DNA of 64,000 nt from Spinacia oleracea. Lineage: Eukaryota > Streptophyta > Magnoliopsida > Caryophyllales > Amaranthaceae. Shown here piece after piece: positions 1 through 64,000 of this stretch. How positions within the stretch are numbered: position 1 is the first letter of the stretch; each line of letters begins with the position of its first letter. The notes beneath the pieces were generated by a model, which was given only the letters and a program-made list of their open reading frames with translations, was not told where the DNA came from and searched no databases. The position numbers and the translations under genes are program-made. Location of the stretch: positions 146,041,861-146,105,860 of the forward strand of contig NC_079492.1 of the NCBI RefSeq assembly GCF_020520425.1, given 5' to 3'.

Positions 1-601
1 ATTCTGTACATTGTGAATGGAATTTGTTGAATTCTTAGGTTTGTCGGTGAAAAATCGTTGGATAATTCGGTGATCACGGGGGTGAATTTTGCGGGCTAGG
101 GTTTTGGTTTTTAGTTGTAATGCAATTAATCAATCCCCAAATTGCGGGGTTCATGTTCCATAGATTGCAGATTTACTTGCTTGAGCACCCTCGTCCATTT
201 TTTATATTAAGAAGGAAATGATCTTTTTATTTAGGCTTCCAACCAAAATTGGGGTTGAGGTCTTTGGGCAATTGATATTTAAGTAGAATTTCAATTTAAC
301 TTTTCTGAAAATTGAAGATGATGCTTATGCTTATTGATGGTCATACATTGTTCTTGGCAGCATGGTTTTGATGGGAAGTTGAAGGGTGGGTTTTCAACAA
401 ATTAGGTTCTGAGCAGAAAAATTTGCGATAAGTCAAGCATTCTATTGTTGTCAAAGATGACGAGCAACATCTAAATCAGCCAACTATTTTAAGCAGGTAA
501 GAAAAACTAATGCTTGCAAGTAACTTGCCTTTGATAAGATGATATTTATATACCCTATGCTACAAGTCAGTTAGTTTTTTAACTTTTGCAAGTGCTTGAA
601 T

Positions 602-847
602 GAGGAAGTCTTGGCCTCAAGTGACTTGTGTCCATATGGACACAAGTGACTTGTAATTGGTACCCGCTAATTTGGTATTGGTACTAAGACTAGTATGGTA
701 TTGGTATACCAATACATTGCTAAGAAGTACCAATACAAATTATTTGTGTTATTGGTACTGACATAAGTTGTGTTGGTACTAAAAATAATTGTATTTGAGT
801 CACTTGTGTCCATATGGACACAAGCCACTTGAGGTTTAGCAATCCTC
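602..847. mobile_element. Small TIR element with palindromic ends, 246 bp
   Basis: The ends are inverted repeats: GAGGAAGTCTTGGCCTCAAG at the left and GAGGATTGCTAAACCTCAAG read from the right. Just inside each end is a near-perfect palindrome, CTTGTGTCCATATGGACACAAG in two parts. A 10-bp direct repeat GTGCTTGAAT flanks it (592-601 and 848-857). Units 2, 3 and 4 have a single TGCTTGA at this point with no insert, so this is a clean insertion. A 9-10 bp duplication fits a Mutator-like origin; the family is inferred. Confidence 0.8.
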
Positions 848-2450
848 GTGCTTGAATACTTTTCTAGTTTTCTGATAAGTTTATAACTTATAAGATTCTA
901 GAATTCAGTAGTCTGAGTCCTTCATTATTGTTTTATCAAGTGCTTTAGTGGGTTGTTACTGAGACGTTTAATGTTCCTTCGAATATCTTTAAACTCTGTG
1001 TTAAATAAAAATCGTCAAACCTCGTTAATAAATCATACACTAACCAAAGTTTTTAAGTTCTCTTTTGTTTCTGGTCTTTCGAAGGACTTTCAATTCCAAC
1101 CAAATCCCTTAATCTCAGCAGAAAGGAAGATAAAGAAAGGGTGACTCCCACCTCATTTCAATATCACTTAGGTACTTAACTTGTCATGTATCACTTAGCT
1201 TGTCAGTTGATAGTTTGTTACCACAGCTTGCGTGTATACATTATTGATCGCTGATGAATAAGAAGGCAATAACGCACAACTAATTAATATACTACGTATA
1301 TAGGAAAGAAAGTTTCTGAAAGTTTCCATTTTAGGCGTCCTGTAAATAAAAATTTGCCAAGCTCATTACCCATTTCTAACAGCATAAGGAGCATATACAT
1401 GCTATTATAAATACCATGCATACCTTTGTTTCCATCCACCAGTTGTGCGTCAAAATATATTTTTCACCTTATTCTTCATCTTCCTGACATAACACCCATT
1501 CTTGATCACACCAGTCTCCTCAACAGATTAGTGCCATAAAGTGGCTCTAGTCTCTAGTTTGAGTCTTGTCCACGTTACTTGGTAAGTTTTCTTTTTATGT
1601 AGTATGGCTCAAGTGCTAATTTTGCATTATTTTGGAAAAATCTTCACATAGATGTTAATTGTTATTTGATCTTTCATCCTTATGTTAACTGTTAAGTAGT
1701 AGTCATGGAGTAATACTCGTTCCTCTGCTTTGGTAGTCTGGATTCCCTAATAAGTAAAATAGAAACATGGCTGTAATTGAGTTAGACTAATTATTCGGGC
1801 CGTCTCCATTGCATGCCTACACTGTTACTAAACTTCATCACAGCATGTGCAAAAACAAACAAAACAAAACGATGCAGTTCTGTTTTTCCACCGTGCATGA
1901 CTCAGTAAACCATCTTAGGTTCACTGGTTGACTTCTTTTATGCTCATTCTGTGCACAAATTCAGGTACCATTATAGGTGAACGAAACCTATAAATATAGG
2001 GTATTTAAAGAATGGGGGCTGATTCTGATCTTTGGTTCGGCTAATAGTTCAAAGTTAGACGATAAAGTAAGGAAGGGCAGTTTTGTTCATATACTCTGTG
2101 GAGAAGTTATATAACTGCATTGAAGTCCTAACTCCTAAATGAATATTTATTCATAATGTAGTAGATTTTACCTACGCATTGTTTTATCCCTTAGAAACCG
2201 ACTTTTATGTTAAATTTAGCTATGTAAAAGAATATCCTTGCTTATCTTTACAGTAACGATAATCAGGTATTATTTAACAAAATTCTCTAGGACATAATTA
2301 ATCTGTAGCTCATCATGCGGACCTTGGCAAGTTTGGCATTGGATTATTCAGTTAGAGACTTGGAGTGTGAATTTTGTTTAACTTTTTTAATTTTAAATTT
2401 AGTACAATATAATTATTTGTAACTTATTAGATTTCAATGTTTTGATACAG

Positions 2451-2953
2451 GTTTATTGTTGTATTAACTCTACTAGCACAACTTGGACTCTCCATAGGAG
2501 ATGGTGGTGATGGCCATAATCCCTTCAAATTTCGTGGAATATATGAATGGATTATCCAAGTTTCACTAATATTAGGTATTATTTTAATAGTGATTCTTAT
2601 ATATTTTATTAGATGTACATTTTTGCAAAAAGTACACCACCCACTATCCAACTCCCTAATCTTCCCACCAGCCCAAGCCACTGAAATTTCTAGCCACCCT
2701 TCTAATACTCTTTCAGAAACCTATGTCTTACGTAGATTACCGGAAGAGATTTATACGTATTCAACTGAACGTTCTAATGATTTTAGTCATATACTTCGTA
2801 TATTGTATGATATGCAATTTTCCTTTTGTTGATAAGGGAGAAGCTGTGCATCCATGTTTTTCACTCTCACTATACTAGGTCATGGTTTCCGAAGCACGAT
2901 TTTCGTTCTACACTGTGCCGTCATGATTATTTTGACGGTTTTGCCGATTACTA
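2451..2953 (+). pseudogene. RING-H2 gene, copy 1, decayed
   Basis: This is the coding exon 2 counterpart of the intact RING genes in units 2 and 4. The acceptor TACAG at 2446-2450 is kept. The N-terminal membrane part is readable, as is the ETYVLRRLPEEIY segment before the RING. Inside the RING the frame is lost after DFSHI, stops follow, and the C-x-H / H-x2-C ligand block is not encoded. There are also small compensating frame changes around 2630-2670. The first coding exon (near 1535-1580) has no ATG where the other copies have one. The host gene is therefore dead in this unit, while its neprosin neighbour is intact. Confidence 0.85.
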
Positions 2954-3549
2954 ATTGGTACAGTGTAAAAAACTATGTTTATATGGTACATGCATAAATG
3001 AATTTTATTTTAAATGAAATATTTTAATAAAAATCATAGTTTTTGACTCTGATAAAAATCATAGTTTTTGACTCTGATAAAAATCATAGCTTGTGTAAAA
3101 CTGTCAATATTTTGTGATTTCAATCCTTGATGTATGAATACCTTGTACGAGTTTACGAAATTGTTAAGTATCGTCACACACCATGGATGCCACAAATGAT
3201 GTGTTATGTGTGCAACACTTCGTGACTTCGATCTCAAAGGCTGCAAAACCTACGTTGCTTTGCTTGTCTGTGTTGGTGTTCCGTTGCTTTTCTGGTTTCA
3301 GGCAAACATTGTCTATCTTTTGTTATGCTATTGGTGTAGCTTTTATGTCCTTTGTAAAACATGTAGGCTGCACCTTTGCTTGGGTTGCAGCTCTATGTTG
3401 TAACCTTCGCGTTAATACATTTGTTTCGTGTATAACAAGAATACTTGTGGTGTTTATGGTATCACGGAAGGAGGAAAAACAAGAATGCAAACGTCAATTA
3501 TCGAGTATTACTGATTGTTGTTTTTATTTCCTCAATTCTGAAAATGTAA

Positions 3550-6418
3550 TTACATTGTAGTACCACCATAGAAGATTGTTCTTCCTAAATTGTCATAATG
3601 TTCCCTATCATAGACTCCATAATGCCAATTATCGGTATACTTTTCAGTTTGTTTAGGGCTAATCTTTTGATGGTTTGAATCTAAAACTACAAGACGAGCA
3701 CAAAATGCAGATAATGTAGCATCTTCAACCGGATAATAACCGTTTCCGATGGGAGGAAGAGGCTGACCAGGTGGGCTATATGCCTCTCCACCAACTGCAA
3801 TATAAGTCGCGCCATTTGCCAAACCGGTGAATAGCTCTCGTGGCCAATAACCAACAATGGTGTCTGGTTTACCTGGATCGCGTAGTAGAAGCCACCAATG
3901 CCCTGTTTTAGGATCCTTTTCAACGTATTATGGGCATTAGTTTAGCAGATTGCCTATTTTTCTAATTATGAAGAATTGAAATTTGAAATAGTACCTGGTA
4001 AACAAAGGGCGCTATACACCATGATTTCAAACTTCCTCTTCTCGTGGTTCGTTTCACAGCAAAGTCAATTGGAATGTCTTTATTGACGTTAACGAATCCA
4101 GGGCACAACATGTTGAAGCAATGTGATTGACCAGCCTAAAAATTAAAGACAAAAATATTGTTTAAAAGGGACAAAAAAACAAATAAGAAGAGAAGAGAAA
4201 TATCGGATCACATACTCACATTAAAGTATTGAAAAAGATGTGTGCGATTATCTTTGTTTAACGCTGGATTAACCTACATGTTTGAAAAGAAATGAAAGTT
4301 AGAGCAAATTACAGTTGAGTATATTGTTTGATGTAGTGTTACTTTTTTCTTCGAGTACATAGAAGGTTAAAAAAACCAAATAATGTACGAAGACATTTGC
4401 ATGCGTTAAACAATCCTTACGAAAAAAGAGAAAGATGTGGAGTAACTTACGGTCCAACCAACTTGTATCCGATCATTACCATTTTGAATGATCATCTCTC
4501 CTGATGAATATTGTTGTGGCATGATATGCGGATTATAAACATTTAATTCACAGTTTACACCATAATATTTCACTTTACTTGGGTCGGAATTTGTTTGAAC
4601 AATTGCAAACTGCGACAACAATAAAGCAAACCTTATTAAGAACACGTATATTAGGAACCTCTCAAGTGCTATAACTATTTTGAAACTAATGGATTAAAGG
4701 CTTACATGAGTTCCTGTTTGTTGTTGATTTTTAGTGTTAGGCTTGGATCTTGAAATATAATCTTTTGTGAATTGCAATATTTGGATAAATTCATCTTTAC
4801 TCCATCGTCTGATTGGAATAGTTCCCTCATGACATCTTTCATCTTCTAATTGCATATTCTCAACCAATACCTCATTTTTAGCTTCTGGCCATTCTGGTAC
4901 AAAACTTGGTTTCAACTAAATCCCGACAAATAATTAGGGCAAGAATAATAAATCATATGAAGCAGGCCCGACCCTAGGGGGTAGGCGAGGGGTGCCACCG
5001 CCTAGGGCCCAAGGCGAAAAGGGGCACAAAATAATAGCATGTTCAGTAATTTAGTACTAGTAATAAACAACACATTAAACATACATATTATTTTCTTGGC
5101 TCATTGGTTGAAAGTAGGTGTTAATGTTTTGATGTTTACTAGAGGTCTAGTGTTCAACTCCCCTTACTTGTTCATTTCTTTTGTTTTTTAAACTTTCTCA
5201 ATATTTTTATTTTTGTGTTTACGTTGGTTTTTCTTTTTTAAACTTTGTCAATATTTTTATTTTGTGTTTTACTTTGAATTTTTCTTTTTTAAACTTTGTC
5301 AATGTTTTTTATTTTGTGTTTTACGTTGAGTATATGTACGTAGTATTTGATTTTTAGTACTCAGTTCTAATTGATGTAACTATATGTGGGCGAAAAAAAT
5401 GCTTATTTTATGGACTATAAGGTTTATAAGTTTTAAAATAGATATCAAATTTTAATGAAGACAAAATTAATTGATACTTTTATATGCTCAAAATGAACCT
5501 TTATTTACAAAAAAAAAAAAAAAAAAAAAACTTTTATACATATTAATTATCTTGCAATTAAGTGAGTATTTATTTTATTGAAATATTTCAAGAGATCGAC
5601 TAGAGCATGATTTTGAAATTCTAGGATCCTGCAAAGGAGATATAGTAAGTTTTGATTGATTTGAATTCAACAATATAATGGATTTAACAAAAATGATATT
5701 ATTTCAGTTAAAGAAGTATTATTTCGGAAGGGGCCTTGATCCCTTATTTTGTCTAGGCCCCTCCAAATATCAGGACCGGGGCTGATATGAAGTGCTACGT
5801 TTTTTTTTTGAAAACTACACCTAATTGAACATAATAAGAAAAAAAAAAAAATTAATCATGAACATGTGGAAGGGAAGAATGTTTTTCTAATATTTTTTTG
5901 AAACTACACCTAATTGAATATAACAAGAAAAAGAAATTAGAGTTAAAAATCATGAACCTGTGGATGGGAAGAATGGTTTTTCAACAGAGGATGATCAAAT
6001 GCAGGTTGTTTATAGAAATCCACACAATCGTACAAGTCTCCATGTATTGTCTGCAAATTAAACTCTTGATTATATTACAAGAGTTATATAATTATAATAA
6101 ACTAGCACCTTCCACAATTGCTCTTGCCAAAATAAAAAATTGTAAGAAAAACTAACAAACAAAATGAAACACATAAATAACGTTTAGTTCCGGATAAATT
6201 TGCAAATTAAATATATTATGTACATGTAAATGGAGAAAATTAAAGAAAAGGGAAAAAAGAAAAAGAACCTTGATTGCCTTAACACTTGGCTTTTTGAGGA
6301 GCTTAAATTGCTTAATCCATTGAAGTTTTTCTTGTTTAGAAAGTTGAATGCCTTCTATTTCATAATTTATCATAGACGAGCATAAGATCACAACGTATAC
6401 TAGGGTCTTGATACCCAT
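3550..6418 (-). CDS. Neprosin-family secreted protein, copy A (7 exons, 390 aa)
   Basis: Exons in coding order: 6418-6269, 6050-5958, 4915-4706, 4609-4451, 4273-4220, 4135-3995, 3915-3550. All introns are GT-AG and phase 0, and the sum is 391 codons with the stop. Residues 1-25 are a signal peptide ([15 protein letters not shown]...). Exon 2 holds [19 protein letters not shown], the neprosin activation-peptide signature (DUF4409). Exons 4-7 form the neprosin domain, with [46 protein letters not shown] and GGEAYSPP. Neprosins are secreted, prolyl-directed glutamic peptidases; activity of this copy is inferred. Exon 3 has one extra codon compared with the other copies and starts with TTG (Leu) after its acceptor. 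Intron 2 carries a hAT-like element. It faces a dead RING gene. Confidence 0.85.
4963..5784. mobile_element. hAT-like non-autonomous element, 822 bp, in neprosin A intron 2
   Basis: The left end is CAGGCCCGACCCTAGGGGG and the right end, read inward, begins CAGCCCCGGTCCTGA. A perfect 8-bp direct repeat ATATGAAG flanks it (4955-4962 and 5785-5792), the hAT hallmark. There is no transposase frame. The interior holds a poly(A) run (about 5510-5530) and, at 5097-5165, two blocks that look like tRNA A and B boxes (TGGCTCATTGGTTGAA and AGTGTTCAACTCC). The other neprosin copies lack it. Confidence 0.9.
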
Positions 6419-6501
6419 CATTCTACGAGTAATCGAATAAAAAATATATATAAATACGACATTTTCTAAGATGCAAAATACCGATGTGTGATCATAATAA
6501 T

Positions 6502-6536
<35 letters not shown>

Positions 6537-6903
6537 TAATAATAATAATAATAATAATAAACCATGCATATAACAATTTTAGTTCAATTGATATAGAACT
6601 ATTATATTTCTTACCTGTTCTTTAGTACTCCGTATGCAATTTCTGAAATTAAATAGCAAAAGTATTTTTATTTTTATTTTGTTTAATTTACAGTCTAGGA
6701 AATGTAATGTTGCTTCGAAACAAAAAGGAAATGTAATGTAATTTCTGGTTTTGGTATTATAAACAGTAACAATAAATGCACATGCACTAAAATATGGAGG
6801 GGCTTGGATGCTTCCATATAATTACAGTTTGGACATGTTAGACAATAGACAATTAATAATCATAAATGAGCGTATCTGGAGTGATTTTTTTAAGACATTA
6901 AAC

Positions 6904-6918
6904 ATGTACTCCGTATTT
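6904..6918. repeat. Left target-site duplication of the LINE
   Basis: ATGTACTCCGTATTT here is repeated exactly at 12404-12418. It directly adjoins the poly(T) run that is the LINE's poly(A) tail read on the + strand. Confidence 0.9.
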
Positions 6919-6999
6919 TTTTTTTTTTTTTTTTTTTTTTTTGACAAGAGGACTAGAAACAAACAAACGAAAAACAGAGCAAAACCAAAATAAAAAAAA

Positions 7000-9900
7000 C
7001 TAAAATCTATGCCTAATGAGATGTCGACAACGCGCCAAAATGGCCAGCTTATGGGCCGGGAACACATACTGACGAGAGACCTTGAGAGCTGAAAACATCG
7101 CTAATGAACTCAGGAGCCGTCGCAGATCCTGAAGCGCCCAAGTAATAGAAACAGGACCCTGTTGAGTCGAAGTAACCAAGTCCACAAGCAAAGCAGAATC
7201 CGAAAACAGAAGGACTCTAGTAAAACCCCGGTTGATAGCCATTCGAATCCCCCACAAACAAGCCGATAATTCTGCCTGCAAAGCTGAAGCTAAAACGCAG
7301 GCCTGAGCCCCTCCCCCAGTATGAGACAGAGTCCTAGGATCTTGAAGAATCCAACCTAACCCAGCCTCATTAGTTGTGGAATTCCAAGCACCATCAGTAA
7401 TGAGACATGTGACAGAAGAATCCATAACTGACCAAGGAAAACCAGGATGGTCCAACTTTTTTGGACAGAGACTGCGCGCATAATCTGCAGAGGGGGCAGA
7501 CCTTGCACGAACCTCAGAACATCTCACCGTCCAGGACTCTACTAATACTAACAAAACTCCTGGATCCCAGACTGCATTTCGAAACCTGATATTATTGCGG
7601 AGAATCCACACAGACCATAACATAGAAATGAACTTATCTAATAGGACCTGGTGAGACCTGCAGGAAGAACAGTTTGCCATAAACCCCGTGCACCAATATT
7701 CCAAAGAACCTGACGAAGAGGGCAAGAAAAGTCGAAGAGAAGAAGCAGCCCAGAACTGGGTCATCATAGGGCAATCCCAAAATAAATGCTCAAAAGTCTC
7801 CGGATACCGATGGCAAAAGGAACATGCTGGATCTATAGGCATACCCCGAAGTTGCAGAGAGGAAGCTAAAGGAAGAGAATGCTTAAGCAATTTCCAAAAG
7901 AAAACCTTAAGCTTATGCATAATCTTCAACCCCCAGAAATGTTTCCACCAAGAAGCGGAGGGAACTGAGGTAGACGAAGCAACATTATGGTGCTGACTCA
8001 TGAGCATAGCATACGCGGATCTGACCGTGAACTTCCCGTCATAAGAAAACTTCCAGTAGACAAAATCGTCCTTCTGCATAGAAGGACGTTCCAGAGCCAG
8101 AATCTGACTAGCTGTGTTGTCATCAAAAAGTTGATGCACCAGCTCAACCTTCCACGCGTAGGAACGCGGATCTAGTAATGAGGAAACATGAGTCGGCTTA
8201 ACCGACTCAACCACCGACGGCCTGAAACGAACCAAAAGACCTGGAACCCAAGCATCCCTAAGAATGCGAATACAATTCCCTGCCCCGGGTTTCCAAGCAA
8301 TCCCTTGGTCTAAGACTTGGAAACCTTCAGCAAGGCTCCTAAACCCCCAAGAAGGACGAGAACCTGAAGCCCGAGAACCAGCAAGACCAAGATTCGGGTA
8401 GCGGACCTTAAAAAGACGAGACATAAGAAGTTGCGGGTTGTGAACAATGCGCCAAGCATTCTTAGCTAGAAGAGCCTGATTAAAACCTTGAATACCTCTA
8501 ATTCCCAGACCCCCCATTCCTTTCGGAAGATGTAAAATGGATGCCGGAAGCATTGCTATCCCCCTGGAATCTGCAGAAGAGCGCCACCAGAACTGAAGAC
8601 ACAACTGGTCAATCCGATCACAAATTGACTTCGGGATCTTGAAAACAGAGAGAACGTGTGTAATGGAGGCTATGAGCACGTAATTGATAACAACCAGTTT
8701 TGCCGCTGAAGAAAGGCGCAAAGATGAAAAATTAGCAATTCGGCGTGCTATGCAATCCACAAGGCCATAAAATGCTTCACACTTAGACCGACCCATGTCC
8801 ACTGGAACCCCAAGATAAGGCCCTAAAGAGGTACGCTGACCCAACCGCAAGGAGGTAGCCAGGAAGTCACGATAGTCCTGCGGAGTATTAGGACTGAATT
8901 TGACAAAGGATTTTTGGTAGTTAATCACCTGACCAGAAATAGAGCTGAACTTAGACAGTAAGGCCAGGACCTGGTCACAAATTTCAGGAGACAGCCGGAA
9001 AAACAGGAGAGAATCATCAGCAAAAAATAAGTGTGAGATCGAAGGAGCGCCTCGAGATATAGAAATCCCTTCAATCAAGTGCATCCGTTCCGCACGATGC
9101 AAGATAGAAGAGAACACTTCCATGCACAAAACAAATAAATAAGGAGAAAGGGGATCTCCTTGGCGCAAACCGCACTTTGGATGAAAAGCCCGAGTAGGCT
9201 CACCATTTACAAGGACCTGGTAAGACACCGTAGTGACGCATTGCCGAATGATGTTGACCCAGTATGGAGGGAACCCAAACGCTTGTAAGGCCTGAAACAA
9301 GAAATCCCAACGCACTCTATCATAAGCCTTATTCATATCAAGTTTGACCACTGCATAGAATTTACTCCTTGTTGAAGCCCGATTAACGAAAGAAATCAAC
9401 TCATGAGCAATCAGACATTCATCTGACATTAGACGCTCTGGAACAAAAGCATTCTGGTTGCCCGAAATCAGAGAAGGAAGCACAGAGCGCATACGATGGG
9501 TCAGGCACTTCGAAATGCACTTGTAAATGACATTACACAGTCCAATAGGACGAAACTGGGACACCAACGTAGGATGTTGTGTTTTAGGGAGGAGCACCAA
9601 GAAAGTGCGGTTCCAATCCCTGAGCATAAACCCATGAGCAAAGAAAAATTGAACAGCATTAATGACATGAGAACCCACAATTCCCCAGTGGGTTTTGAAA
9701 AACGATGCTGAAAAACCATCCGGACCTGGAGATTTGTTGTCAGCGATATTAAACATGGCATAACGAATCTCTGCAGGGGAGAAAGGAACCATCAAGAACT
9801 CTCTGTTTTCCTGGGACAAAACTGGAAGCTGGAGCTGCTCCCAGTCATACGGGAGAGGATCGGAAACTGGCTTATTGACCTCATATAAGTCCGAGTAAAA

Positions 9901-11055
9901 ACCAAAAATGAGCGAACGGAGAGCAGGAGGAGAGGAAACCCATTCACCCACATCATTCTGTAAGGTAGAAATGGTGTTCCTACGCTTTCGAGCCTGAACT
10001 GACGCAAACAAGAGCTTTGAATGACATTCACCAAAAGCATCCCATTTAACCTTAGAACGTTGACGCCAGTATAAGAAGGTAGCCTGCGCTCTAGCTACAC
10101 ACTCATCCTTTGTTGTAAGAAAAAGAGTTGCAGCAGGACCGGGGCCAATGGAGTTGGCAGCAGAGATCAAAATAGTAGAGAAATCCCTCCAACTAATACC
10201 CCAACTACGTCTGTTCCGAACGCACCAATCTAACATGAAATGACGACTGGCAACCAATTTGGATTGCAGAATGTACATAGGCGAACCTACATACTTGCGT
10301 TGAAACACAGACGTAATAAACTCAACCACCTGCTTGGCCTGTAGGCACCAATTTTCGATACGGTAAGGACGTGATGAACGAGGCGTTGAATCCAGGCGTA
10401 AAATAATTGTAGCATGGTCCGATAAGAAAATAGGTTGATGAAGGATAGAGGTGTCAGGGTTTTCCAACAACCATGTCCCCGAGGCGTACGCCTTATCCAA
10501 CCTCTGAAATGTGAGAGAATTATCATGGTGGTTATTTGTCCAGGTATACGGGCACCCTGAAAAAGGAATATCCATTAACCCATTTTCAAGGCGCCATTGC
10601 ATAAACTTGTGACGACCCGGGGTGTACAATGACCCTCCCATTTTATCATCTAAGAACTCAACTTGGTTAAAGTCCCCAATGAGGACAATCTTGGGGTATT
10701 GGGCTAAAATTAAAGAAATCTTATCCCAGACCAAGGTTCTATCAGCTAAATGAGGCGCTACGTACACAAACAACATGTAGCTTATTTCACTATTAACATT
10801 CGAAATTTTACAAAGTACAAAGTTGCTACAAACTGAAACAGGCACAATTTGTACATCAGAAGACCACAAAAGGACTAAACCCCCGCTTAACCCTTCCGCA
10901 TCCACCCCGCAAAATTCTGAAAAAGGAAGGGAAGCCAACTTTTGACGAGCACTATCTACAGAGACCATTGTTTCCATGACAAAAACAACATCTAACCCAA
11001 AAGAACGGACTAAGGAAGCCAAATAAGGAACTTTAGGGGAGTCTGTTGATCCCAA
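7000..11055 (-). CDS. LINE ORF2: endonuclease / reverse transcriptase / RNase H
   Basis: The frame is open for 1351 codons. Domains in order: APE-type endonuclease (about residues 1-225; METM near 28, IGDFN near 125, LSDHAT near 210), reverse transcriptase (about 430-720; SPGPDGF near 441, CGLRQGDPLSPYLF, FADD near 676), a zf-RVT cysteine/histidine module (CSFCHRYPETFEHLFWDC, about 1075-1095), and C-terminal RNase H (ITDGAW near 1218, QAELSA near 1258, FSDSAL near 1283). The usual N-terminal WNCRGLGS motif is present as NCRGLGS, but the codon at the W position is TAA and no ATG lies upstream in frame. The first listed codon is TTG. The enzyme would reverse transcribe LINE RNA at nicked target DNA; this copy probably cannot begin ORF2 normally. 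Confidence 0.92.
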   Translation of the reverse strand: MGSTDSPKVPYLASLVRSFGLDVVFVMETMVSVDSARQKLASLPFSEFCGVDAEGLSGGLVLLWSSDVQIVPVSVCSNFVLCKISNVNSEISYMLFVYVAPHLADRTLVWDKISLILAQYPKIVLIGDFNQVEFLDDKMGGSLYTPGRHKFMQWRLENGLMDIPFSGCPYTWTNNHHDNSLTFQRLDKAYASGTWLLENPDTSILHQPIFLSDHATIILRLDSTPRSSRPYRIENWCLQAKQVVEFITSVFQRKYVGSPMYILQSKLVASRHFMLDWCVRNRRSWGISWRDFSTILISAANSIGPGPAATLFLTTKDECVARAQATFLYWRQRSKVKWDAFGECHSKLLFASVQARKRRNTISTLQNDVGEWVSSPPALRSLIFGFYSDLYEVNKPVSDPLPYDWEQLQLPVLSQENREFLMVPFSPAEIRYAMFNIADNKSPGPDGFSASFFKTHWGIVGSHVINAVQFFFAHGFMLRDWNRTFLVLLPKTQHPTLVSQFRPIGLCNVIYKCISKCLTHRMRSVLPSLISGNQNAFVPERLMSDECLIAHELISFVNRASTRSKFYAVVKLDMNKAYDRVRWDFLFQALQAFGFPPYWVNIIRQCVTTVSYQVLVNGEPTRAFHPKCGLRQGDPLSPYLFVLCMEVFSSILHRAERMHLIEGISISRGAPSISHLFFADDSLLFFRLSPEICDQVLALLSKFSSISGQVINYQKSFVKFSPNTPQDYRDFLATSLRLGQRTSLGPYLGVPVDMGRSKCEAFYGLVDCIARRIANFSSLRLSSAAKLVVINYVLIASITHVLSVFKIPKSICDRIDQLCLQFWWRSSADSRGIAMLPASILHLPKGMGGLGIRGIQGFNQALLAKNAWRIVHNPQLLMSRLFKVRYPNLGLAGSRASGSRPSWGFRSLAEGFQVLDQGIAWKPGAGNCIRILRDAWVPGLLVRFRPSVVESVKPTHVSSLLDPRSYAWKVELVHQLFDDNTASQILALERPSMQKDDFVYWKFSYDGKFTVRSAYAMLMSQHHNVASSTSVPSASWWKHFWGLKIMHKLKVFFWKLLKHSLPLASSLQLRGMPIDPACSFCHRYPETFEHLFWDCPMMTQFWAASSLRLFLPSSSGSLEYWCTGFMANCSSCRSHQVLLDKFISMLWSVWILRNNIRFRNAVWDPGVLLVLVESWTVRCSEVRARSAPSADYARSLCPKKLDHPGFPWSVMDSSVTCLITDGAWNSTTNEAGLGWILQDPRTLSHTGGGAQACVLASALQAELSACLWGIRMAINRGFTRVLLFSDSALLVDLVTSTQQGPVSITWALQDLRRLLSSLAMFSALKVSRQYVFPAHKLAILARCRHLIRHRF

Positions 11056-11081
11056 ACCCCTACAGTTTTAGGAACACACCT

Positions 11082-12386
11082 TCACTTAACTACGGGTGGC
11101 CCATTGGCAGGGACCACATCACCTGAAGAAAACCCCACAGAAGGCCCTGACTTTCCCAACTCTGAACCTGAAGAACACTGCCTCTTTTTTAGAGGTAAAA
11201 GAAAAGGACAACACAAAGGAGAGGTAACATCCTCTTTAACCTCACTCCCAATCCCTTTAATCCCAGCAGAACCACGGCTCTCATTCTCAACCGGCATTTT
11301 TCGCTTTGCAGGACAAATATTCTTTACACATTTCCAGACACGATCCCCTTTCCTTGACAAAGCCAGCTTCAAAGGAGATATCTTGATGCTCAGATTCGGC
11401 GGAGATTCATAAGAACAAGTAGAGTCAACATCTCCTTCAGAGAAGAGTTCCTGCGATGATGCAGGGGAGTAATCCATCGGAACCGGGCCATTGTCGATGT
11501 TAACCAGAGCATCCCCTTCAGCGGCGGCGACGTCATCGTGGCCGTGAAGAGCCTCGTTGGTGCTGTTTATCTCCTGCAAAACCTCCGACTCCGCCGAATA
11601 TTGCTGGTCGCCAGGTGAATGATCAAAATGAAAAGCAATCGACGAAGAGTCATCTTCGTAGCCGGAATTGTTGTCCGGCACCGTCGGAAAAGACGAACCC
11701 AGGGACGGTGAAGGAGACCCAATTATAAAATCATCTCTTTCTGGTGAGTTTGGAGGAGTAGGATTATCTTCCAGCCTGAATTGATGAGGGTCAAGCCCGG
11801 ATCCGAATCCGTCGGGGAAGAATGGCCCGTGGGATAGTGTACCCCAAACCGAAGAAAGAAACCTGGGTTGCTCATGGACTGAGGGTCCATTATTTCGGGA
11901 AAACGGGTCACGCACAACATGTTGGTGAGGATCGAAAATAGGGAGGCCCATAACTATATCAGACCCATTGGCAAGAGGTGGGCTGAATATTGGGACACAC
12001 TGGTCCATTGAGTTAGGAGGAGTGGAAGAAGGCCTGCCAAACCAGTTACTTGGGCCAGCCCCAAATGGATCATGGAAATACGGCCCATAAGTAAAGACAC
12101 CAGCAGAAGAAACATAGAACCCAGGTTCAGGAGATGGATTTGGGCCATTACCATTGGGCTGACTAACCGAAGAGGATTGCAGGTCCACAGTTGGTGGTGA
12201 AGAGGAAAGAAACAAAGCATTAGTAGAGGACCCATCACCTGCAGACCCATTTTGTCCCCCTTCATCAGATGTTGGGTTGATGTGTGTTTCATTCAAAGAA
12301 CCACGTGGCCTTTTCCTGCTTTCAACTAAAGGGGCTACTGCAGAAACAGAATTAGCATGCAAAGACGTGGCCGATTCGTGAGACAT
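11082..12386 (-). CDS. LINE ORF1-like protein, C-terminal Ser/Pro/Gly-rich part
   Basis: 434 codons run from ATG at 12386 to TGA, ending 27 bp before the ORF2 frame. The protein is rich in Ser, Pro, Gly and Asn, with repeated short motifs (GPFFPDGFG / GPYFHDPFGAG, TPPNSPE, FLSSVWG). It has basic clusters SRKRPR near the N terminus and PAKRK and LKKRQ nearer the C terminus. No RNA-binding DUF4283 or CCHC knuckle is seen. It most likely is the downstream half of a plant L1 ORF1 or the linker before the endonuclease, kept open in a 5'-truncated copy. Function beyond nucleic-acid binding is not supported. Confidence 0.6.
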   Translation of the reverse strand: MSHESATSLHANSVSAVAPLVESRKRPRGSLNETHINPTSDEGGQNGSAGDGSSTNALFLSSSPPTVDLQSSSVSQPNGNGPNPSPEPGFYVSSAGVFTYGPYFHDPFGAGPSNWFGRPSSTPPNSMDQCVPIFSPPLANGSDIVMGLPIFDPHQHVVRDPFSRNNGPSVHEQPRFLSSVWGTLSHGPFFPDGFGSGLDPHQFRLEDNPTPPNSPERDDFIIGSPSPSLGSSFPTVPDNNSGYEDDSSSIAFHFDHSPGDQQYSAESEVLQEINSTNEALHGHDDVAAAEGDALVNIDNGPVPMDYSPASSQELFSEGDVDSTCSYESPPNLSIKISPLKLALSRKGDRVWKCVKNICPAKRKMPVENESRGSAGIKGIGSEVKEDVTSPLCCPFLLPLKKRQCSSGSELGKSGPSVGFSSGDVVPANGPPVVK

Positions 12387-12403
12387 ACCTTCAGACGGGG
12401 CTA

Positions 12404-12418
12404 ATGTACTCCGTATTT
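12404..12418. repeat. Right target-site duplication of the LINE
   Basis: Exact second copy of ATGTACTCCGTATTT, at the 5' side of the LINE. Confidence 0.9.
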
Positions 12419-12427
12419 GTTACATTA

Positions 12428-13890
12428 GGAATTGGGGTTGGCTCAAGTGGTGAGTTTTCCCTTTTTCCGTAGCATTGTCAAGGGTTCGATTCTTATCCTT
12501 TGGGATTAAATTGGCGGATTTTTCATGAAATACTCCCGAGTTTTACCATAATTCACCAAACGGCAATCAAATTTCAATAATTCGTAAAATACCCCTTCAT
12601 GACGTCATTATCCTCATAATCAACCAATTTCGACCTAATTAACCCAACCATTTTTTTTCCTTCCACTTCTCCACTCTCTCTCTCCTACTCCATTACCACC
12701 ACCTTCCTTCTTCCTTGATCTTCCCAGATCTTTCTCTCTCCCCCCTTTCCTTCTTCCATTTACGGCTAATTCGCATCCATCAATTACAATCCCAACATAC
12801 AACAAATCTCCTAATTTAAGCAATAGTAATACCAAAAATCAAGCATTGAAGAACTGGGTGAAGAATATGGCTAATTTTGATGGAAATGAATGGGGGTTTG
12901 TGCGAAAATAGGTGGTTTTGTTGAGGAAATTGAGTTTGGGATTGATGGAGTAAAGAGAACCCAACTTCGTTCTTGTGGGTTGTTCTCTTCAATTCTTCCG
13001 GGGTCGATTTCGGATTTTTTTTGTGGTTCTGGGTTCGACTGCGGCATCGGCGACGATTGTTCTCTTTGATTCTTCCAGCGTCGATTTTGGTTGTTTTTTG
13101 TGGTTTTGGGTTCGACGATGGTGGCTATTGTTCTCTTCAATTCTCCCTCCCGACATCAGCTGGTCCCCTCAACAACAACCACCACCACAAGAGGAGGTTG
13201 TTGTTGCTTCTGCTGGTGGTGTTGGTGTTGCCGGAGGAGGAGATTTGTGGATGCTGATGAGTGGAGGAGGTGGTGGTAATGTAACGGCTGTTGTTAGTGG
13301 AGGAGGAACAATGTGTACGATGTTACCGGGGGAAACACATCATCATCGGGGAAGATGTTGGGTTTTAGCGGGGCAAAGGAAAGTAGATTGAGAGCAGGGA
13401 TAATGGAGCTGCGAGAGTGGAGGCAAGGGAAGAGGAGGGCAACGAGCAGAGGGAAAATGAAGGAGGAGAGAGGACGAAGGTGGCGGCATAGGGTGTGGCG
13501 GTAGTAGACGAGGGTGTGGAGGTGGACGGTGGAGGGTGGAGGAAAGGTTAGTAAAGAAGGTATGGGGAGAGGGGAAGAAAAACCAAAAAGAAAAATACAT
13601 TAAATGGGTTAATTAGGAAATATGGGTTAATGAGTGGGTTAATTAGATGTTAATTGAGTTAATTAGCGATGATGACGTCATGAATGAATATCTGGGGTAT
13701 TCAGTCAATTATGAGGGGTATTTTTGTGAATTATTGAAATTTGATGGGCGTTAGGTGAATTATTGCAAAACTCGAAAATATATTCATGAAATTTCCATTA
13801 AATTAGAGGGGGGTTGGGGGTATAAGGCTTGTAACGGCCTATGGGGGTCGGGCCCTGTGGGAGGTCAACCTAAAGGATTTCTTCTTGTAA
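12428..13890 (+). mobile_element. tRNA-derived SINE, split by a TIR element
   Basis: The left part (12428-12512) has Pol III promoter blocks: A box in TTGGCTCAAGTGGTGAG (about 12437) and B box GGGTTCGATTC (about 12482). The right part resumes at 13797 (ATTAAATTA...) and runs to a T-rich and then A-rich end near 13890-13905. The two halves are separated by a 1.28-kb element that duplicated ATTAAATT. The family is judged from box structure only; the outer limits are approximate. Confidence 0.65.
12514..13796. mobile_element. Mutator-like TIR element inside the SINE, 1.28 kb
   Basis: Long inverted ends: CGGATTTTTCATGAA... at the left against GGAAATTTCATGAA... from the right, with further matches (CGAGTTTT, ATAATTCACC, ATCAAATTTCAATAATT) over more than 100 bp and TGACGTCAT inside both arms. 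The flanks ATTAAATTG (12505-12513) and ATTAAATTA (13797-13805) match at 8 of 9 bases, fitting a 9-bp Mutator-type duplication. The interior (12960-13560) is G+C-richer with a 70-77 bp tandem repeat (TTGTTCTCTT...GGTTCGAC) and Gly/Pro-rich frames. No transposase is visible. It may hold captured host sequence. Confidence 0.75.
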
Positions 13891-14039
13891 TAAAAAAAAA
13901 TGTTTCTATAAGATTTAAACCCGCAAACTCTAATTTCAACCTTAAATCATTATCCAATTTAGCTACAACTTTTTAAAAGATGAATTGAAAAATTAAACTC
14001 AAAATGGAGTGTCCCTCTCATAAACGCTTCTTATGACTG

Positions 14040-14731
14040 ATGAAACTGATGACGACGCACTTTCCTAATGTCGCAAAAAACGCTTACCAAAACACCAGTT
14101 TGAGGTTGCAGTTGAAGAGTAACGAATTTACGATGCTCAATCTTGCTGCTACGGAGGCGGCGTGGCTGATGACGCAGCTGTGGTGGTGGTCGGGTCAATG
14201 GTTCCATCGACTTTCAACGAAGGTATAATTAGTTTGGTTCTTTTGGGTAGTTTTAACATCCAATTAGACGATTCTATAAATGTTGAATAGTATTTATTGA
14301 TTTCCTAGGTTTGTCGGTGAAATATTGTTGGATAATTTGGTGAACATGGGGTGAATTTTGCAGCTAGGGTTTTAATTTTTAGTCGTAATGCAATTAATCA
14401 ATCCCCAAATTGGGGTTTTCATGGTTCCATAAATTACAGATGTACTTCCCTGAGCACCTTTTCCAATTTTCTAAATAATGATTAAATATTGGAAAATCAA
14501 TTTGGGGTTAATAATTGCTTGGCTTCCACCCATTATTTGGGGTTGAGGTCTTTTTGCAATTGAATTTTAGTAGAATATCAATTTAACTTTTCTAAAAGTT
14601 GAAGATGGTGCTTATTCTTTTGTTGTTAGTAATAGACCCTGATTTAAGTTGCAACTGGTGATATTGATGGTCATTGTTCTTGGCAGCATGGGTTTGATAG
14701 GAAGTCGAAGGGCGGATTTTCAACAAATTAG
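14040..14731 (+). CDS. Possible 75-codon small ORF spliced from two leader exons, unit 2
   Basis: Exon 14040-14222 (MKLMTTHFPNVAKN...) ends CGAAG before a GTATAA donor. The next exon, 14687-14823, follows a TTGGCAG acceptor and ends before GTAAG. Joined in phase they read ...WFHRLSTK-HGFDRKSKGGFSTN and stop. Unit 3 gives the same join with 77 codons. The product is not recognised: it is short, has no signal peptide or membrane span, and is moderately basic. The two exons lie upstream of the RING gene's first coding exon on the same strand. They could be its 5' leader with an upstream ORF, or a separate small gene. Confidence 0.4.
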
Positions 14732-15567
14732 GTTATGAACGGACAAATTTGCGGTAACTCAAGCATTCTAATGTTGTCGCAGATGACGAGGAAGATCTAT
14801 ATTAGGCAACTGTTTTAATAAAGGTAAGAAAAACTAATGCTTGCAAGTAACTTGCATTTGATAGGGCAATATTTATATGCCTTATGCTACAAGCCTACAA
14901 GTCAGTCGGTTTTTTAACTGTTGTTAGTGCTTGATTACTTCTTTTGATAAGTTTATTAGGTTCTAAATTCTAGAATGCAGTAGTTTGAGACCTTCATTGT
15001 TGTTTTCACAAGTGTTAAAGTGGGTTGTTAGTGTTTAAGTTAGCAAGACTATTCATGTTTCGTCAAATCATCATTAAATTCTACGCAAAGAAATATCGTC
15101 CAAAATAAAAATCCTTTATCTCAGCAGAAAGGAAGGGTAAATGACTACCACCTCAGTTGAATATCACTTACGCACTTAGCTTGTCAGTTAATTACCACAG
15201 ACTGCATGTATGCATTATAGATCACTGATGAATATGAAGGCATTAAGGCAAAACTAACTAATAAAGTATACAGGAAAGAAGGTTGCTTAAAATTTCCATT
15301 TTACGCATCCTGTAAGTTAAAATTTGCCAACATTTATCCATCTGTAACAGCATAATGAGCATATAGTCATATACATAGTACATGCTATAAAATTATAAAT
15401 ACCATGCATACCTTTGTTTCCATTCACCAGTTGTGTATTAAAAAATATTTTTCATCTTCCAGAATCCAACATCTTCATAATTATACACTTGTAGTGACAT
15501 AACGCCCATTCTTGATCACATCAGCTTCCTCAACATAAGTATCATAAAACTGCCTATAATATCTCTC

Positions 15568-17973
15568 ATGAATCTTGCCCACGTTATTTCGTAAGTTTTC
15601 TTTTTATGCCTGAAGTTTTAATTTTGCATTAATTTGGAAAAATCTTTACATAGACGATGTTAATTGTTTATTTGATGGGCACTGGGCACATACATTGTTA
15701 GTTGCTAACTTAATTTTATCTTCCACCCTTGTGTGACTGTGTCAACTGTTCAGTAGTAGGTATTGAGTAGCACTCGTTCCTCTGCTTTGGTAGCTTGGTT
15801 TCCTAAACCAGTAAAATGGCATAATTGCTGTAATTGAGTTAAACTTACAATTCAGGCAGTCTCTATTGCATGTATAAGTGATCAGTTTCAATACAGCATA
15901 TGAACAAACAAACAAAACAAAATGATGCAGTTCTGCTTTTCCACTTGCATGATTCAGCATATCGTGTTATAGGTTCCTATTAACTTCGTTCATACACATT
16001 CTGTGCACAAATTTCAGATGCCATTATATGCTTGTTTAATATGAACTGTTCAGGCACCTGGCACCAACACTTAGGATATTTATAACAGTATAGTTTGTGA
16101 GTGTGTTGAAATATATATGGGACATTAGTGTTAAGAGCATAAGCATTCTTTGTGTGCTTGTAAATAATTGATCTTTTCAAATTCAATCTGATCATTTAGT
16201 GTCAACATATTGATTCTTGAGTGTAAGTTTCCAACACTTCCATCACTACACACTCTGTCTGTATAGACTGAAGATTTAGAATCTGAAACCTTTTTGAAAG
16301 AATTGTATCCCTTGGAAATAAATCATCCTATATTCAAATATGGTTTTCGTTTTGAATAAAAGAATACAGGAGAATTGTGATGTCAGATCTTGCTTTTCAA
16401 TCTTTTTGCTATATTTTTGTTCAAATTTGTACGTATTGCTTGACTTTGGCTTAATTGCTTCAAGGCCCAATCTCGGTATATTTTGCTGATGCAGTTGCTG
16501 CTAATAAATTTAATGGATGATACAGTTTTGTTTCTTGTAAAACCCGATTGTATTACTTGGAACACTAATTTGGATGAAAATCAGCTGTTTTGGAAGTTCT
16601 TAGATTTGTTTTTTCATGTTAGATGACGTACACCTTTTGATAATGTTCCCTATTTTAACTTGCCTTCGGTTGGTGGTAACTGGTAATCGTGTTCTCACCC
16701 TATTAATTCAAAGAGTTTATCAGTTTGATGACTTTGCTAGAGTTATGCCCTGCTACAGAGCTGATGAATGATGTCAACAAACTTGCTCCTTGACTTTGCT
16801 AGAATTCAGGAAGAGGGTCTGAATTTGTGTCTAGGACTTCTTTCTAGTGATCTACTGAACTCAGAAAATAAAAATTTCTGGACCTATGTTTTCTACGTTC
16901 TATATACGATTATGATTGGATTCTTCCGATCTTAGTTTACAATATTGAATTTAGGTTGCAACAATTTATGCCTGCTTAACTTAGCTTTGAAACGTTTGAA
17001 AGCCCTATAAATTATCCACGGGTGAACTGAAACTTAATAAATATGGGGTGTTTATGGGAAAATGGGGACTGGTTGTCTAACAAATTCTGATATTTGGTTT
17101 GGCTAATAGTTCGAAGTTAGACGATAAGTAAGCAACACTGAAGTCTGAAGTGAATTATATGCATAAATTAGATGTTATCTATATGCATTGCACAACATTT
17201 GGTGTTTCATCCCTTAGAAACCAACTGACATTTATTTTAAATTAAGTGATGTAAATGATTATCCTAGCCTCTTTTTACAGTAACATTATCCAGTAATATT
17301 TAACAAAAATCTACATGGCTTAATCTATAGCTTATCATTAGCTTATCATGTTATACCTTGACAATTTGCCATTGAATTATTTAGTTGGAGACTTGGAGTG
17401 TCAATTTTGATATTTTATATTTCATACAGGTTTACTGTTGTTGCATCTATTTTACTGGTACAAGTTGGAATCTCTGTAGGAGATGATGGTGATAATAAAT
17501 CTGTCCACGAACTTTCTCATGCAGAAGAATGGATCATCCAAGCTTCACTTGTATTAGGTGTTATCTTAATAGTAGTAATTATTTATTTTATTAGGCGCTT
17601 TTTCAAGAAAAGGCAACATAGGACACCAGCCAGTATCCAACTCCCTAATCTTCCCCCGTCCCAGGTGCCTGAAACTTCTACCAACTTCTCTAATACTCTT
17701 CCGGAAACTTATGTCTTACGTAGATTACCGGAAGAGATTTACAGACGTTTTCCGGTAGATACTTATTCAACCGAACGTTGTAATGACTTCAGTCATATAG
17801 ATTGTATGATTTGTAATTTTTCTTTTGTTGATGGGGAGGAGCTGTGCATCCTTCCTGTTTGCCGCCATGTTTTTCACTCTCACTGTACTAGCTCATGGTT
17901 TTTAAACCATGATTGTCGTTGTACTGTGTGCCATGTTGATTATTTTGACGGTTTTAGTAATGACTTGGTGTGA
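15568..17973 (+). CDS. RING-H2 finger membrane protein, copy 2 (188 aa)
   Basis: Two coding exons: 15568-15590 (MNLAHVIS, donor GTAAG) and 17430-17973 (acceptor ATACAG). The 567 nt give 188 residues. The N terminus is a hydrophobic signal/anchor (to about residue 25). One clear transmembrane span follows (IIQASLVLGVILIVVIIYFI) with a basic stop-transfer RRFFKKRQ. Then comes a Pro-rich linker, ETYVLRRLPEEIYRRFPV, and a C-terminal RING-H2: C-x2-C-x15-C-x-H-x2-H-x2-C-x11-C-x2-C with the conserved Trp in SSWFL. This is the layout of ATL-type E3 ubiquitin ligases, which place substrate-marking RING domains on the cytosolic face of endomembranes. The ATL GLD motif is not obvious. The ATG used by copies 3 and 4 is CTG here, so translation starts 18 nt later. 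Confidence 0.8.
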
Positions 17974-18639
17974 TATAAGTTTTTGTTTGAATTGTCAATA
18001 TTATGTGATATCTATCCACATTGTACCAGATTGTTAACTGTTAAGTATTGTTGTAAACAATGGGTAGAAGAGAAGGTGTACAATGTACTTGGATCACAAA
18101 ACTGCACGACTTGAGTGCTTTGCTTCTCTGTGTTGTTCTTCTTCAGATTTCAGACAAAACATTGTCTAATGTCTATTATTTGCATACTTCGTATTGTTTG
18201 TTTCACTTTCCTACAGTTTCTGGTAAATCTGGTAGTAAAAGTAGTACGTCGTAGATGACATGGAAATACGGAGTCTTTCTTACTTAGATTTCCCCTTCAT
18301 CCATTGCACTGTGCTGCCTATAGTAACTTGATATTAAGGCATTGTTTTTTTCACTTGTCCTAGACTGATCTGTTTTGGTCTGATTTAAATGTTTTCTGTG
18401 ATTTATTTTTTCTGGTCTGATTTGGTTTAATCTTATCTGATTTTTCTGATCTGATCTAATATTCTAATAAAAATAAGAATAAGAATAAGAATAAGGTGAT
18501 GAGCACAAAACCTAAGTATTTGTCAAACTCAAGTTAGTCCCATTTTAAACAACAACAGTCAACAGAGACGGAAAAACAATAAAGCAAACCTATATTATCG
18601 AGTATCACTGTTCGTTTTTATTTCCTCGATCTGTTCTAA

Positions 18640-18755
18640 AAAGTTTTACACTCTCTGTTTCTGTGTAAAATCCATAGTAGTACCGCCGTAGAATATTGTT
18701 CTTCCATGATCTTCTTCCCTATCATAGACTCTTATCACTCTATAATGGCATTTAT
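18640..18755 (-). pseudogene. Scrap of a neprosin last exon
   Basis: On the - strand the frame reads [20 protein letters not shown], matching the last residues of neprosin copies A-D (YDREHY-x2[12 protein letters not shown]). The match stops upstream at a Stowaway-like element. It sits at the normal distance from RING copy 2, so it is the remnant of a fifth neprosin that was cut off when the UGT segment came to lie here. Confidence 0.8.
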
Positions 18756-18785
18756 CCGTCAATGTTTTAATTAGAAGAATATCTA

Positions 18786-19038
18786 CTTCATCCGTTTTGG
18801 AAATATCGCATAATTTATTTTTTACACTACTCACACTACGACTTTAGCCATTTTTTGTGATTCGTACGCAAGGAAATTTTAGTCATGTGGAATCATGTTA
18901 GATTCATATCGATATATATTTTCTAAACATTAATTTTTTATAATTTTTACTTGCACATGATTTGAGATATTGAAAGTTAAAGTAATGGTTAGAGAAGTAA
19001 AAGTCAACCATGGTGCGATATTTCCGGAACGAATGAAG
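18786..19038. mobile_element. Stowaway-like MITE, 253 bp
   Basis: The ends CTTCATCCGTTTTGGAAATA and, from the right, CTTCATTCGTTCCGGAAATA are inverted and flanked by TA. The length and CTYCMTCCGTT end fit Tc1/mariner-derived Stowaway elements. No coding capacity. Confidence 0.8.
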
Positions 19039-19165
19039 TATAAAGATTATTTTAATGATAATTGTCTACCAGATTTTCATATAAATTATACTAGTTACAA
19101 TTATTAAATGTAAGGTGTAACCCGTTTCTCACGAGCTCCATGAGCTCCATGTAGTACTGTACTCC

Positions 19166-19172
19166 TATAAAT
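19166..19172 (+). promoter_or_regulatory. Candidate TATA box of the UGT gene
   Basis: TATAAAT lies 43 bp before the UGT ATG, which would leave a leader of about 20 nt. The leader ends in a run of ten A just before ATG. Confidence 0.5.
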
Positions 19173-19214
19173 CAAGACTCCCAATACTTCATTTTAATTA
19201 ATTAAAAAAAAAAG

Positions 19215-20561
19215 ATGGGTGGAGAGAAAGAGTTGCGGATAGTGATGTTCCCATGGCTTGCCTTTGGACATTTTATCCCATACCTTCACCTTTCAAACAA
19301 ACTTGCTGAAAAAGGCCACAAAATCACCTTGTTGCTTCCCAACAAAGCTAGGCTTCAGTTGGAGTCACTTAACCTTCATCCTTCTCTCATAACTTTCCAT
19401 TCAATTACTGTCCCACCCCTCGAAACTCTCCCTTATGGCACTGAAACAACTGCGGATATCTCCCTCGACCAACATGGTGAACTCTCGATTTCCATGGACC
19501 GCACTCGGCCCGAGGTGGAGTCTTTCCTATCAACCCATAAGCCCGACCTCGTCCTCTACGACATGGCCCATTGGGTACCCGAGATTGCTGCTAAGGTCGG
19601 GATTAAGTCAGTTTCATACAACGTTGTATGTGCTATTGCTGTATCTCATGTTAGACCTAGCCTCCCTCTTCCAAAAGGAACGGCAGCACATGTACCCCTG
19701 CCATTGTCGTCTGTCCCTAAGTGGAGTCTTAATCAGCACGGTTCATCAACACCATATTTTGGGGAAGGGATAACGTTACTTGAACGGTCTGTAATCTCCC
19801 TCTCGTCTGCGGATGCAATAGCCATCCGCACGTGCAGGGAGATTGAAGGGGTATATTGTGACCGTGTTGCTGCCACATTCAACAAGCCTGTCCTTGTCAC
19901 CAGCCACGCCTTGCCTGATCTTGAACTCGAACTCTCTCCGTTGGAGACTCGCTGGGCCGAGTGGCTAGCTAGGTTCGAGCCAGGGTCAGTGATCTTTTGC
20001 TGCCTTGGTAGTCAGCATGTCTTAGACGCACCCCAACTGCAAGAGTTGGCCCTGGGGTTGGAAATGACAGGACTACCCTTCTTGATGGCTGTAAAACCCC
20101 CTGTGGGGTGTACCTCCTTGGAGGAGGTGCTTCCAGAAGGGTTTAATGATCGGGTTAGCGGGCGAGGGGTGGTTCACGGTGGGTGGGTGCAGCAGCAGCA
20201 GATAATGGCGCACCCATCGTTAGGGTGCTTTGTGACCCTTTGTGGGTCTTCGTCGATGTGGGAGGGGTTAGTGAGTGAAAGTCAGTTGGTATTACTCCCA
20301 CAACTGGCAGACCAAACTCTGTATGCCAAGTTAATGGCAGATGAGCTCAAGGTGGGTGTGAAGGTGGAGAGAGAAGAGAACGGGTGGATGACGAAGCGAA
20401 GTCTATGTGAAGCTATCAAGAGTGTGATGGATGAAGATAGTGATATAAGTCATGTAGTTAGGAAAAATCATGCTAAATATAGAAGTATGTTGATTAGCCC
20501 TGGCTTTATTAGTGGCTACATTGACAACTTCATCAAGGATTTACAAGCCCTTGTTCCTTAG
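19215..20561 (+). CDS. UDP-glycosyltransferase, UGT79-like (448 aa), HCG motif altered
   Basis: A single-exon family 1 glycosyltransferase of usual length. These enzymes move a sugar from a UDP-sugar to a small plant metabolite in the cytosol. UGT79-type enzymes typically add a second sugar to flavonoid glycosides, and Caryophyllales relatives act on betacyanins. The N-terminal catalytic His is H19 (WLAFGHF) and the helper Asp is D116 (LVLYDMAHW). The 44-residue PSPG box runs from W324 to Q367 and ends DQ, often linked with glucose use. Its near-universal HCG histidine is Leu here (L342, codon CTT against CAT), so sugar-donor binding may be weak or lost. The rest of the box is intact (CGSSSMWEGL, LPQLADQ). 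It is the only UGT in the array and has no intron. A 27-A run follows 55 bp after the stop. Confidence 0.9.
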   Translation: MGGEKELRIVMFPWLAFGHFIPYLHLSNKLAEKGHKITLLLPNKARLQLESLNLHPSLITFHSITVPPLETLPYGTETTADISLDQHGELSISMDRTRPEVESFLSTHKPDLVLYDMAHWVPEIAAKVGIKSVSYNVVCAIAVSHVRPSLPLPKGTAAHVPLPLSSVPKWSLNQHGSSTPYFGEGITLLERSVISLSSADAIAIRTCREIEGVYCDRVAATFNKPVLVTSHALPDLELELSPLETRWAEWLARFEPGSVIFCCLGSQHVLDAPQLQELALGLEMTGLPFLMAVKPPVGCTSLEEVLPEGFNDRVSGRGVVHGGWVQQQQIMAHPSLGCFVTLCGSSSMWEGLVSESQLVLLPQLADQTLYAKLMADELKVGVKVEREENGWMTKRSLCEAIKSVMDEDSDISHVVRKNHAKYRSMLISPGFISGYIDNFIKDLQALVP

Positions 20562-20594
20562 TTTTTGTTTTGCAATTCGCCAAGAGCTAGCGTC

Positions 20595-20643
20595 AATAAA
20601 ATTAATTAATATTGTCAAAAAAAAAAAAAAAAAAAAAAAAAAA
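20595..20643 (+). other. Poly(A) signal and 27-bp genomic A tract after the UGT
   Basis: AATAAA at 20595-20600 is followed after 16 bp by 27 A (20617-20643). This is the spacing of a cleaved and polyadenylated mRNA end. Together with the missing intron it suggests a retrocopied gene, although UGT79 genes often lack introns anyway. Confidence 0.6.
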
Positions 20644-21224
20644 GTTGATTATCAGAAATAACGTAGGCTTAACTTTTTTTTTTTTGATAAGGAAAGAAAA
20701 ATTAGTAGCCTCTTTGAATGGACCAACTATAGGGTTGACTTGAATGACAATAAAATTAATTTGTAATTTTATACACAGTGTGCGCGACCAGATTTATTAT
20801 ATTGTATTTTAATTATTTGGGTTATTAATAGAAGTATATGATTGACAAAGTTAGGCTAAATGAAAGCTCGAGTCTGAACTTACTAGGTTTAGTCTTGATA
20901 TGACTCGTTAATTTCCTAATTATTACGTAGTCACTAGTCGGGAGTACGGATGTACTTCGTATAAATAATTTTGATCAAATATTGCAAATATTATTATCCT
21001 AACTAATATCTTTGTAATTTGTTAATAGAAAATTCAACTACTATCATATGTACTACGTACTCTGTAGCTTCTTTACACACACCAATTTAAGTTATAAGTT
21101 ATAAATAAAAGTTGGTACAAATTTGCTACAAAAATTATTGAATACAAAATTAATTAATATTGTCAAAATTCAATAATTATACTTACATTTTAATAATAAT
21201 AAAAAAAAACTTAAAAATTATATA

Positions 21225-21408
21225 TATATGGGTATGTAGGTCGGATCTGGGTCTTTAATTCTTGGACCCAGATCCAGACCCGCCCCATTGAACAAAGATC
21301 CAAATCCGCCCTAGATCCGCAGGGTCTAATTTTTTTGGACCCAGACCCTTAAAAACGGACCTGGTCCAACCGGATCTGGGTCGGGTCTTGGACCCATTGC
21401 CATCCCTA
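21225..21408. mobile_element. hAT-like repeat end (GGATCTGGGTC-rich)
   Basis: The sequence is dominated by GGATCTGGGTC / GACCCAGATCC words and ends GACCCATTGCCATCCCTA. Its reverse, TAGGGATGGCAATGGGTC, resembles common plant hAT ends. The matching left end was not found, so the copy is partial or its left limit is hidden. Confidence 0.5.
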
Positions 21409-21594
21409 CTCACGAGCTCCATGTTTTTTTAGAACTACTGATAGAATATGTATATAATATTGATATTGAAAATCAAGAAGAATCAATCAAGTAAAATTTT
21501 TATGGAAATAAAAAGTAAATTGGGTAATACCTACTACGCATTATTTAAATCATAATATTCCATAGAAAACAATATTAAATCGGCAACTTTTGTG

Positions 21595-21835
21595 TAAGAC
21601 CGCCTTACCGGAAAGACCACTTTGGTTGCTTAACTAATTGGTTTAATTTCTTAACTAATTGGTTACATTGCTTAATTAATTGATTCAATTGTTTAACTAA
21701 TTAATTCCTTTGCTTAACTAATTGGTTTCAGTGCTTAACTAATTAGTTCAAGTGCCTAACTAATTGGTTTATTTACTTTACTTATATGATATCAAGGTGG
21801 TCTTTTGTGTAAGACCGCCTTATAGAAAAGTTTGT
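21595..21835. repeat. Minisatellite bounded by direct GTGTAAGACCGCCTTA repeats
   Basis: TTGTGTAAGACCGCCTTA stands at both ends in the same orientation (about 21590 and 21806). Between them are about seven to eight degenerate copies of a roughly 20-bp unit, CTTAACTAATTGGTTYA (21638-21780). Parts of the ends (GGTCTTTCC / AAGACCACC) also form inverted pairs. Probably a non-autonomous element with internal tandem repeats; no coding sequence. Confidence 0.6.
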
Positions 21836-21895
21836 AATATTAAATACCTCTAATAATAACAAATTAATATATGAATAATGAGTCATATATTTTCA

Positions 21896-22150
21896 TCAAA
21901 TGAATTTTTATGAAATACCCCCGAGTTTTTGGCATAATTCATCAAATGCCCCTCGACTTTCATAAATTCACCAAATGCCCCTCACAAATGAATTAATACC
22001 CAAAATATCCTTACTAATGACGCACCTTTAGTCCTCAGTTAGCCTAATTTTCAAATTCACAAAATACCCTTATTTTAATTCTTATTTGACCAAATACCCG
22101 TATTCTAAAACTTAATTCACCATATACCCATAACTTAAAATTACCCATTT
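21896..22150. mobile_element. End of a Mutator-like element of the 12.5-kb family
   Basis: TATGAAATACCCCCGAGTTTT...CATAATTCATCAAATG matches the inverted ends of the element at 12514-13796. The second end was not found in this window, so this is a partial copy. From 22150 to 22690 I see only A+T-rich sequence with poly-T (22260-22275) and no gene. Confidence 0.55.
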
Positions 22151-22814
22151 GATGCTCAACCACTAGTTTTTGTGTTTGAAAATTAGTCGTTGCTTATTGT
22201 TTGCTTATAAATACCCATTTTCTGATTGTTTATTGTACTTTTCCTATTGTTTTGTTAATTTTTTTTTTTTTTTTATCATTTTTGTCATGAGTTTTCTTTC
22301 AAAATCATCATCCACGCCCATGAATCAGCATATGTAAGAGCGCAAAAAAATTCTCTTATTGTAGGAGAAAATTTGCCATCCGAAGCTCCGATACAAAGAT
22401 GGAAAAATGATCTCCCTCCCTTTCAAGGAAAATGTGTTTCCACCTTTGAGAGAGTTATGGAAAATTGTTTTAATCTCTTGCCAAACCAAATAACGTAAAA
22501 TGATTAAAAGTGGAGAATTGTTTTCCATGAGAATTGTTTTACACCCTACCAAGCGGGGCTTAAGCCAATTGACCCGGTATGAGGCTAACGTAGCTTTAAA
22601 ATGGTGCTAGGAATGCCATGCACGAACTTGATACAAAAAGGACATTATCCTATTCTTTAGTATGTCATTGCTAGAATACTAGAGCAAATACCCATACTAC
22701 TTCCTCTGTTCCAGAATATTTTAACCGTTTTAATCGACACATAGTTTAATGCAATATAATTGACTTATTATTTAATTTGATGGTAGTTGATAATGGGGTA
22801 TTTTTTATTTACTT

Positions 22815-22900
22815 TATAGTTATGTCCTTTGTAAAACATTTAGGCTGCACCTTTGCTTGGATTGCAGCTCTATGTTGTAACATACTCCGTATGTAGTGAT
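22815..22900 (+). repeat. Second copy of the RING/neprosin intergenic sequence in unit 2
   Basis: ATGTCCTTTGTAAAACAT through GCAGCTCTATGTTGTAAC matches unit 1 at about 3347-3405. Unit 2 already has related post-RING sequence at 18000-18600. So the 4-kb stretch with the UGT lies between two copies of this spacer. Confidence 0.75.
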
Positions 22901-23035
22901 GTATGAAGTTGCCCTAAAATATTTGTCAAACTCGGCTTAAGAAAGAACAGAGAGAGATAGTAGAAGGCGGAAAAACAACAACGCAAACGTCAATTATCGA
23001 CTATCGAGTATCATGTACTGATCGTTCTTTTTATT

Positions 23036-23378
23036 CGAAAATGATAAAGGTCGCAATATGCGACTTTTAAGACGTGTCACAATGATGACATGGTATGTTT
23101 ACGTGTCATGATTTAAATTGGAAACTGAAATATTTTACTTATATATAACATATTATATATGTACAAAAAAGGTGGAAAAATCTTAATATTCTAATTTGTT
23201 TCCTTTTTTATATCGACTACCTTATTTATATATTTTCATAGTAAAAAAAATGCATTGGTAGTAAAAATATTCGGATGACGCATAGCCTACGTGGCACCTA
23301 TATGTACCAATTAAACTGCGACACATAAGATTGCGACAACTAAATATTGTAGCAACTTGCGACCTTTATCATCACCCT
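23036..23378. mobile_element. TIR MITE near the neprosin B 3' end
   Basis: ATGATAAAGGTCGCAA at the left pairs with TTGCGACCTTTATCAT at the right. Flanking CTTTTTATT / CTTTTTTATT look like a target duplication of about 9 bp. Unit 1 (about 3515) and unit 4 (about 58360) have the empty site. Confidence 0.75.
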
Positions 23379-23407
23379 TTTTTATTTCTTCTATTCTAAA
23401 AATGTGA

Positions 23408-26400
23408 TTACATAGTAGTGCCACCGAAGAAGACTATTCTTCCGAAATCACGATATTGTTCCCTATCATAGACTCCATAATGCCAATTATCGGTGTACTT
23501 TTCAGTTTGTTTAGGGCTAATCTTTTTGTGGTTTGCATCTAAAACACCAAATTCAGAACAATATGCAGATAATCTGGCGTCTTCAACCGGATAATAGCCG
23601 TTTCCGATGGGAGGAAGAGGCTGACCAGGTGGGCTATATGCCTCTCCACCAACTGCAATGTAAGTTGCGCCACTTGCCAAACCGGTGAATAGCTCTCGTG
23701 GCCAATAACCAACAATGGCGTCTGGTTTGACTGGGCTGCGTAGTACTAACCACCAATGCCCTGTTTTTGGATCCTTTTCAACATATTAGGGGCATTAGTT
23801 TATGTTAGATCAACATTAAACTCATAATTTTCACGAAGTATAACTACAAAACGTTAATCCATCGTGTCAAACACTTAATTGTTGGTATATAAAAAAAAAA
23901 AAAATCATTTTGGATTGTACAATTGAACATTTAATTATTGATAAGTTCGTCTCATTTTTTGTATAAATATCACTTTCGAAAACTAAAATTTTGAAGAATT
24001 GAAATTATAACGAACAAAAATCTATAAGAGTTTAAACACTACACGAATTAAAGGCCAATAATCGTTGATTAATGACGGGATTTCCTGTCGTGAACTCGTC
24101 ATAAAAGAGGACCGTCGTTAATGGAAAATCCCGTCAGCAGTAAAAGACATTTACGACGGTTGTTCTCGTCGTTGTTTGGTTGTTAGCCCCGTTGCAAAAG
24201 GCTTTTGCGACGGTAATTTTGACCCGTCGTAATTAGATTGTCGTTAAAGATATAAATTCTTATAGTGAAATTAGAAATTTCACCTGGTAAATAAAGGGCC
24301 CTATACACAATATTTTCGAACTCCCTCTCTTCGCGGTTTCTTTCATAGCAGCATCAATCGGAATATCTTTATTGACACTAACGAATTCAGGGCACAACAT
24401 ATTGAAACAATGTGATTGACCAGCCTAAAAATAAAGACAAAAATTTTGTCAAAAAGGCAAAGAAAATGGACAAGAAGTGAAATATCGGATCATAAACTCA
24501 CATTAAAGTACTGAAAAAAATGTGTACGGTTATCTTTATTTATCGTTGGATTAACCTACACGTTTGAAAAGAAATGGATGTTAGGAGTAAATTACTGTGA
24601 ACCAATGTGACAAAAAGTTTCATTCTAAAGGATAAAAATAGTCCAAAAGATCGAGGATCATATAATTTTTAGGGGAAATTATCTATGGTAGCATTGTACT
24701 TTTGCAAATTCTCAATGGTAACAAAAAATTTACCTCTTTCTCTAAAATAGCATTAATGATATGTATTTTCTCTAATCTAACATTATTTTAATAATTTCCA
24801 AAAAATTAACCTAATTAGAGTTAATTATGATGAACTCATTACCTCCAAAAATTCTCGGAAAAAACCAACAATTCGATGTTCCCCTTTACGCTATTCGTCT
24901 TTTCCTCAGTTCCTCTCATCCCCTCCATCTCCTTTCTTGGACTTTATCTTCGTCTGAGTTTTCTTCTTCGTTCAATGAAATTAAAACAGATGTGGTAAAA
25001 AATTTAGACTTGTTAGTTCAACTTGCCTCGTCTCTTCTGAGTCCCCCATCATCCATTCACAGGTTTCTTCTTCTAAATCCCCTTGACCCCTTTCATGGAT
25101 TCTTTTTCAAATACAAATTTCTATATTGAATTATATTTCGTCTCTGATTTTTGGTTACATAATTTAGTTGCATAAAATAATCAATTACGTACGAGCATCA
25201 GATTTTCACCAAACATTGATTAAACCTATTTTCGATTGGTATAGTACAAGCTTCAGATGTAGTCCATCTCATCGACTTTAAGCTTCGAATTTTTCCATTG
25301 CATAATTTAGTTGCATAATTAAACGTCAAATTTGCTGATGATTAATATTTAGGAACTTGGAAGGGGATAGGCCGGATGGCAATGGTTTTGTAATGGACGT
25401 TCTCCGAATTTTGGGAAGTATTTTGGTTGGGAATATTTGAAAATAGTAAAAAGAAGGTTAGATATTTAATCATAGTCAGTGTTATATTAGTTAGATAGAT
25501 TGAAATTACTGAAATAATGTTAGATTAGAGAAAATACATATTATTAATGCTATTTTAGAGAAATGGGTAAAAATTTTGTTACCATTGAGAATTTGTAAAA
25601 GTATAGTGCTACCATAGAGAATTTCCCTAATTTTTAAATAGAAAGATTAAACAATTTATACGAAAAAATAGAAAGATGTGGAGTAACTTACTGTCCAACC
25701 AAATTGTATCCGATCATTACCATTTTGAATGATCATTTCTCCCGATGAATATTGTAGTGGCGTAATATGTGGATTATAAACATTTAATTCACAATTTACA
25801 CCATAATATTTCACTTTACTTGGGTCGGAATTTGTTTGAACAATTGCAAACTGCGACAACAATACATGAAACCTTAATGAGAAGGCGTAATTAGGAACCT
25901 CTCAAATGCTAAAACTATTTAGAAACTGATGGAATAAATGGCTTACATGAGTTCCCATTTGTTGTTGATTAGTGTTAGGCTTGGATCTTGAAACATATTT
26001 TTTTGTAAATCGCGACATTTGGATAAATTCATCTTTACTCCATCGTCTAATTGGAATAGTGCTCTCAGCGCATCCTCCATCTTCTAAGTGAACATTCTCG
26101 ACCAATACCTCATTTCTAGTTTCTGTCCATTTTGGTACAAAACTTGGTCTCATCTAAATCCCAACAAAATATTAGAGCAAGAATAATAAATCATATATAA
26201 TTTTTTGAAACTAGACCTAATTGAATATAACAAGAAAAACTATAAAGTTAAAATTTCATGAACCTGTGGATGGGAAGAATGGTTTTTCATTAGAGGGTGA
26301 TCAAATGCAGGTTGTTTATAGAAGTCCACACAATCGTACAAGTCTCCATATTTTGTCTGCGAATCGAACTCTTAGATTATTATTACAAGCATTACATTGC

Positions 26401-26591
26401 TTGATGGAGAAAATTAAAGAAAAAGGAAAAAGAAAAAGAACCTTGATTGTCTTAACACTTGGCTTTCTCAGGAGTTTAAATTGCTTTATCCATTGAAGTT
26501 CTTCTTGATTAGAAAACTGAATGCCTTCTATTCCGTTAAATACCAAAAACAAGCACGAGATCACAAAGTATGCTAGGATCTTGATACCCAT
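23408..26591 (-). CDS. Neprosin-family secreted protein, copy B (7 exons, 389 aa)
   Basis: Exons: 26591-26442, 26356-26264, 26153-25947, 25850-25692, 24555-24502, 24424-24284, 23773-23408; all introns GT-AG, phase 0. The start is the ATG at 26591 (MGIKILAYFVISC), followed by a signal peptide of about 24 residues. The activation-peptide motif [19 protein letters not shown] is in exon 2. The neprosin domain carries [46 protein letters not shown] and GGEAYSPP. It is predicted to be secreted or vacuolar, with peptidase activity inferred from the family. Intron 4 holds a 956-bp Mutator-like element and intron 6 a CACTA miniature, yet every exon edge is preserved. Compared with the other copies, exon 3 is the most diverged (ENVHLEDGGCAEST). 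Confidence 0.85.
24037..24267. mobile_element. CACTA miniature element in neprosin B intron 6, 231 bp
   Basis: It begins CACTACACGAATT and ends AATTCTTATAGTG, with 3-bp AAA flanks (24034-24036, 24268-24270). The interior is rich in ACGACGG / CCGTCGT words, as in known CACTA miniatures. The same family lies in neprosin D. Confidence 0.85.
24672..25627. mobile_element. Mutator-like element in neprosin B intron 4, 956 bp
   Basis: Inverted ends of about 120 bp begin GGGAAATTATCTATGGTAGC at the left and GGGAAATTCTCTATGGTAGC from the right. A perfect 9-bp direct repeat TAATTTTTA flanks it (24663-24671, 25628-25636). No transposase is present. The interior carries a 100-codon frame at 24827-25129 (MMNSLPPKILGKN...), Ser/Leu-rich and of unknown origin, which could be captured gene sequence (Pack-MULE type). 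Confidence 0.88.
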
Positions 26592-26982
26592 CACTCTACA
26601 AGACTACAAGTCATCGAATATACAATTATAAGTACCACATTTTCTCATAAAAGCTAAAATAATTTTATTAAACCATGCATTACAATTTTAATTTCATCGG
26701 ATATAGAATTATTGTATTTCTTACCCGTTCTTGAGTATGCAATTTCTGAAGGTTATCCTTTTTTTTTGGGTTTAATTTAAAGTTTTGCATGAGATGCAGA
26801 TGGCTAGGAAATGTAATATAACTCCTGGTTTTGGTATTCAAAACAGTAACAATTAATGCACATGCACTATATTAAGGAGGGGATTGGATGCTTCCATATA
26901 ATTACATTTTGTACATAGATGATAGACGACGATAATAAATGAGTGTATCGGGAGTGATTTCTTTTAAAATATTAAACATGTA

Positions 26983-27236
26983 CTACCTCCGTTTCATTAA
27001 GTTCTTTACGCTTTAAAAAATATGTCCAATAATCAAAACTTTGACCATAAATTTTCACTATTGTATCCATCAAAAATTATCATGAGATATCTTGTTAGAT
27101 TCGTCTCAAAATGTATTTTATAAATATCAAATTTTTATAATTTTTCGTCGTACAGAATTGGATATATTAACGGTCAAACATTGCACCGGAATCCGTGCAA
27201 ATCGTAAGTGTAAATATATTTTTGAAACAGAGATAG
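26983..27236. mobile_element. Stowaway-like MITE, 254 bp
   Basis: CTACCTCCGTTTCATTAAG at the left pairs with CTATCTCTGTTTCAAAAAT from the right, between TA dinucleotides. It closes unit 2 on the neprosin B upstream side. Confidence 0.8.
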
Positions 27237-27267
27237 TATCTGTTATATTGCACACGTACTCTTGCTA

Positions 27268-27900
27268 ATCAACCAATTGCTTGTTGGTTTAGTGGTGATT
27301 GGGTTGAACTTGGTAGGGAGAACCCGTGTTCGATCCTCCACAACAACAATTGGGAGGGGACTGAACAGGGCCGGCTAAAGGGAGGTCCAGGCGGACCTCC
27401 AGCACCGGGCCACAAAATTTTGGAGCCCCAAAAAGAAATTATGTTGGTTAAACCCCCAAGAAAAAATATTATATATTTAACAGCTGCTTTATTATGCATT
27501 AAGTAATCTTTGTCCCAGTTGGTAAGGAAATAATAGTCTGGTAGCCAAGACCAGGGTTCAATTCTTCTCATGCCCCCTTTTTTTATTTGCATTTTTCATG
27601 TCCATCAATTTTCTCAAACCATCACACATAAAACGTTATACCATATTATTAATTTGACTTTATATTTTGTATAAAAAAAACAATATTAATATAATAATTA
27701 ACAATATTAATATAATAATTATGTGTTTTATATTAAATAATTACCCGTAAAAATTTATTGAAGCCCAATATCTGTATTTTAGCACAGGGCCTCCAAATTG
27801 CGAGAGACGGCCCTGGGACTGAAACCTATCCACCCAAAACTCGCCCGAATCCGAATTATCCCTAAGGGTGATCCGGGTGCTAACACAAAATAATACTCTC
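27268..27900 (+). mobile_element. tRNA-derived SINE, split by a hAT-like element
   Basis: The left half has an A-box-like TGGTTTAGTGGTGATTGGG (about 27285) and a B box GTGTTCGATCCTCC (about 27328). It is broken after GGGACTGAA at 27365. The right half resumes at 27816 with GGACTGAAACC and runs to GGTGATCCGGGTGC near 27885. Outer limits are approximate. Confidence 0.65.
27366..27815. mobile_element. hAT-like non-autonomous element, 450 bp, in the SINE
   Basis: Ends CAGGGCCGGCTAAAGGG and, from the right, CAGGGCCGTCTCTCGC, with a perfect 8-bp duplication GGACTGAA (27358-27365, 27816-27823). The interior at about 27507-27570 carries tRNA-like blocks (CAGTTGGTAAGG and AGGGTTCAATTCTTC). It is related in layout to the 822-bp element in neprosin A. 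Confidence 0.9.
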
Positions 27901-28069
27901 GCTAATCATAGTTTCTCCCGTTGATCAATACTTATATGGATTACAATGTATTAGTCTTAATAATACTAGGAAAATCTAATGTGAAATCGATTTCAACTCA
28001 CAAAATGTATTCTAAACCTATGAACGACATTCGGTTTTATATCATACTCCGTAGTTATAGAAAGAGCTA

Positions 28070-28755
28070 AGAGGATGTTGTACATTAAGACTGGATCGAA
28101 ACTCTTAACATAATTGCCAGGTTGGCCGGCCTTTTGTGAAAATGTGTGCAAATTGATACCTCGTACTCTTGTAAGAACATGTAGCCTACAATTTGACCCA
28201 ACACAACTTTTTCTTATTGAAATGGGTATCCATCTCCACGTGTTTTGTGCGTTGGTATTGAACCGGAATTTGAATTAGATAGTTAATATTTCATTGACAT
28301 TACCACATGCAAAAAAAGATGGTAGCTTCGCGGGAAAGGGCAATTTAGGTCAAACAATAGTTACATACGGAGCAACATATATCCTTCAACAACAACATAT
28401 TTGCGACGCCTCCGTGTTCTTCTTCTGCACTTGATCAAGAAAGAGTGGCCTAGCTTGTAGGACAAAGAAATGATATTATAACCGATAAAATAACAAAATC
28501 TCGAAGTCAAATAACGGGTGTCTGGACAACTTCCAAAATCTACATCAGTATAAGTGATCAAACGTGTATGAAAAAAAGGATATAAATGTAATACATGGTG
28601 CCCTGAACGTAATGCAATATGCGCTTTAATGCATCAAAGTAGCCTCCTTGAGATCGTGTATAAAATGATACATATGGCGTACCGCATAAGCAACATCAAG
28701 GCGAGTAAGAGCACTTGCCAAACTGCAGTATTCGATAGGATCCTTGATTTTTGGA
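28070..28755 (-). mobile_element. Old copia-type LTR-element remnant (RNase H region)
   Basis: A stretch on the - strand resembles the RNase H end of Ty1/copia polyproteins (ITYTDVDFGSCPDTR, compared with SYTDADWGGCPDTR in the younger remnant at 33.6 kb). It is heavily broken in many places, has no LTRs that I can see, and looks far older than the one at 33467-34721. Confidence 0.7.
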
Positions 28756-28759
28756 CCAC

Positions 28760-28998
28760 ATTTAAGGCTTCAAACGAGTCGATTGGAGCCGAATTTTAGT
28801 CTATTCGAGCTGACCTTGATAATGATTACTAGTGTTCGAGCTTGAGCGAGCTTTGTAAAATTCTTTTTCGAGTTTGGCTCGTTAAGAATTTGATTTGTTC
28901 GAGCTAATTTGTTCCCGAACAAGTTGTTTTGCATTTCGAGTTTGAGTTCAATTAGCTTGAACGAGTTTTAATCGAGCTTGATAAAATCAACAGCCCTA
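28760..28998. mobile_element. hAT-like remnant (TTCGAGC-rich)
   Basis: Rich in GAGCTTGAGCGAGCT / TTCGAGTTTGAG words and ending AAATCAACAGCCCTA, the reverse of a TAGGGCTGTT-type hAT end. The left end is not recognised. Confidence 0.5.
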
Positions 28999-29168
28999 AA
29001 ACAAAAATGAAAAATTTATATGCATCCATTAAATTTTATTAAGCTTTTTTAAAATCATTCTATAATAAAAATGTAATAAGATATAGTAAAAAATCTATGG
29101 CCAAATTTTATACCCAATGAAGATTTTGATTTCATTTAAAAGATATATAAAGAAACTAAAACAGTTAT

Positions 29169-29171
<3 letters not shown>

Positions 29172-29255
<84 letters not shown>
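29172..29255. repeat. (TA)n microsatellite, about 84 bp
   Basis: About 42 uninterrupted TA units. From 29256 to 29798 the sequence is A+T-rich with no gene seen, apart from short AAGGGAGG / CCTCCCTT inverted words near 29608 and 29645. Confidence 0.95.
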
Positions 29256-29258
<3 letters not shown>

Positions 29259-29798
29259 TTAATTAAAAAGGAAAACCATAGATGAATAGATGACACATGT
29301 CATCCTCTTCTTTGATCCATTAATTTTTATTTATATTTTTCAATTTTTCTTTTGTTGTTTGCAGTATTTTAGAGCTCTAACATCTCTTCCACAATCCCTC
29401 TCCATCTTCCTTATTCAACTTCAATTCACCATTTAATTCATATATTAATTCATCTTTACCACTCCATATCCCTCTTTAACACTCAATATTTATTTGCCAT
29501 TTTTACAACGTTCAAATTTTACTCTACTTATCATATTTCAATTAAAATCACAAACCCTAAAGAGCAGACTCAAAAAGCTAGTTAATTAAATACAATAAAG
29601 CAAAGTCCTCCCTTAAATGTTTCTTATGAGTAGTTTGAGTCACTTTAAGGGAGGGTTCCCCTTACCATTCCCCCACTCTTAAGATGTCTAACCTGCTAAT
29701 TCGGGCGGATTGACCCATACGGGGTTCCGACCCGCTAGGGGACTTCATCTTACTTTAAAAAAATACACGGTATGGAGTAATAGTTTGAGTACGAAATA

Positions 29799-30112
29799 CT
29801 CCCTTTGTTCCTTAATACAAACCGGTGCGAAATTTAAGATACTTGAATTGACTTATTAATTTAATATGTGTTAATTGATAGTGGAGTATTTTTTTAATAT
29901 AGTTAGTGGGAAATGTATAAGGAGTGGTGAGTGGTGTGGGAGTGTGAATTTTTAAATGATTTTTTTTGTAGGGAGTGAGGGTGTAGGTGGGGTAGAAGGT
30001 AAGTGAGAGAAATAATATAATATTGACATGAATTTCCATTTATAGAAGCGATGCAAGTATTAAGGGACGGTCCGAAAAGGAAAACGGTGCGAGTATTAAG
30101 AGACGGAGGAAG
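29799..30112. mobile_element. Stowaway-like MITE, 314 bp
   Basis: CTCCCTTTGTTCCTTAATAC at the left pairs with CTTCCTCCGTCTCTTAATAC from the right, flanked by TA. It sits just upstream of unit 3. Confidence 0.82.
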
Positions 30113-30184
30113 TACGGAGTACTGTACTCCGTATATCACAACTAAAGGAGGAAAGTAACACGTGTCCTCCCGTAAAGGCTCCTG

Positions 30185-30954
30185 ATGAGTAATGAACGGA
30201 CGATGACGCACTTTCCCAACGTCGCAAAAAACGCTTACCAAAACACCAGCTTGAGGTTGCAGTTGATGAGTAACGAATTTACGATGCTCAATCTTGCTGC
30301 TGCGGAGGCGGCGCGGCTGATAACGCAGCTGTGGTTGTGGTCGGGTCAATGGTTCCATCGATTTTCAACGAAGGTATAATTATTTTGGGTTTTTGGGTAG
30401 TAGTTTTAACACCCAATTAGACGATTCTGTAAACATTGAATTGAATTTGTTGATTTCCTAGGTTTTTCGGTGAAAAATTGTTGGATAATTTGGTGAACAT
30501 GGGGTGAAATTTTCGGCTAGGGTTTTAAATTAGAGTCGTAATGCAATTAATCAATCCCCAAATTGGGGTTTTCATGTTCCATAAATTACCGATGTGAGCA
30601 CCCTCATCCAATTTTTAAAATAATGGTCAAGAAGGGAATTATCTTTTTTATGTTGGATTCCATTTATATTCAGGGTTGAGGTTGTAGTCTTGTAGACACC
30701 TGCGCAATTTGTATTCATATTCTTTTGCTTCTTAAATTTATTTTTGGTCAAGAAAATTTATGGTTTACAGAGGTCTTTGTGCAATTGATATTTTAGTATA
30801 ATTTCAATTTAACTCTTCTAAAAGTTGAGGATGGATGCTTATATGTTGTTAGTAATAGACCTTGATTTAAGTTGCAACCGGTGATATTGATGGTCATTGT
30901 TCTTGGCAGCATGGTTTTGATGGGAAGTTGAAGGACGGATTTTCAACAAATTAG
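30185..30954 (+). CDS. Possible 77-codon small ORF spliced from two leader exons, unit 3
   Basis: Exon 30185-30373 (MSNERTMTHFPNVAKN...) ends CGAAG|GTATAA. The second exon starts at 30910 after TTGGCAG. In phase the join reads ...WFHRFSTK-HGFDGKLKDGFSTN and stops at 30954; the exon itself continues to 31046 before GTAAG. The same structure is kept in unit 2. In unit 4 the first exon has diverged and gained a stop. Function unknown: either an upstream ORF of the RING transcript or a decaying separate gene. Confidence 0.4.
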
Positions 30955-31830
30955 TTTCTGAGGCAGACAAATTTCAGTAATTCAAGCATTCCATTGTTGT
31001 CGAAGATGATGAGGAATATCTAAATCAGGCAACTGTTTTAAGAAAGGTAAGAAAAACTAATGCTTGCAAGTAACTTGCATTTGATAAGACAATATCATAT
31101 ACCCTATGCTACAAGTCACTCGGTTTCTTAACTGTTGTTAGTGCTTGATTACTTTTTTTGATAATTTTATAAGGTTCGAGATTCTATAATGCAGTAGTTT
31201 GAGTCCTTCATTTTTGTTTTAGCAAGTGCTAAAGTGGGTTGTTAAGTGTTGTTAGTAAGACGATTGATGTTTCGTCAAATCATCAATGAATTGTACGCAA
31301 ACAAGAATCGTCAAACCTCATTAATATATCATAAACAACCAGAAGTATTAAATTTTCTTTTGTTTTTGGTATTTTAAAAGCCTACTTCCACTTCCTATTT
31401 CAACCAAAATCCTTAATCTCAGCAGAAATGACTACCACCTCAGTTGAATATCACTTAGCTTGTTGTTTGTTGGTTACCACAAACTGCATATATGCATTAT
31501 AACTGGTGAATATGAAGGCATTAAGGCAAAACTAACTGATATAAAGTGTACAGGAAAGAAAGTTGCTGAAAATTGCCATTTTAGGCATCCTGTAAGTTAA
31601 AATTTGCCAACACTTATCCATCTTTAACAGCACAATGAGTATATAGTCATATACGTAGACACATGCTATAAAATTATAAATACCGTGCATACCTTTGTTT
31701 CCATTCACCAGTTGTGCATTAAAAAATATTTTTCATCTTCCAAAATCCAACATCTTCATAATTACACACTTGTAGTGACATAACGCCCATTCTTGAGCAC
31801 ATCAACTTCCTCAACATAAGTATCATAAAA

Positions 31831-34800
31831 ATGCCTATAGTCTCTCTCATGAGTCTTGCCCACATTATTTCGTAAGTTTTTCTTTTATGCCTCAGGTTTT
31901 AATTTTCAATTAATTTGGAAAAATCTTCACATAGACGTTGTTAATTGTTTATTTGATGGGCACATACATGGTTAGTTGCTAATTTATCTTCCACCCTTGT
32001 GTCAACTGTTCAGTAGTAGGTATTGAGTAGCAACTCGTTCCTCTGCTTTGGTAGTTTGGTTTCCTTAATCTGTAAAATGGAATAATTTCTGTAATTGAGT
32101 TAAACTAATAATTCAGGAAGTCTCCATTGCATGTATAAGTGATCTGTTTCAATAAAGCATATGAAAAAATAAACTAAACAAAATGTTGCAGTTCTGCTTT
32201 TCCACTTGCATGATTCAATAGATCATGTTATAGGTTCATTATTGACTTTGTTCATACACATTCTGTGCACAAATTTAAGGTGCCATTATATGCTTGTTTA
32301 AGTTAGCTTGAATGTATATGAACTGTTTGGGGCACCTGGCACCAACACTTAATTTAGGATATTTATAACAGTATAATTTGTGAGTGTGTTGAAATATATA
32401 TGGGACTGGTTCGTAATGTAGTATGTGTTTATATTTTTATAACGGTTTTGAGGACATTAGTGTTACGAGCACATGTGCATTCTTTGTGTGCTTGTAAATA
32501 ATTGATCTTTTCAAATTCAATCTGATCATTTCGTTCCATAAGTTTTGTTTTTTACTTATACAAAATGACTTAGGCTTTCCATTTGGCGTCAACGTATTAC
32601 GTAGACTCAAGATTAAACCTTTATGAAAAAACTTGTGTCCGTAGGAAATAATCCTCTATTCAAAAGAATACAGGAGATTTGTTATGTGTTGTGATATTGC
32701 TTTTGAATCTTCTTGCTTGATTTTTTGTTCAAATTTGTACGAATTGCTTGACTTTGGCTTAATTGTTTCAAAGGCCATACTCGGTATATTTTTCTGTAGC
32801 CTGCTAAGTAATTGTATGCATGCTACGATTTTGTTTCTTGCAAAACCCTATTGTATTACTTGGAACACTAATTTGGATGAAAATCAGCTGTTGTGGAAGT
32901 TCTAGAATTAATTTCTCATGTTAGATGACTTAGATCCCTTTAAAGAGTTGAAGTTGACTTGAAGCAATTAGATGACTTAGATACCTTTGATAATGTTCCC
33001 TAATTTGACTTGAATTCGGTTGATGTAAGGGTGTTCTTACCCTATGCATTTAAGGGGTTTAATAGTGTGTTGACTTTGCTAGAGTTCTGCCCTGCTTCGG
33101 AGCTGATGAATGATGTCAATTAATTTGCTTCTTAAACTCTGTAGTTGTAGCAAAAGAAGTTTCAGGGTGCTCATTACTCATTAGGTTCGAAACGATCATG
33201 ATCGAAATTCTGGTAGGGGGTTCGATTTGAATTTGTGTATTGGACTTCTTTCTAGTGATCTACCGAACTCAGAAAATAAAAAGTTCTGGACCTATGTTTT
33301 CTACATTCTATATACGATTATGTTTAGTTTCTTCCGATCTCAGTTTACAATATTGAATTTAGGTTGCAATAATTTATGCTTGCTTAAGTTAGCTGTAAAA
33401 CGTTTGAAAGCCCTATAAATTATCCACGGGTGAACTGAAACTTAATAATATAGGATGTTTTGGTTATGTTGGAATTGAATTCCTTGAGTATTATTGATTA
33501 TGGGAAAGTCCTTATATACAAATATTTAGTAACGTAATATGCGTATGCTAAGGCTAAGAATCAGGAACTAAATATGTACATGATGACTAAATCAATGCTA
33601 ATTATATACGTAATCTATCATACGCCCGCAATCGAAGCGGGAGGTTTGCGAACGCTTAGACTGTCCCGAAAATCATTAAATAGTACGCGCGGAAGCCCTT
33701 TTGTAAAAATATCGGCAATCTGATATCGGGATGGAACATGAAGAACTCGGACCTCACCACGGGCAACCTTTTCCCGGACAAAGTGAATGTCCATCTCAAT
33801 GTGTTTAGTGCGCTGATGCTGAACTGGATTACCTGATAAGTATATCGCACTTACATTGTCACAATAAACAAGCGTCGCTTTAGGGACCGGGTTATGGAGT
33901 TCCAAAAGAAGATTCCGGATCCAGCAAGACTCAGAGACCACATTAGCCACACCTCGGTACTCGGCTTCGGCACTGGAACGGGAGAGGGTTGGCTGTCGTT
34001 TCGAAGACCATGATATTAAGTTGTCACCAAGGAAAACACAATAACCGGAGGTGGATCGCCTAGTGTCCGGACAACCACCCCAATCGGCATCTGTATACGA
34101 AATCAAGCTGCCAACACTAGACTTATAGAGATGTAAACCAAAATCAATAGATCCCTGGACATAGCGCAAAATGCGCTTGAGAGCAGTCATATGCTCAATA
34201 CGAGGGTCATGCATATGAAGGCACACCTGTTGAACTGCATAAGATATATCTGGCCGAGTGAATGTGAGATACTGGAGAGCACCAGCGAGTTGGCGGTATT
34301 TAGTCGGATCATCAAATGGAGCATCATTCGAAGCACTAAGCTTCGGTTTGGTGTCGACAGGTGTGGGGGACGGACTACAATGTGACATACCTGCCCGTTC
34401 CAGAATTTCTTTAGCATACTGTTTTTGAGATAAGAATAGCCCATTTGCATCACGAGTAACAGCAATGCCCAAGAAATAACTAAGATGACCAAGATCCTTC
34501 ATAGCAAATTCAGCACCCAAAAGTGCCATAATAGACTTACGGAGAGAATCAGAAGAAGCCGTAAGAATGATGTCATCAACATAAAGAAGAATATAAGCAG
34601 TGTCTGTACCTCGGCGGTATATGAATAAAGAATGATCAACGGTGCTGTGGGTGAATCCGATGGATGCCACATAATCTGCAAACCGTTGGTACCAAGCCCT
34701 GGGTGCTTACGTAATCTATCAGGTTAATAGTTCTGTTATTGGTCGTTTTGTACGACGTGAGGTCGACGCTGGAACAAGTCATCGCAAGTCAGTCCGCCCT

Positions 34801-37800
34801 CGGATCCTATTAAGGAAGCAGTCAAGGTTGGTTCCTATATTCAAGGAGCCATCATCTCCACTATATGCTTGTTGGACAAGGTCAAGGAAGCTAGCAAGGG
34901 TCAAACAAACAGTTAGAGGAGATCAAGGGATCAGTTGAGAGTATCAAGGAATAACTAACGGCATTATTCTGTCTTCTATGCTTGACCTAGTACTATATAA
35001 AGACCATGAATCCGCAATGAGAGGCCACTTCCAATCTGCATCTAGAACGCCTACAATGAAACCCACGCTTCCCATGTTCTGCCATTTACTCCACTAACAC
35101 ACGTTATCCGAACGGCTATGGTATATATATATACTATCCCTTCATGCTCCTAGGATCCGATGGCTTTTCCCGTAGCTCCTACAACAAATATAAGCTAGCC
35201 TTCCTCTTATCTTCCACATGGGTATTCCATCAAGATATGAACCATTGTCGTTCATCTTTAGCCAAGGTATATTAAACCAATTACACTCTCTTTACACACC
35301 TACCCTTGCATTAAGCCTACTGCCCTATTATAAAGCTCTTTCACAACGAGTCTTCCCTGAATGTCTCGTCCGCTTACGTACTCCCACAATATTTGCCACA
35401 CCTACTTGTGTTTACCCTATTATATTAGCTATACTTACGTTCTTGCGAATATACAATGTAATTGTACTCAGTAAGGCTTTTTACGCCTATTACCTAGTGG
35501 ATTGGTGGACTCATGGCCACCCGCGGTTTTTATCCCTTTCGGGTTTTCCGCGTCACCATCTCTTGTCTTGTCTCTCTTTATTTCCGCCCTTTATTTCATG
35601 TCATTTACATACTTTATTTTATCTAGTCGTCTATGTCCCAACCAAAGGTCGTCCATACGAAATTTGGCATAAACAGTTTGGCGCCGTCTGTGGGGAGATG
35701 GCTAGATTTATCTTCAAACACATATCCACAAATATCCTCTCAAACACAATATCCGACCCACTTGGGTTCACCAATAAAGTTGTCGCCAGGCTATGGATTG
35801 TTGTCATACTTTGTCGCCACCATGAGATGGAGCTACGTCAGGGTGCATGTCGTCGCCAGATCAGGTGTCGACATCAGCAGGTGTCATCGCTAGAAGTGAC
35901 GCGTCTGAGTGGTCGAATTCAACCTAGATGATGCATATCGTGACAACGACACCAACGCTTGATGACATCGAAAATAGACGTCACGGACCATCATGCAGAT
36001 GTCACCACAAACAAGATACAATATGAGTTGTCTCGTACCTTGATAAGATCTCGAGACGATTTGACACTTGACGTCGCGAGAAGTATGGTATAAAACTCAA
36101 CCCCAGTGATTTTAATTTAAACTAATATTGTTTCTAGTCCTTGTTGTCACTAAAACAGATGTGAACACGTGACGTCATCCACCAATGACATGACGTCAAC
36201 ATAGTTTCATCCGACGTGACCTCCACATCAGTCGACGACGTCTCCAAAAACGAAGGCGACAAATGGAGATTCAACAACAAATTGTCGGCAATACTAGATT
36301 TTGTGGCTAACTTCAGTCCAAGTATCAAATAGGAGAATTTGTAGTTGTCCTGAAGTCGCCACAGGGGAGCATATAGTATACTCTATCTCATTTAATTTTC
36401 ATATAGTATACTTGATTTGCTTTTTATATAGTATACTTTGCTTGTTTTAATTTCCAAAAGCACTTTGAAATATATGCTATACGTTGTTATCCTACCTTTT
36501 GTACTAACATCGTCACCACTTGTCGTTTGATCATGTCGTGTCGCCAAGTATTGTCTTGTCTACAGGTATTGACGTGTCGCTTGGCTAGGTCATGAGTACA
36601 TCAGGGGACCGACGTTAGAATGCAGGTGACAAGGTACTGTCTTGTCTATAGGTACTGACGTGTCGCTTGGCAAGGTCGTGAGTAAAGCAGGCGACCAACG
36701 TTAGAAGTGTTACACGAGGTCACGACACGACATGAGGTCACGACGATACAACATGACGCCACGACAGCAGGACGCGACCATTCTGGTTACCCCTATGACG
36801 ACAAGAAGTTTCTCGGCGTTAAACATGGTACGTAGAAGTGATTATCGAACATCTTTATTTTAACAATATATTTCTTCGTAAGTTCGCCAACAGATCGTTG
36901 ATTGATACATGAATATCAATGGGGGCTAAAGGTACGAACATACTTTCGAAGTGAGTTATCTTTTATTTATAATATACACGTATTGTCGCTGCCACGTACA
37001 TCGCAGATCGTGAGGGTCATCAACACAATCGAATGGTATGAGTGACTCAATTCATTTATTAGTGACGTCAAAATTTTATAAACTAACACCTCATATCCTA
37101 TTGAAATTTTCTCATATATCATCCGTGATAACTATTTTTCATTTACTAACGACATGCCGCGACTATACGCGTTAGTATGTATATTAATGACAACAGATTA
37201 CCTTGATCATGACGGTATGCCCCGACGCCACGAGATGGCAATGACCGATGACACGACGCCACCAGACTACCGAGAAAGCTAAGGAAATCGGAATGTCGAA
37301 TAATCATCATCAATGATCATGATGACACATGAGTAACTTCTAAACTATTTTTCACACACTTTCTCATTTCAATTCATTCATTGTTGTTCTCTTGTATTAA
37401 TATGTCTCGTATTCAACGCTCATCAAGTTAACTAATAAATTTTTGCATCGCACCATGAATGTCTCAATTTTTCTAATGACTAAACCATTTTATCAAATCG
37501 TTTTGAGGTAATTTGACTTGACACATGAGACGTTTAGAGGTTGCATCATGCTGGCACGCATGTACGAAGTCAAATATAAACGAACGTCATCATATCTGTG
37601 GCCGACTTCAGTCATGATATCTTCCTAAAGCCGCCACAGGGGGGCAAGATAGTACATACTCCCGTTCAGTTTAATATACTTGTTACAACTTTGAAGTTTA
37701 ACTGACGATGTGATACAATTTATTTTCATGATGATCTTGTCGTAAGATTTTGGTAACAGGTACGATGCTAAGACAAATGTACGAACACTGGGGGCTCAAC

Positions 37801-40800
37801 CACTATCACATGTCGAAATAGGCGGATAAAGAAAATTCATTGGGTTTCCCAAAGACGACAAGTGATAAGACGTCAACCGATTAACAAGAAAGGTAATTTA
37901 TAAAGAGTTCACATGTATTTGAATTTACGACATATTGTAATGTAAGTTTGTCAAATGATTTTACCAAAGACGTTAAGAAAAAGTCCACTTCTTAAGACAG
38001 TATAAGGAATTCACATTAACCATATGTTCTTTCTTGTGCCACATTGCGAGGATCAACCAATAAGTCGACCAACGTTGGAATGGACAATGTCAAGACCAGC
38101 GATGCGTCATCATTCAACATGACGGTACGACGCCAGATGTGACGACGATGGTACAAGCGATGGCAATGATCTCAGGAACGAAAACAAGATCGGCCACGAG
38201 AGGTGTCACGACATCAGGACAATGCTGTTGATTGTAGAATCGTCATCAAGGGACAGTCAACGACTCGACGTAATTTCGTTACATGAGCCCATATTAAGTA
38301 ATATCTAACACTTACTTCGTGCGTTAATTAATTTATTACATTTTTTACTACACTGCGATTAAAGTTCAATTTCAGTTTTTGTTATTTGTCGCATTGAATA
38401 TATCTTTCCAAACGCAATTATATTATATTTATGTTTCATCTTATTCATTTGAAAATCAACGCTAACATCGCATCAAGCGAACGTCCACCTCTACCTTTTC
38501 TATCCTCAATAGATCACTTGTTGACGATATCACCAACGACAACAGCAACGAACGACATCATCAGAAGACGACATCAACGAACGACGCTATCAACTACAAG
38601 CGACGACGTCTCCATGGTCATAACCCTTAAACTTATTGGATCCCAACGACGACGTGTCTCTTCTAAGCGCGACCACTACACACGACGCAGGTACTATTTA
38701 TGTGCACATAGCTTCGTTCTTTGAGTACCTTACAAGTGACATTTATTCCACAACGAATAATAGATATAGCATAAACAACATTTTAAGCTAACAACGTGTA
38801 TGCACCCCCGACACTCGTCCAAACGGCTAACCAATCGCCAAATATAAAATAGCAAACTCACGTCTTTCCTCCTCAACACTGACGAAAAACAAAGCAAACC
38901 CAGAATGCTCAAAACCTACTTAAATTGTTGTTCTAAAAATCCCATAGGCTAAAGTCTTATGCCATAGACTACACCATCAAAACATCTTATCCCTTGTCCC
39001 CATGTTATAGGAAACCTCACAACCCTTCGAATATTCTTGACATTCGTCATAAGGTTGCTTCAAATCATTCACTCCATTCACCTGTAACTTCAACTTAGTC
39101 TCCTGCTACCTACCCTCACACGACATTACATCCGACTAAAATAATTCGACATTATGCCCAATCGACGCAACTTCCTTCTCTAAATTCTTCGCATGACTAC
39201 GAACAAACGAAAAGGCTTATATCGCCTGCATACGATATATGTCACACAACAGCGACAATAGAGGCACGCCTGTAAACATCAGATGACCGACTGAGATACA
39301 ACAGTTAGCCATGGCGCCTGTAAACATTAGACGACAGACTAAGATACAATCGTTGGCCATGACGCCTGTAAACATCAGACGACAGACTAAGATACAACAG
39401 TTGGCCATGACGCCTGTAAACATCAGAAGACAGACTAAGATACAACAGTTGGCCATGACGCCTGTAAACATCAAACGACGGACTAAGGTACAATAGTTGG
39501 CCGTGACGCCCGCAAATATCAAACGACAGACGAAGATACAAAAGTTGGCCATGACGCTAGATACCTAACTAACGTTGTGTCTCAACATATATGTTTTCGC
39601 ACAGGTTTTTTGAGAATTACATTCTGTTGTCTCACGCTCGTTAAGAGGAACGATTCTTTCACAAGATGTCAGGTTTACGTCTAATTAAGCTAAGGACACC
39701 AACGCCAACATGAAGACGCCAATATACGCATGATGACGTCAAGTGCTGTCAAAAATCATGGATGACACCAAGTTGCGACGCCACTGATCAAGATTAAGTA
39801 TGGAAGACGACGGACAAGACGAAGACAATGACAGATTAGCATCGACATCAAATGAAAGCGGTGACAGACTTTGAAGATTATTTTCCTAACTTTCGACTCC
39901 CTACAATTAGGAAAATGGGGGCTATTGTTATTGGTCGTTTTGTACGACGTGAGGTCGACGCTGGAACAAGTCATCGCAAGTCAGTCCGCCCTCGGATCCT
40001 ATTAAGGAAGCAGTCAAGGTTGGTTCCTATATTCAAGGAGCCATCATCTCCACTATATGCTTGTTGGACAAGGTCAAGGAAGCTAGCAAGGGTCAAACAA
40101 ACAGTTAGAGGAGATCAAGGGATCAGTTGAGAGTATCAAGGAATAACTAACGGCATTATTCTGTCTTCTATGCTTGACCTAGTACTATATAAAGACCATG
40201 AATCCGCAATGAGAGGCCACTTCCAATCTGCATCTAGAACGCCTACAATGAAACCCACGCTTCCCATGTTCTGCCATTTACTCCACTAACACACGTTATC
40301 CGAACGGCTATGGTATATATATATACTATCCCTTCATGCTCCTAGGATCCGATGGCTTTTCCCGTAGCTCCTACAACAAATATAAGCTAGCCTTCCTCTT
40401 ATCTTCCACATGGGTATTCCATCAAGATATGAACCATTGTCGTTCATCTTTAGCCAAGGTATATTAAACCAATTACACTCTCTTTACACACCTACCCTTG
40501 CATTAAGCCTACTGCCCTATTATAAAGCTCTTTCACAACGAGTCTTCCCTGAATGTCTCGTCCGCTTACGTACTCCCACAATATTTGCCACACCTACTTG
40601 TGTTTACCCTATTATATTAGCTATACTTACGTTCTTGCGAATATACAATGTAATTGTACTCAGTAAGGCTTTTTACGCCTATTACCTAGTGGATTGGTGG
40701 ACTCATGGCCACCCGCGGTTTTTATCCCTTTCGGGTTTTCCGCGTCACCATCTCTTGTCTTGTCTCTCTTTATTTCCGCCCTTTATTTCATGTCATTTAC

Positions 40801-41753
40801 ATACTTTATTTTATCTAGTCGTCTATGTCCCAACCAAAGGTCGTCCATACGAAATTTGGCATAAACAAGTTCGATGTTGACGGGTTTTAGAATATAATAT
40901 CTGGAGAAGTTAATTAGCAGCGTTGGAGTCCTGAAGTGAATTTTATGCATAAAGTAGTAGATTTTATCTATGCGTTGCAAAACATTTGGTGTTTCATCCC
41001 TTAGAAACCGACTGACATTTATTTTAAATTAAGCGATCCTAATGATTATCCTAGCTTATTTTTACAGTAGCAATTATCCGATAATATTTAACAAAAATCT
41101 CTATGGCTTAATCTATAGCTTATCATGTGAATTATTCAGTATTAGATTTGGAGTGTGAATTTTTGATATTTTATTTTTGGTACAGGTTTACTGTTGCATC
41201 AATCCTACTTACACAACTCGGAATCTCTGTAGGAGATGATGGTCATCTTTACGGGCACGATTATTTTCATGGACATGAATTGATTATTCAAGTTTCACTA
41301 CTGTTAGGTATTATTTTAATAATTGTTCTTATATTTCTTATTAGACGCTTTTTCAAGAAAAGGCAACAACATAGCACACCACCCAGTATCCAACTCCCTA
41401 ATGTTCCCCCGTCCCAAGTGCCTGAAACTTCTACTAACCTCTCTAATACTCTTCCGGAAACCTATGTATTACGTAGATTACCCGAAGAGATTTACAGAAG
41501 TTTTCAGGTAGATACGTATTCAACTGAACGTTGTAATGACTTCAGTCATATAGATTGTATGATATGTAATTTTGCTTTTGTTGATGGAGAGGACCTATGT
41601 ATACTTCCTGTTTGCCGCCATGTTGATGGAGAGGACCTATGTATACTTCCTGTTTGCCGCCATAGTTCATGGTTTTTAAGCCATGATTGTCGTTGTACAG
41701 TCTGCCGTCATGATTATTTTGACGGTTTTAATAATGATCAATTAGTAATGTAA
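31831..41753 (+). CDS. RING-H2 membrane protein, copy 3, RING damaged (202 codons)
   Basis: Coding exons 31831-31871 (MPIVSLMSLAHIIS) and 41186-41753 join in phase. The intron between is 9.3 kb because LTR elements lie in it. The signal/anchor, the transmembrane span (IIQVSLLLGIILIIVLIFLI) and ETYVLRRLPEEIY are normal. In the RING, a 42-bp segment encoding VDGEDLCILPVCRH is present twice in tandem (41580-41663), and the following VFHSHCT of the other copies is missing. The fifth and sixth zinc ligands (H and C) are therefore gone while the frame stays open to the end. It may still make a membrane protein, but not a normal RING. Whether the long intron is spliced is unknown. Confidence 0.7.
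33467..34721 (-). mobile_element. Copia-type LTR-element remnant
   Basis: A Ty1/copia fossil on the - strand, about 1.25 kb long, flanked by a 5-bp duplication GGTTA (33462-33466, 34722-34726). It keeps a 154-bp LTR (33467-33620, TG...CA), the C-terminal reverse transcriptase with YVDD, and the copia RNase H with TDADWGG and the SSAEAEY block (frame 33618-34670). A short LTR remnant lies at the other end. Most of the element is missing, so it is broken, but what remains reads well and looks fairly young. Confidence 0.9.
34734..35675 (+). repeat. Left LTR of the LARD-like element
   Basis: 942 bp, TG to CA. It has a TATATATATA stretch near 35125 and a frame (MGIPSRYEPL...) that is only an LTR frame repeated in the right LTR, not a gene. 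Confidence 0.9.
36500..36712. repeat. Direct repeat of about 115 bp inside the LARD-like element
   Basis: TATTGTCTTGTCTACAGGTA...GACGTTAGAA is followed by a second version starting TACTGTCTTGTCTATAGGTA, about 90% alike by eye. Confidence 0.7.
39262..39556. repeat. 48-bp minisatellite in the LARD-like element, six copies
   Basis: The unit begins GACGCCTGTAAACATCAGAC and ends CAGTTGGCCAT. Its 48 bp is a multiple of three, so both strands show open frames with 16-residue repeats. These look like by-products of the array, not genes. Confidence 0.9.
39926..40867 (+). repeat. Right LTR of the LARD-like element
   Basis: 942 bp, same length and sequence as the left LTR where compared. Confidence 0.9.
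41580..41663 (+). repeat. 42-bp tandem duplication inside RING copy 3
   Basis: Two identical 42-bp blocks starting GTTGATGGAGAGGACC. The second replaces the sequence that encodes the H and C ligands in copies 2 and 4. Confidence 0.92.
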
Positions 41754-42281
41754 AAAACTATGTATGTTGCATTGTACATGTATAGATAAGTTTTATCTTT
41801 TAATTATATATTTTAATATACTAATTATTGACTCTGTGTTATATACATAGTATTTGTATGAGTTTTTGTAAAGCCGTATTTTGTGATTTCAACCCATCAT
41901 GTAAGAATACCTTGTACGAGATTGAGATTGAGATTGAGATTGAGATTGAGATTGAGAAGTATGGTTGCAACTTGCAAGCAATGCGTGGGAGAATACCTTG
42001 TACAATGTACTTTGTTATTCCAATCTCATACGACGTACGGAGTATATGTTATGTTAAGCGCAGGTCTGGGTGTTCTGTTGCTTTCCAGATTTCAGGCAAA
42101 CATTGTCTACTTGTAAAACTTGTAATATAATGTCTTCCCCTTTGTGTTCATTTATTGTGTGGAACTGAACTGGGTAAGAACTGGTAATAAGTTTCGAGAA
42201 TTACTGGTAAATCTGGAAATAAACTTGTATTACCGAGTATTAATGTTCGTTGTTTTTATTTCTTCCATTCTGAAAATGTAA

Positions 42282-44482
42282 TTACATTGTAGTACCACCA
42301 TAGAATATTGTTCTTCCAACTTTGGGATATTGTTCCCTATCATAGACTCCATAATGCCAATTATCGGTATACTTTTCAGTTTGTTTAGGGCTAATCTGTT
42401 GACGATTTGCATCTAAAACCCCAAAACGAGCACAATATGCAGATAATCTAACATCTTCAACCGGATAATAGCCGTTTCCGATGGGAGGAAGAGGCTGGTC
42501 AGGTGGGCTATATGCCTCTCCACCAACTGCAATATAAGTCGCGCCGTTAGCCAAACCGGTGAATAGCTCTCGTGGCCAATAACCAACAATATTGTCTGGT
42601 CTGATTGAGTCCCTTATTAGAAGCCACCAATGCCCTGTTTTAGGATCCTTTTCAACATATTATGAGCATTAGTTTATGTTACAGAAACAATATTAGGTTT
42701 ACAAACTCATCATTTTTACGGAGTATAACAACAAAACATTAATCCGTCGTATACAATTGAACATTTAATTGTTGATACTCTCAGAAAACTAAAAGTTTGA
42801 AGAATAATAATGAACAAAAATCATGAAGAATTCAAATTAGAAATTTCACCTGGTAAACAAAGGGCCCCATACACACTATTTTCGAACTCCCTCTTTCCGA
42901 GGTTCCACTCACAATAGCATCAACCGGAATGTGTTTATTGACCCTAATGAATCCAGGGCACAACATGTTGAAACAATGTGATTGACCAGCCTTAAAGATA
43001 AAGACAAAAAATTTGTCAGAAAAGGCAAATAAAATGGACAAGAAGTGAAATGTCGGATCATAAACTCACATTAAAATACTGAAAAAGATGTGTACGATTG
43101 TCTTTATTTATCGTTGGATTAACCTACACGTTTGAAAAGAAATGGATGTTAGGAGTAAATTACTGTGAACCAATGTGACAAAAAGTCTCACTCAAAAGGA
43201 TAAAAATAGTCCAAAAGATCGAGGATCATATAATTTTGACATCCGCAAGAATTAAACACTCCTTAATGTTTAGGATATTGTTTGATATAATGTTACATTT
43301 TCTTCGAGTACATGGAAGGTTACAAAACCAAACAATGTACAAAGACCTTGCATGCGTTAAACAATTTTTACGAAAAAGAGGGAGATGCGGAGTAACTTAC
43401 AGTCCAACCAAATTGTATCCGATCATTACCATTTTGAATGATCATTTCTCCCGATGAATATTGTTGTGGCGTAACATGTGGATTATAAATGCTTAACTCA
43501 CATTTTACACCATAATATTTCACTTTGCTTGGGTCGGAATTTGTTTGAACAATTGCGAACTGTGACAACAATAAAACAATCCTTCTTATTAGGAACACAT
43601 ATATTAATTAGGAACCTCTTAAATGCTCAAATTATTTAGAACGGAGGGAATAAAACGTTTACATGAGTTCCCGGTTGTTGTTGATTAGCGTTTGACTTCA
43701 ATCTAGAAACATAATCTTTAGTAAATCGCGACATTCGGATAAATTCATCTTTACTCCACCGCCGGATTAAAATAGTTCCCTCAGGGCATCCTCCATCTTC
43801 TAATTGCATATTCTCAACTAATGCCTCATTTTCAGCTTCTTCCCATTTTGGTACAAAACTTGGTCTCATCTAAATCCTAACAAAATATTAGAGCAGGTAC
43901 TTCGTCTATTCTTTTTTTGAAACTACACGAAATTGAATATAACAAAAAAAAAAGAAAAAAAAGATCATGAACCTGTGGATGGGAAGAATGATTTTTCATT
44001 AGAGGATGATCAAATGCAGGCTGTTTATAGAAATCCACACAATCGTACACATCTCCATATTTTGTCTGTGAATCATACTCTTGATTATTATTACAAGCAT
44101 TATATATATTTATAATAAACCACCACCTTGCACAATTGCTCTTGCCAAAAAAAAAAATGTTAAAAAACAACAAACAAATTGAAACACATAAATAAAGTAT
44201 TTCTACAAATAAGCCCAAAAATGGATTTTGGAAATAAAAGTTACTAGTTGTGGATAAAGTTGTAAATCATTAGAGAAAATTGTACATACAAATGGAGAAA
44301 ATTGTAAATCATAAAGGAAAATGAAAAAGAACCTTTAGTGTCTTAACACTTGGCTTTTTTAGGAGCTTAAATTGCTTGACCCATTCAAGTTTATCTTGAT
44401 TAGAAAATTGAATGCCTTCTATTTCATAATTTACCAGAGATGAACACAAGATCACAAAGTATGTAAGGACCTTAATACCCAT
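42282..44482 (-). CDS. Neprosin-family secreted protein, copy C (7 exons, 389 aa)
   Basis: Exons: 44482-44333, 44065-43973, 43869-43663, 43559-43401, 43123-43070, 42990-42850, 42647-42282; GT-AG, phase 0 throughout. Start ATG at 44482 (MGIKVLTYFVILCSS), signal peptide about 24 residues. Exon 2 carries the activation peptide [19 protein letters not shown]. The neprosin domain shows [46 protein letters not shown] and GGEAYSPP. This is the most compact copy, with no element in its introns. It lies 528 bp from the stop of RING copy 3, tail to tail. Family role: secreted prolyl-type glutamic peptidase; activity and substrate are inferred. Confidence 0.87.
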
Positions 44483-44907
44483 CATCACGTACTCTACAAG
44501 TATCGAATTAAAAATATATATAAATATGACATTTACTAAGATACAAAATATCGATGTGTGGTCACAAAAGCAAAAAATAATTTCAATAAACCGTGCGTAT
44601 TACCATATTAATTAGTTCATTTGTATATAGAATTATTGTATTTCTTACCTGTTCTTGAGTATGCAATTTCTGAAGGTAACTTGTAAAAGTATCCCTTTTT
44701 TTTGTTTCTTTAATTTACAGTTTTACATGAGATGGCTAGGAAATGTGATATATAACGTACTCCTGGTTTTGGTATAAAATCAGTAACAATTAATGCACAT
44801 GCATTAAAATAAGGAGGTGCTTGGATGCATGTTGTACATGTTAAACAATAGACGACGATAATAAATGAAAGAATCAGGAGTGATTTCATTAAAATATGAA
44901 AGACAAA

Positions 44908-45470
44908 TCTATACTAATATATTAAAAGGCGTTGTGAAAAATGTATATGTGTCATTACAATGAGGTTCGAACACCTGACCTCAAGTGTGGATGATAATTC
45001 TCATTACCATCTTAACCAACTACCAATTGTGGTTTATCTCTTCACATTAATTTATAAATAAATGTTCACATGAAGTCTAAAACAAATAAAATTTTATGTG
45101 ACTTTAATTTCTATGGACTATTTTGAAAAGAAAAAAAATTAAAGCATTATGACAACCATGAAGAACCCTGATGTCATAAGTCTCATAAGAATCAACTATA
45201 TGATTGCCTTACATAGCTGCATATATATCTAATTTGGTGTTTATTAGTTTGACGCACTTAGTTCCATGAGAAAACAAATTATACAAATTGTAAGATGATA
45301 TGATTGAAAACATACTTGCCATGATAAATGACTTAGCGTGTCTATGTAGTTGACGAACTCAACGGATACTTTTCATTCTATAGAATACAAGTATTTTGGT
45401 CAAATATTGAGCTCAAGAAAAATTTAAAACTTTAGTTATTCAATGTAGCAACCGGGGGGCCACACACTAG
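44908..45470 (+). mobile_element. Non-autonomous Helitron, 563 bp
   Basis: Starts TCTATACTAATATATTAAAA and ends CACACACTAG, inserted between A (44907) and T (45471) without target duplication. Unit 4 has the uninterrupted site GAAAGACAAATTCTTATTT at about 60923. The interior (about 44958-45040), read on the - strand, carries tRNA-like blocks TTGGTTAAGATGG and GGTGTTCGAACCTC. No Rep/helicase sequence is present. Confidence 0.92.
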
Positions 45471-45479
45471 TTCTTATTT

Positions 45480-45540
45480 TTTTGAGCTAAGCTGAACTGA
45501 ACTGAACTGAACTGAACTGAACTTAACTTAACTTAGCTTA
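45480..45540. repeat. AACTG pentamer array
   Basis: GAACTGAACTGAACTG... and AACTTAACTTAAC. Related arrays lie at 48840-48930, 61000-61040 and 62115-62225, bracketing the two reverse-transcriptase remnants. Confidence 0.85.
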
Positions 45541-45595
45541 AAAGAATCTAATTGTAAAAAATAAAAAATGATAAATAGTAAATAAATAATAAATA

Positions 45596-45951
45596 CTCCC
45601 TCCGTCTCTTTTTGTTCTTTACGTTTGATATTTTTCACGCGTTTTAACGATTAATTAATGTGGGTTGAGATTCCTTTATTTTTTTTATTTAAACAAGACA
45701 AATTACGTTTATTTATAATGTTTTCACTTTTATCAAAATTCTGATATTGGGAATATGAGAAATATTTAATGTCCTAATGAAAAAGTGTGAGAGATTAAAT
45801 GACTCAATGAATTTAATTGGTTAAAATAATTATTGGACACGGATTTTGATAGAATATTATGGCATTTATGTGATAATATAAAAGGAAATGTAAAGAACAT
45901 TTTGAAATACCCAAAAAGGAAAACGTAAAAAACAAAAAGAGACGGAGGGAG
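45596..45951. mobile_element. Stowaway-like MITE, 356 bp
   Basis: CTCCCTCCGTCTCTTTTTGT at both ends in inverted orientation, flanked by TA. The interior is related to the element at 53024-53381. Confidence 0.9.
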
Positions 45952-46070
45952 TAATTAATGATAAATAATTAATTACTAAATAATAATATTAAATAATAAG
46001 TAATAAAATATAGTAATTAATAGTAAATAATAAGTTATACTCCGTATATAATAATAAATTATCATAAAGC

Positions 46071-46078
<8 letters not shown>

Positions 46079-46146
<68 letters not shown>
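46079..46146. repeat. (TAA)n microsatellite before the RT remnant
   Basis: About 22 TAA units ending directly at the reverse-transcriptase-like sequence. Confidence 0.95.
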
Positions 46147-46149
<3 letters not shown>

Positions 46150-48414
46150 CCATCATCTCATGGCTACTTCTGCTGTTGTTTTGGACCGGATTAGGAGTTT
46201 TTCACGTGGCACATCTTGTGGGAGAGACGGTTTACGAGCTCAACACCTTATGGATTGCTTGAGTAGGGCTGTTGTGGCTGTTTCTGATGAGTTAGTTGAC
46301 TCCATTTCTGGGGTGATTAATCTCTTTTTAGCCAGGAAATGCCCTATGGGTATGGGTGAGTATGTTTCTAGTTCTCCCCTCACCCCTCTTGTCAAGCCCG
46401 GTGGTGGTATTCGTCATATTGTTGTTGGTACTTTTCGGCGACGTCTGGTTTCGAAGGTTGGTGTTGTTATGGTTGGTCTGTCTTAGGAAAGTTATTTTGA
46501 TGGTCTTCAATTTGGTGTCGGGGTATCTGCGGGTGGTGAGGCAATTCTTCATGTTGTGAACAAGTTGATTGAGGATCGGGGTTCTGATGTGGGTCTTTCA
46601 ATGTTGTTGGTGGATTTTCAAAATGTCTTCAATTTAGTTGATCGAGCGGCCATGTTGCGTGAAGTTCGTCTTCGTTTTTCGGTCATTTCATGATGGGTTG
46701 AATTCTGCTACTCTACTCCAGCCAGATTGTATTATGGGGAGCATACGTTATGGTCGTCTCAGGGTGTGCAGCAGGGTGATCCCCTTGGTCCTCTACTCAT
46801 TGCTTTGGTTTTACAACCCCTGGTTTGTAAAATCAGGGACGCGTTTGATGTATGTCTTCAGGCATGGTATTTAGATGACGGCACTATTATTGGTGATACC
46901 TTGGTGGTGGGGAATGTTCTGCAGTTGATTATGGAGGACGGGCCTTGTCTCGGGTTACATCTTAATGTGGAGAATACCGAGGTTTTCTGGCCTACAGAGG
47001 ACCCTCGTAGCAGGATTGTGGGTGTCTTTCCCCTAATATTGCTCGTCCTTTGCATAGTGTTAAGTTGCTTGGTGGTCCCGCTAGTTTCAATCCAGTTTTT
47101 AGTGGTGAGCTTGTGATGCAGAGGGTAATCAAGACCATTGGGCTTATGGATAAGGTTACTCAGCTTGATGATCCTCAGTGTGAGTTGTTGTTACTTAGGT
47201 CATGTACCGGAGTTTCTAAACTCTACTTTGCTTTGCGTACTTGTCCTCCTGGTATTTTTGAGGCGGCTCAGCGCACTTTCGATGAGGCTCTTCGATCTTT
47301 TTTGGAGCGTATTGTTACTGCTTCGGGGCCTGGCTTTGGCGATTGGCAGTGGCGACTTGCCACCTTACCTTCTTCTTTTTGACGGACTTGGTGTTTATTC
47401 CGCGGGTGATGTTCGGCATTATGCTTTTCTTGCTTCTCGGTTGCAATCTTTTGGTTTGCACACAAAGCTTCTACGACATGCTGATATTGTTGGTCCTGGT
47501 CGAGCATTTGAAGATGCGTTGAGTCTATTTAGTGGAATGGTGGAGTATGCCATTCTGACTAACCCTAGAGAGGTCTCTGCCCCTAAACTTATGAAGAATT
47601 GGCAGATATATATTTCACAAAGGTTACTGTATCTGCAAAATCCACCTTCTCTTTATCGTCTTGGCAGTCGGCGTTGTGGAAATCGCAGCAGGGAGATCAC
47701 ACCTCTGTTTGGCTTCGTGCGGTCCCCATATCAGGTTTGGCACAGACGATGAATGCTAAGGCTTATCGATGTGTGTTGTGTTACCGGTTGGGGGTTCCTT
47801 TGTTCTCTGTTACGGTGCCATGTTCTGCTTGCTCCAGGGTCTTTTTCGGGAGACATCTTTGGTGATCAAGCGGTGTCATGTGCTGGCATCGTGGGTATTA
47901 AACATCGGCATAATGTGATTCGGGATACCCTTATTGATGTTTGTTATCGGTCTAGGATCTCGGCGCGGAAAGAGGTTGATATTGGTCTATCTGGAGGGAA
48001 CGATGAAGCTCTCCGACCAGCAGACGTATTGCTCTACTCTTGGGATCGTGGTTGTGATCTGTGTGTTGACTTGACGAGATCTTCTCATTTGACACAGTCT
48101 GGGTTGTCTGGCTTTGCCCCGGGCCGGGTTGTGACTGATGTGGCTATTCGGAAGCGGGTCAAGTACAAAGCACGTTGCAGGGCCATTGGTTATGGCTTTC
48201 TTCCGTTCTCTTTCTCTTCTTTTGGGGGAGCTGGATAAGGATGTTGTTGCGTTGCTGAAGCGGATTCAGAAGTTTTCTAGGACACAAGACATTGGGGCTC
48301 GTGCTGCTGTTCATATTTTTACCAGGATAGGTTTTGATATAGCCAAAGGAGTGGGGGCCCAGATTGTATCTCGGCTGCCCACTAATTATTTGTAAAATGT
48401 TTGACTTTGTTAGC

Positions 48415-48507
<93 letters not shown>
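46147..48507 (+). mobile_element. Non-LTR retrotransposon remnant with RT and a C-terminal nuclease-like module
   Basis: Several shifted frames on the + strand show one protein. From left to right: GRDGLRAQHLMDCL, PLVKPGGGIR, LLVDFQNVFNLVDR (RT motif A, about 46606), GVQQGDPLGPLL (about 46760), WYLDDGT (catalytic YLDD, about 46865), then a long thumb region. Next come a CVLC...CSAC...GDQAVSC finger (about 47775-47885), KHRHNVIRD, a glutamate in RKEVDIG, RPADVLL (about 48012) and CVDLT (about 48060). That order resembles the finger plus PD-(D/E)XK nuclease found after RT in restriction-like-endonuclease LINEs. No upstream APE endonuclease is seen. There are at least three frame breaks, so it is dead. 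It ends GAQIVSRLPTNYL followed by a (TAA)n tail (48415-48507). Confidence 0.75.
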
Positions 48508-48509
48508 TA

Positions 48510-48832
48510 CTCCATCCGTACCTTTATACTCGCACTGCTTTCCTTATAAAGCCGCCCCTTAATACTTGCCCCGTTTTTGTAAATGGTATTACTAATATTA
48601 TGTCATTTCTCTCATTTAATCTGGACCCACATATGTATATTCTTATTTCCTTAAAAAGCATTAAAAAATTCAACTTACCCCCACCCCATCCCTTTATTTG
48701 ACACTTTTTCCACTAACTATAATAAAAAAAATACCCCACTATCAACTAACAACTAATAAATTAATAAGTCAATTAAATTGCCTAAAACTTTGTGCCGGTC
48801 AAAGTGGGGTGAGTATTAGGGGATGGAGGGAC
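48510..48832. mobile_element. Stowaway-like MITE, about 323 bp
   Basis: CTCCATCCGTACCTTTATAC at the left and CCCTCCATCCCCTAATACTC from the right, between TA dinucleotides. It is inserted at the end of the (TAA)n tail; the unit 4 counterpart lacks it. Confidence 0.75.
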
Positions 48833-48987
48833 TACTCCTTAAGTTGAATTGAACTGAAGTGAATTGAACTTAACTTAACTAAATTGAACTGAATTGAACT
48901 TAACTTAATTAAAGTGAATTGAATTGAATTGAGCTGGAAAATAAGCCATGAAATTGAAACTAAGCCATAAAAACAACAGCGCGTCTC

Positions 48988-49425
48988 CTGTGTGACGACC
49001 AGCCACACCATCAACTTGATGGTGTGACGCGTAGTTGATGGTGTGACGCGCACACACAACTACTATGGAGAAGGTTATTGACTGTTATGACTTGACTTCC
49101 TATGTTGATGTTACTTATATACTGTATTCGTTGTTCGTTTTCATGTTTTATTGTAGTTCTTGAATTTCATGTTAGAGGTTCCTTGTATAGACCGGTGTTA
49201 CTTGACTTCTTATGCTGGTGTTACTTATACATTGTATTCGATGTTACTTTTCTTGTTTTATTGCAGTTTCTTCAATTTAATGTTAGATGTTCCTTGTATA
49301 GACTGGCATTACTTTATTTTATATGTTGGTGTTACTTTTAGGTTCGATTAACCAACGCTCTGAGCTTATTTATAAATGTGAACACGCCACACCATCATGT
49401 TGATGGTGTGGCTGGTCACATAAAA
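48988..49425. mobile_element. Foldback-type TIR element with internal 112-bp repeats
   Basis: GACCAGCCACACCATCAAC occurs near 48998 and, inverted, near 49400 (GATGGTGTGGCTGGTC). GATGGTGTG is repeated further inside the left arm. The interior has about 2.3 tandem copies of a 112-bp unit (TTGACTTCYTATG...CTTGTATAGAC) from 49089. The germin 2 block shows the empty site around 62258. No coding role is evident. Confidence 0.75.
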
Positions 49426-49429
49426 GACT

Positions 49430-51300
49430 TGGGGTAAAAACAGGGCATAAAATGCTTAAGTTCCCCAATTTATAATGTAAAAGTTTTTATCTTTTAGTGA
49501 TAAAATTATTCAATTAGTTAAAAATTATTCTTTCAAAATCACTAATAATGTATAAAGGTAACCATTTCATTTCATTCTATAATATTCTTTTGCATTTTAC
49601 TTGTCCTTTGTGATCCTCTAAATTATTTATATTTTTTTCATTTTTGATTTTTCACTTTCCTTTTGTTGGATTTTTTTATTATTATTACAATTATTTAATT
49701 GTTTCTATAATTATTCATGATTTTTCTTTTACAAAAACACAAAATATTATTAGCATTATTTTTTTCTTCAAAATGATTTTGTAATTTCCATAAGATATAT
49801 AAGTAATGTATTTTATATTTCATTTTTATAGACTCATAGTTGCATGTTTCTAAGAACCTTTAAGAGGCCTAATTATATAATAGCATAATGCCTCATAAGC
49901 GTTGAAAATGATGTTCCTATTTTTTTTATTAGTGTCGTGTACTATTTTGTTCAGCGACAAGCCGACCATTTTAATAAAGTATATCTCCTTCAAAGTATCA
50001 AAAATCATAGTATACACTCATAATTCTTTCTCGCTTTATTGAAATTTTTTGGACCCCATTTGTAAATTCCCGAATCCACTCCTGAGCTGTTGTTAAGTAT
50101 GGTTGCAAGGCCACGGGTGAGAGAAAAGGTGTATGTACTTTGTTATTCCATCCTGCTAAATCTGAAAATAATAGGTTTCGAGTATTACTAGTAAATATAA
50201 TAAAAAAAAACTAAAAAAAAAGTCAGGTTACACTTGATCTCCGGCCAGCCTCAATATATAATGAACTTTGTTATTCCAGCCTCATTTTATTCAAATGACA
50301 CTCTATCCATTTGGTTAGGTTCATTCCATATTGAAATCTTTAGGTAAAAGATGAAAAATTTGAAGAACCTAATTACTTGACCAACTTGTTTGAACATAAT
50401 TGAAAAAACTGAAGCTAATTAAAACTATAACTAAATTCGAGAAAGATAATTTTATTAAATGTTGAAAAGTAATACAATGAATACATATGGTTGTTTTCAT
50501 AAATTTTGAGTACAAAAGAAAAGGGAAGCACGCAACTGAATCAACTTTGGTAAGAAAAGTACGTAGAGAAGCTTATGTAATTAAGCAGTGCCAAATAACC
50601 TTTTCATCCTCATCACCTCGTCATGACTTAGAAGAGTGATCTGTTGAGCAATATCGGCAGGTAAATTGCCGGCGAATAAGGAGGTGGTAGTGAATTGGAC
50701 AGCTGGGTTCGCACCGTTCAAGCTAACAATTGCTGTAGCCGGAGTTCTGCCAACGTTGATTTGAAAATGAAGCATGGCTTGTGGGAAGATCATAACGTCT
50801 CCAACCTCGAGCCTTCTGTAGAATGCATTATTGCTTGCGTCAATGAATCCCGCAATTATAGATCCTCTGGTCACGATTATAACTTCAGATGTTCGGTGGG
50901 AGTGTACTGGGATGACTCCACCTACAGCAAAGTCTAACCTTGCCATGGAAATACCTAGGCCATTCAAAGCTGGGAAATTATCTACGAAACCTAAAGTGAC
51001 ATTACTTCTAAATAGGTTTGCAGTGAAGCTTTCATGACGGAAGCCAGTGAAAACAAAATCATCTGTAGTGACGTTAGCAGGATCCTTGCAAGCGAATCCT
51101 TCAGGTCCCCTAGGCAGAGTAGTATCTCCTACACAAAAGTCGAGCTCGATAGCTTGACAAAGAGAAACCAAAAGAGTGAAGGCGAAGAAAGCTACAAGGT
51201 TCTTCATTTCAAAAACTTAATTGTGGTGTATATATGCAAAGAGCAGTTTAATTAGTTTGTAATTTTGTTTAGCTTGAGAGGGTTTCTTTCTTGGTTATAA
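49430..51300. repeat. Germin block copy 1, duplicated at 62260-64000
   Basis: From AAAATGCTTA through the germin-like gene this stretch is collinear with 62265-64000 and only lightly diverged. The part 49430-50560 is A+T-rich downstream sequence with no gene seen. Confidence 0.9.
50581..51207 (-). CDS. Germin-like protein (ABP19-like), copy 1 (208 aa)
   Basis: A single exon encodes a secreted cupin. Residues 1-19 are a signal peptide (MKNLVAFFAFTLLVSLCQA). C25 and C40 fit the germin disulfide and N45 and N69 are NVT glycosylation sites. Germin box 1 is GGVIPVHSHRTSEV with H102, H104 and E108; box 2 is GDVMIFPQAMLHF with H147. These are the usual three His and one Glu metal ligands. Germins hold a metal in the cell wall as hexamers and act as oxidases or superoxide dismutases; ABP19-type members are apoplastic. 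The spacing between H104 and E108 is three residues instead of the family's four, so one residue is missing at the metal site. The ATG follows a TATA box by about 110 bp. The first member of a tandem pair. Confidence 0.92.
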   Translation of the reverse strand: MKNLVAFFAFTLLVSLCQAIELDFCVGDTTLPRGPEGFACKDPANVTTDDFVFTGFRHESFTANLFRSNVTLGFVDNFPALNGLGISMARLDFAVGGVIPVHSHRTSEVIIVTRGSIIAGFIDASNNAFYRRLEVGDVMIFPQAMLHFQINVGRTPATAIVSLNGANPAVQFTTTSLFAGNLPADIAQQITLLSHDEVMRMKRLFGTA

Positions 51301-51318
51301 TTGCCCCAATTTGTACCC

Positions 51319-51326
51319 TATTTATA
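51319..51326 (-). promoter_or_regulatory. TATA box of germin-like gene 1
   Basis: TATAAATA on the - strand, about 112 bp before the ATG, giving a leader of about 80 nt. Confidence 0.65.
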
Positions 51327-52181
51327 GAGAGTTGTTTAAGTGTTAGAATTAGGAGCTGACTTTTGTAGCTTATTTGACCTTTTCATGTTCAAAGGTCAAT
51401 GAAAACTACGGGACTAAAGTATTCGCTAGAAATTGTATTATTGTAGCTTAAAATGAAGACTTCAAAGATGGTGTACTCTATCCAAATATTGAATGACTTA
51501 AAAACGGCGTGTGGGTGATTACGGAGTATTATTTAATTGGTTTGAAGATGTCTCTATAACTCTATTTGACCTTTTGATTTCTTATTTCTATAATTTTACG
51601 GTTATTACGTTGAAGTACGTACATCTATCTCGTAAACTACACGGAGTAAAAATAAAGTGTACTCTCTACATAAAAAAAACAAAACCTAACAATATAAAAA
51701 ATTTACTTTCTACACACAAAATAAATAAATAATCATATTCCAATTGTAAATAATGTTCAAACATTAGTTTTCGACCATTAACCTCAAGTTCAATGCTGTA
51801 GAACTCTAACCACGTACTACTACAAATTAGGGGTGTCAATTTGGACAAACGAATCGACTTTAGGTTGGGTTCATTGGTTCGAGTTGAAAGGTTTTATTTG
51901 GCTATCGGGTCGGGTTGAAAAATTAACGGGTCTGTTCGGTTCGGATTGGTAGACACAGGTTCATATCAAGTGGGGTTAATATCGGGCCGGGTATAATCGG
52001 GTTCGATTAGGCTGGGTCGGCTTGTAAACGGGTTTAGTCGGGTTGTAACATGATCAGGTCATACCGGGTTAGCTCATGTCAGGTTGGAACACGACGGGTT
52101 GTAAATGAGCTTAGCCGGGTTGTAACAGGTTCTATCTTATCGAGTCAGGTTCATCTAAAAACGGTCTGGAACGAGTCTGGT

Positions 52182-52726
52182 TAGACCTGTCAAATGGGTC
52201 GGTCGGGTCAGGTTGTAAAAAAATTATTTTCGGGTTCGGGTTAATCGGGTCGATCACTTTCGGGTTCGGGTTTACAAATGCTTGTTCAAGACCCGAAACT
52301 TTCGGGTTCAGGTCAACCCAACGGGTTGAGAGATTTAAAACGCGTATTAAATTTTCATTACTTTAGGTAATTAATATACAAAATATGGGCACAAATTAAC
52401 AAACTTTCTTAGACAAGTTTATATTTAGTCAAATTCAGACATAAAAATGACGTATTATTCAAACTAAAATCATATTACGCCAAAAAAATAGTAACAACAA
52501 CGTATTTACTATGCTTAAAATTCCTCATGATTTCTTTTATTACTATAAATACATTGATTATTAATCGGTCGAGTTAAAAACGGGTTCAGTTGGTATTTGA
52601 CCCATTACTTTTTGGGTTGCTCGGTTTCAGATAAAATCCGGTTACGGGTCTTGTTCAAGACCCAGTATTTTCGGGTTGGGTTTGGGTCGATTTTCGGGCC
52701 GGCCGGGTCGATTTTTAACAGGTCTA
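52182..52726. mobile_element. Nested hAT-like element, 545 bp
   Basis: TAGACCTGTCAAATGGGTCG at the left pairs with TAGACCTGTTAAAAATCGAC from the right. The 8-bp flanks AGTCTGGT and TGTCTGTT agree at 6 of 8 positions. Confidence 0.75.
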
Positions 52727-53023
52727 TGTCTGTTGAATAGGTTTAGCCGGGTTACATTAGGTCCAAGTTCATGTTGATTCGAGTTCTTATCATTTCGGTT
52801 ATTATCGGTTTGGGTTCATACGGTTTGGATAAATCAATAACGGGATGAAATGCAAGGGGTTGTACTTCGGATACAAATTATAAACAATATCGGGTTATTT
52901 ACTAAAAGCACAATTTTCAATACATTTATAAATTAAAATATGGATGTCTTAATTAGGGGACAAGAATTAGAGTATATTGTCACTTCATATTAATGAAACA
53001 TTTATTGGTGAATTAAGAACGTA

Positions 53024-53381
53024 CTTCATCCGTTCCAAAATTTTCTTTACGCATTCCATTTGGGTGTCCCAAAATGTTCATTACATTCCTTTTATATTAT
53101 CACATAAATGCTTTAATACTCTATATATCAAAATTTGTGTCAAATATTATTTTAACCAATTAAATTTATTTGGGTATTTACGCTCTCACACTTTTCCATT
53201 GGGGGCATTAAATCTTTTTTATTTTTTCAATGTCAATTTTTTTTTATAAAAGTTAAAATATTATAAATAAACGTAATTTGTCTTATTTAAACAAAAAAAT
53301 AGAGGAATTTCAATTAACATTAATTAATCTTAAATCGCGTGTAAAATATCAAACGTAAAGAACATTTTAGGATAAAGGGAG
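53024..53381. mobile_element. Stowaway-like MITE, 358 bp
   Basis: CTTCATCCGTTCCAAAATTT and, from the right, CTCCCTTTATCCTAAAATGT, between TA. It shares interior words with the element at 45596-45951. Confidence 0.85.
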
Positions 53382-55931
53382 TAGTAATTAACAATTGATG
53401 ATGACTAATTAATATCTAATAAATTTGAAAAGTTTGTAAATGCAAATCTATATATCATAGATTCATATTGGTTTAACAACGACGAGACTAACATATTGAA
53501 CAACGAAACGAGATAACAAGATCAATTGTTAATGAATTAAGTCGATTTAGTTAAAACAATATGGATTTTGTGATTAGTTCGTTGGTTATAAACTTATAAC
53601 GTACAAAGTATTGTATTAGATCAATTTAGTTTAGTAATTAATTAATCAGTTGAATATGAGTCAATAAAAAGTGCAAGACTAGTAAAATAATATAAATTAA
53701 TAAATTTTATAACATTGGCCAACAATTAAGGAATAACATTCTACATTTGATTACTCTAATAAGGTAATAACTGATGAATCGATGATCATAACTAGTTTAA
53801 ACTAAAATTGTACAAAACTATAATTAATAAAGATATAGATCTTTCTTATCTCGACATTAATTTATAAAAACGATCTAGTATATAGTACGATTTTTAATCT
53901 GGATCAAATAAAACTTGTTACGGTTGTAAATAGTTCATGGTAATAAAAGGGTTATAACAGTTTAATTTGGACTAAACATATTGTAAATGGGTTACGGGTA
54001 GTAAACGGTTTGGGTTGAAATAGTTCGGGTTGTAAACGGTACGTGTTGAAATAGTTCGGGTTGTAGATGGTCTGGGTTGAAACAGTTTGGGTTGTTGACG
54101 GTCCGGATTAAACGGGTTTTTCCGGGGTTGAAACGGTTCAGATCGAAATAAATCGGGTCAATAACGGTTATCGGGTTTAGTCGGTTCGGGTAGAAACAGT
54201 TTGGGTTTCTGCATGACAGTTTGTTATCGGGTTTTGAATCTTAATCGAGTTAATATTTTTTAGTCGGTTCGGGTTCGGATTGCATTTAATCGGATCGGAA
54301 TGAATTTCGGGTCCAACTCACGGGTTATTAACAATCCGGGTTCTAAACATGCGGATAACCAAGTGGTTCAATGAGTTGGGTTGAGAATTGACAGCAGTAG
54401 CGATGAGTGATGAACTGACGATGACACACTTTCCCATTGTCGCAATAAACGCTTACCAAAACACCAGCGTGAATACATTTCGAAAAACTCTTGAAGACAT
54501 GATCAATCTTGTTGCTGTGGAGGCGGCGCCTCTGATCCCGCGGCGGCTGTAGCGGTGGTCCGGTCAATGGTTCCATCTTATTTCAACAAAGGTATTTTGG
54601 CCTTTTTGTGGTAGTTTTAACACCCAATTAGACGATTCTATAAATGTTGAATTGAATTTGTTGATTTCCTAGGTCTCTGGTGAAAAATTGTTGCATAATT
54701 TGGTGAACATGGGGTGAATTTTGCGGCTAGGGTTTTAATTTTTAGTCGTAATGCAATTAATCAATTCCCAAATTGGGGTTTTCTTGTTCCATAGATTGCA
54801 GATGTACTTGCTTGAGCACCCTCGTCCAATTTATAAATAATGATTAAGAAGAAAATTATCTTTTTATTTAGGCTTCCAACGATTATTTGGGATTGAGGTC
54901 TTTGAGCAATTGACATTTGGTAGAATTTCAATTGAACTTTTCTAAAAGTTAAAGATCATGCTTATTCTTTTGTTGTTAGTCATAGACCCTGATTTAAGTT
55001 GCAATTGGTGATATTAATTGATGGTCATTGTTCTTGGCAGCATGGGTTTCATGGGAAGTTAAGGAAGATTTTCAACAGATTAGGTTCTGAAACAGACAAA
55101 TTTGCGGTAACTCAAGCATTCTAATGTTGTCGAAGATGACGAGGAAGATCTATATTAGGCAACTGTTTTAAGAAAGGTAAGAAAAACTAATGCTTACAAG
55201 TCAGTCGGTTTTTAACTGTTGTTAGTGCTTGATTACTTTTTTGATAAGTTTTTAAGGTTCTAGATTCTAGATTGCAGTAGTTTGAGTCCTTCATTGTTGT
55301 TTTCGCAAGTGCTAGTGGGTTGTTAGTGTTTAAGTTAGTAAGACGATTAAAGTTTCGTCAAACAATCAATAAATTGTACGCAAACAAAAATCGTCAAACC
55401 TCATTAATAAATAAATTACAGACATAAGTTTTATATTTTCTCTTTGTTTTTGGTATTTTAAAAGCTTACTTCCACTTCCTATTTCAACCAAATTCCTTAA
55501 TCTCAGCAGAAAGGAAGGGTAAATGACTACCACCTCAGTTGAATATCACTTGTGCACTTAGGTTGTTGTTTGTTGGTACCAACTACATGTATGCATTATA
55601 GATCACTGATGAATATGAAGGCATTAAGGCAAAACTAACTGATATAAAGTGTATAGGAAAGAAAGTGCTGAAAATTTCCATTTTAGGCATCCTGTAAGTT
55701 AAAATTTGCCGACACTTATCCATCTTTAACAGCATAATGAGCATATAGTCATATACGTAGTACATGCTATAATATTATAAATACCGTGCATACCTTTGTT
55801 TCCATTCACCAGTTGTGCATTAAAAAATATTTTTCATCTTCCAGAATCCAACATCTTCATAATTACACACTTGTAGTGATATAACGCCCATTCTTGATCA
55901 CATCAGCTTCCTCAACATAAGTATCATAAAA

Positions 55932-58211
55932 ATGCCTATAGTCTCTCTCACGAGTCTTGCCCACGTTAGTTCGTAAGTTTTCGTTTTATGCCTCAGGTTT
56001 TAGTTTTCAATTAATTTGGAAAAATCTCCACATAGACGTTAATTGTTTATTTGGGCACATACATTGTTAGTTGCTAATTTAATTTTTATCTTCTACCCTT
56101 GTGTCAACTGTTCAGTACTAGGTATTTAGTTGCAACTCGTTCCTCTGCTTTGGTAGTTTGGTTTCCTTGATCAGTAAAATGGAATAATTGTTGTAATTGA
56201 GTTAAACTAACAATTCAGGCAGTCTCCTTTGCATCATCGCATGTATAAGTGATCATGTGATCATTTTCAATGCAACATATGAAAAAACAAACAAAACAAA
56301 ATGTTGCAGTTCTGCTTTTCCGCTTGCATGATTCAGTAGATCGTGTTAAAGGTTCACTGTTGACTTCGTTCATAGACATTATGTGCACAAATTTCAGGTA
56401 CCATTATATTCTTGTTTAAGTTAGCTTGAATGTATATGAACTGTTTGGGGCACCTGGCACCAACACTTAATTTAGGAATTTTTAACAGTAATTTGTGAGT
56501 GTGTTGAAATAATATATGGGACTGGTTCGTATGTAGTATGTGTTTATATTTTTATAACGGGTTTGAGGACATTAGTGTTAAGAGCATATGTGCATTCTTT
56601 GTGTGCTTGCTTGTAATAATTGATCTTTCCAAATTAATTCCAGAAGTTTTGTTTTTTACTTATACAAAATGACTTAGGCTTTCCATTTTGTGTCAAACAT
56701 ATTGATTCTTGAGTGTAAGTATCCAACACTTCCATCACTACACACTCTGTATAGAGTCAAGATTTAGAATCTGAAACCTTATTGAAAAAATTGTGTCCCT
56801 TGGAAATAAATCTATTACTTTATACTAAAACAGACACCAGGAATGACACATGTCACTTCCTGGTGCAATTTTTTCCCGCCAAAAGCCTATTTCCTAAAAT
56901 ATATCTATTTTATTTATTTATTTAGTTTTTATCAGTTTTTATAAATGGATTATGCATGGAAACAAAATATTGGCTTACTAAATATGACAATAATAAATAC
57001 CACATAATAACTTGCTCAAAATTATATTGAAATATTTTTGTCAAATCGGTATATCAATAATAGAAAATATATTTAGTCGATATTTGATCAAATTAGCATA
57101 TGATGCACATAAAATATGTAATACGTAATAGGACAAAAGTTTCCTATTAGATGATTAAATGAATATGTTCAAGATTTATTAATTATGCATTGGCTTTAGG
57201 AGGAGAAATATTTTTTTAAAACAAATATGGTCAAACAATAATTTTAAAATATCCGTGCATGCACGGGATATAATCTAGTCATTCTCTATTCAAATGTGGA
57301 TTTCGTTTTAATAAAAGAATACAGGAGAATTGTTATGTGGTCAGATTTGCTTTTCAATCTTCTTGGTTGATTATTGTTACTATTTTTACGAATTGCTTGA
57401 CTTTTGCTTAATTGCTTCAAGGCCCAAACTCGGTATATTTTGCTGTTGCGGTTGCTGCTAATTAATTGTATGCAGGCTACAGTTTTGTTTCTTGCAAAAC
57501 CCGATTGTATTACTTGGAACACTAATTTGGATGAAAATCAGCTGTTTTGGAAGGTATTAGATTTGTTTTTTCATGTTAGATGACATAGACCTTTTGATAC
57601 CTTGACAATATGGCATTGAATAATTATGTTGGAGAGTTGGAGTGTGAATTTTGATATTTTAATTTTGATACAGGTTTACTGTTGCATCAATTCTACTGGC
57701 ACAACTTGGAATCTGTGTAGGAGATTATGGTGATAATTTTAATTGGGGCGGAATTTTACATGGACATGAATGGGTTATTGAAATTTCACTAATATTAGGT
57801 ATGTTTTTAATAATTGTTCTTATATTTCTTATTCGGCGTTTTTTCAAGAAAACGCAACAAAGCACACCACCTACTATCCAACTCCCCAATCTTCCCCCCG
57901 CCCAAGCCTCTGAAAATTTTACCAACCCCTCTAATGAAACCTATGTATTACGTAGATTACCGGAAGATATTTATAGGCGTTTTCCGGTAGATACATATTC
58001 AACTAAACGTTGTAATGACTTCAGTCATGAAGATTGTATGATATGTAATTTTCCTTTTGTTGATGGAGAGGAGCTTTGTATACTTCCTGTTTGCCGCCAT
58101 GTATTTCACTCTCACTGTACTAGTTCATGGTTTTTAAGCCATGATTGTCGTTGTACAGTGTGCCGTCATGATTATTTTGACGGTTTTAATAATGATCAAT
58201 TAGTAGTGTAA
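55932..58211 (+). CDS. RING-H2 finger membrane protein, copy 4 (192 aa)
   Basis: Coding exons 55932-55972 (MPIVSLTSLAHVSS, donor GTAAG) and 57674-58211 (acceptor TACAG), 579 nt in phase. N-terminal signal/anchor, then one transmembrane span (VIEISLILGMFLIIVLIFLI), a basic RRFFKK, a Pro-rich linker, ETYVLRRLPEDIYRRFPV and a full RING-H2: C-x2-C, C-x-H, H-x2-C, C-x2-C, with Trp in SSWFL. Predicted ATL-like E3 ubiquitin ligase anchored in an endomembrane. The internal Met of copies 2 and 3 is Thr here (ACG), so the upstream ATG must serve. The intron carries a Helitron. Its stop lies 176 bp from the neprosin D stop, tail to tail. Confidence 0.82.
56811..57278 (+). mobile_element. Non-autonomous Helitron, 468 bp, in the RING copy 4 intron
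   Basis: Starts TCTATTACTTTATACTA and ends TATAATCTAG. A palindromic hairpin CCGTGCATGCACGG (57253-57266) stands 8 bp before the CTAG end. It is inserted between A (56810) and T (57279). Unit 2 keeps the empty site GGAAATAAATCAT near 16315. Confidence 0.93.
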
Positions 58212-58386
58212 AAAACTATGTATGCTACATTATACATTTGTGTTCATACATTGGTTTCATTCATTGTGTGGTACTGGGTAAGAACTGGTAATAAGTTTCG
58301 AGAATTACTGGTAAATCTGGAAATAAACTTGTATTATCGAGTATTACTGTTGGTTGTTTTTATTTCCTCAATTCTGGAAATGTAAT

Positions 58387-60547
58387 TTACATTGTAGTAC
58401 CACCGAAAAAGATTGTTCTCCCTAAATTCTCATAATGTTCTCTATCATAGACTCCATAATGCCAGTTATCGGCATACTTTACAGTTTGTTTAGGGCTAAT
58501 CTGTTGATGATTTGCATCTAAAACCCCAAATCCAGAACAAAATGCAGATAATGTAGCATCTTCAACAGGATAATAGCCGTTTCCCATGGCAGGAAGAGGC
58601 TGAGCAGGGGGGCTATATGCCTCTCCACCAACTGCAATATAAGTCGCGCCATTTGCCAAACCGGTGAATATCTCTCGTGGCCAATAACCAACAATGATGT
58701 CTGGTGTGACTGGGTTGCGTAGTAGTAGCCACCAATGCCCTGTTTTAGGATCCTTTTCAACATATTATGGGTATTTGTTTATGTTAGAGAAACGTTATTA
58801 GGTTTACAAACTCGTAATTATGAAGATTTGAAAATATGAAAATGTACCTGGTAAACAAAGGGCGACACAAACCATATTTTCGTACTTCCTCTTATCGTGG
58901 TTCCTTTCGTGGCAATATCAATTGGAACGCGTTTATTGACGTTAACGAATCCAGGGCATAACATGTTGTAGCAATGTGATTGACCAGCCTAAAAAATGAA
59001 GATCAAAAATTCAAAAAAGGCAAAGAAAACGGAAAATATGAAATATCGGATTATAAACTCACATTTAAGTATTGAAAATGATGTGTGCGATTATCTTTAT
59101 TTAATGCTGGATTAACCTACAAGTTTGAAAGGAAATGAACGTTAGTGCAAATTACGATTATGACAAAAACTTCAATCAAAAGGACAGAAACAGTCCAAAA
59201 GATCGAGGAACATATAATTAATTTTGACATATGCAAGAATCAAATTAACAATCTGCTTAATGTTGAGGATATTGTTTGATATAGTGTTCAAAGCATTGCA
59301 TGCGTTAAACAATTCGTATTAAAAAGAGAAAGGTGCGGAGTAACTTACAGTCCAACCAAATTGTATCCGATCATTACCATTTTGAATGATAATTTCTGCC
59401 GATGAATATTGTTGCGGGGTGACATGTGGATTATAAATACTAAAATCACATTTTACGCCATAGTATTTCACTTTGCTTGGGTCGGAATTTGTTTGAACAA
59501 TTGCAAACTGTGACAACAATAAACCAAACCTTCTTATTAGGAACAACGTATATTAGGAACCTCTGAAATGCTCAAATTCTTTAGAACAATGGAATAAAAG
59601 GTTTACATGAGTTCCTGGTTGTTGTTGATTAGCGTTAGACTTCAATCTAGAAACATAATCTTTTGTAAATTGCGATATTTGGATAAATTCATCTTTACTC
59701 CATCGTCGGATTGGAATAGTTCCCTCGGGACATCCTCCATCTTCTAATTGCATATTCTCAACCAACACCTCATTTCTAGCTTCTTTCCATTTTGGTACAA
59801 AACTTGGTCTCATCTAAATCCCGACAAAATATTAGAACATGTACTTCGTCTTTTTTTTTTTTTTTTTTTGAAACTACACCAAATTGAATATAACAAAAAA
59901 AAAAAAAAAAGTTAAAGTTGAAAAATCATAAACCTGTGGATGGGAAGAATGGTTTTTCATTAGAGGATGATCAAATGCAGGTTGTTTATAGAAGTCGACA
60001 CAATCGTACAAATCTCCGTATTTTGTCTGTGAATTAAACTCTTGATTATTATATATTACAAGCATTATATTGCTTGATGGAGAAAATTAACACTATAAGA
60101 ATTTGTATCTTTAACGACAACCTAATTACGACGGGTCAAAAATCCCGTCGCAAAAGCCTTTTGCGACGGGGCTAACAACCAAACAATGACGGGAATAACC
60201 GTCGCAAATGTCTTTTACGACGGGTTTACGACGGATTTACGACGGGATTTCTATTAACGACGGCCCCCTTTTATGACGGGTTCGCGACAGGAAATCCCAT
60301 CGTTAATGAACGATTATTGGCCTTTCGCGACGGGATTTCCCGTCGTTAATAGTACTATTTCTTGTAGTGTAAAGATAGAGGAAAAAAGAAAAAGAACCTT
60401 GATTGCCTTAACACTTGGCTTTCTGAGGAGTTTAAATTGCTTGATCCATTGAAGTTCTTGTTGTTTGGAAAATTGAATGCCTTCTATTCCGTCACATACC
60501 AGAAACAAGCATAAGATCACAAAGTATGCTAGAGTCTTGATACCCAT
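58387..60547 (-). CDS. Neprosin-family secreted protein, copy D (7 exons, 389 aa)
   Basis: Exons: 60547-60398, 60026-59934, 59813-59607, 59507-59349, 59116-59063, 58988-58848, 58752-58387; all GT-AG, phase 0. Start MGIKTLAYFVILCLFLVCDG with a signal peptide of about 24 residues. Exon 2 holds [19 protein letters not shown] (activation peptide). The neprosin domain holds GNDRIQFGWT, NKDNRTHHFQYL, CYNMLCPGF, GHWW, GYWPREIFTGL and GGEAYSPP; the last Glu may be one of the two catalytic acids, not verified. A CACTA miniature lies in intron 1. Overall close to copy C. Secreted glutamic peptidase role is inferred from the family. Confidence 0.87.
60091..60369. mobile_element. CACTA miniature element in neprosin D intron 1, 279 bp
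   Basis: Begins CACTATAAGAATTTG and ends TTCTTGTAGTG, with a 3-bp TAA duplication (60088-60090, 60370-60372). Interior rich in GACGGG and CGTCG words. Opposite in orientation to the related copy in neprosin B. Confidence 0.9.
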
Positions 60548-61249
60548 CACTCTACAAGTAATCGAATATGCAATTATATATAAGTACCACATTTTCTCAT
60601 AAAAGCTAAAATAATTTTATTAAACCATCCATTACAATTTTAATTCCATCAGTTATAAATTTATTGTATTTCTTACCTGTTCTTGAGTATGCAATTTCTG
60701 AAGGTAACTAGCAAAAGTATCCTTTTTTTTGTTTGTTTAATTTACAGTTTTACATGAGATGGCTAGGAAATGTGATATATAACGTAATCCTGGTTTTGGT
60801 ATAAAATCAGTAACAATTAATGCACATGCATTAAAATAAGGAGGGGCTTGGATGCATGTTTTACATGTTAAACAATAGACGACGATAATAAATGAGAGAA
60901 TCAGGAGTGATTTTATTAAATGTGAAAGACAAATTCTTATTTGAAGATGGTGTATAATAAATATTGTCAGAGTAAAAGTTAACTAAGACTTTTTTTTTTG
61001 AGTTGAATTGAATTGAACTGAACTTAGCTTAAATGAACCAAACCGAATTGATGAAATAAATAATAAATGATAGATGGTAAGTAATAAATAAGTAAAAAGT
61101 AATAATTAATAAATAATGAATAATGAATGATAAATAATAAATGATAAGTAATAATTATAGTAATTAATAATAAATAATACGAAGTAGTAAATAATAAGTT
61201 ATTCTCCGTATATAATAATAAATTATCATAAATAATAATAATATAATAA

Positions 61250-62040
61250 CAACAACAACAACAACAATAATAGTAGGTACATGCTAAGCCCAAGACAGGT
61301 TGTTGTTCTCAGTGTATTCGTGCCCCGACACACAAGATTTTCTGTTCACCATTCCTATTGATGGCTTAGGGCAGAAGATGAACGTACCGTCATCAATTCC
61401 GCACTGTATTGTCCTTTAGGCTCACGATAACTCTGTTACCTGAAGGTTGTGTCTGCTCGAATTGCAATGCTCCTAGGTTGGACCAATGGGGAGATCATGT
61501 GTCCACTGTTCTAGTGAAGTGGGTGTGAAGTTTAAGCATAATTTGGTGCGTGATATTCTTGTTGATATTTGCTCCAAATTTGGGATCGTGGTGCGTAAGG
61601 AGGCTCCAATGAGTTTCCCTTAGAAGCTGGGAAGGATCTAATACCTGCAGACCTTTTACTATTTAATTGGTTCCAGGGTAAATGTTCATATTTGGATGTG
61701 TCTGACATCTCTCCCTTTGCAGGTATGGTGTGAGTTCTTGGGCTCCAAGGGTGGCCTTGCACAATGTTGTGGAGAAGTAAAAGAAGCTAGAAGTATGCGT
61801 CCAAATGTGAGTACAACGGATACAAGTTCATCCCATTTGCTTTATCTACGTTCAGGGAATTATATAAGGATGCCTTGGACATACTTTCGCGTACCAAGTC
61901 TCTCTCTATTAGTCACTATAACAATGTAAAGAGTGGTTCATTTGTCTTTCATAGATAGAGTTTTTGCATTCAGAAAGGGGTGGAAGTACAATTTGTTTTA
62001 AGACACTCATCCAACTTTATGTAAAATGTTTACATGTGAA

Positions 62041-62105
<65 letters not shown>

Positions 62106-62106
62106 T
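61250..62106 (+). mobile_element. Second non-LTR RT-family remnant with (TAA)n tail
   Basis: Short frames match the C-terminal half of the element at 46147: IPIDGLGQKMN (about 61345), KHNLVRDILVDIC (about 61537), RKEAPM, PADLLLF (about 61645), and a KFIPFAFSTFRELYKDAL-like stretch in another frame (about 61825). It is clearly more diverged than a simple duplicate of the first, with several frame breaks. It ends GTAAAATGTTTAC and a (TAA)n tail (62041-62106). Confidence 0.7.
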
Positions 62107-62114
62107 AATATAAG

Positions 62115-62225
62115 TTGAACTGGATTGAACTGAATTGAATTGAACTGAACTGAATTGAACTGAATTGAACTTAACTTAACTGAATTGAATTGAGCTGAAT
62201 TGAATGGTCCTGAATTGAATTGAAT
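62115..62225. repeat. AATTG/AACTG pentamer array
   Basis: Degenerate TTGAACTGAATTGAAC repeats right after the (TAA)n tail, in the same place as 48840-48930 in the first germin block. Confidence 0.85.
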
Positions 62226-62264
62226 TGGAAAATAAGCCATGTTACCGGAATTAAGCCATAAAAA

Positions 62265-62544
62265 CAGAGTCTAAAATGCTTATTAAAAATTACCCCAATT
62301 TAAAATGTAAAAGTTTCTACTCACTAATAAAATTACCCCAATTTAATAATAAAATTATTCAATTAATTAAAAATTATTCTTTCTTATCAATAATAATTTA
62401 CTTCATATAAAGGTAACCATTTCATTTCATTCTATAATATTATTTTGCATTTTACTTGTCCTTTCTTGATCTCTAAATTATTTATGTTTTTTTTTTTTGT
62501 TTTTTAACTTTCCCTTTGTTAATTGGAAGTTTTTTCTCCATCGC

Positions 62545-62590
<46 letters not shown>

Positions 62591-63587
62591 CATCATTTAG
62601 TTGTTTCTATAATGATTCATGATTTTGCTTTTATAAAAACTCAAAATATTATTAGCATTATTTTTTTCTTCAAAATGATTTTGTAATTGCCATAAGATAT
62701 ATAAGTAATGTATTTTTATATTCCATTTTTATAGACTCATAGTTACATGTTTTTAAGAACCTTTAAGAAGCCTAATTATATAATACGGAGTAGCATAATG
62801 CTTTATAAGTTTTAAAAATGATGTTCCTATTTTTTTTGATTTGTGTCATATATGTACTATTTGTTCAGCGACATGCCTACAATCGCAATAAAAGAAATCT
62901 CCTTCAAAGTATCAAAAATCGGAGTATACACTCCTATTTCTTTCCCATTTTATTTAATTTTTTTGACCTCCATTTGCAAATTTCCGAATCCGCGCCTGGA
63001 CCGTTGTTAAGTATGGTTGCAAGCCACAGGTGAGAGAAAAGGTGTACAATGTACTTTGTTATTCCATCTTATTCTTGCGAAGTATGTAGTATATATATGT
63101 TTATGTTAAGCGTACGTATATTATCACAAAAACTGCAGGACCTAAGAAGCTTTATTTCTGGGTCTGTTAAATCTGGAAGTAATAGGTTTCGAGTATTACT
63201 GGTAAATAAAAAAAAGTCAGGTTTACTCTTAAATACTTAATCTCCAGCCAGCCTCAATATATAATGAGCTTTGTTATTCCATTCCAGCTTCATTTTATTC
63301 AAATGACACTCCATTTGGTAAGGTTCATTCAATATTGAAATCTTTAGATAAAAGATGAAAAATTTATAGAACCTAATTACTCGACGAACTTGTTTGAACA
63401 TAATGAAAAAAAACTGAAGCTAATTAAAACTATAACTAAATTCCAAGAAAGATAATTTTATTAAATGTTGAAAAGTAATACAATGTATACATATGGTTGT
63501 TTTCACAAATTTTGAGTACAAAAGAGAAAGGGAAGCACGCAACTGAATCAACTTTGGTAAGAAATGTACGTAGAGAAGCATATGTAA
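62265..63587. other. Downstream flank of germin-like gene 2
   Basis: A+T-rich, collinear with 49440-50580. It holds a (TTA)n run at 62548-62590. No gene is seen. Confidence 0.85.
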
Positions 63588-64000
63588 TTAAGCAGTGCCA
63601 AATAACCTTTTCATCCTCATCACCTCGTCCTGACTTAGAAGAGTGATCTGTTGAGCTATATCGGCAGGTAAATTGCCGGCGAATAAGGAGGTGGTAGTGA
63701 ATTGGACAGCTGGGTTCGCACCGTTCAGACTAACAATTGCAGTAGCCGGAGTTCTGCCAACGTTGATTTGAAAATGAAGCATGGCTTGTGGGAAGATCAT
63801 AACGTCTCCAACCTCGAGCCTTCTGTAGAATGCATTATTTCTAGCGTCAATGAATCCCGCAATTATAGATCCTCTGGTCACGATTATAACTTCAGATGTT
63901 CGGTGGGAGTGTACTGGGATGACTCCACCTACAGCAAAGTCTAACCTTGCCATGGAAATACCTAGGCCATTCAAAGCTGGGAAATTATCTACGAACCCTA
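63588..64000 (-). CDS. Germin-like protein, copy 2, N terminus off window
   Basis: The reading frame runs from its stop at 63588 to the window edge, corresponding to residues about 72-208 of copy 1. The metal site HSHRTSE and the box 2 sequence GDVMIFPQAMLHF are kept, with the same shortened H-x-H-x3-E spacing. Only a few residues differ (for example DARNNAF for DASNNAF and LSQDE for LSHDE). It is part of the recent block duplication with unit 4. Its signal peptide and promoter lie beyond the window. Confidence 0.9.
   Translation of the reverse strand, partial: GFVDNFPALNGLGISMARLDFAVGGVIPVHSHRTSEVIIVTRGSIIAGFIDARNNAFYRRLEVGDVMIFPQAMLHFQINVGRTPATAIVSLNGANPAVQFTTTSLFAGNLPADIAQQITLLSQDEVMRMKRLFGTA

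Follow-up and report, generated by a model that had tools for sequence, protein, structure and literature searches.

Paired RING-H2 and neprosin genes in a spinach tandem array: selection on both partners and neprosins that most likely lack peptidase activity

A gene for a membrane RING-H2 protein and a gene for a secreted neprosin recur together along a 64,000-nucleotide stretch of Spinacia oleracea DNA (hereafter, the window), which raises the question of how the pair was multiplied and which of its members selection maintains. A preliminary description had claimed four tandem, tail-to-tail pairs, with full-length neprosins of seven clean exons throughout and a RING partner that is whole twice, damaged once and dead once, and we found the same arrangement: a TM/RING-H2 gene on the plus strand faces a neprosin-family gene on the minus strand four times; each neprosin has seven exons, GT-AG introns and no internal stop; and RING exon 2 is open in units 2 and 4, damaged in unit 3 and dead in unit 1. 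The features, in window coordinates, are these.

1..1975, plus strand: upstream part of unit 1; no long ORF; contains block B, which recurs in every unit
2451..~2956, plus strand: R1, RING exon 2 of unit 1; several frameshifting indels and stops; dead
3550..6418, minus strand: N1, neprosin of unit 1; 390 aa, 7 exons (6418-6269, 6050-5958, 4915-4706, 4609-4451, 4273-4220, 4135-3995, 3915-3550)
14009..16642, plus strand: upstream part of unit 2; no long ORF; candidate RING 5' exon at ~15568-15590
17430..17973, plus strand: R2, RING exon 2 of unit 2; open
18673..18759, minus strand: orphan piece left from the last exon of a neprosin (tblastn E 5.7e-4), absent from the preliminary description
23408..26591, minus strand: N2, neprosin of unit 2; 389 aa, 7 exons (26591-26442, 26356-26264, 26153-25947, 25850-25692, 24555-24502, 24424-24284, 23773-23408)
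30162..33463, plus strand: upstream part of unit 3; inserted retroelement sequence lies between it and the RING exon; possible 5' exon at ~31831-31871
41186..41753, plus strand: R3, RING exon 2 of unit 3; open, damaged by an internal duplication that replaces the H-x2-H-x2-C zinc-ligand residues
42282..44482, minus strand: N3, neprosin of unit 3; 389 aa, 7 exons (44482-44333, 44065-43973, 43869-43663, 43559-43401, 43123-43070, 42990-42850, 42647-42282)
54402..56703, plus strand: upstream part of unit 4; no long ORF; candidate RING 5' exon at ~55932-55972
57674..58211, plus strand: R4, RING exon 2 of unit 4; open; hydrophobic N-end, TM helix, RLP motif, RING-H2
58387..60547, minus strand: N4, neprosin of unit 4; 389 aa, 7 exons (60547-60398, 60026-59934, 59813-59607, 59507-59349, 59116-59063, 58988-58848, 58752-58387); Pfam PF03080 and PF14365

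In a self-BLAST of the window, the units are 73-92% identical over many aligned stretches that sum to kilobases; these repeats are far beyond chance, and the homology runs collinearly through genes, introns and flanks, as in a tandemly duplicated gene block. The array is longer than the window and comprises seven units and orphan fragments on contig C6, with three further units and one orphan exon 1 on the two sides of the window combined. In one of the outer units (Ua) the RING is whole; in another, which lies downstream (Uc), the RING is open and the neprosin is reduced to its last ~50 codons. Retroelement sequence is present within the array. The short convergent gaps previously noted in units 3 and 4 measure 528 and 175 bp from stop to stop, so that antisense overlap of the transcripts would be possible; the corresponding gap in unit 2 is ~5.4 kb and contains an open UGT-type gene.

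The family assignment of the neprosins is straightforward. In a Pfam scan of N4, of which N1-N3 are full-length homologues, both Neprosin (PF03080; E 1.5e-51, 175.3 bits against a cut-off of 22) and Neprosin_AP (PF14365; E 2.3e-24, 86.6 bits against 39.2) exceeded their curated cut-offs in one protein. The active site, numbered in agreement with 18 of the 19 residues named in PMC9343461, is another matter. All four window copies retain E297 and carry Q188, E173, I175, F136 and R186, with no Y214, and the two additional whole copies of the array have the same Q188/E173/I175 motif, which thus occurs in 6/6 whole neprosins. The Glu188/Glu297 catalytic dyad of G3 peptidases accordingly has Gln at its first position in all six, and Glu and Ile replace the oxyanion residues Gln173 and Trp175 in the four window copies. 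In Nepenthes neprosin, the E188Q, Q173A and W175A mutants are inactive, and H134A, Y136A and Y214A are ~80% lower in activity (PMC9343461).

As a control, we examined bacterial homologues. Three loci with 36-43% identity to neprosin retain all eight residues examined; a fourth (28%) retains E188, E297, Y136 and T186 and lacks Q173, W175 and Y214, indicating that positions 173, 175 and 214 can vary while the dyad persists. In the homologue L004, the match begins at Tyr136, which places His134 outside its coverage, and of four plasmid matches three were taken, the fourth being from the same strain as the third. Separately, a scan of genome contigs confirmed one of 26 candidate stretches.

Loss of E188 is not unique to the array: it was found in 7 of the 20 other paralogs read in this genome. 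Three related out-of-array neprosins have Q, K and K at this position, so E188 was probably lost before the array arose. Among 26 genes of this one genome, namely, the six array copies and 20 out-of-array loci of unchecked intactness (the best-ranked last-exon matches, beyond which at least 10 further PF03080 places exist), Q173, W175 and E188 occur together in six and E188 is missing from 13; the profile behind this tally was built on 13 seed sequences, several of which came from loci then scanned. Most likely, the array neprosins are secreted pseudo-peptidases that have lost peptidase activity, a status that we infer from these residues.

The sequences of the neprosins nevertheless are not free to drift. 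A proposed dN/dS check, in which a value near 1 would have counted against selection, gave a one-ratio omega of 0.40 (2dlnL ~47 against omega 1, p ~6e-12), a tree-based estimate that assumes a single tree although recombination is present. Omega of 1 was rejected by each of the six window pairs and each of the nine pairs involving the two extra copies (omega below 1 in all 15, p at most 0.005; one codon of N1 exon 3 was dropped before the counts). The most constrained exon is exon 4, which covers positions 136-188 (omega 0.11, p 1.6e-7), and per-block fits gave omega below 1 with support everywhere except in exons 5-6 (0.77, p 0.39). The N1 branch is the least constrained (0.68 vs 0.35 for the rest, p 0.068), and for this branch omega of 1 was not rejected (p 0.28); together with the dead R1, this gives a hint, no more, of joint decay in unit 1.

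The relationships among the window neprosins change along the gene, with the favoured 2:2 split being 13|24 in exon 7, 14|23 from exon 6 to intron 4, 12|34 from exon 4 to intron 2 and 13|24 again in exon 1 (intron 1 left out). The splits form 44 runs, compared with 73.7 +/- 4.9 after shuffling, and none of 20,000 shuffles was as low. In the pairwise conversion tests, the longest shared run was not significant for U1-U3 or for U1-U4. We read the neprosins as mosaics of each other, with the units shuffled by gene conversion.

The RING copies called whole here are so in exon 2 only, and every RING exon 2 of the window lacks its own start codon. R4 joined to a candidate exon 1 matches zf-RING_2 (E 1.4e-7), and its exon 2 alone matched 28 distinct RING-domain PDB sequences at E up to 0.01. 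R2 and R4 contain the eight RING-H2 ligands, with ligands 6 and 7 separated by 11 residues, against a canonical 10. A hydropathy peak of 3.1-3.5 within exon 2 residues 36-54 of R2, R3 and R4 marks the TM segment, and a structural model places a helix at 27-59 with low confidence (pLDDT 42). Between the TM segment and the RING, R2 and R4 carry RLPE(E/D)IYRRFPVDTY and not the GLD motif of ATL proteins, which is itself absent from one ATL group (PMC3161093).

The search for the start of the RING gene yielded two candidates. MKISCFG was rejected as exon 1: of the three units with this stretch, only unit 4 has a GT donor. A second stretch, TTC|GTAAGT, occurs in units 2-4 and is a tentative candidate. 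In the upstream parts, block B is unusually close among units 2-4 (K 0.075-0.087), and Ua, unit 1 and Ub are about equally diverged from unit 2 (71.6-74.7% identity), including Ua with its whole RING; we read this closeness as recent shared history rather than constraint. Block B was discarded as a functional element given indels that are not multiples of three; its peptides had no significant Pfam match, and a window-wide Rfam scan had no hit that reached the gathering score. A minus-strand ORF in the upstream block was likewise dropped: its best Pfam E values were 0.17 and 0.21, and the PDB gave nothing up to E 10.

The preliminary description explained the uneven decay by selection that maintains the neprosins and leaves the RING genes free to decay or dose-insensitive. 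The part concerning the neprosins stood, and the window counts of whole copies (neprosin 4/4, RING 2/4) lean the same way, albeit at p 0.43; the part in which selection leaves the RINGs free was not supported. With R1 dropped throughout and the duplicated stretch of R3 masked, the two whole window RINGs gave omega of 0.30 (p 4.5e-6) and, for the RLP-RING half, 0.088; for the four whole RINGs of the array, a fit without R3, the values were 0.35 overall, 0.086 in the RLP-RING half (p 4e-13) and 0.97 in the unconstrained N-terminal half. Moreover, decay is not one-sided: Uc keeps an open RING with only a stub of a neprosin, and across the seven units the counts of whole copies (neprosin 6/7, RING 4/7) do not differ significantly (Fisher p 0.56), which makes this explanation very improbable. 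Even less plausible is the view that the copies are functionless leftovers of neutral duplication. Several copies are broken and retroelements have entered the array, but constraint across all neprosin pairs and in the RING domain contradicts it for the set as a whole, although single copies may be dead, as the N1 branch illustrates. Alternatively, the two genes could form a functional module, with the RING protein driving turnover of the neprosin or of its receptor, or with one gene silencing the other through convergent transcription. The tail-to-tail pairing in each unit, with 3' ends as close as those of units 3 and 4, would fit, as would the occurrence of related out-of-array copies of both genes within one 221-kb stretch of C1. 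However, either partner can vanish from a unit, another gene separates the partners in unit 2, and the paralogs speak both ways: when the suggestion that the pair might prove unlinked in relatives was applied to paralogs within this genome, the outcome was mixed, with two related neprosins on C1 being on the same strand as the two nearest RINGs outside the array and 139-221 kb away from them, and a related neprosin at C6:145.16 Mb lacking such a RING in a 14-kb piece. We consider a module of this kind unlikely.

The remaining alternative concerns catalysis itself. Gln188 with Glu297 is not strict proof of inactivity because G1 eqolisins use a Gln/Glu dyad, and the array neprosins could still be peptidases of altered specificity: both residues are fixed in the window, Q188 belongs to the most constrained exon, and neprosin E188 and E297 were placed on Q107 and E190 of the eqolisin SCP-B (PMC9343461). 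Against this, the cross-mutants, neprosin E188Q and SCP-B Q107E, are both completely inactive (PMC9343461), the oxyanion positions 173 and 175 and the supporting positions 136, 186 and 214 are changed or missing, and two related genes carry Lys at 188; we give this possibility little weight. Similarly doubtful is a broader scenario in which a plant clade of secreted neprosin-fold proteins exchanged Glu/Glu for a fixed and working Gln188/Glu297, as in fungal eqolisins, yielding either a peptidase of new specificity or a selected, substrate-trapping pseudo-peptidase, and was amplified with a membrane ubiquitin ligase.

The account that we favour, and consider probable as a whole, is that of a tandem-amplified, conversion-shuffled block. 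A block of two neighbouring genes, one for a short single-pass membrane RING-H2 protein and the other for a secreted neprosin-fold protein, would have multiplied by tandem duplication until at least seven units, including the four of the window, covered ~100 kb of contig C6, with later sequence exchange between units producing the mosaic neprosins. Purifying selection would act on both genes where they are whole, with either partner occasionally lost. Having kept both Pfam domains, including the zymogen-type prodomain, along with Cys219/Cys224 and Glu297, with Gln in place of Glu188 and with Gln173 and Trp175 lost, the neprosins might have a non-catalytic binding role in the cell wall or the secretory space, a guess based on the domains that they retain. 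The RING protein could be an independent membrane ubiquitin ligase with a fixed catalytic domain and a lumenal/TM half that is free to change; the pairing would be inherited through block duplication, and a functional link between the partners is putative.

The duplication itself is ordinary; the part worth testing is the selected, seemingly catalytically dead neprosins. If the pattern of E188 loss holds widely, many genes annotated as "neprosin" are not proteases, and attention shifts to a conserved non-catalytic extracellular role. Because its copies can be measured one by one, the array lends itself naturally to testing for selection on a dead active site.

Among known systems, the LOTR1/HOLO family (Arabidopsis group C) has the same two Pfam domains as the array neprosins (PMC8794472). 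Plants have many neprosin-domain genes; Arabidopsis has 42 besides LOTR1, termed putative proteases, and on its chromosome 4 the loci of eight group C homologs are consecutive, so neprosins were already known to expand in tandem (PMC8794472); unlike in the array, a RING partner is not mentioned in section 9 of that paper. The RING proteins resemble ATL-type RING-H2 ligases in the order of TM helix, short motif and RING-H2, in P-x-C-x-H and in a Trp three residues beyond ligand 6 (PMC3161093), and differ in having the RLP motif for GLD, 11 rather than 10 residues between ligands 6 and 7, and the need for an upstream exon. With Nepenthes neprosin, a G3 glutamic peptidase (PDB 7zu8, 7zva, 9qr8) to which they are 31-33% identical, the array neprosins share the PF14365 prodomain followed by PF03080, the hydrophobic N-terminus, E297 and the Cys219/Cys224 pair, and they depart from it at E188, Q173, W175, Y136, T186 and Y214, all of which are changed or missing in the four window copies.

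The window contains four copies of a two-gene block in which a RING gene on the plus strand and a neprosin gene on the minus strand stand tail to tail (units U1-U4, with neprosins N1-N4 and RING exons 2 R1-R4). In all four copies, the neprosin has seven exons (150, 93, 207 or 210, 159, 54, 141 and 366 nt) with GT-AG introns, and its frame runs for 389-390 codons without interruption, in agreement with the seven clean exons and full length of the preliminary description. The tally for RING exon 2 (dead once, damaged once, whole twice) is also as described there: the exon is dead in U1, with several frame shifts; damaged in U3, where the frame is open and an internal duplication takes the place of the H-x2-H-x2-C zinc-ligand stretch; and open in U2 and U4. 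All four exon-2 frames lack an initial Met and therefore need a 5' exon, for which units 2-4 each contain one candidate with a GTAAGT donor.

Within this 894 Mb genome, the flanks examined on the same contig, C6 (44 kb on the upstream side of the window and 20 kb on the downstream side), contribute three more units (Ua, Ub and Uc), which bring the array to seven units plus orphan fragments:

C6:146016128-146020084, unit Ua, RING and neprosin both whole
C6:146026461-146030029, unit Ub, whole neprosin, broken RING as two tandem pieces
C6:146036572-146036417, orphan neprosin exon 1, adjoined by a partial upstream block at C6:146035597-146035802
window 18759-18673, orphan tail of a neprosin last exon
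C6:146110511-146111059, unit Uc, open RING; neprosin cut down to its last ~50 codons within the 20 kb examined

The neprosin gene models of Ua and Ub are complete. Overall, the neprosin is whole in six of the seven units against four of seven for RING exon 2, a difference that is not significant (Fisher p 0.56). The per-unit decay counts are, moreover, not independent because exchange between units can keep copies alive. When the four window neprosin genes are aligned (1,924 ungapped columns, intron 1 left out), 112 sites split the copies 2:2, and the preferred split changes blockwise along the gene, giving 44 runs compared with 73.7 +/- 4.9 after shuffling (none of 20,000 shuffles as low). 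In pairwise Sawyer-type tests, the sums reach significance at 0.05 for every one of the six neprosin pairs, and the longest shared run does so for four of them. This mosaic pattern is explained by gene conversion or unequal exchange among the units.

Several insertions and additional genes were observed in the array. The Uc RING carries a 265-bp insertion at the junction of the intron and exon 2 (C6:146110241-146110505); its splicing may survive because the 8 bp duplicated by the insertion include the splice acceptor. A 945-bp LTR-like repeat occurs twice (34734-35678 and 39926-40871; 99.9% identical, about 4.2 kb apart), adjoined by a copia-type pol fragment (33618-34706, minus); the stretch between the copies contains a 48-bp minisatellite and no ORF of its own longer than 120 aa. 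The pair is probably a recent insertion in unit 3, between the upstream part and the RING exon; a target-site duplication was not established. A LINE-type retroelement (7000-12419, with RVT_1, zf-RVT, RVT_3 and endonuclease in 7003-11067) lies between units 1 and 2, and inverted copies of a MITE-like stretch, 84.7% identical, occupy intron 6 of N2 (24050-24267) and intron 1 of N4 (60091-60325). An open, intronless UDP-glycosyltransferase-type gene (19215-20561; 448 aa, PF00201) is located between the RING and neprosin of unit 2. Germin-like (cupin) genes follow unit 3 (50581-51216) and unit 4 (about 63164-64000, truncated by the window end); given the similarity of these copies (92.6% identity over 849 aligned bases), the duplication behind units 3 and 4 may have included the germin gene.

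Selection on the neprosins is evident, as the preliminary description anticipated: NG86 dN/dS is 0.32-0.45 in the six window pairs, and the one-ratio maximum likelihood omega is 0.40 (best of three trees), with omega 1 rejected at p about 6e-12. Omega 1 is likewise rejected for each of the terminal branches N2, N3 and N4 and in all nine pairs involving the Ua or Ub copy. On the N1 branch (omega 0.68), 1 is not rejected (p 0.28; N1 versus the remaining branches, p 0.068). By block, omega is 0.44 in exons 1-2, 0.42 in exon 3, 0.11 in exon 4 and 0.36 in exon 7, whereas in exons 5-6 (0.77) it is indistinguishable from 1. In exon 6, opposite to exon 4, four of the six window pairs (N1-N3, N1-N4, N2-N3 and N3-N4) show more non-synonymous than synonymous change per site, although the numbers are small. 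The further suggestion that selection holds the neprosins and not the RING genes fails, however, because the RINGs are constrained too, most of all in the RING domain. Omega is 0.30 for the pair R2 and R4 (p 4.5e-6) and 0.35 for the four whole RING copies (Ua, U2, U4 and Uc). In the half of exon 2 containing the RLP motif and RING-H2, it falls to 0.088 and 0.086, respectively, against 0.69 and 0.97 in the N-terminal half, so that constraint on the RING domain exceeds that on the neprosins over their full length. In the whole copies, a fast-changing lumenal/TM half is thus joined to a fixed catalytic half.

The neprosins belong to the Pfam neprosin family by sequence and lack residues expected of active G3 glutamic peptidases. 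N4 was aligned by phmmer to Nepenthes neprosin (9qr8, E 6e-38; 7zu8, E 1.8e-37), and the numbering matches 18 of the 19 residues named in PMC9343461, the exception being 206 (Phe in PDB, Tyr in the text). The four window copies all have Gln in place of E188, Glu in place of Q173, Ile in place of W175, Phe in place of Y136 and Arg in place of T186, and Y214 is missing from each; the H134 position is Thr, with an adjoining His, and E297, C219 and C224 are retained. According to the same paper, E188Q and E297Q mutants of Nepenthes neprosin are inactive, Q173A and W175A abolish activity, and H134A, Y136A and Y214A lower it by ~80% (PMC9343461). Three bacterial homologue loci, used as a control, retain all eight residues at 36-43% identity to neprosin, nearly as distant as the window copies (31-33%); two of them, on Novosphingobium plasmids, are identical at every position shown. 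In a fourth (28% over 159 residues, H134 not covered), E188, E297, Y136 and T186 are conserved, whereas Q173, W175 and Y214 are not. The best reading of these substitutions is that the array neprosins are pseudo-peptidases; a bold rival would see in them an eqolisin-like Q/E dyad.

The loss of E188 is not confined to the array. Among 20 out-of-array neprosin loci, counted regardless of intactness, 13 keep E188 (six of these also Q173 and W175), and the other seven have V, Q, Q, A, A, K and K, the two K loci being near-copies of each other. Three of the seven (C6:145.16, C1:103.97 and C1:104.02 Mb, C1 being another contig) share the AGQSHCFN motif with the array and, judged by motif rather than by tree, are taken as its nearest relatives. 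Because these and other loci also lack E188, its loss probably predates the array. Among the matches listed for neprosin and DUF239 in the open-access literature, titles and abstract openings do not mention neprosin pseudoenzymes, and the passages on neprosins in PMC9147577 and PMC8978399 have no bearing on them; the latter reports a CACTA element that captured neprosin gene fragments in Chenopodium vulvaria.

The RING belongs to a large family, with at least 70 genomic matches at E up to 1e-3, among which the array ranks first. The best two out-of-array loci, at C1 103.826 Mb (58% identity; the TM-RING frame is open and includes the related motif YVLRKLPEKIYRR) and C1 103.797 Mb (60%; a shorter piece), are on the same contig as two of the three related neprosins (C1:103.966 and C1:104.018 Mb), all on the plus strand and with 139-221 kb between RING and neprosin. 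The 14-kb pieces around the three related neprosins contain no RING that resembles R4 at E up to 0.01; compared with these pieces and the C1 loci, the close tail-to-tail layout is found in the array only. The favoured reading is that an old, loose RING/neprosin neighbourhood was drawn together a single time on C6 before the resulting block was multiplied; functional coupling of the two genes is possible. With regard to known RING families, the array RING was not assigned to the ATLs because it lacks the GLD motif and its ligand spacing is one residue off the canonical ATL value, although the layout of the two is alike.
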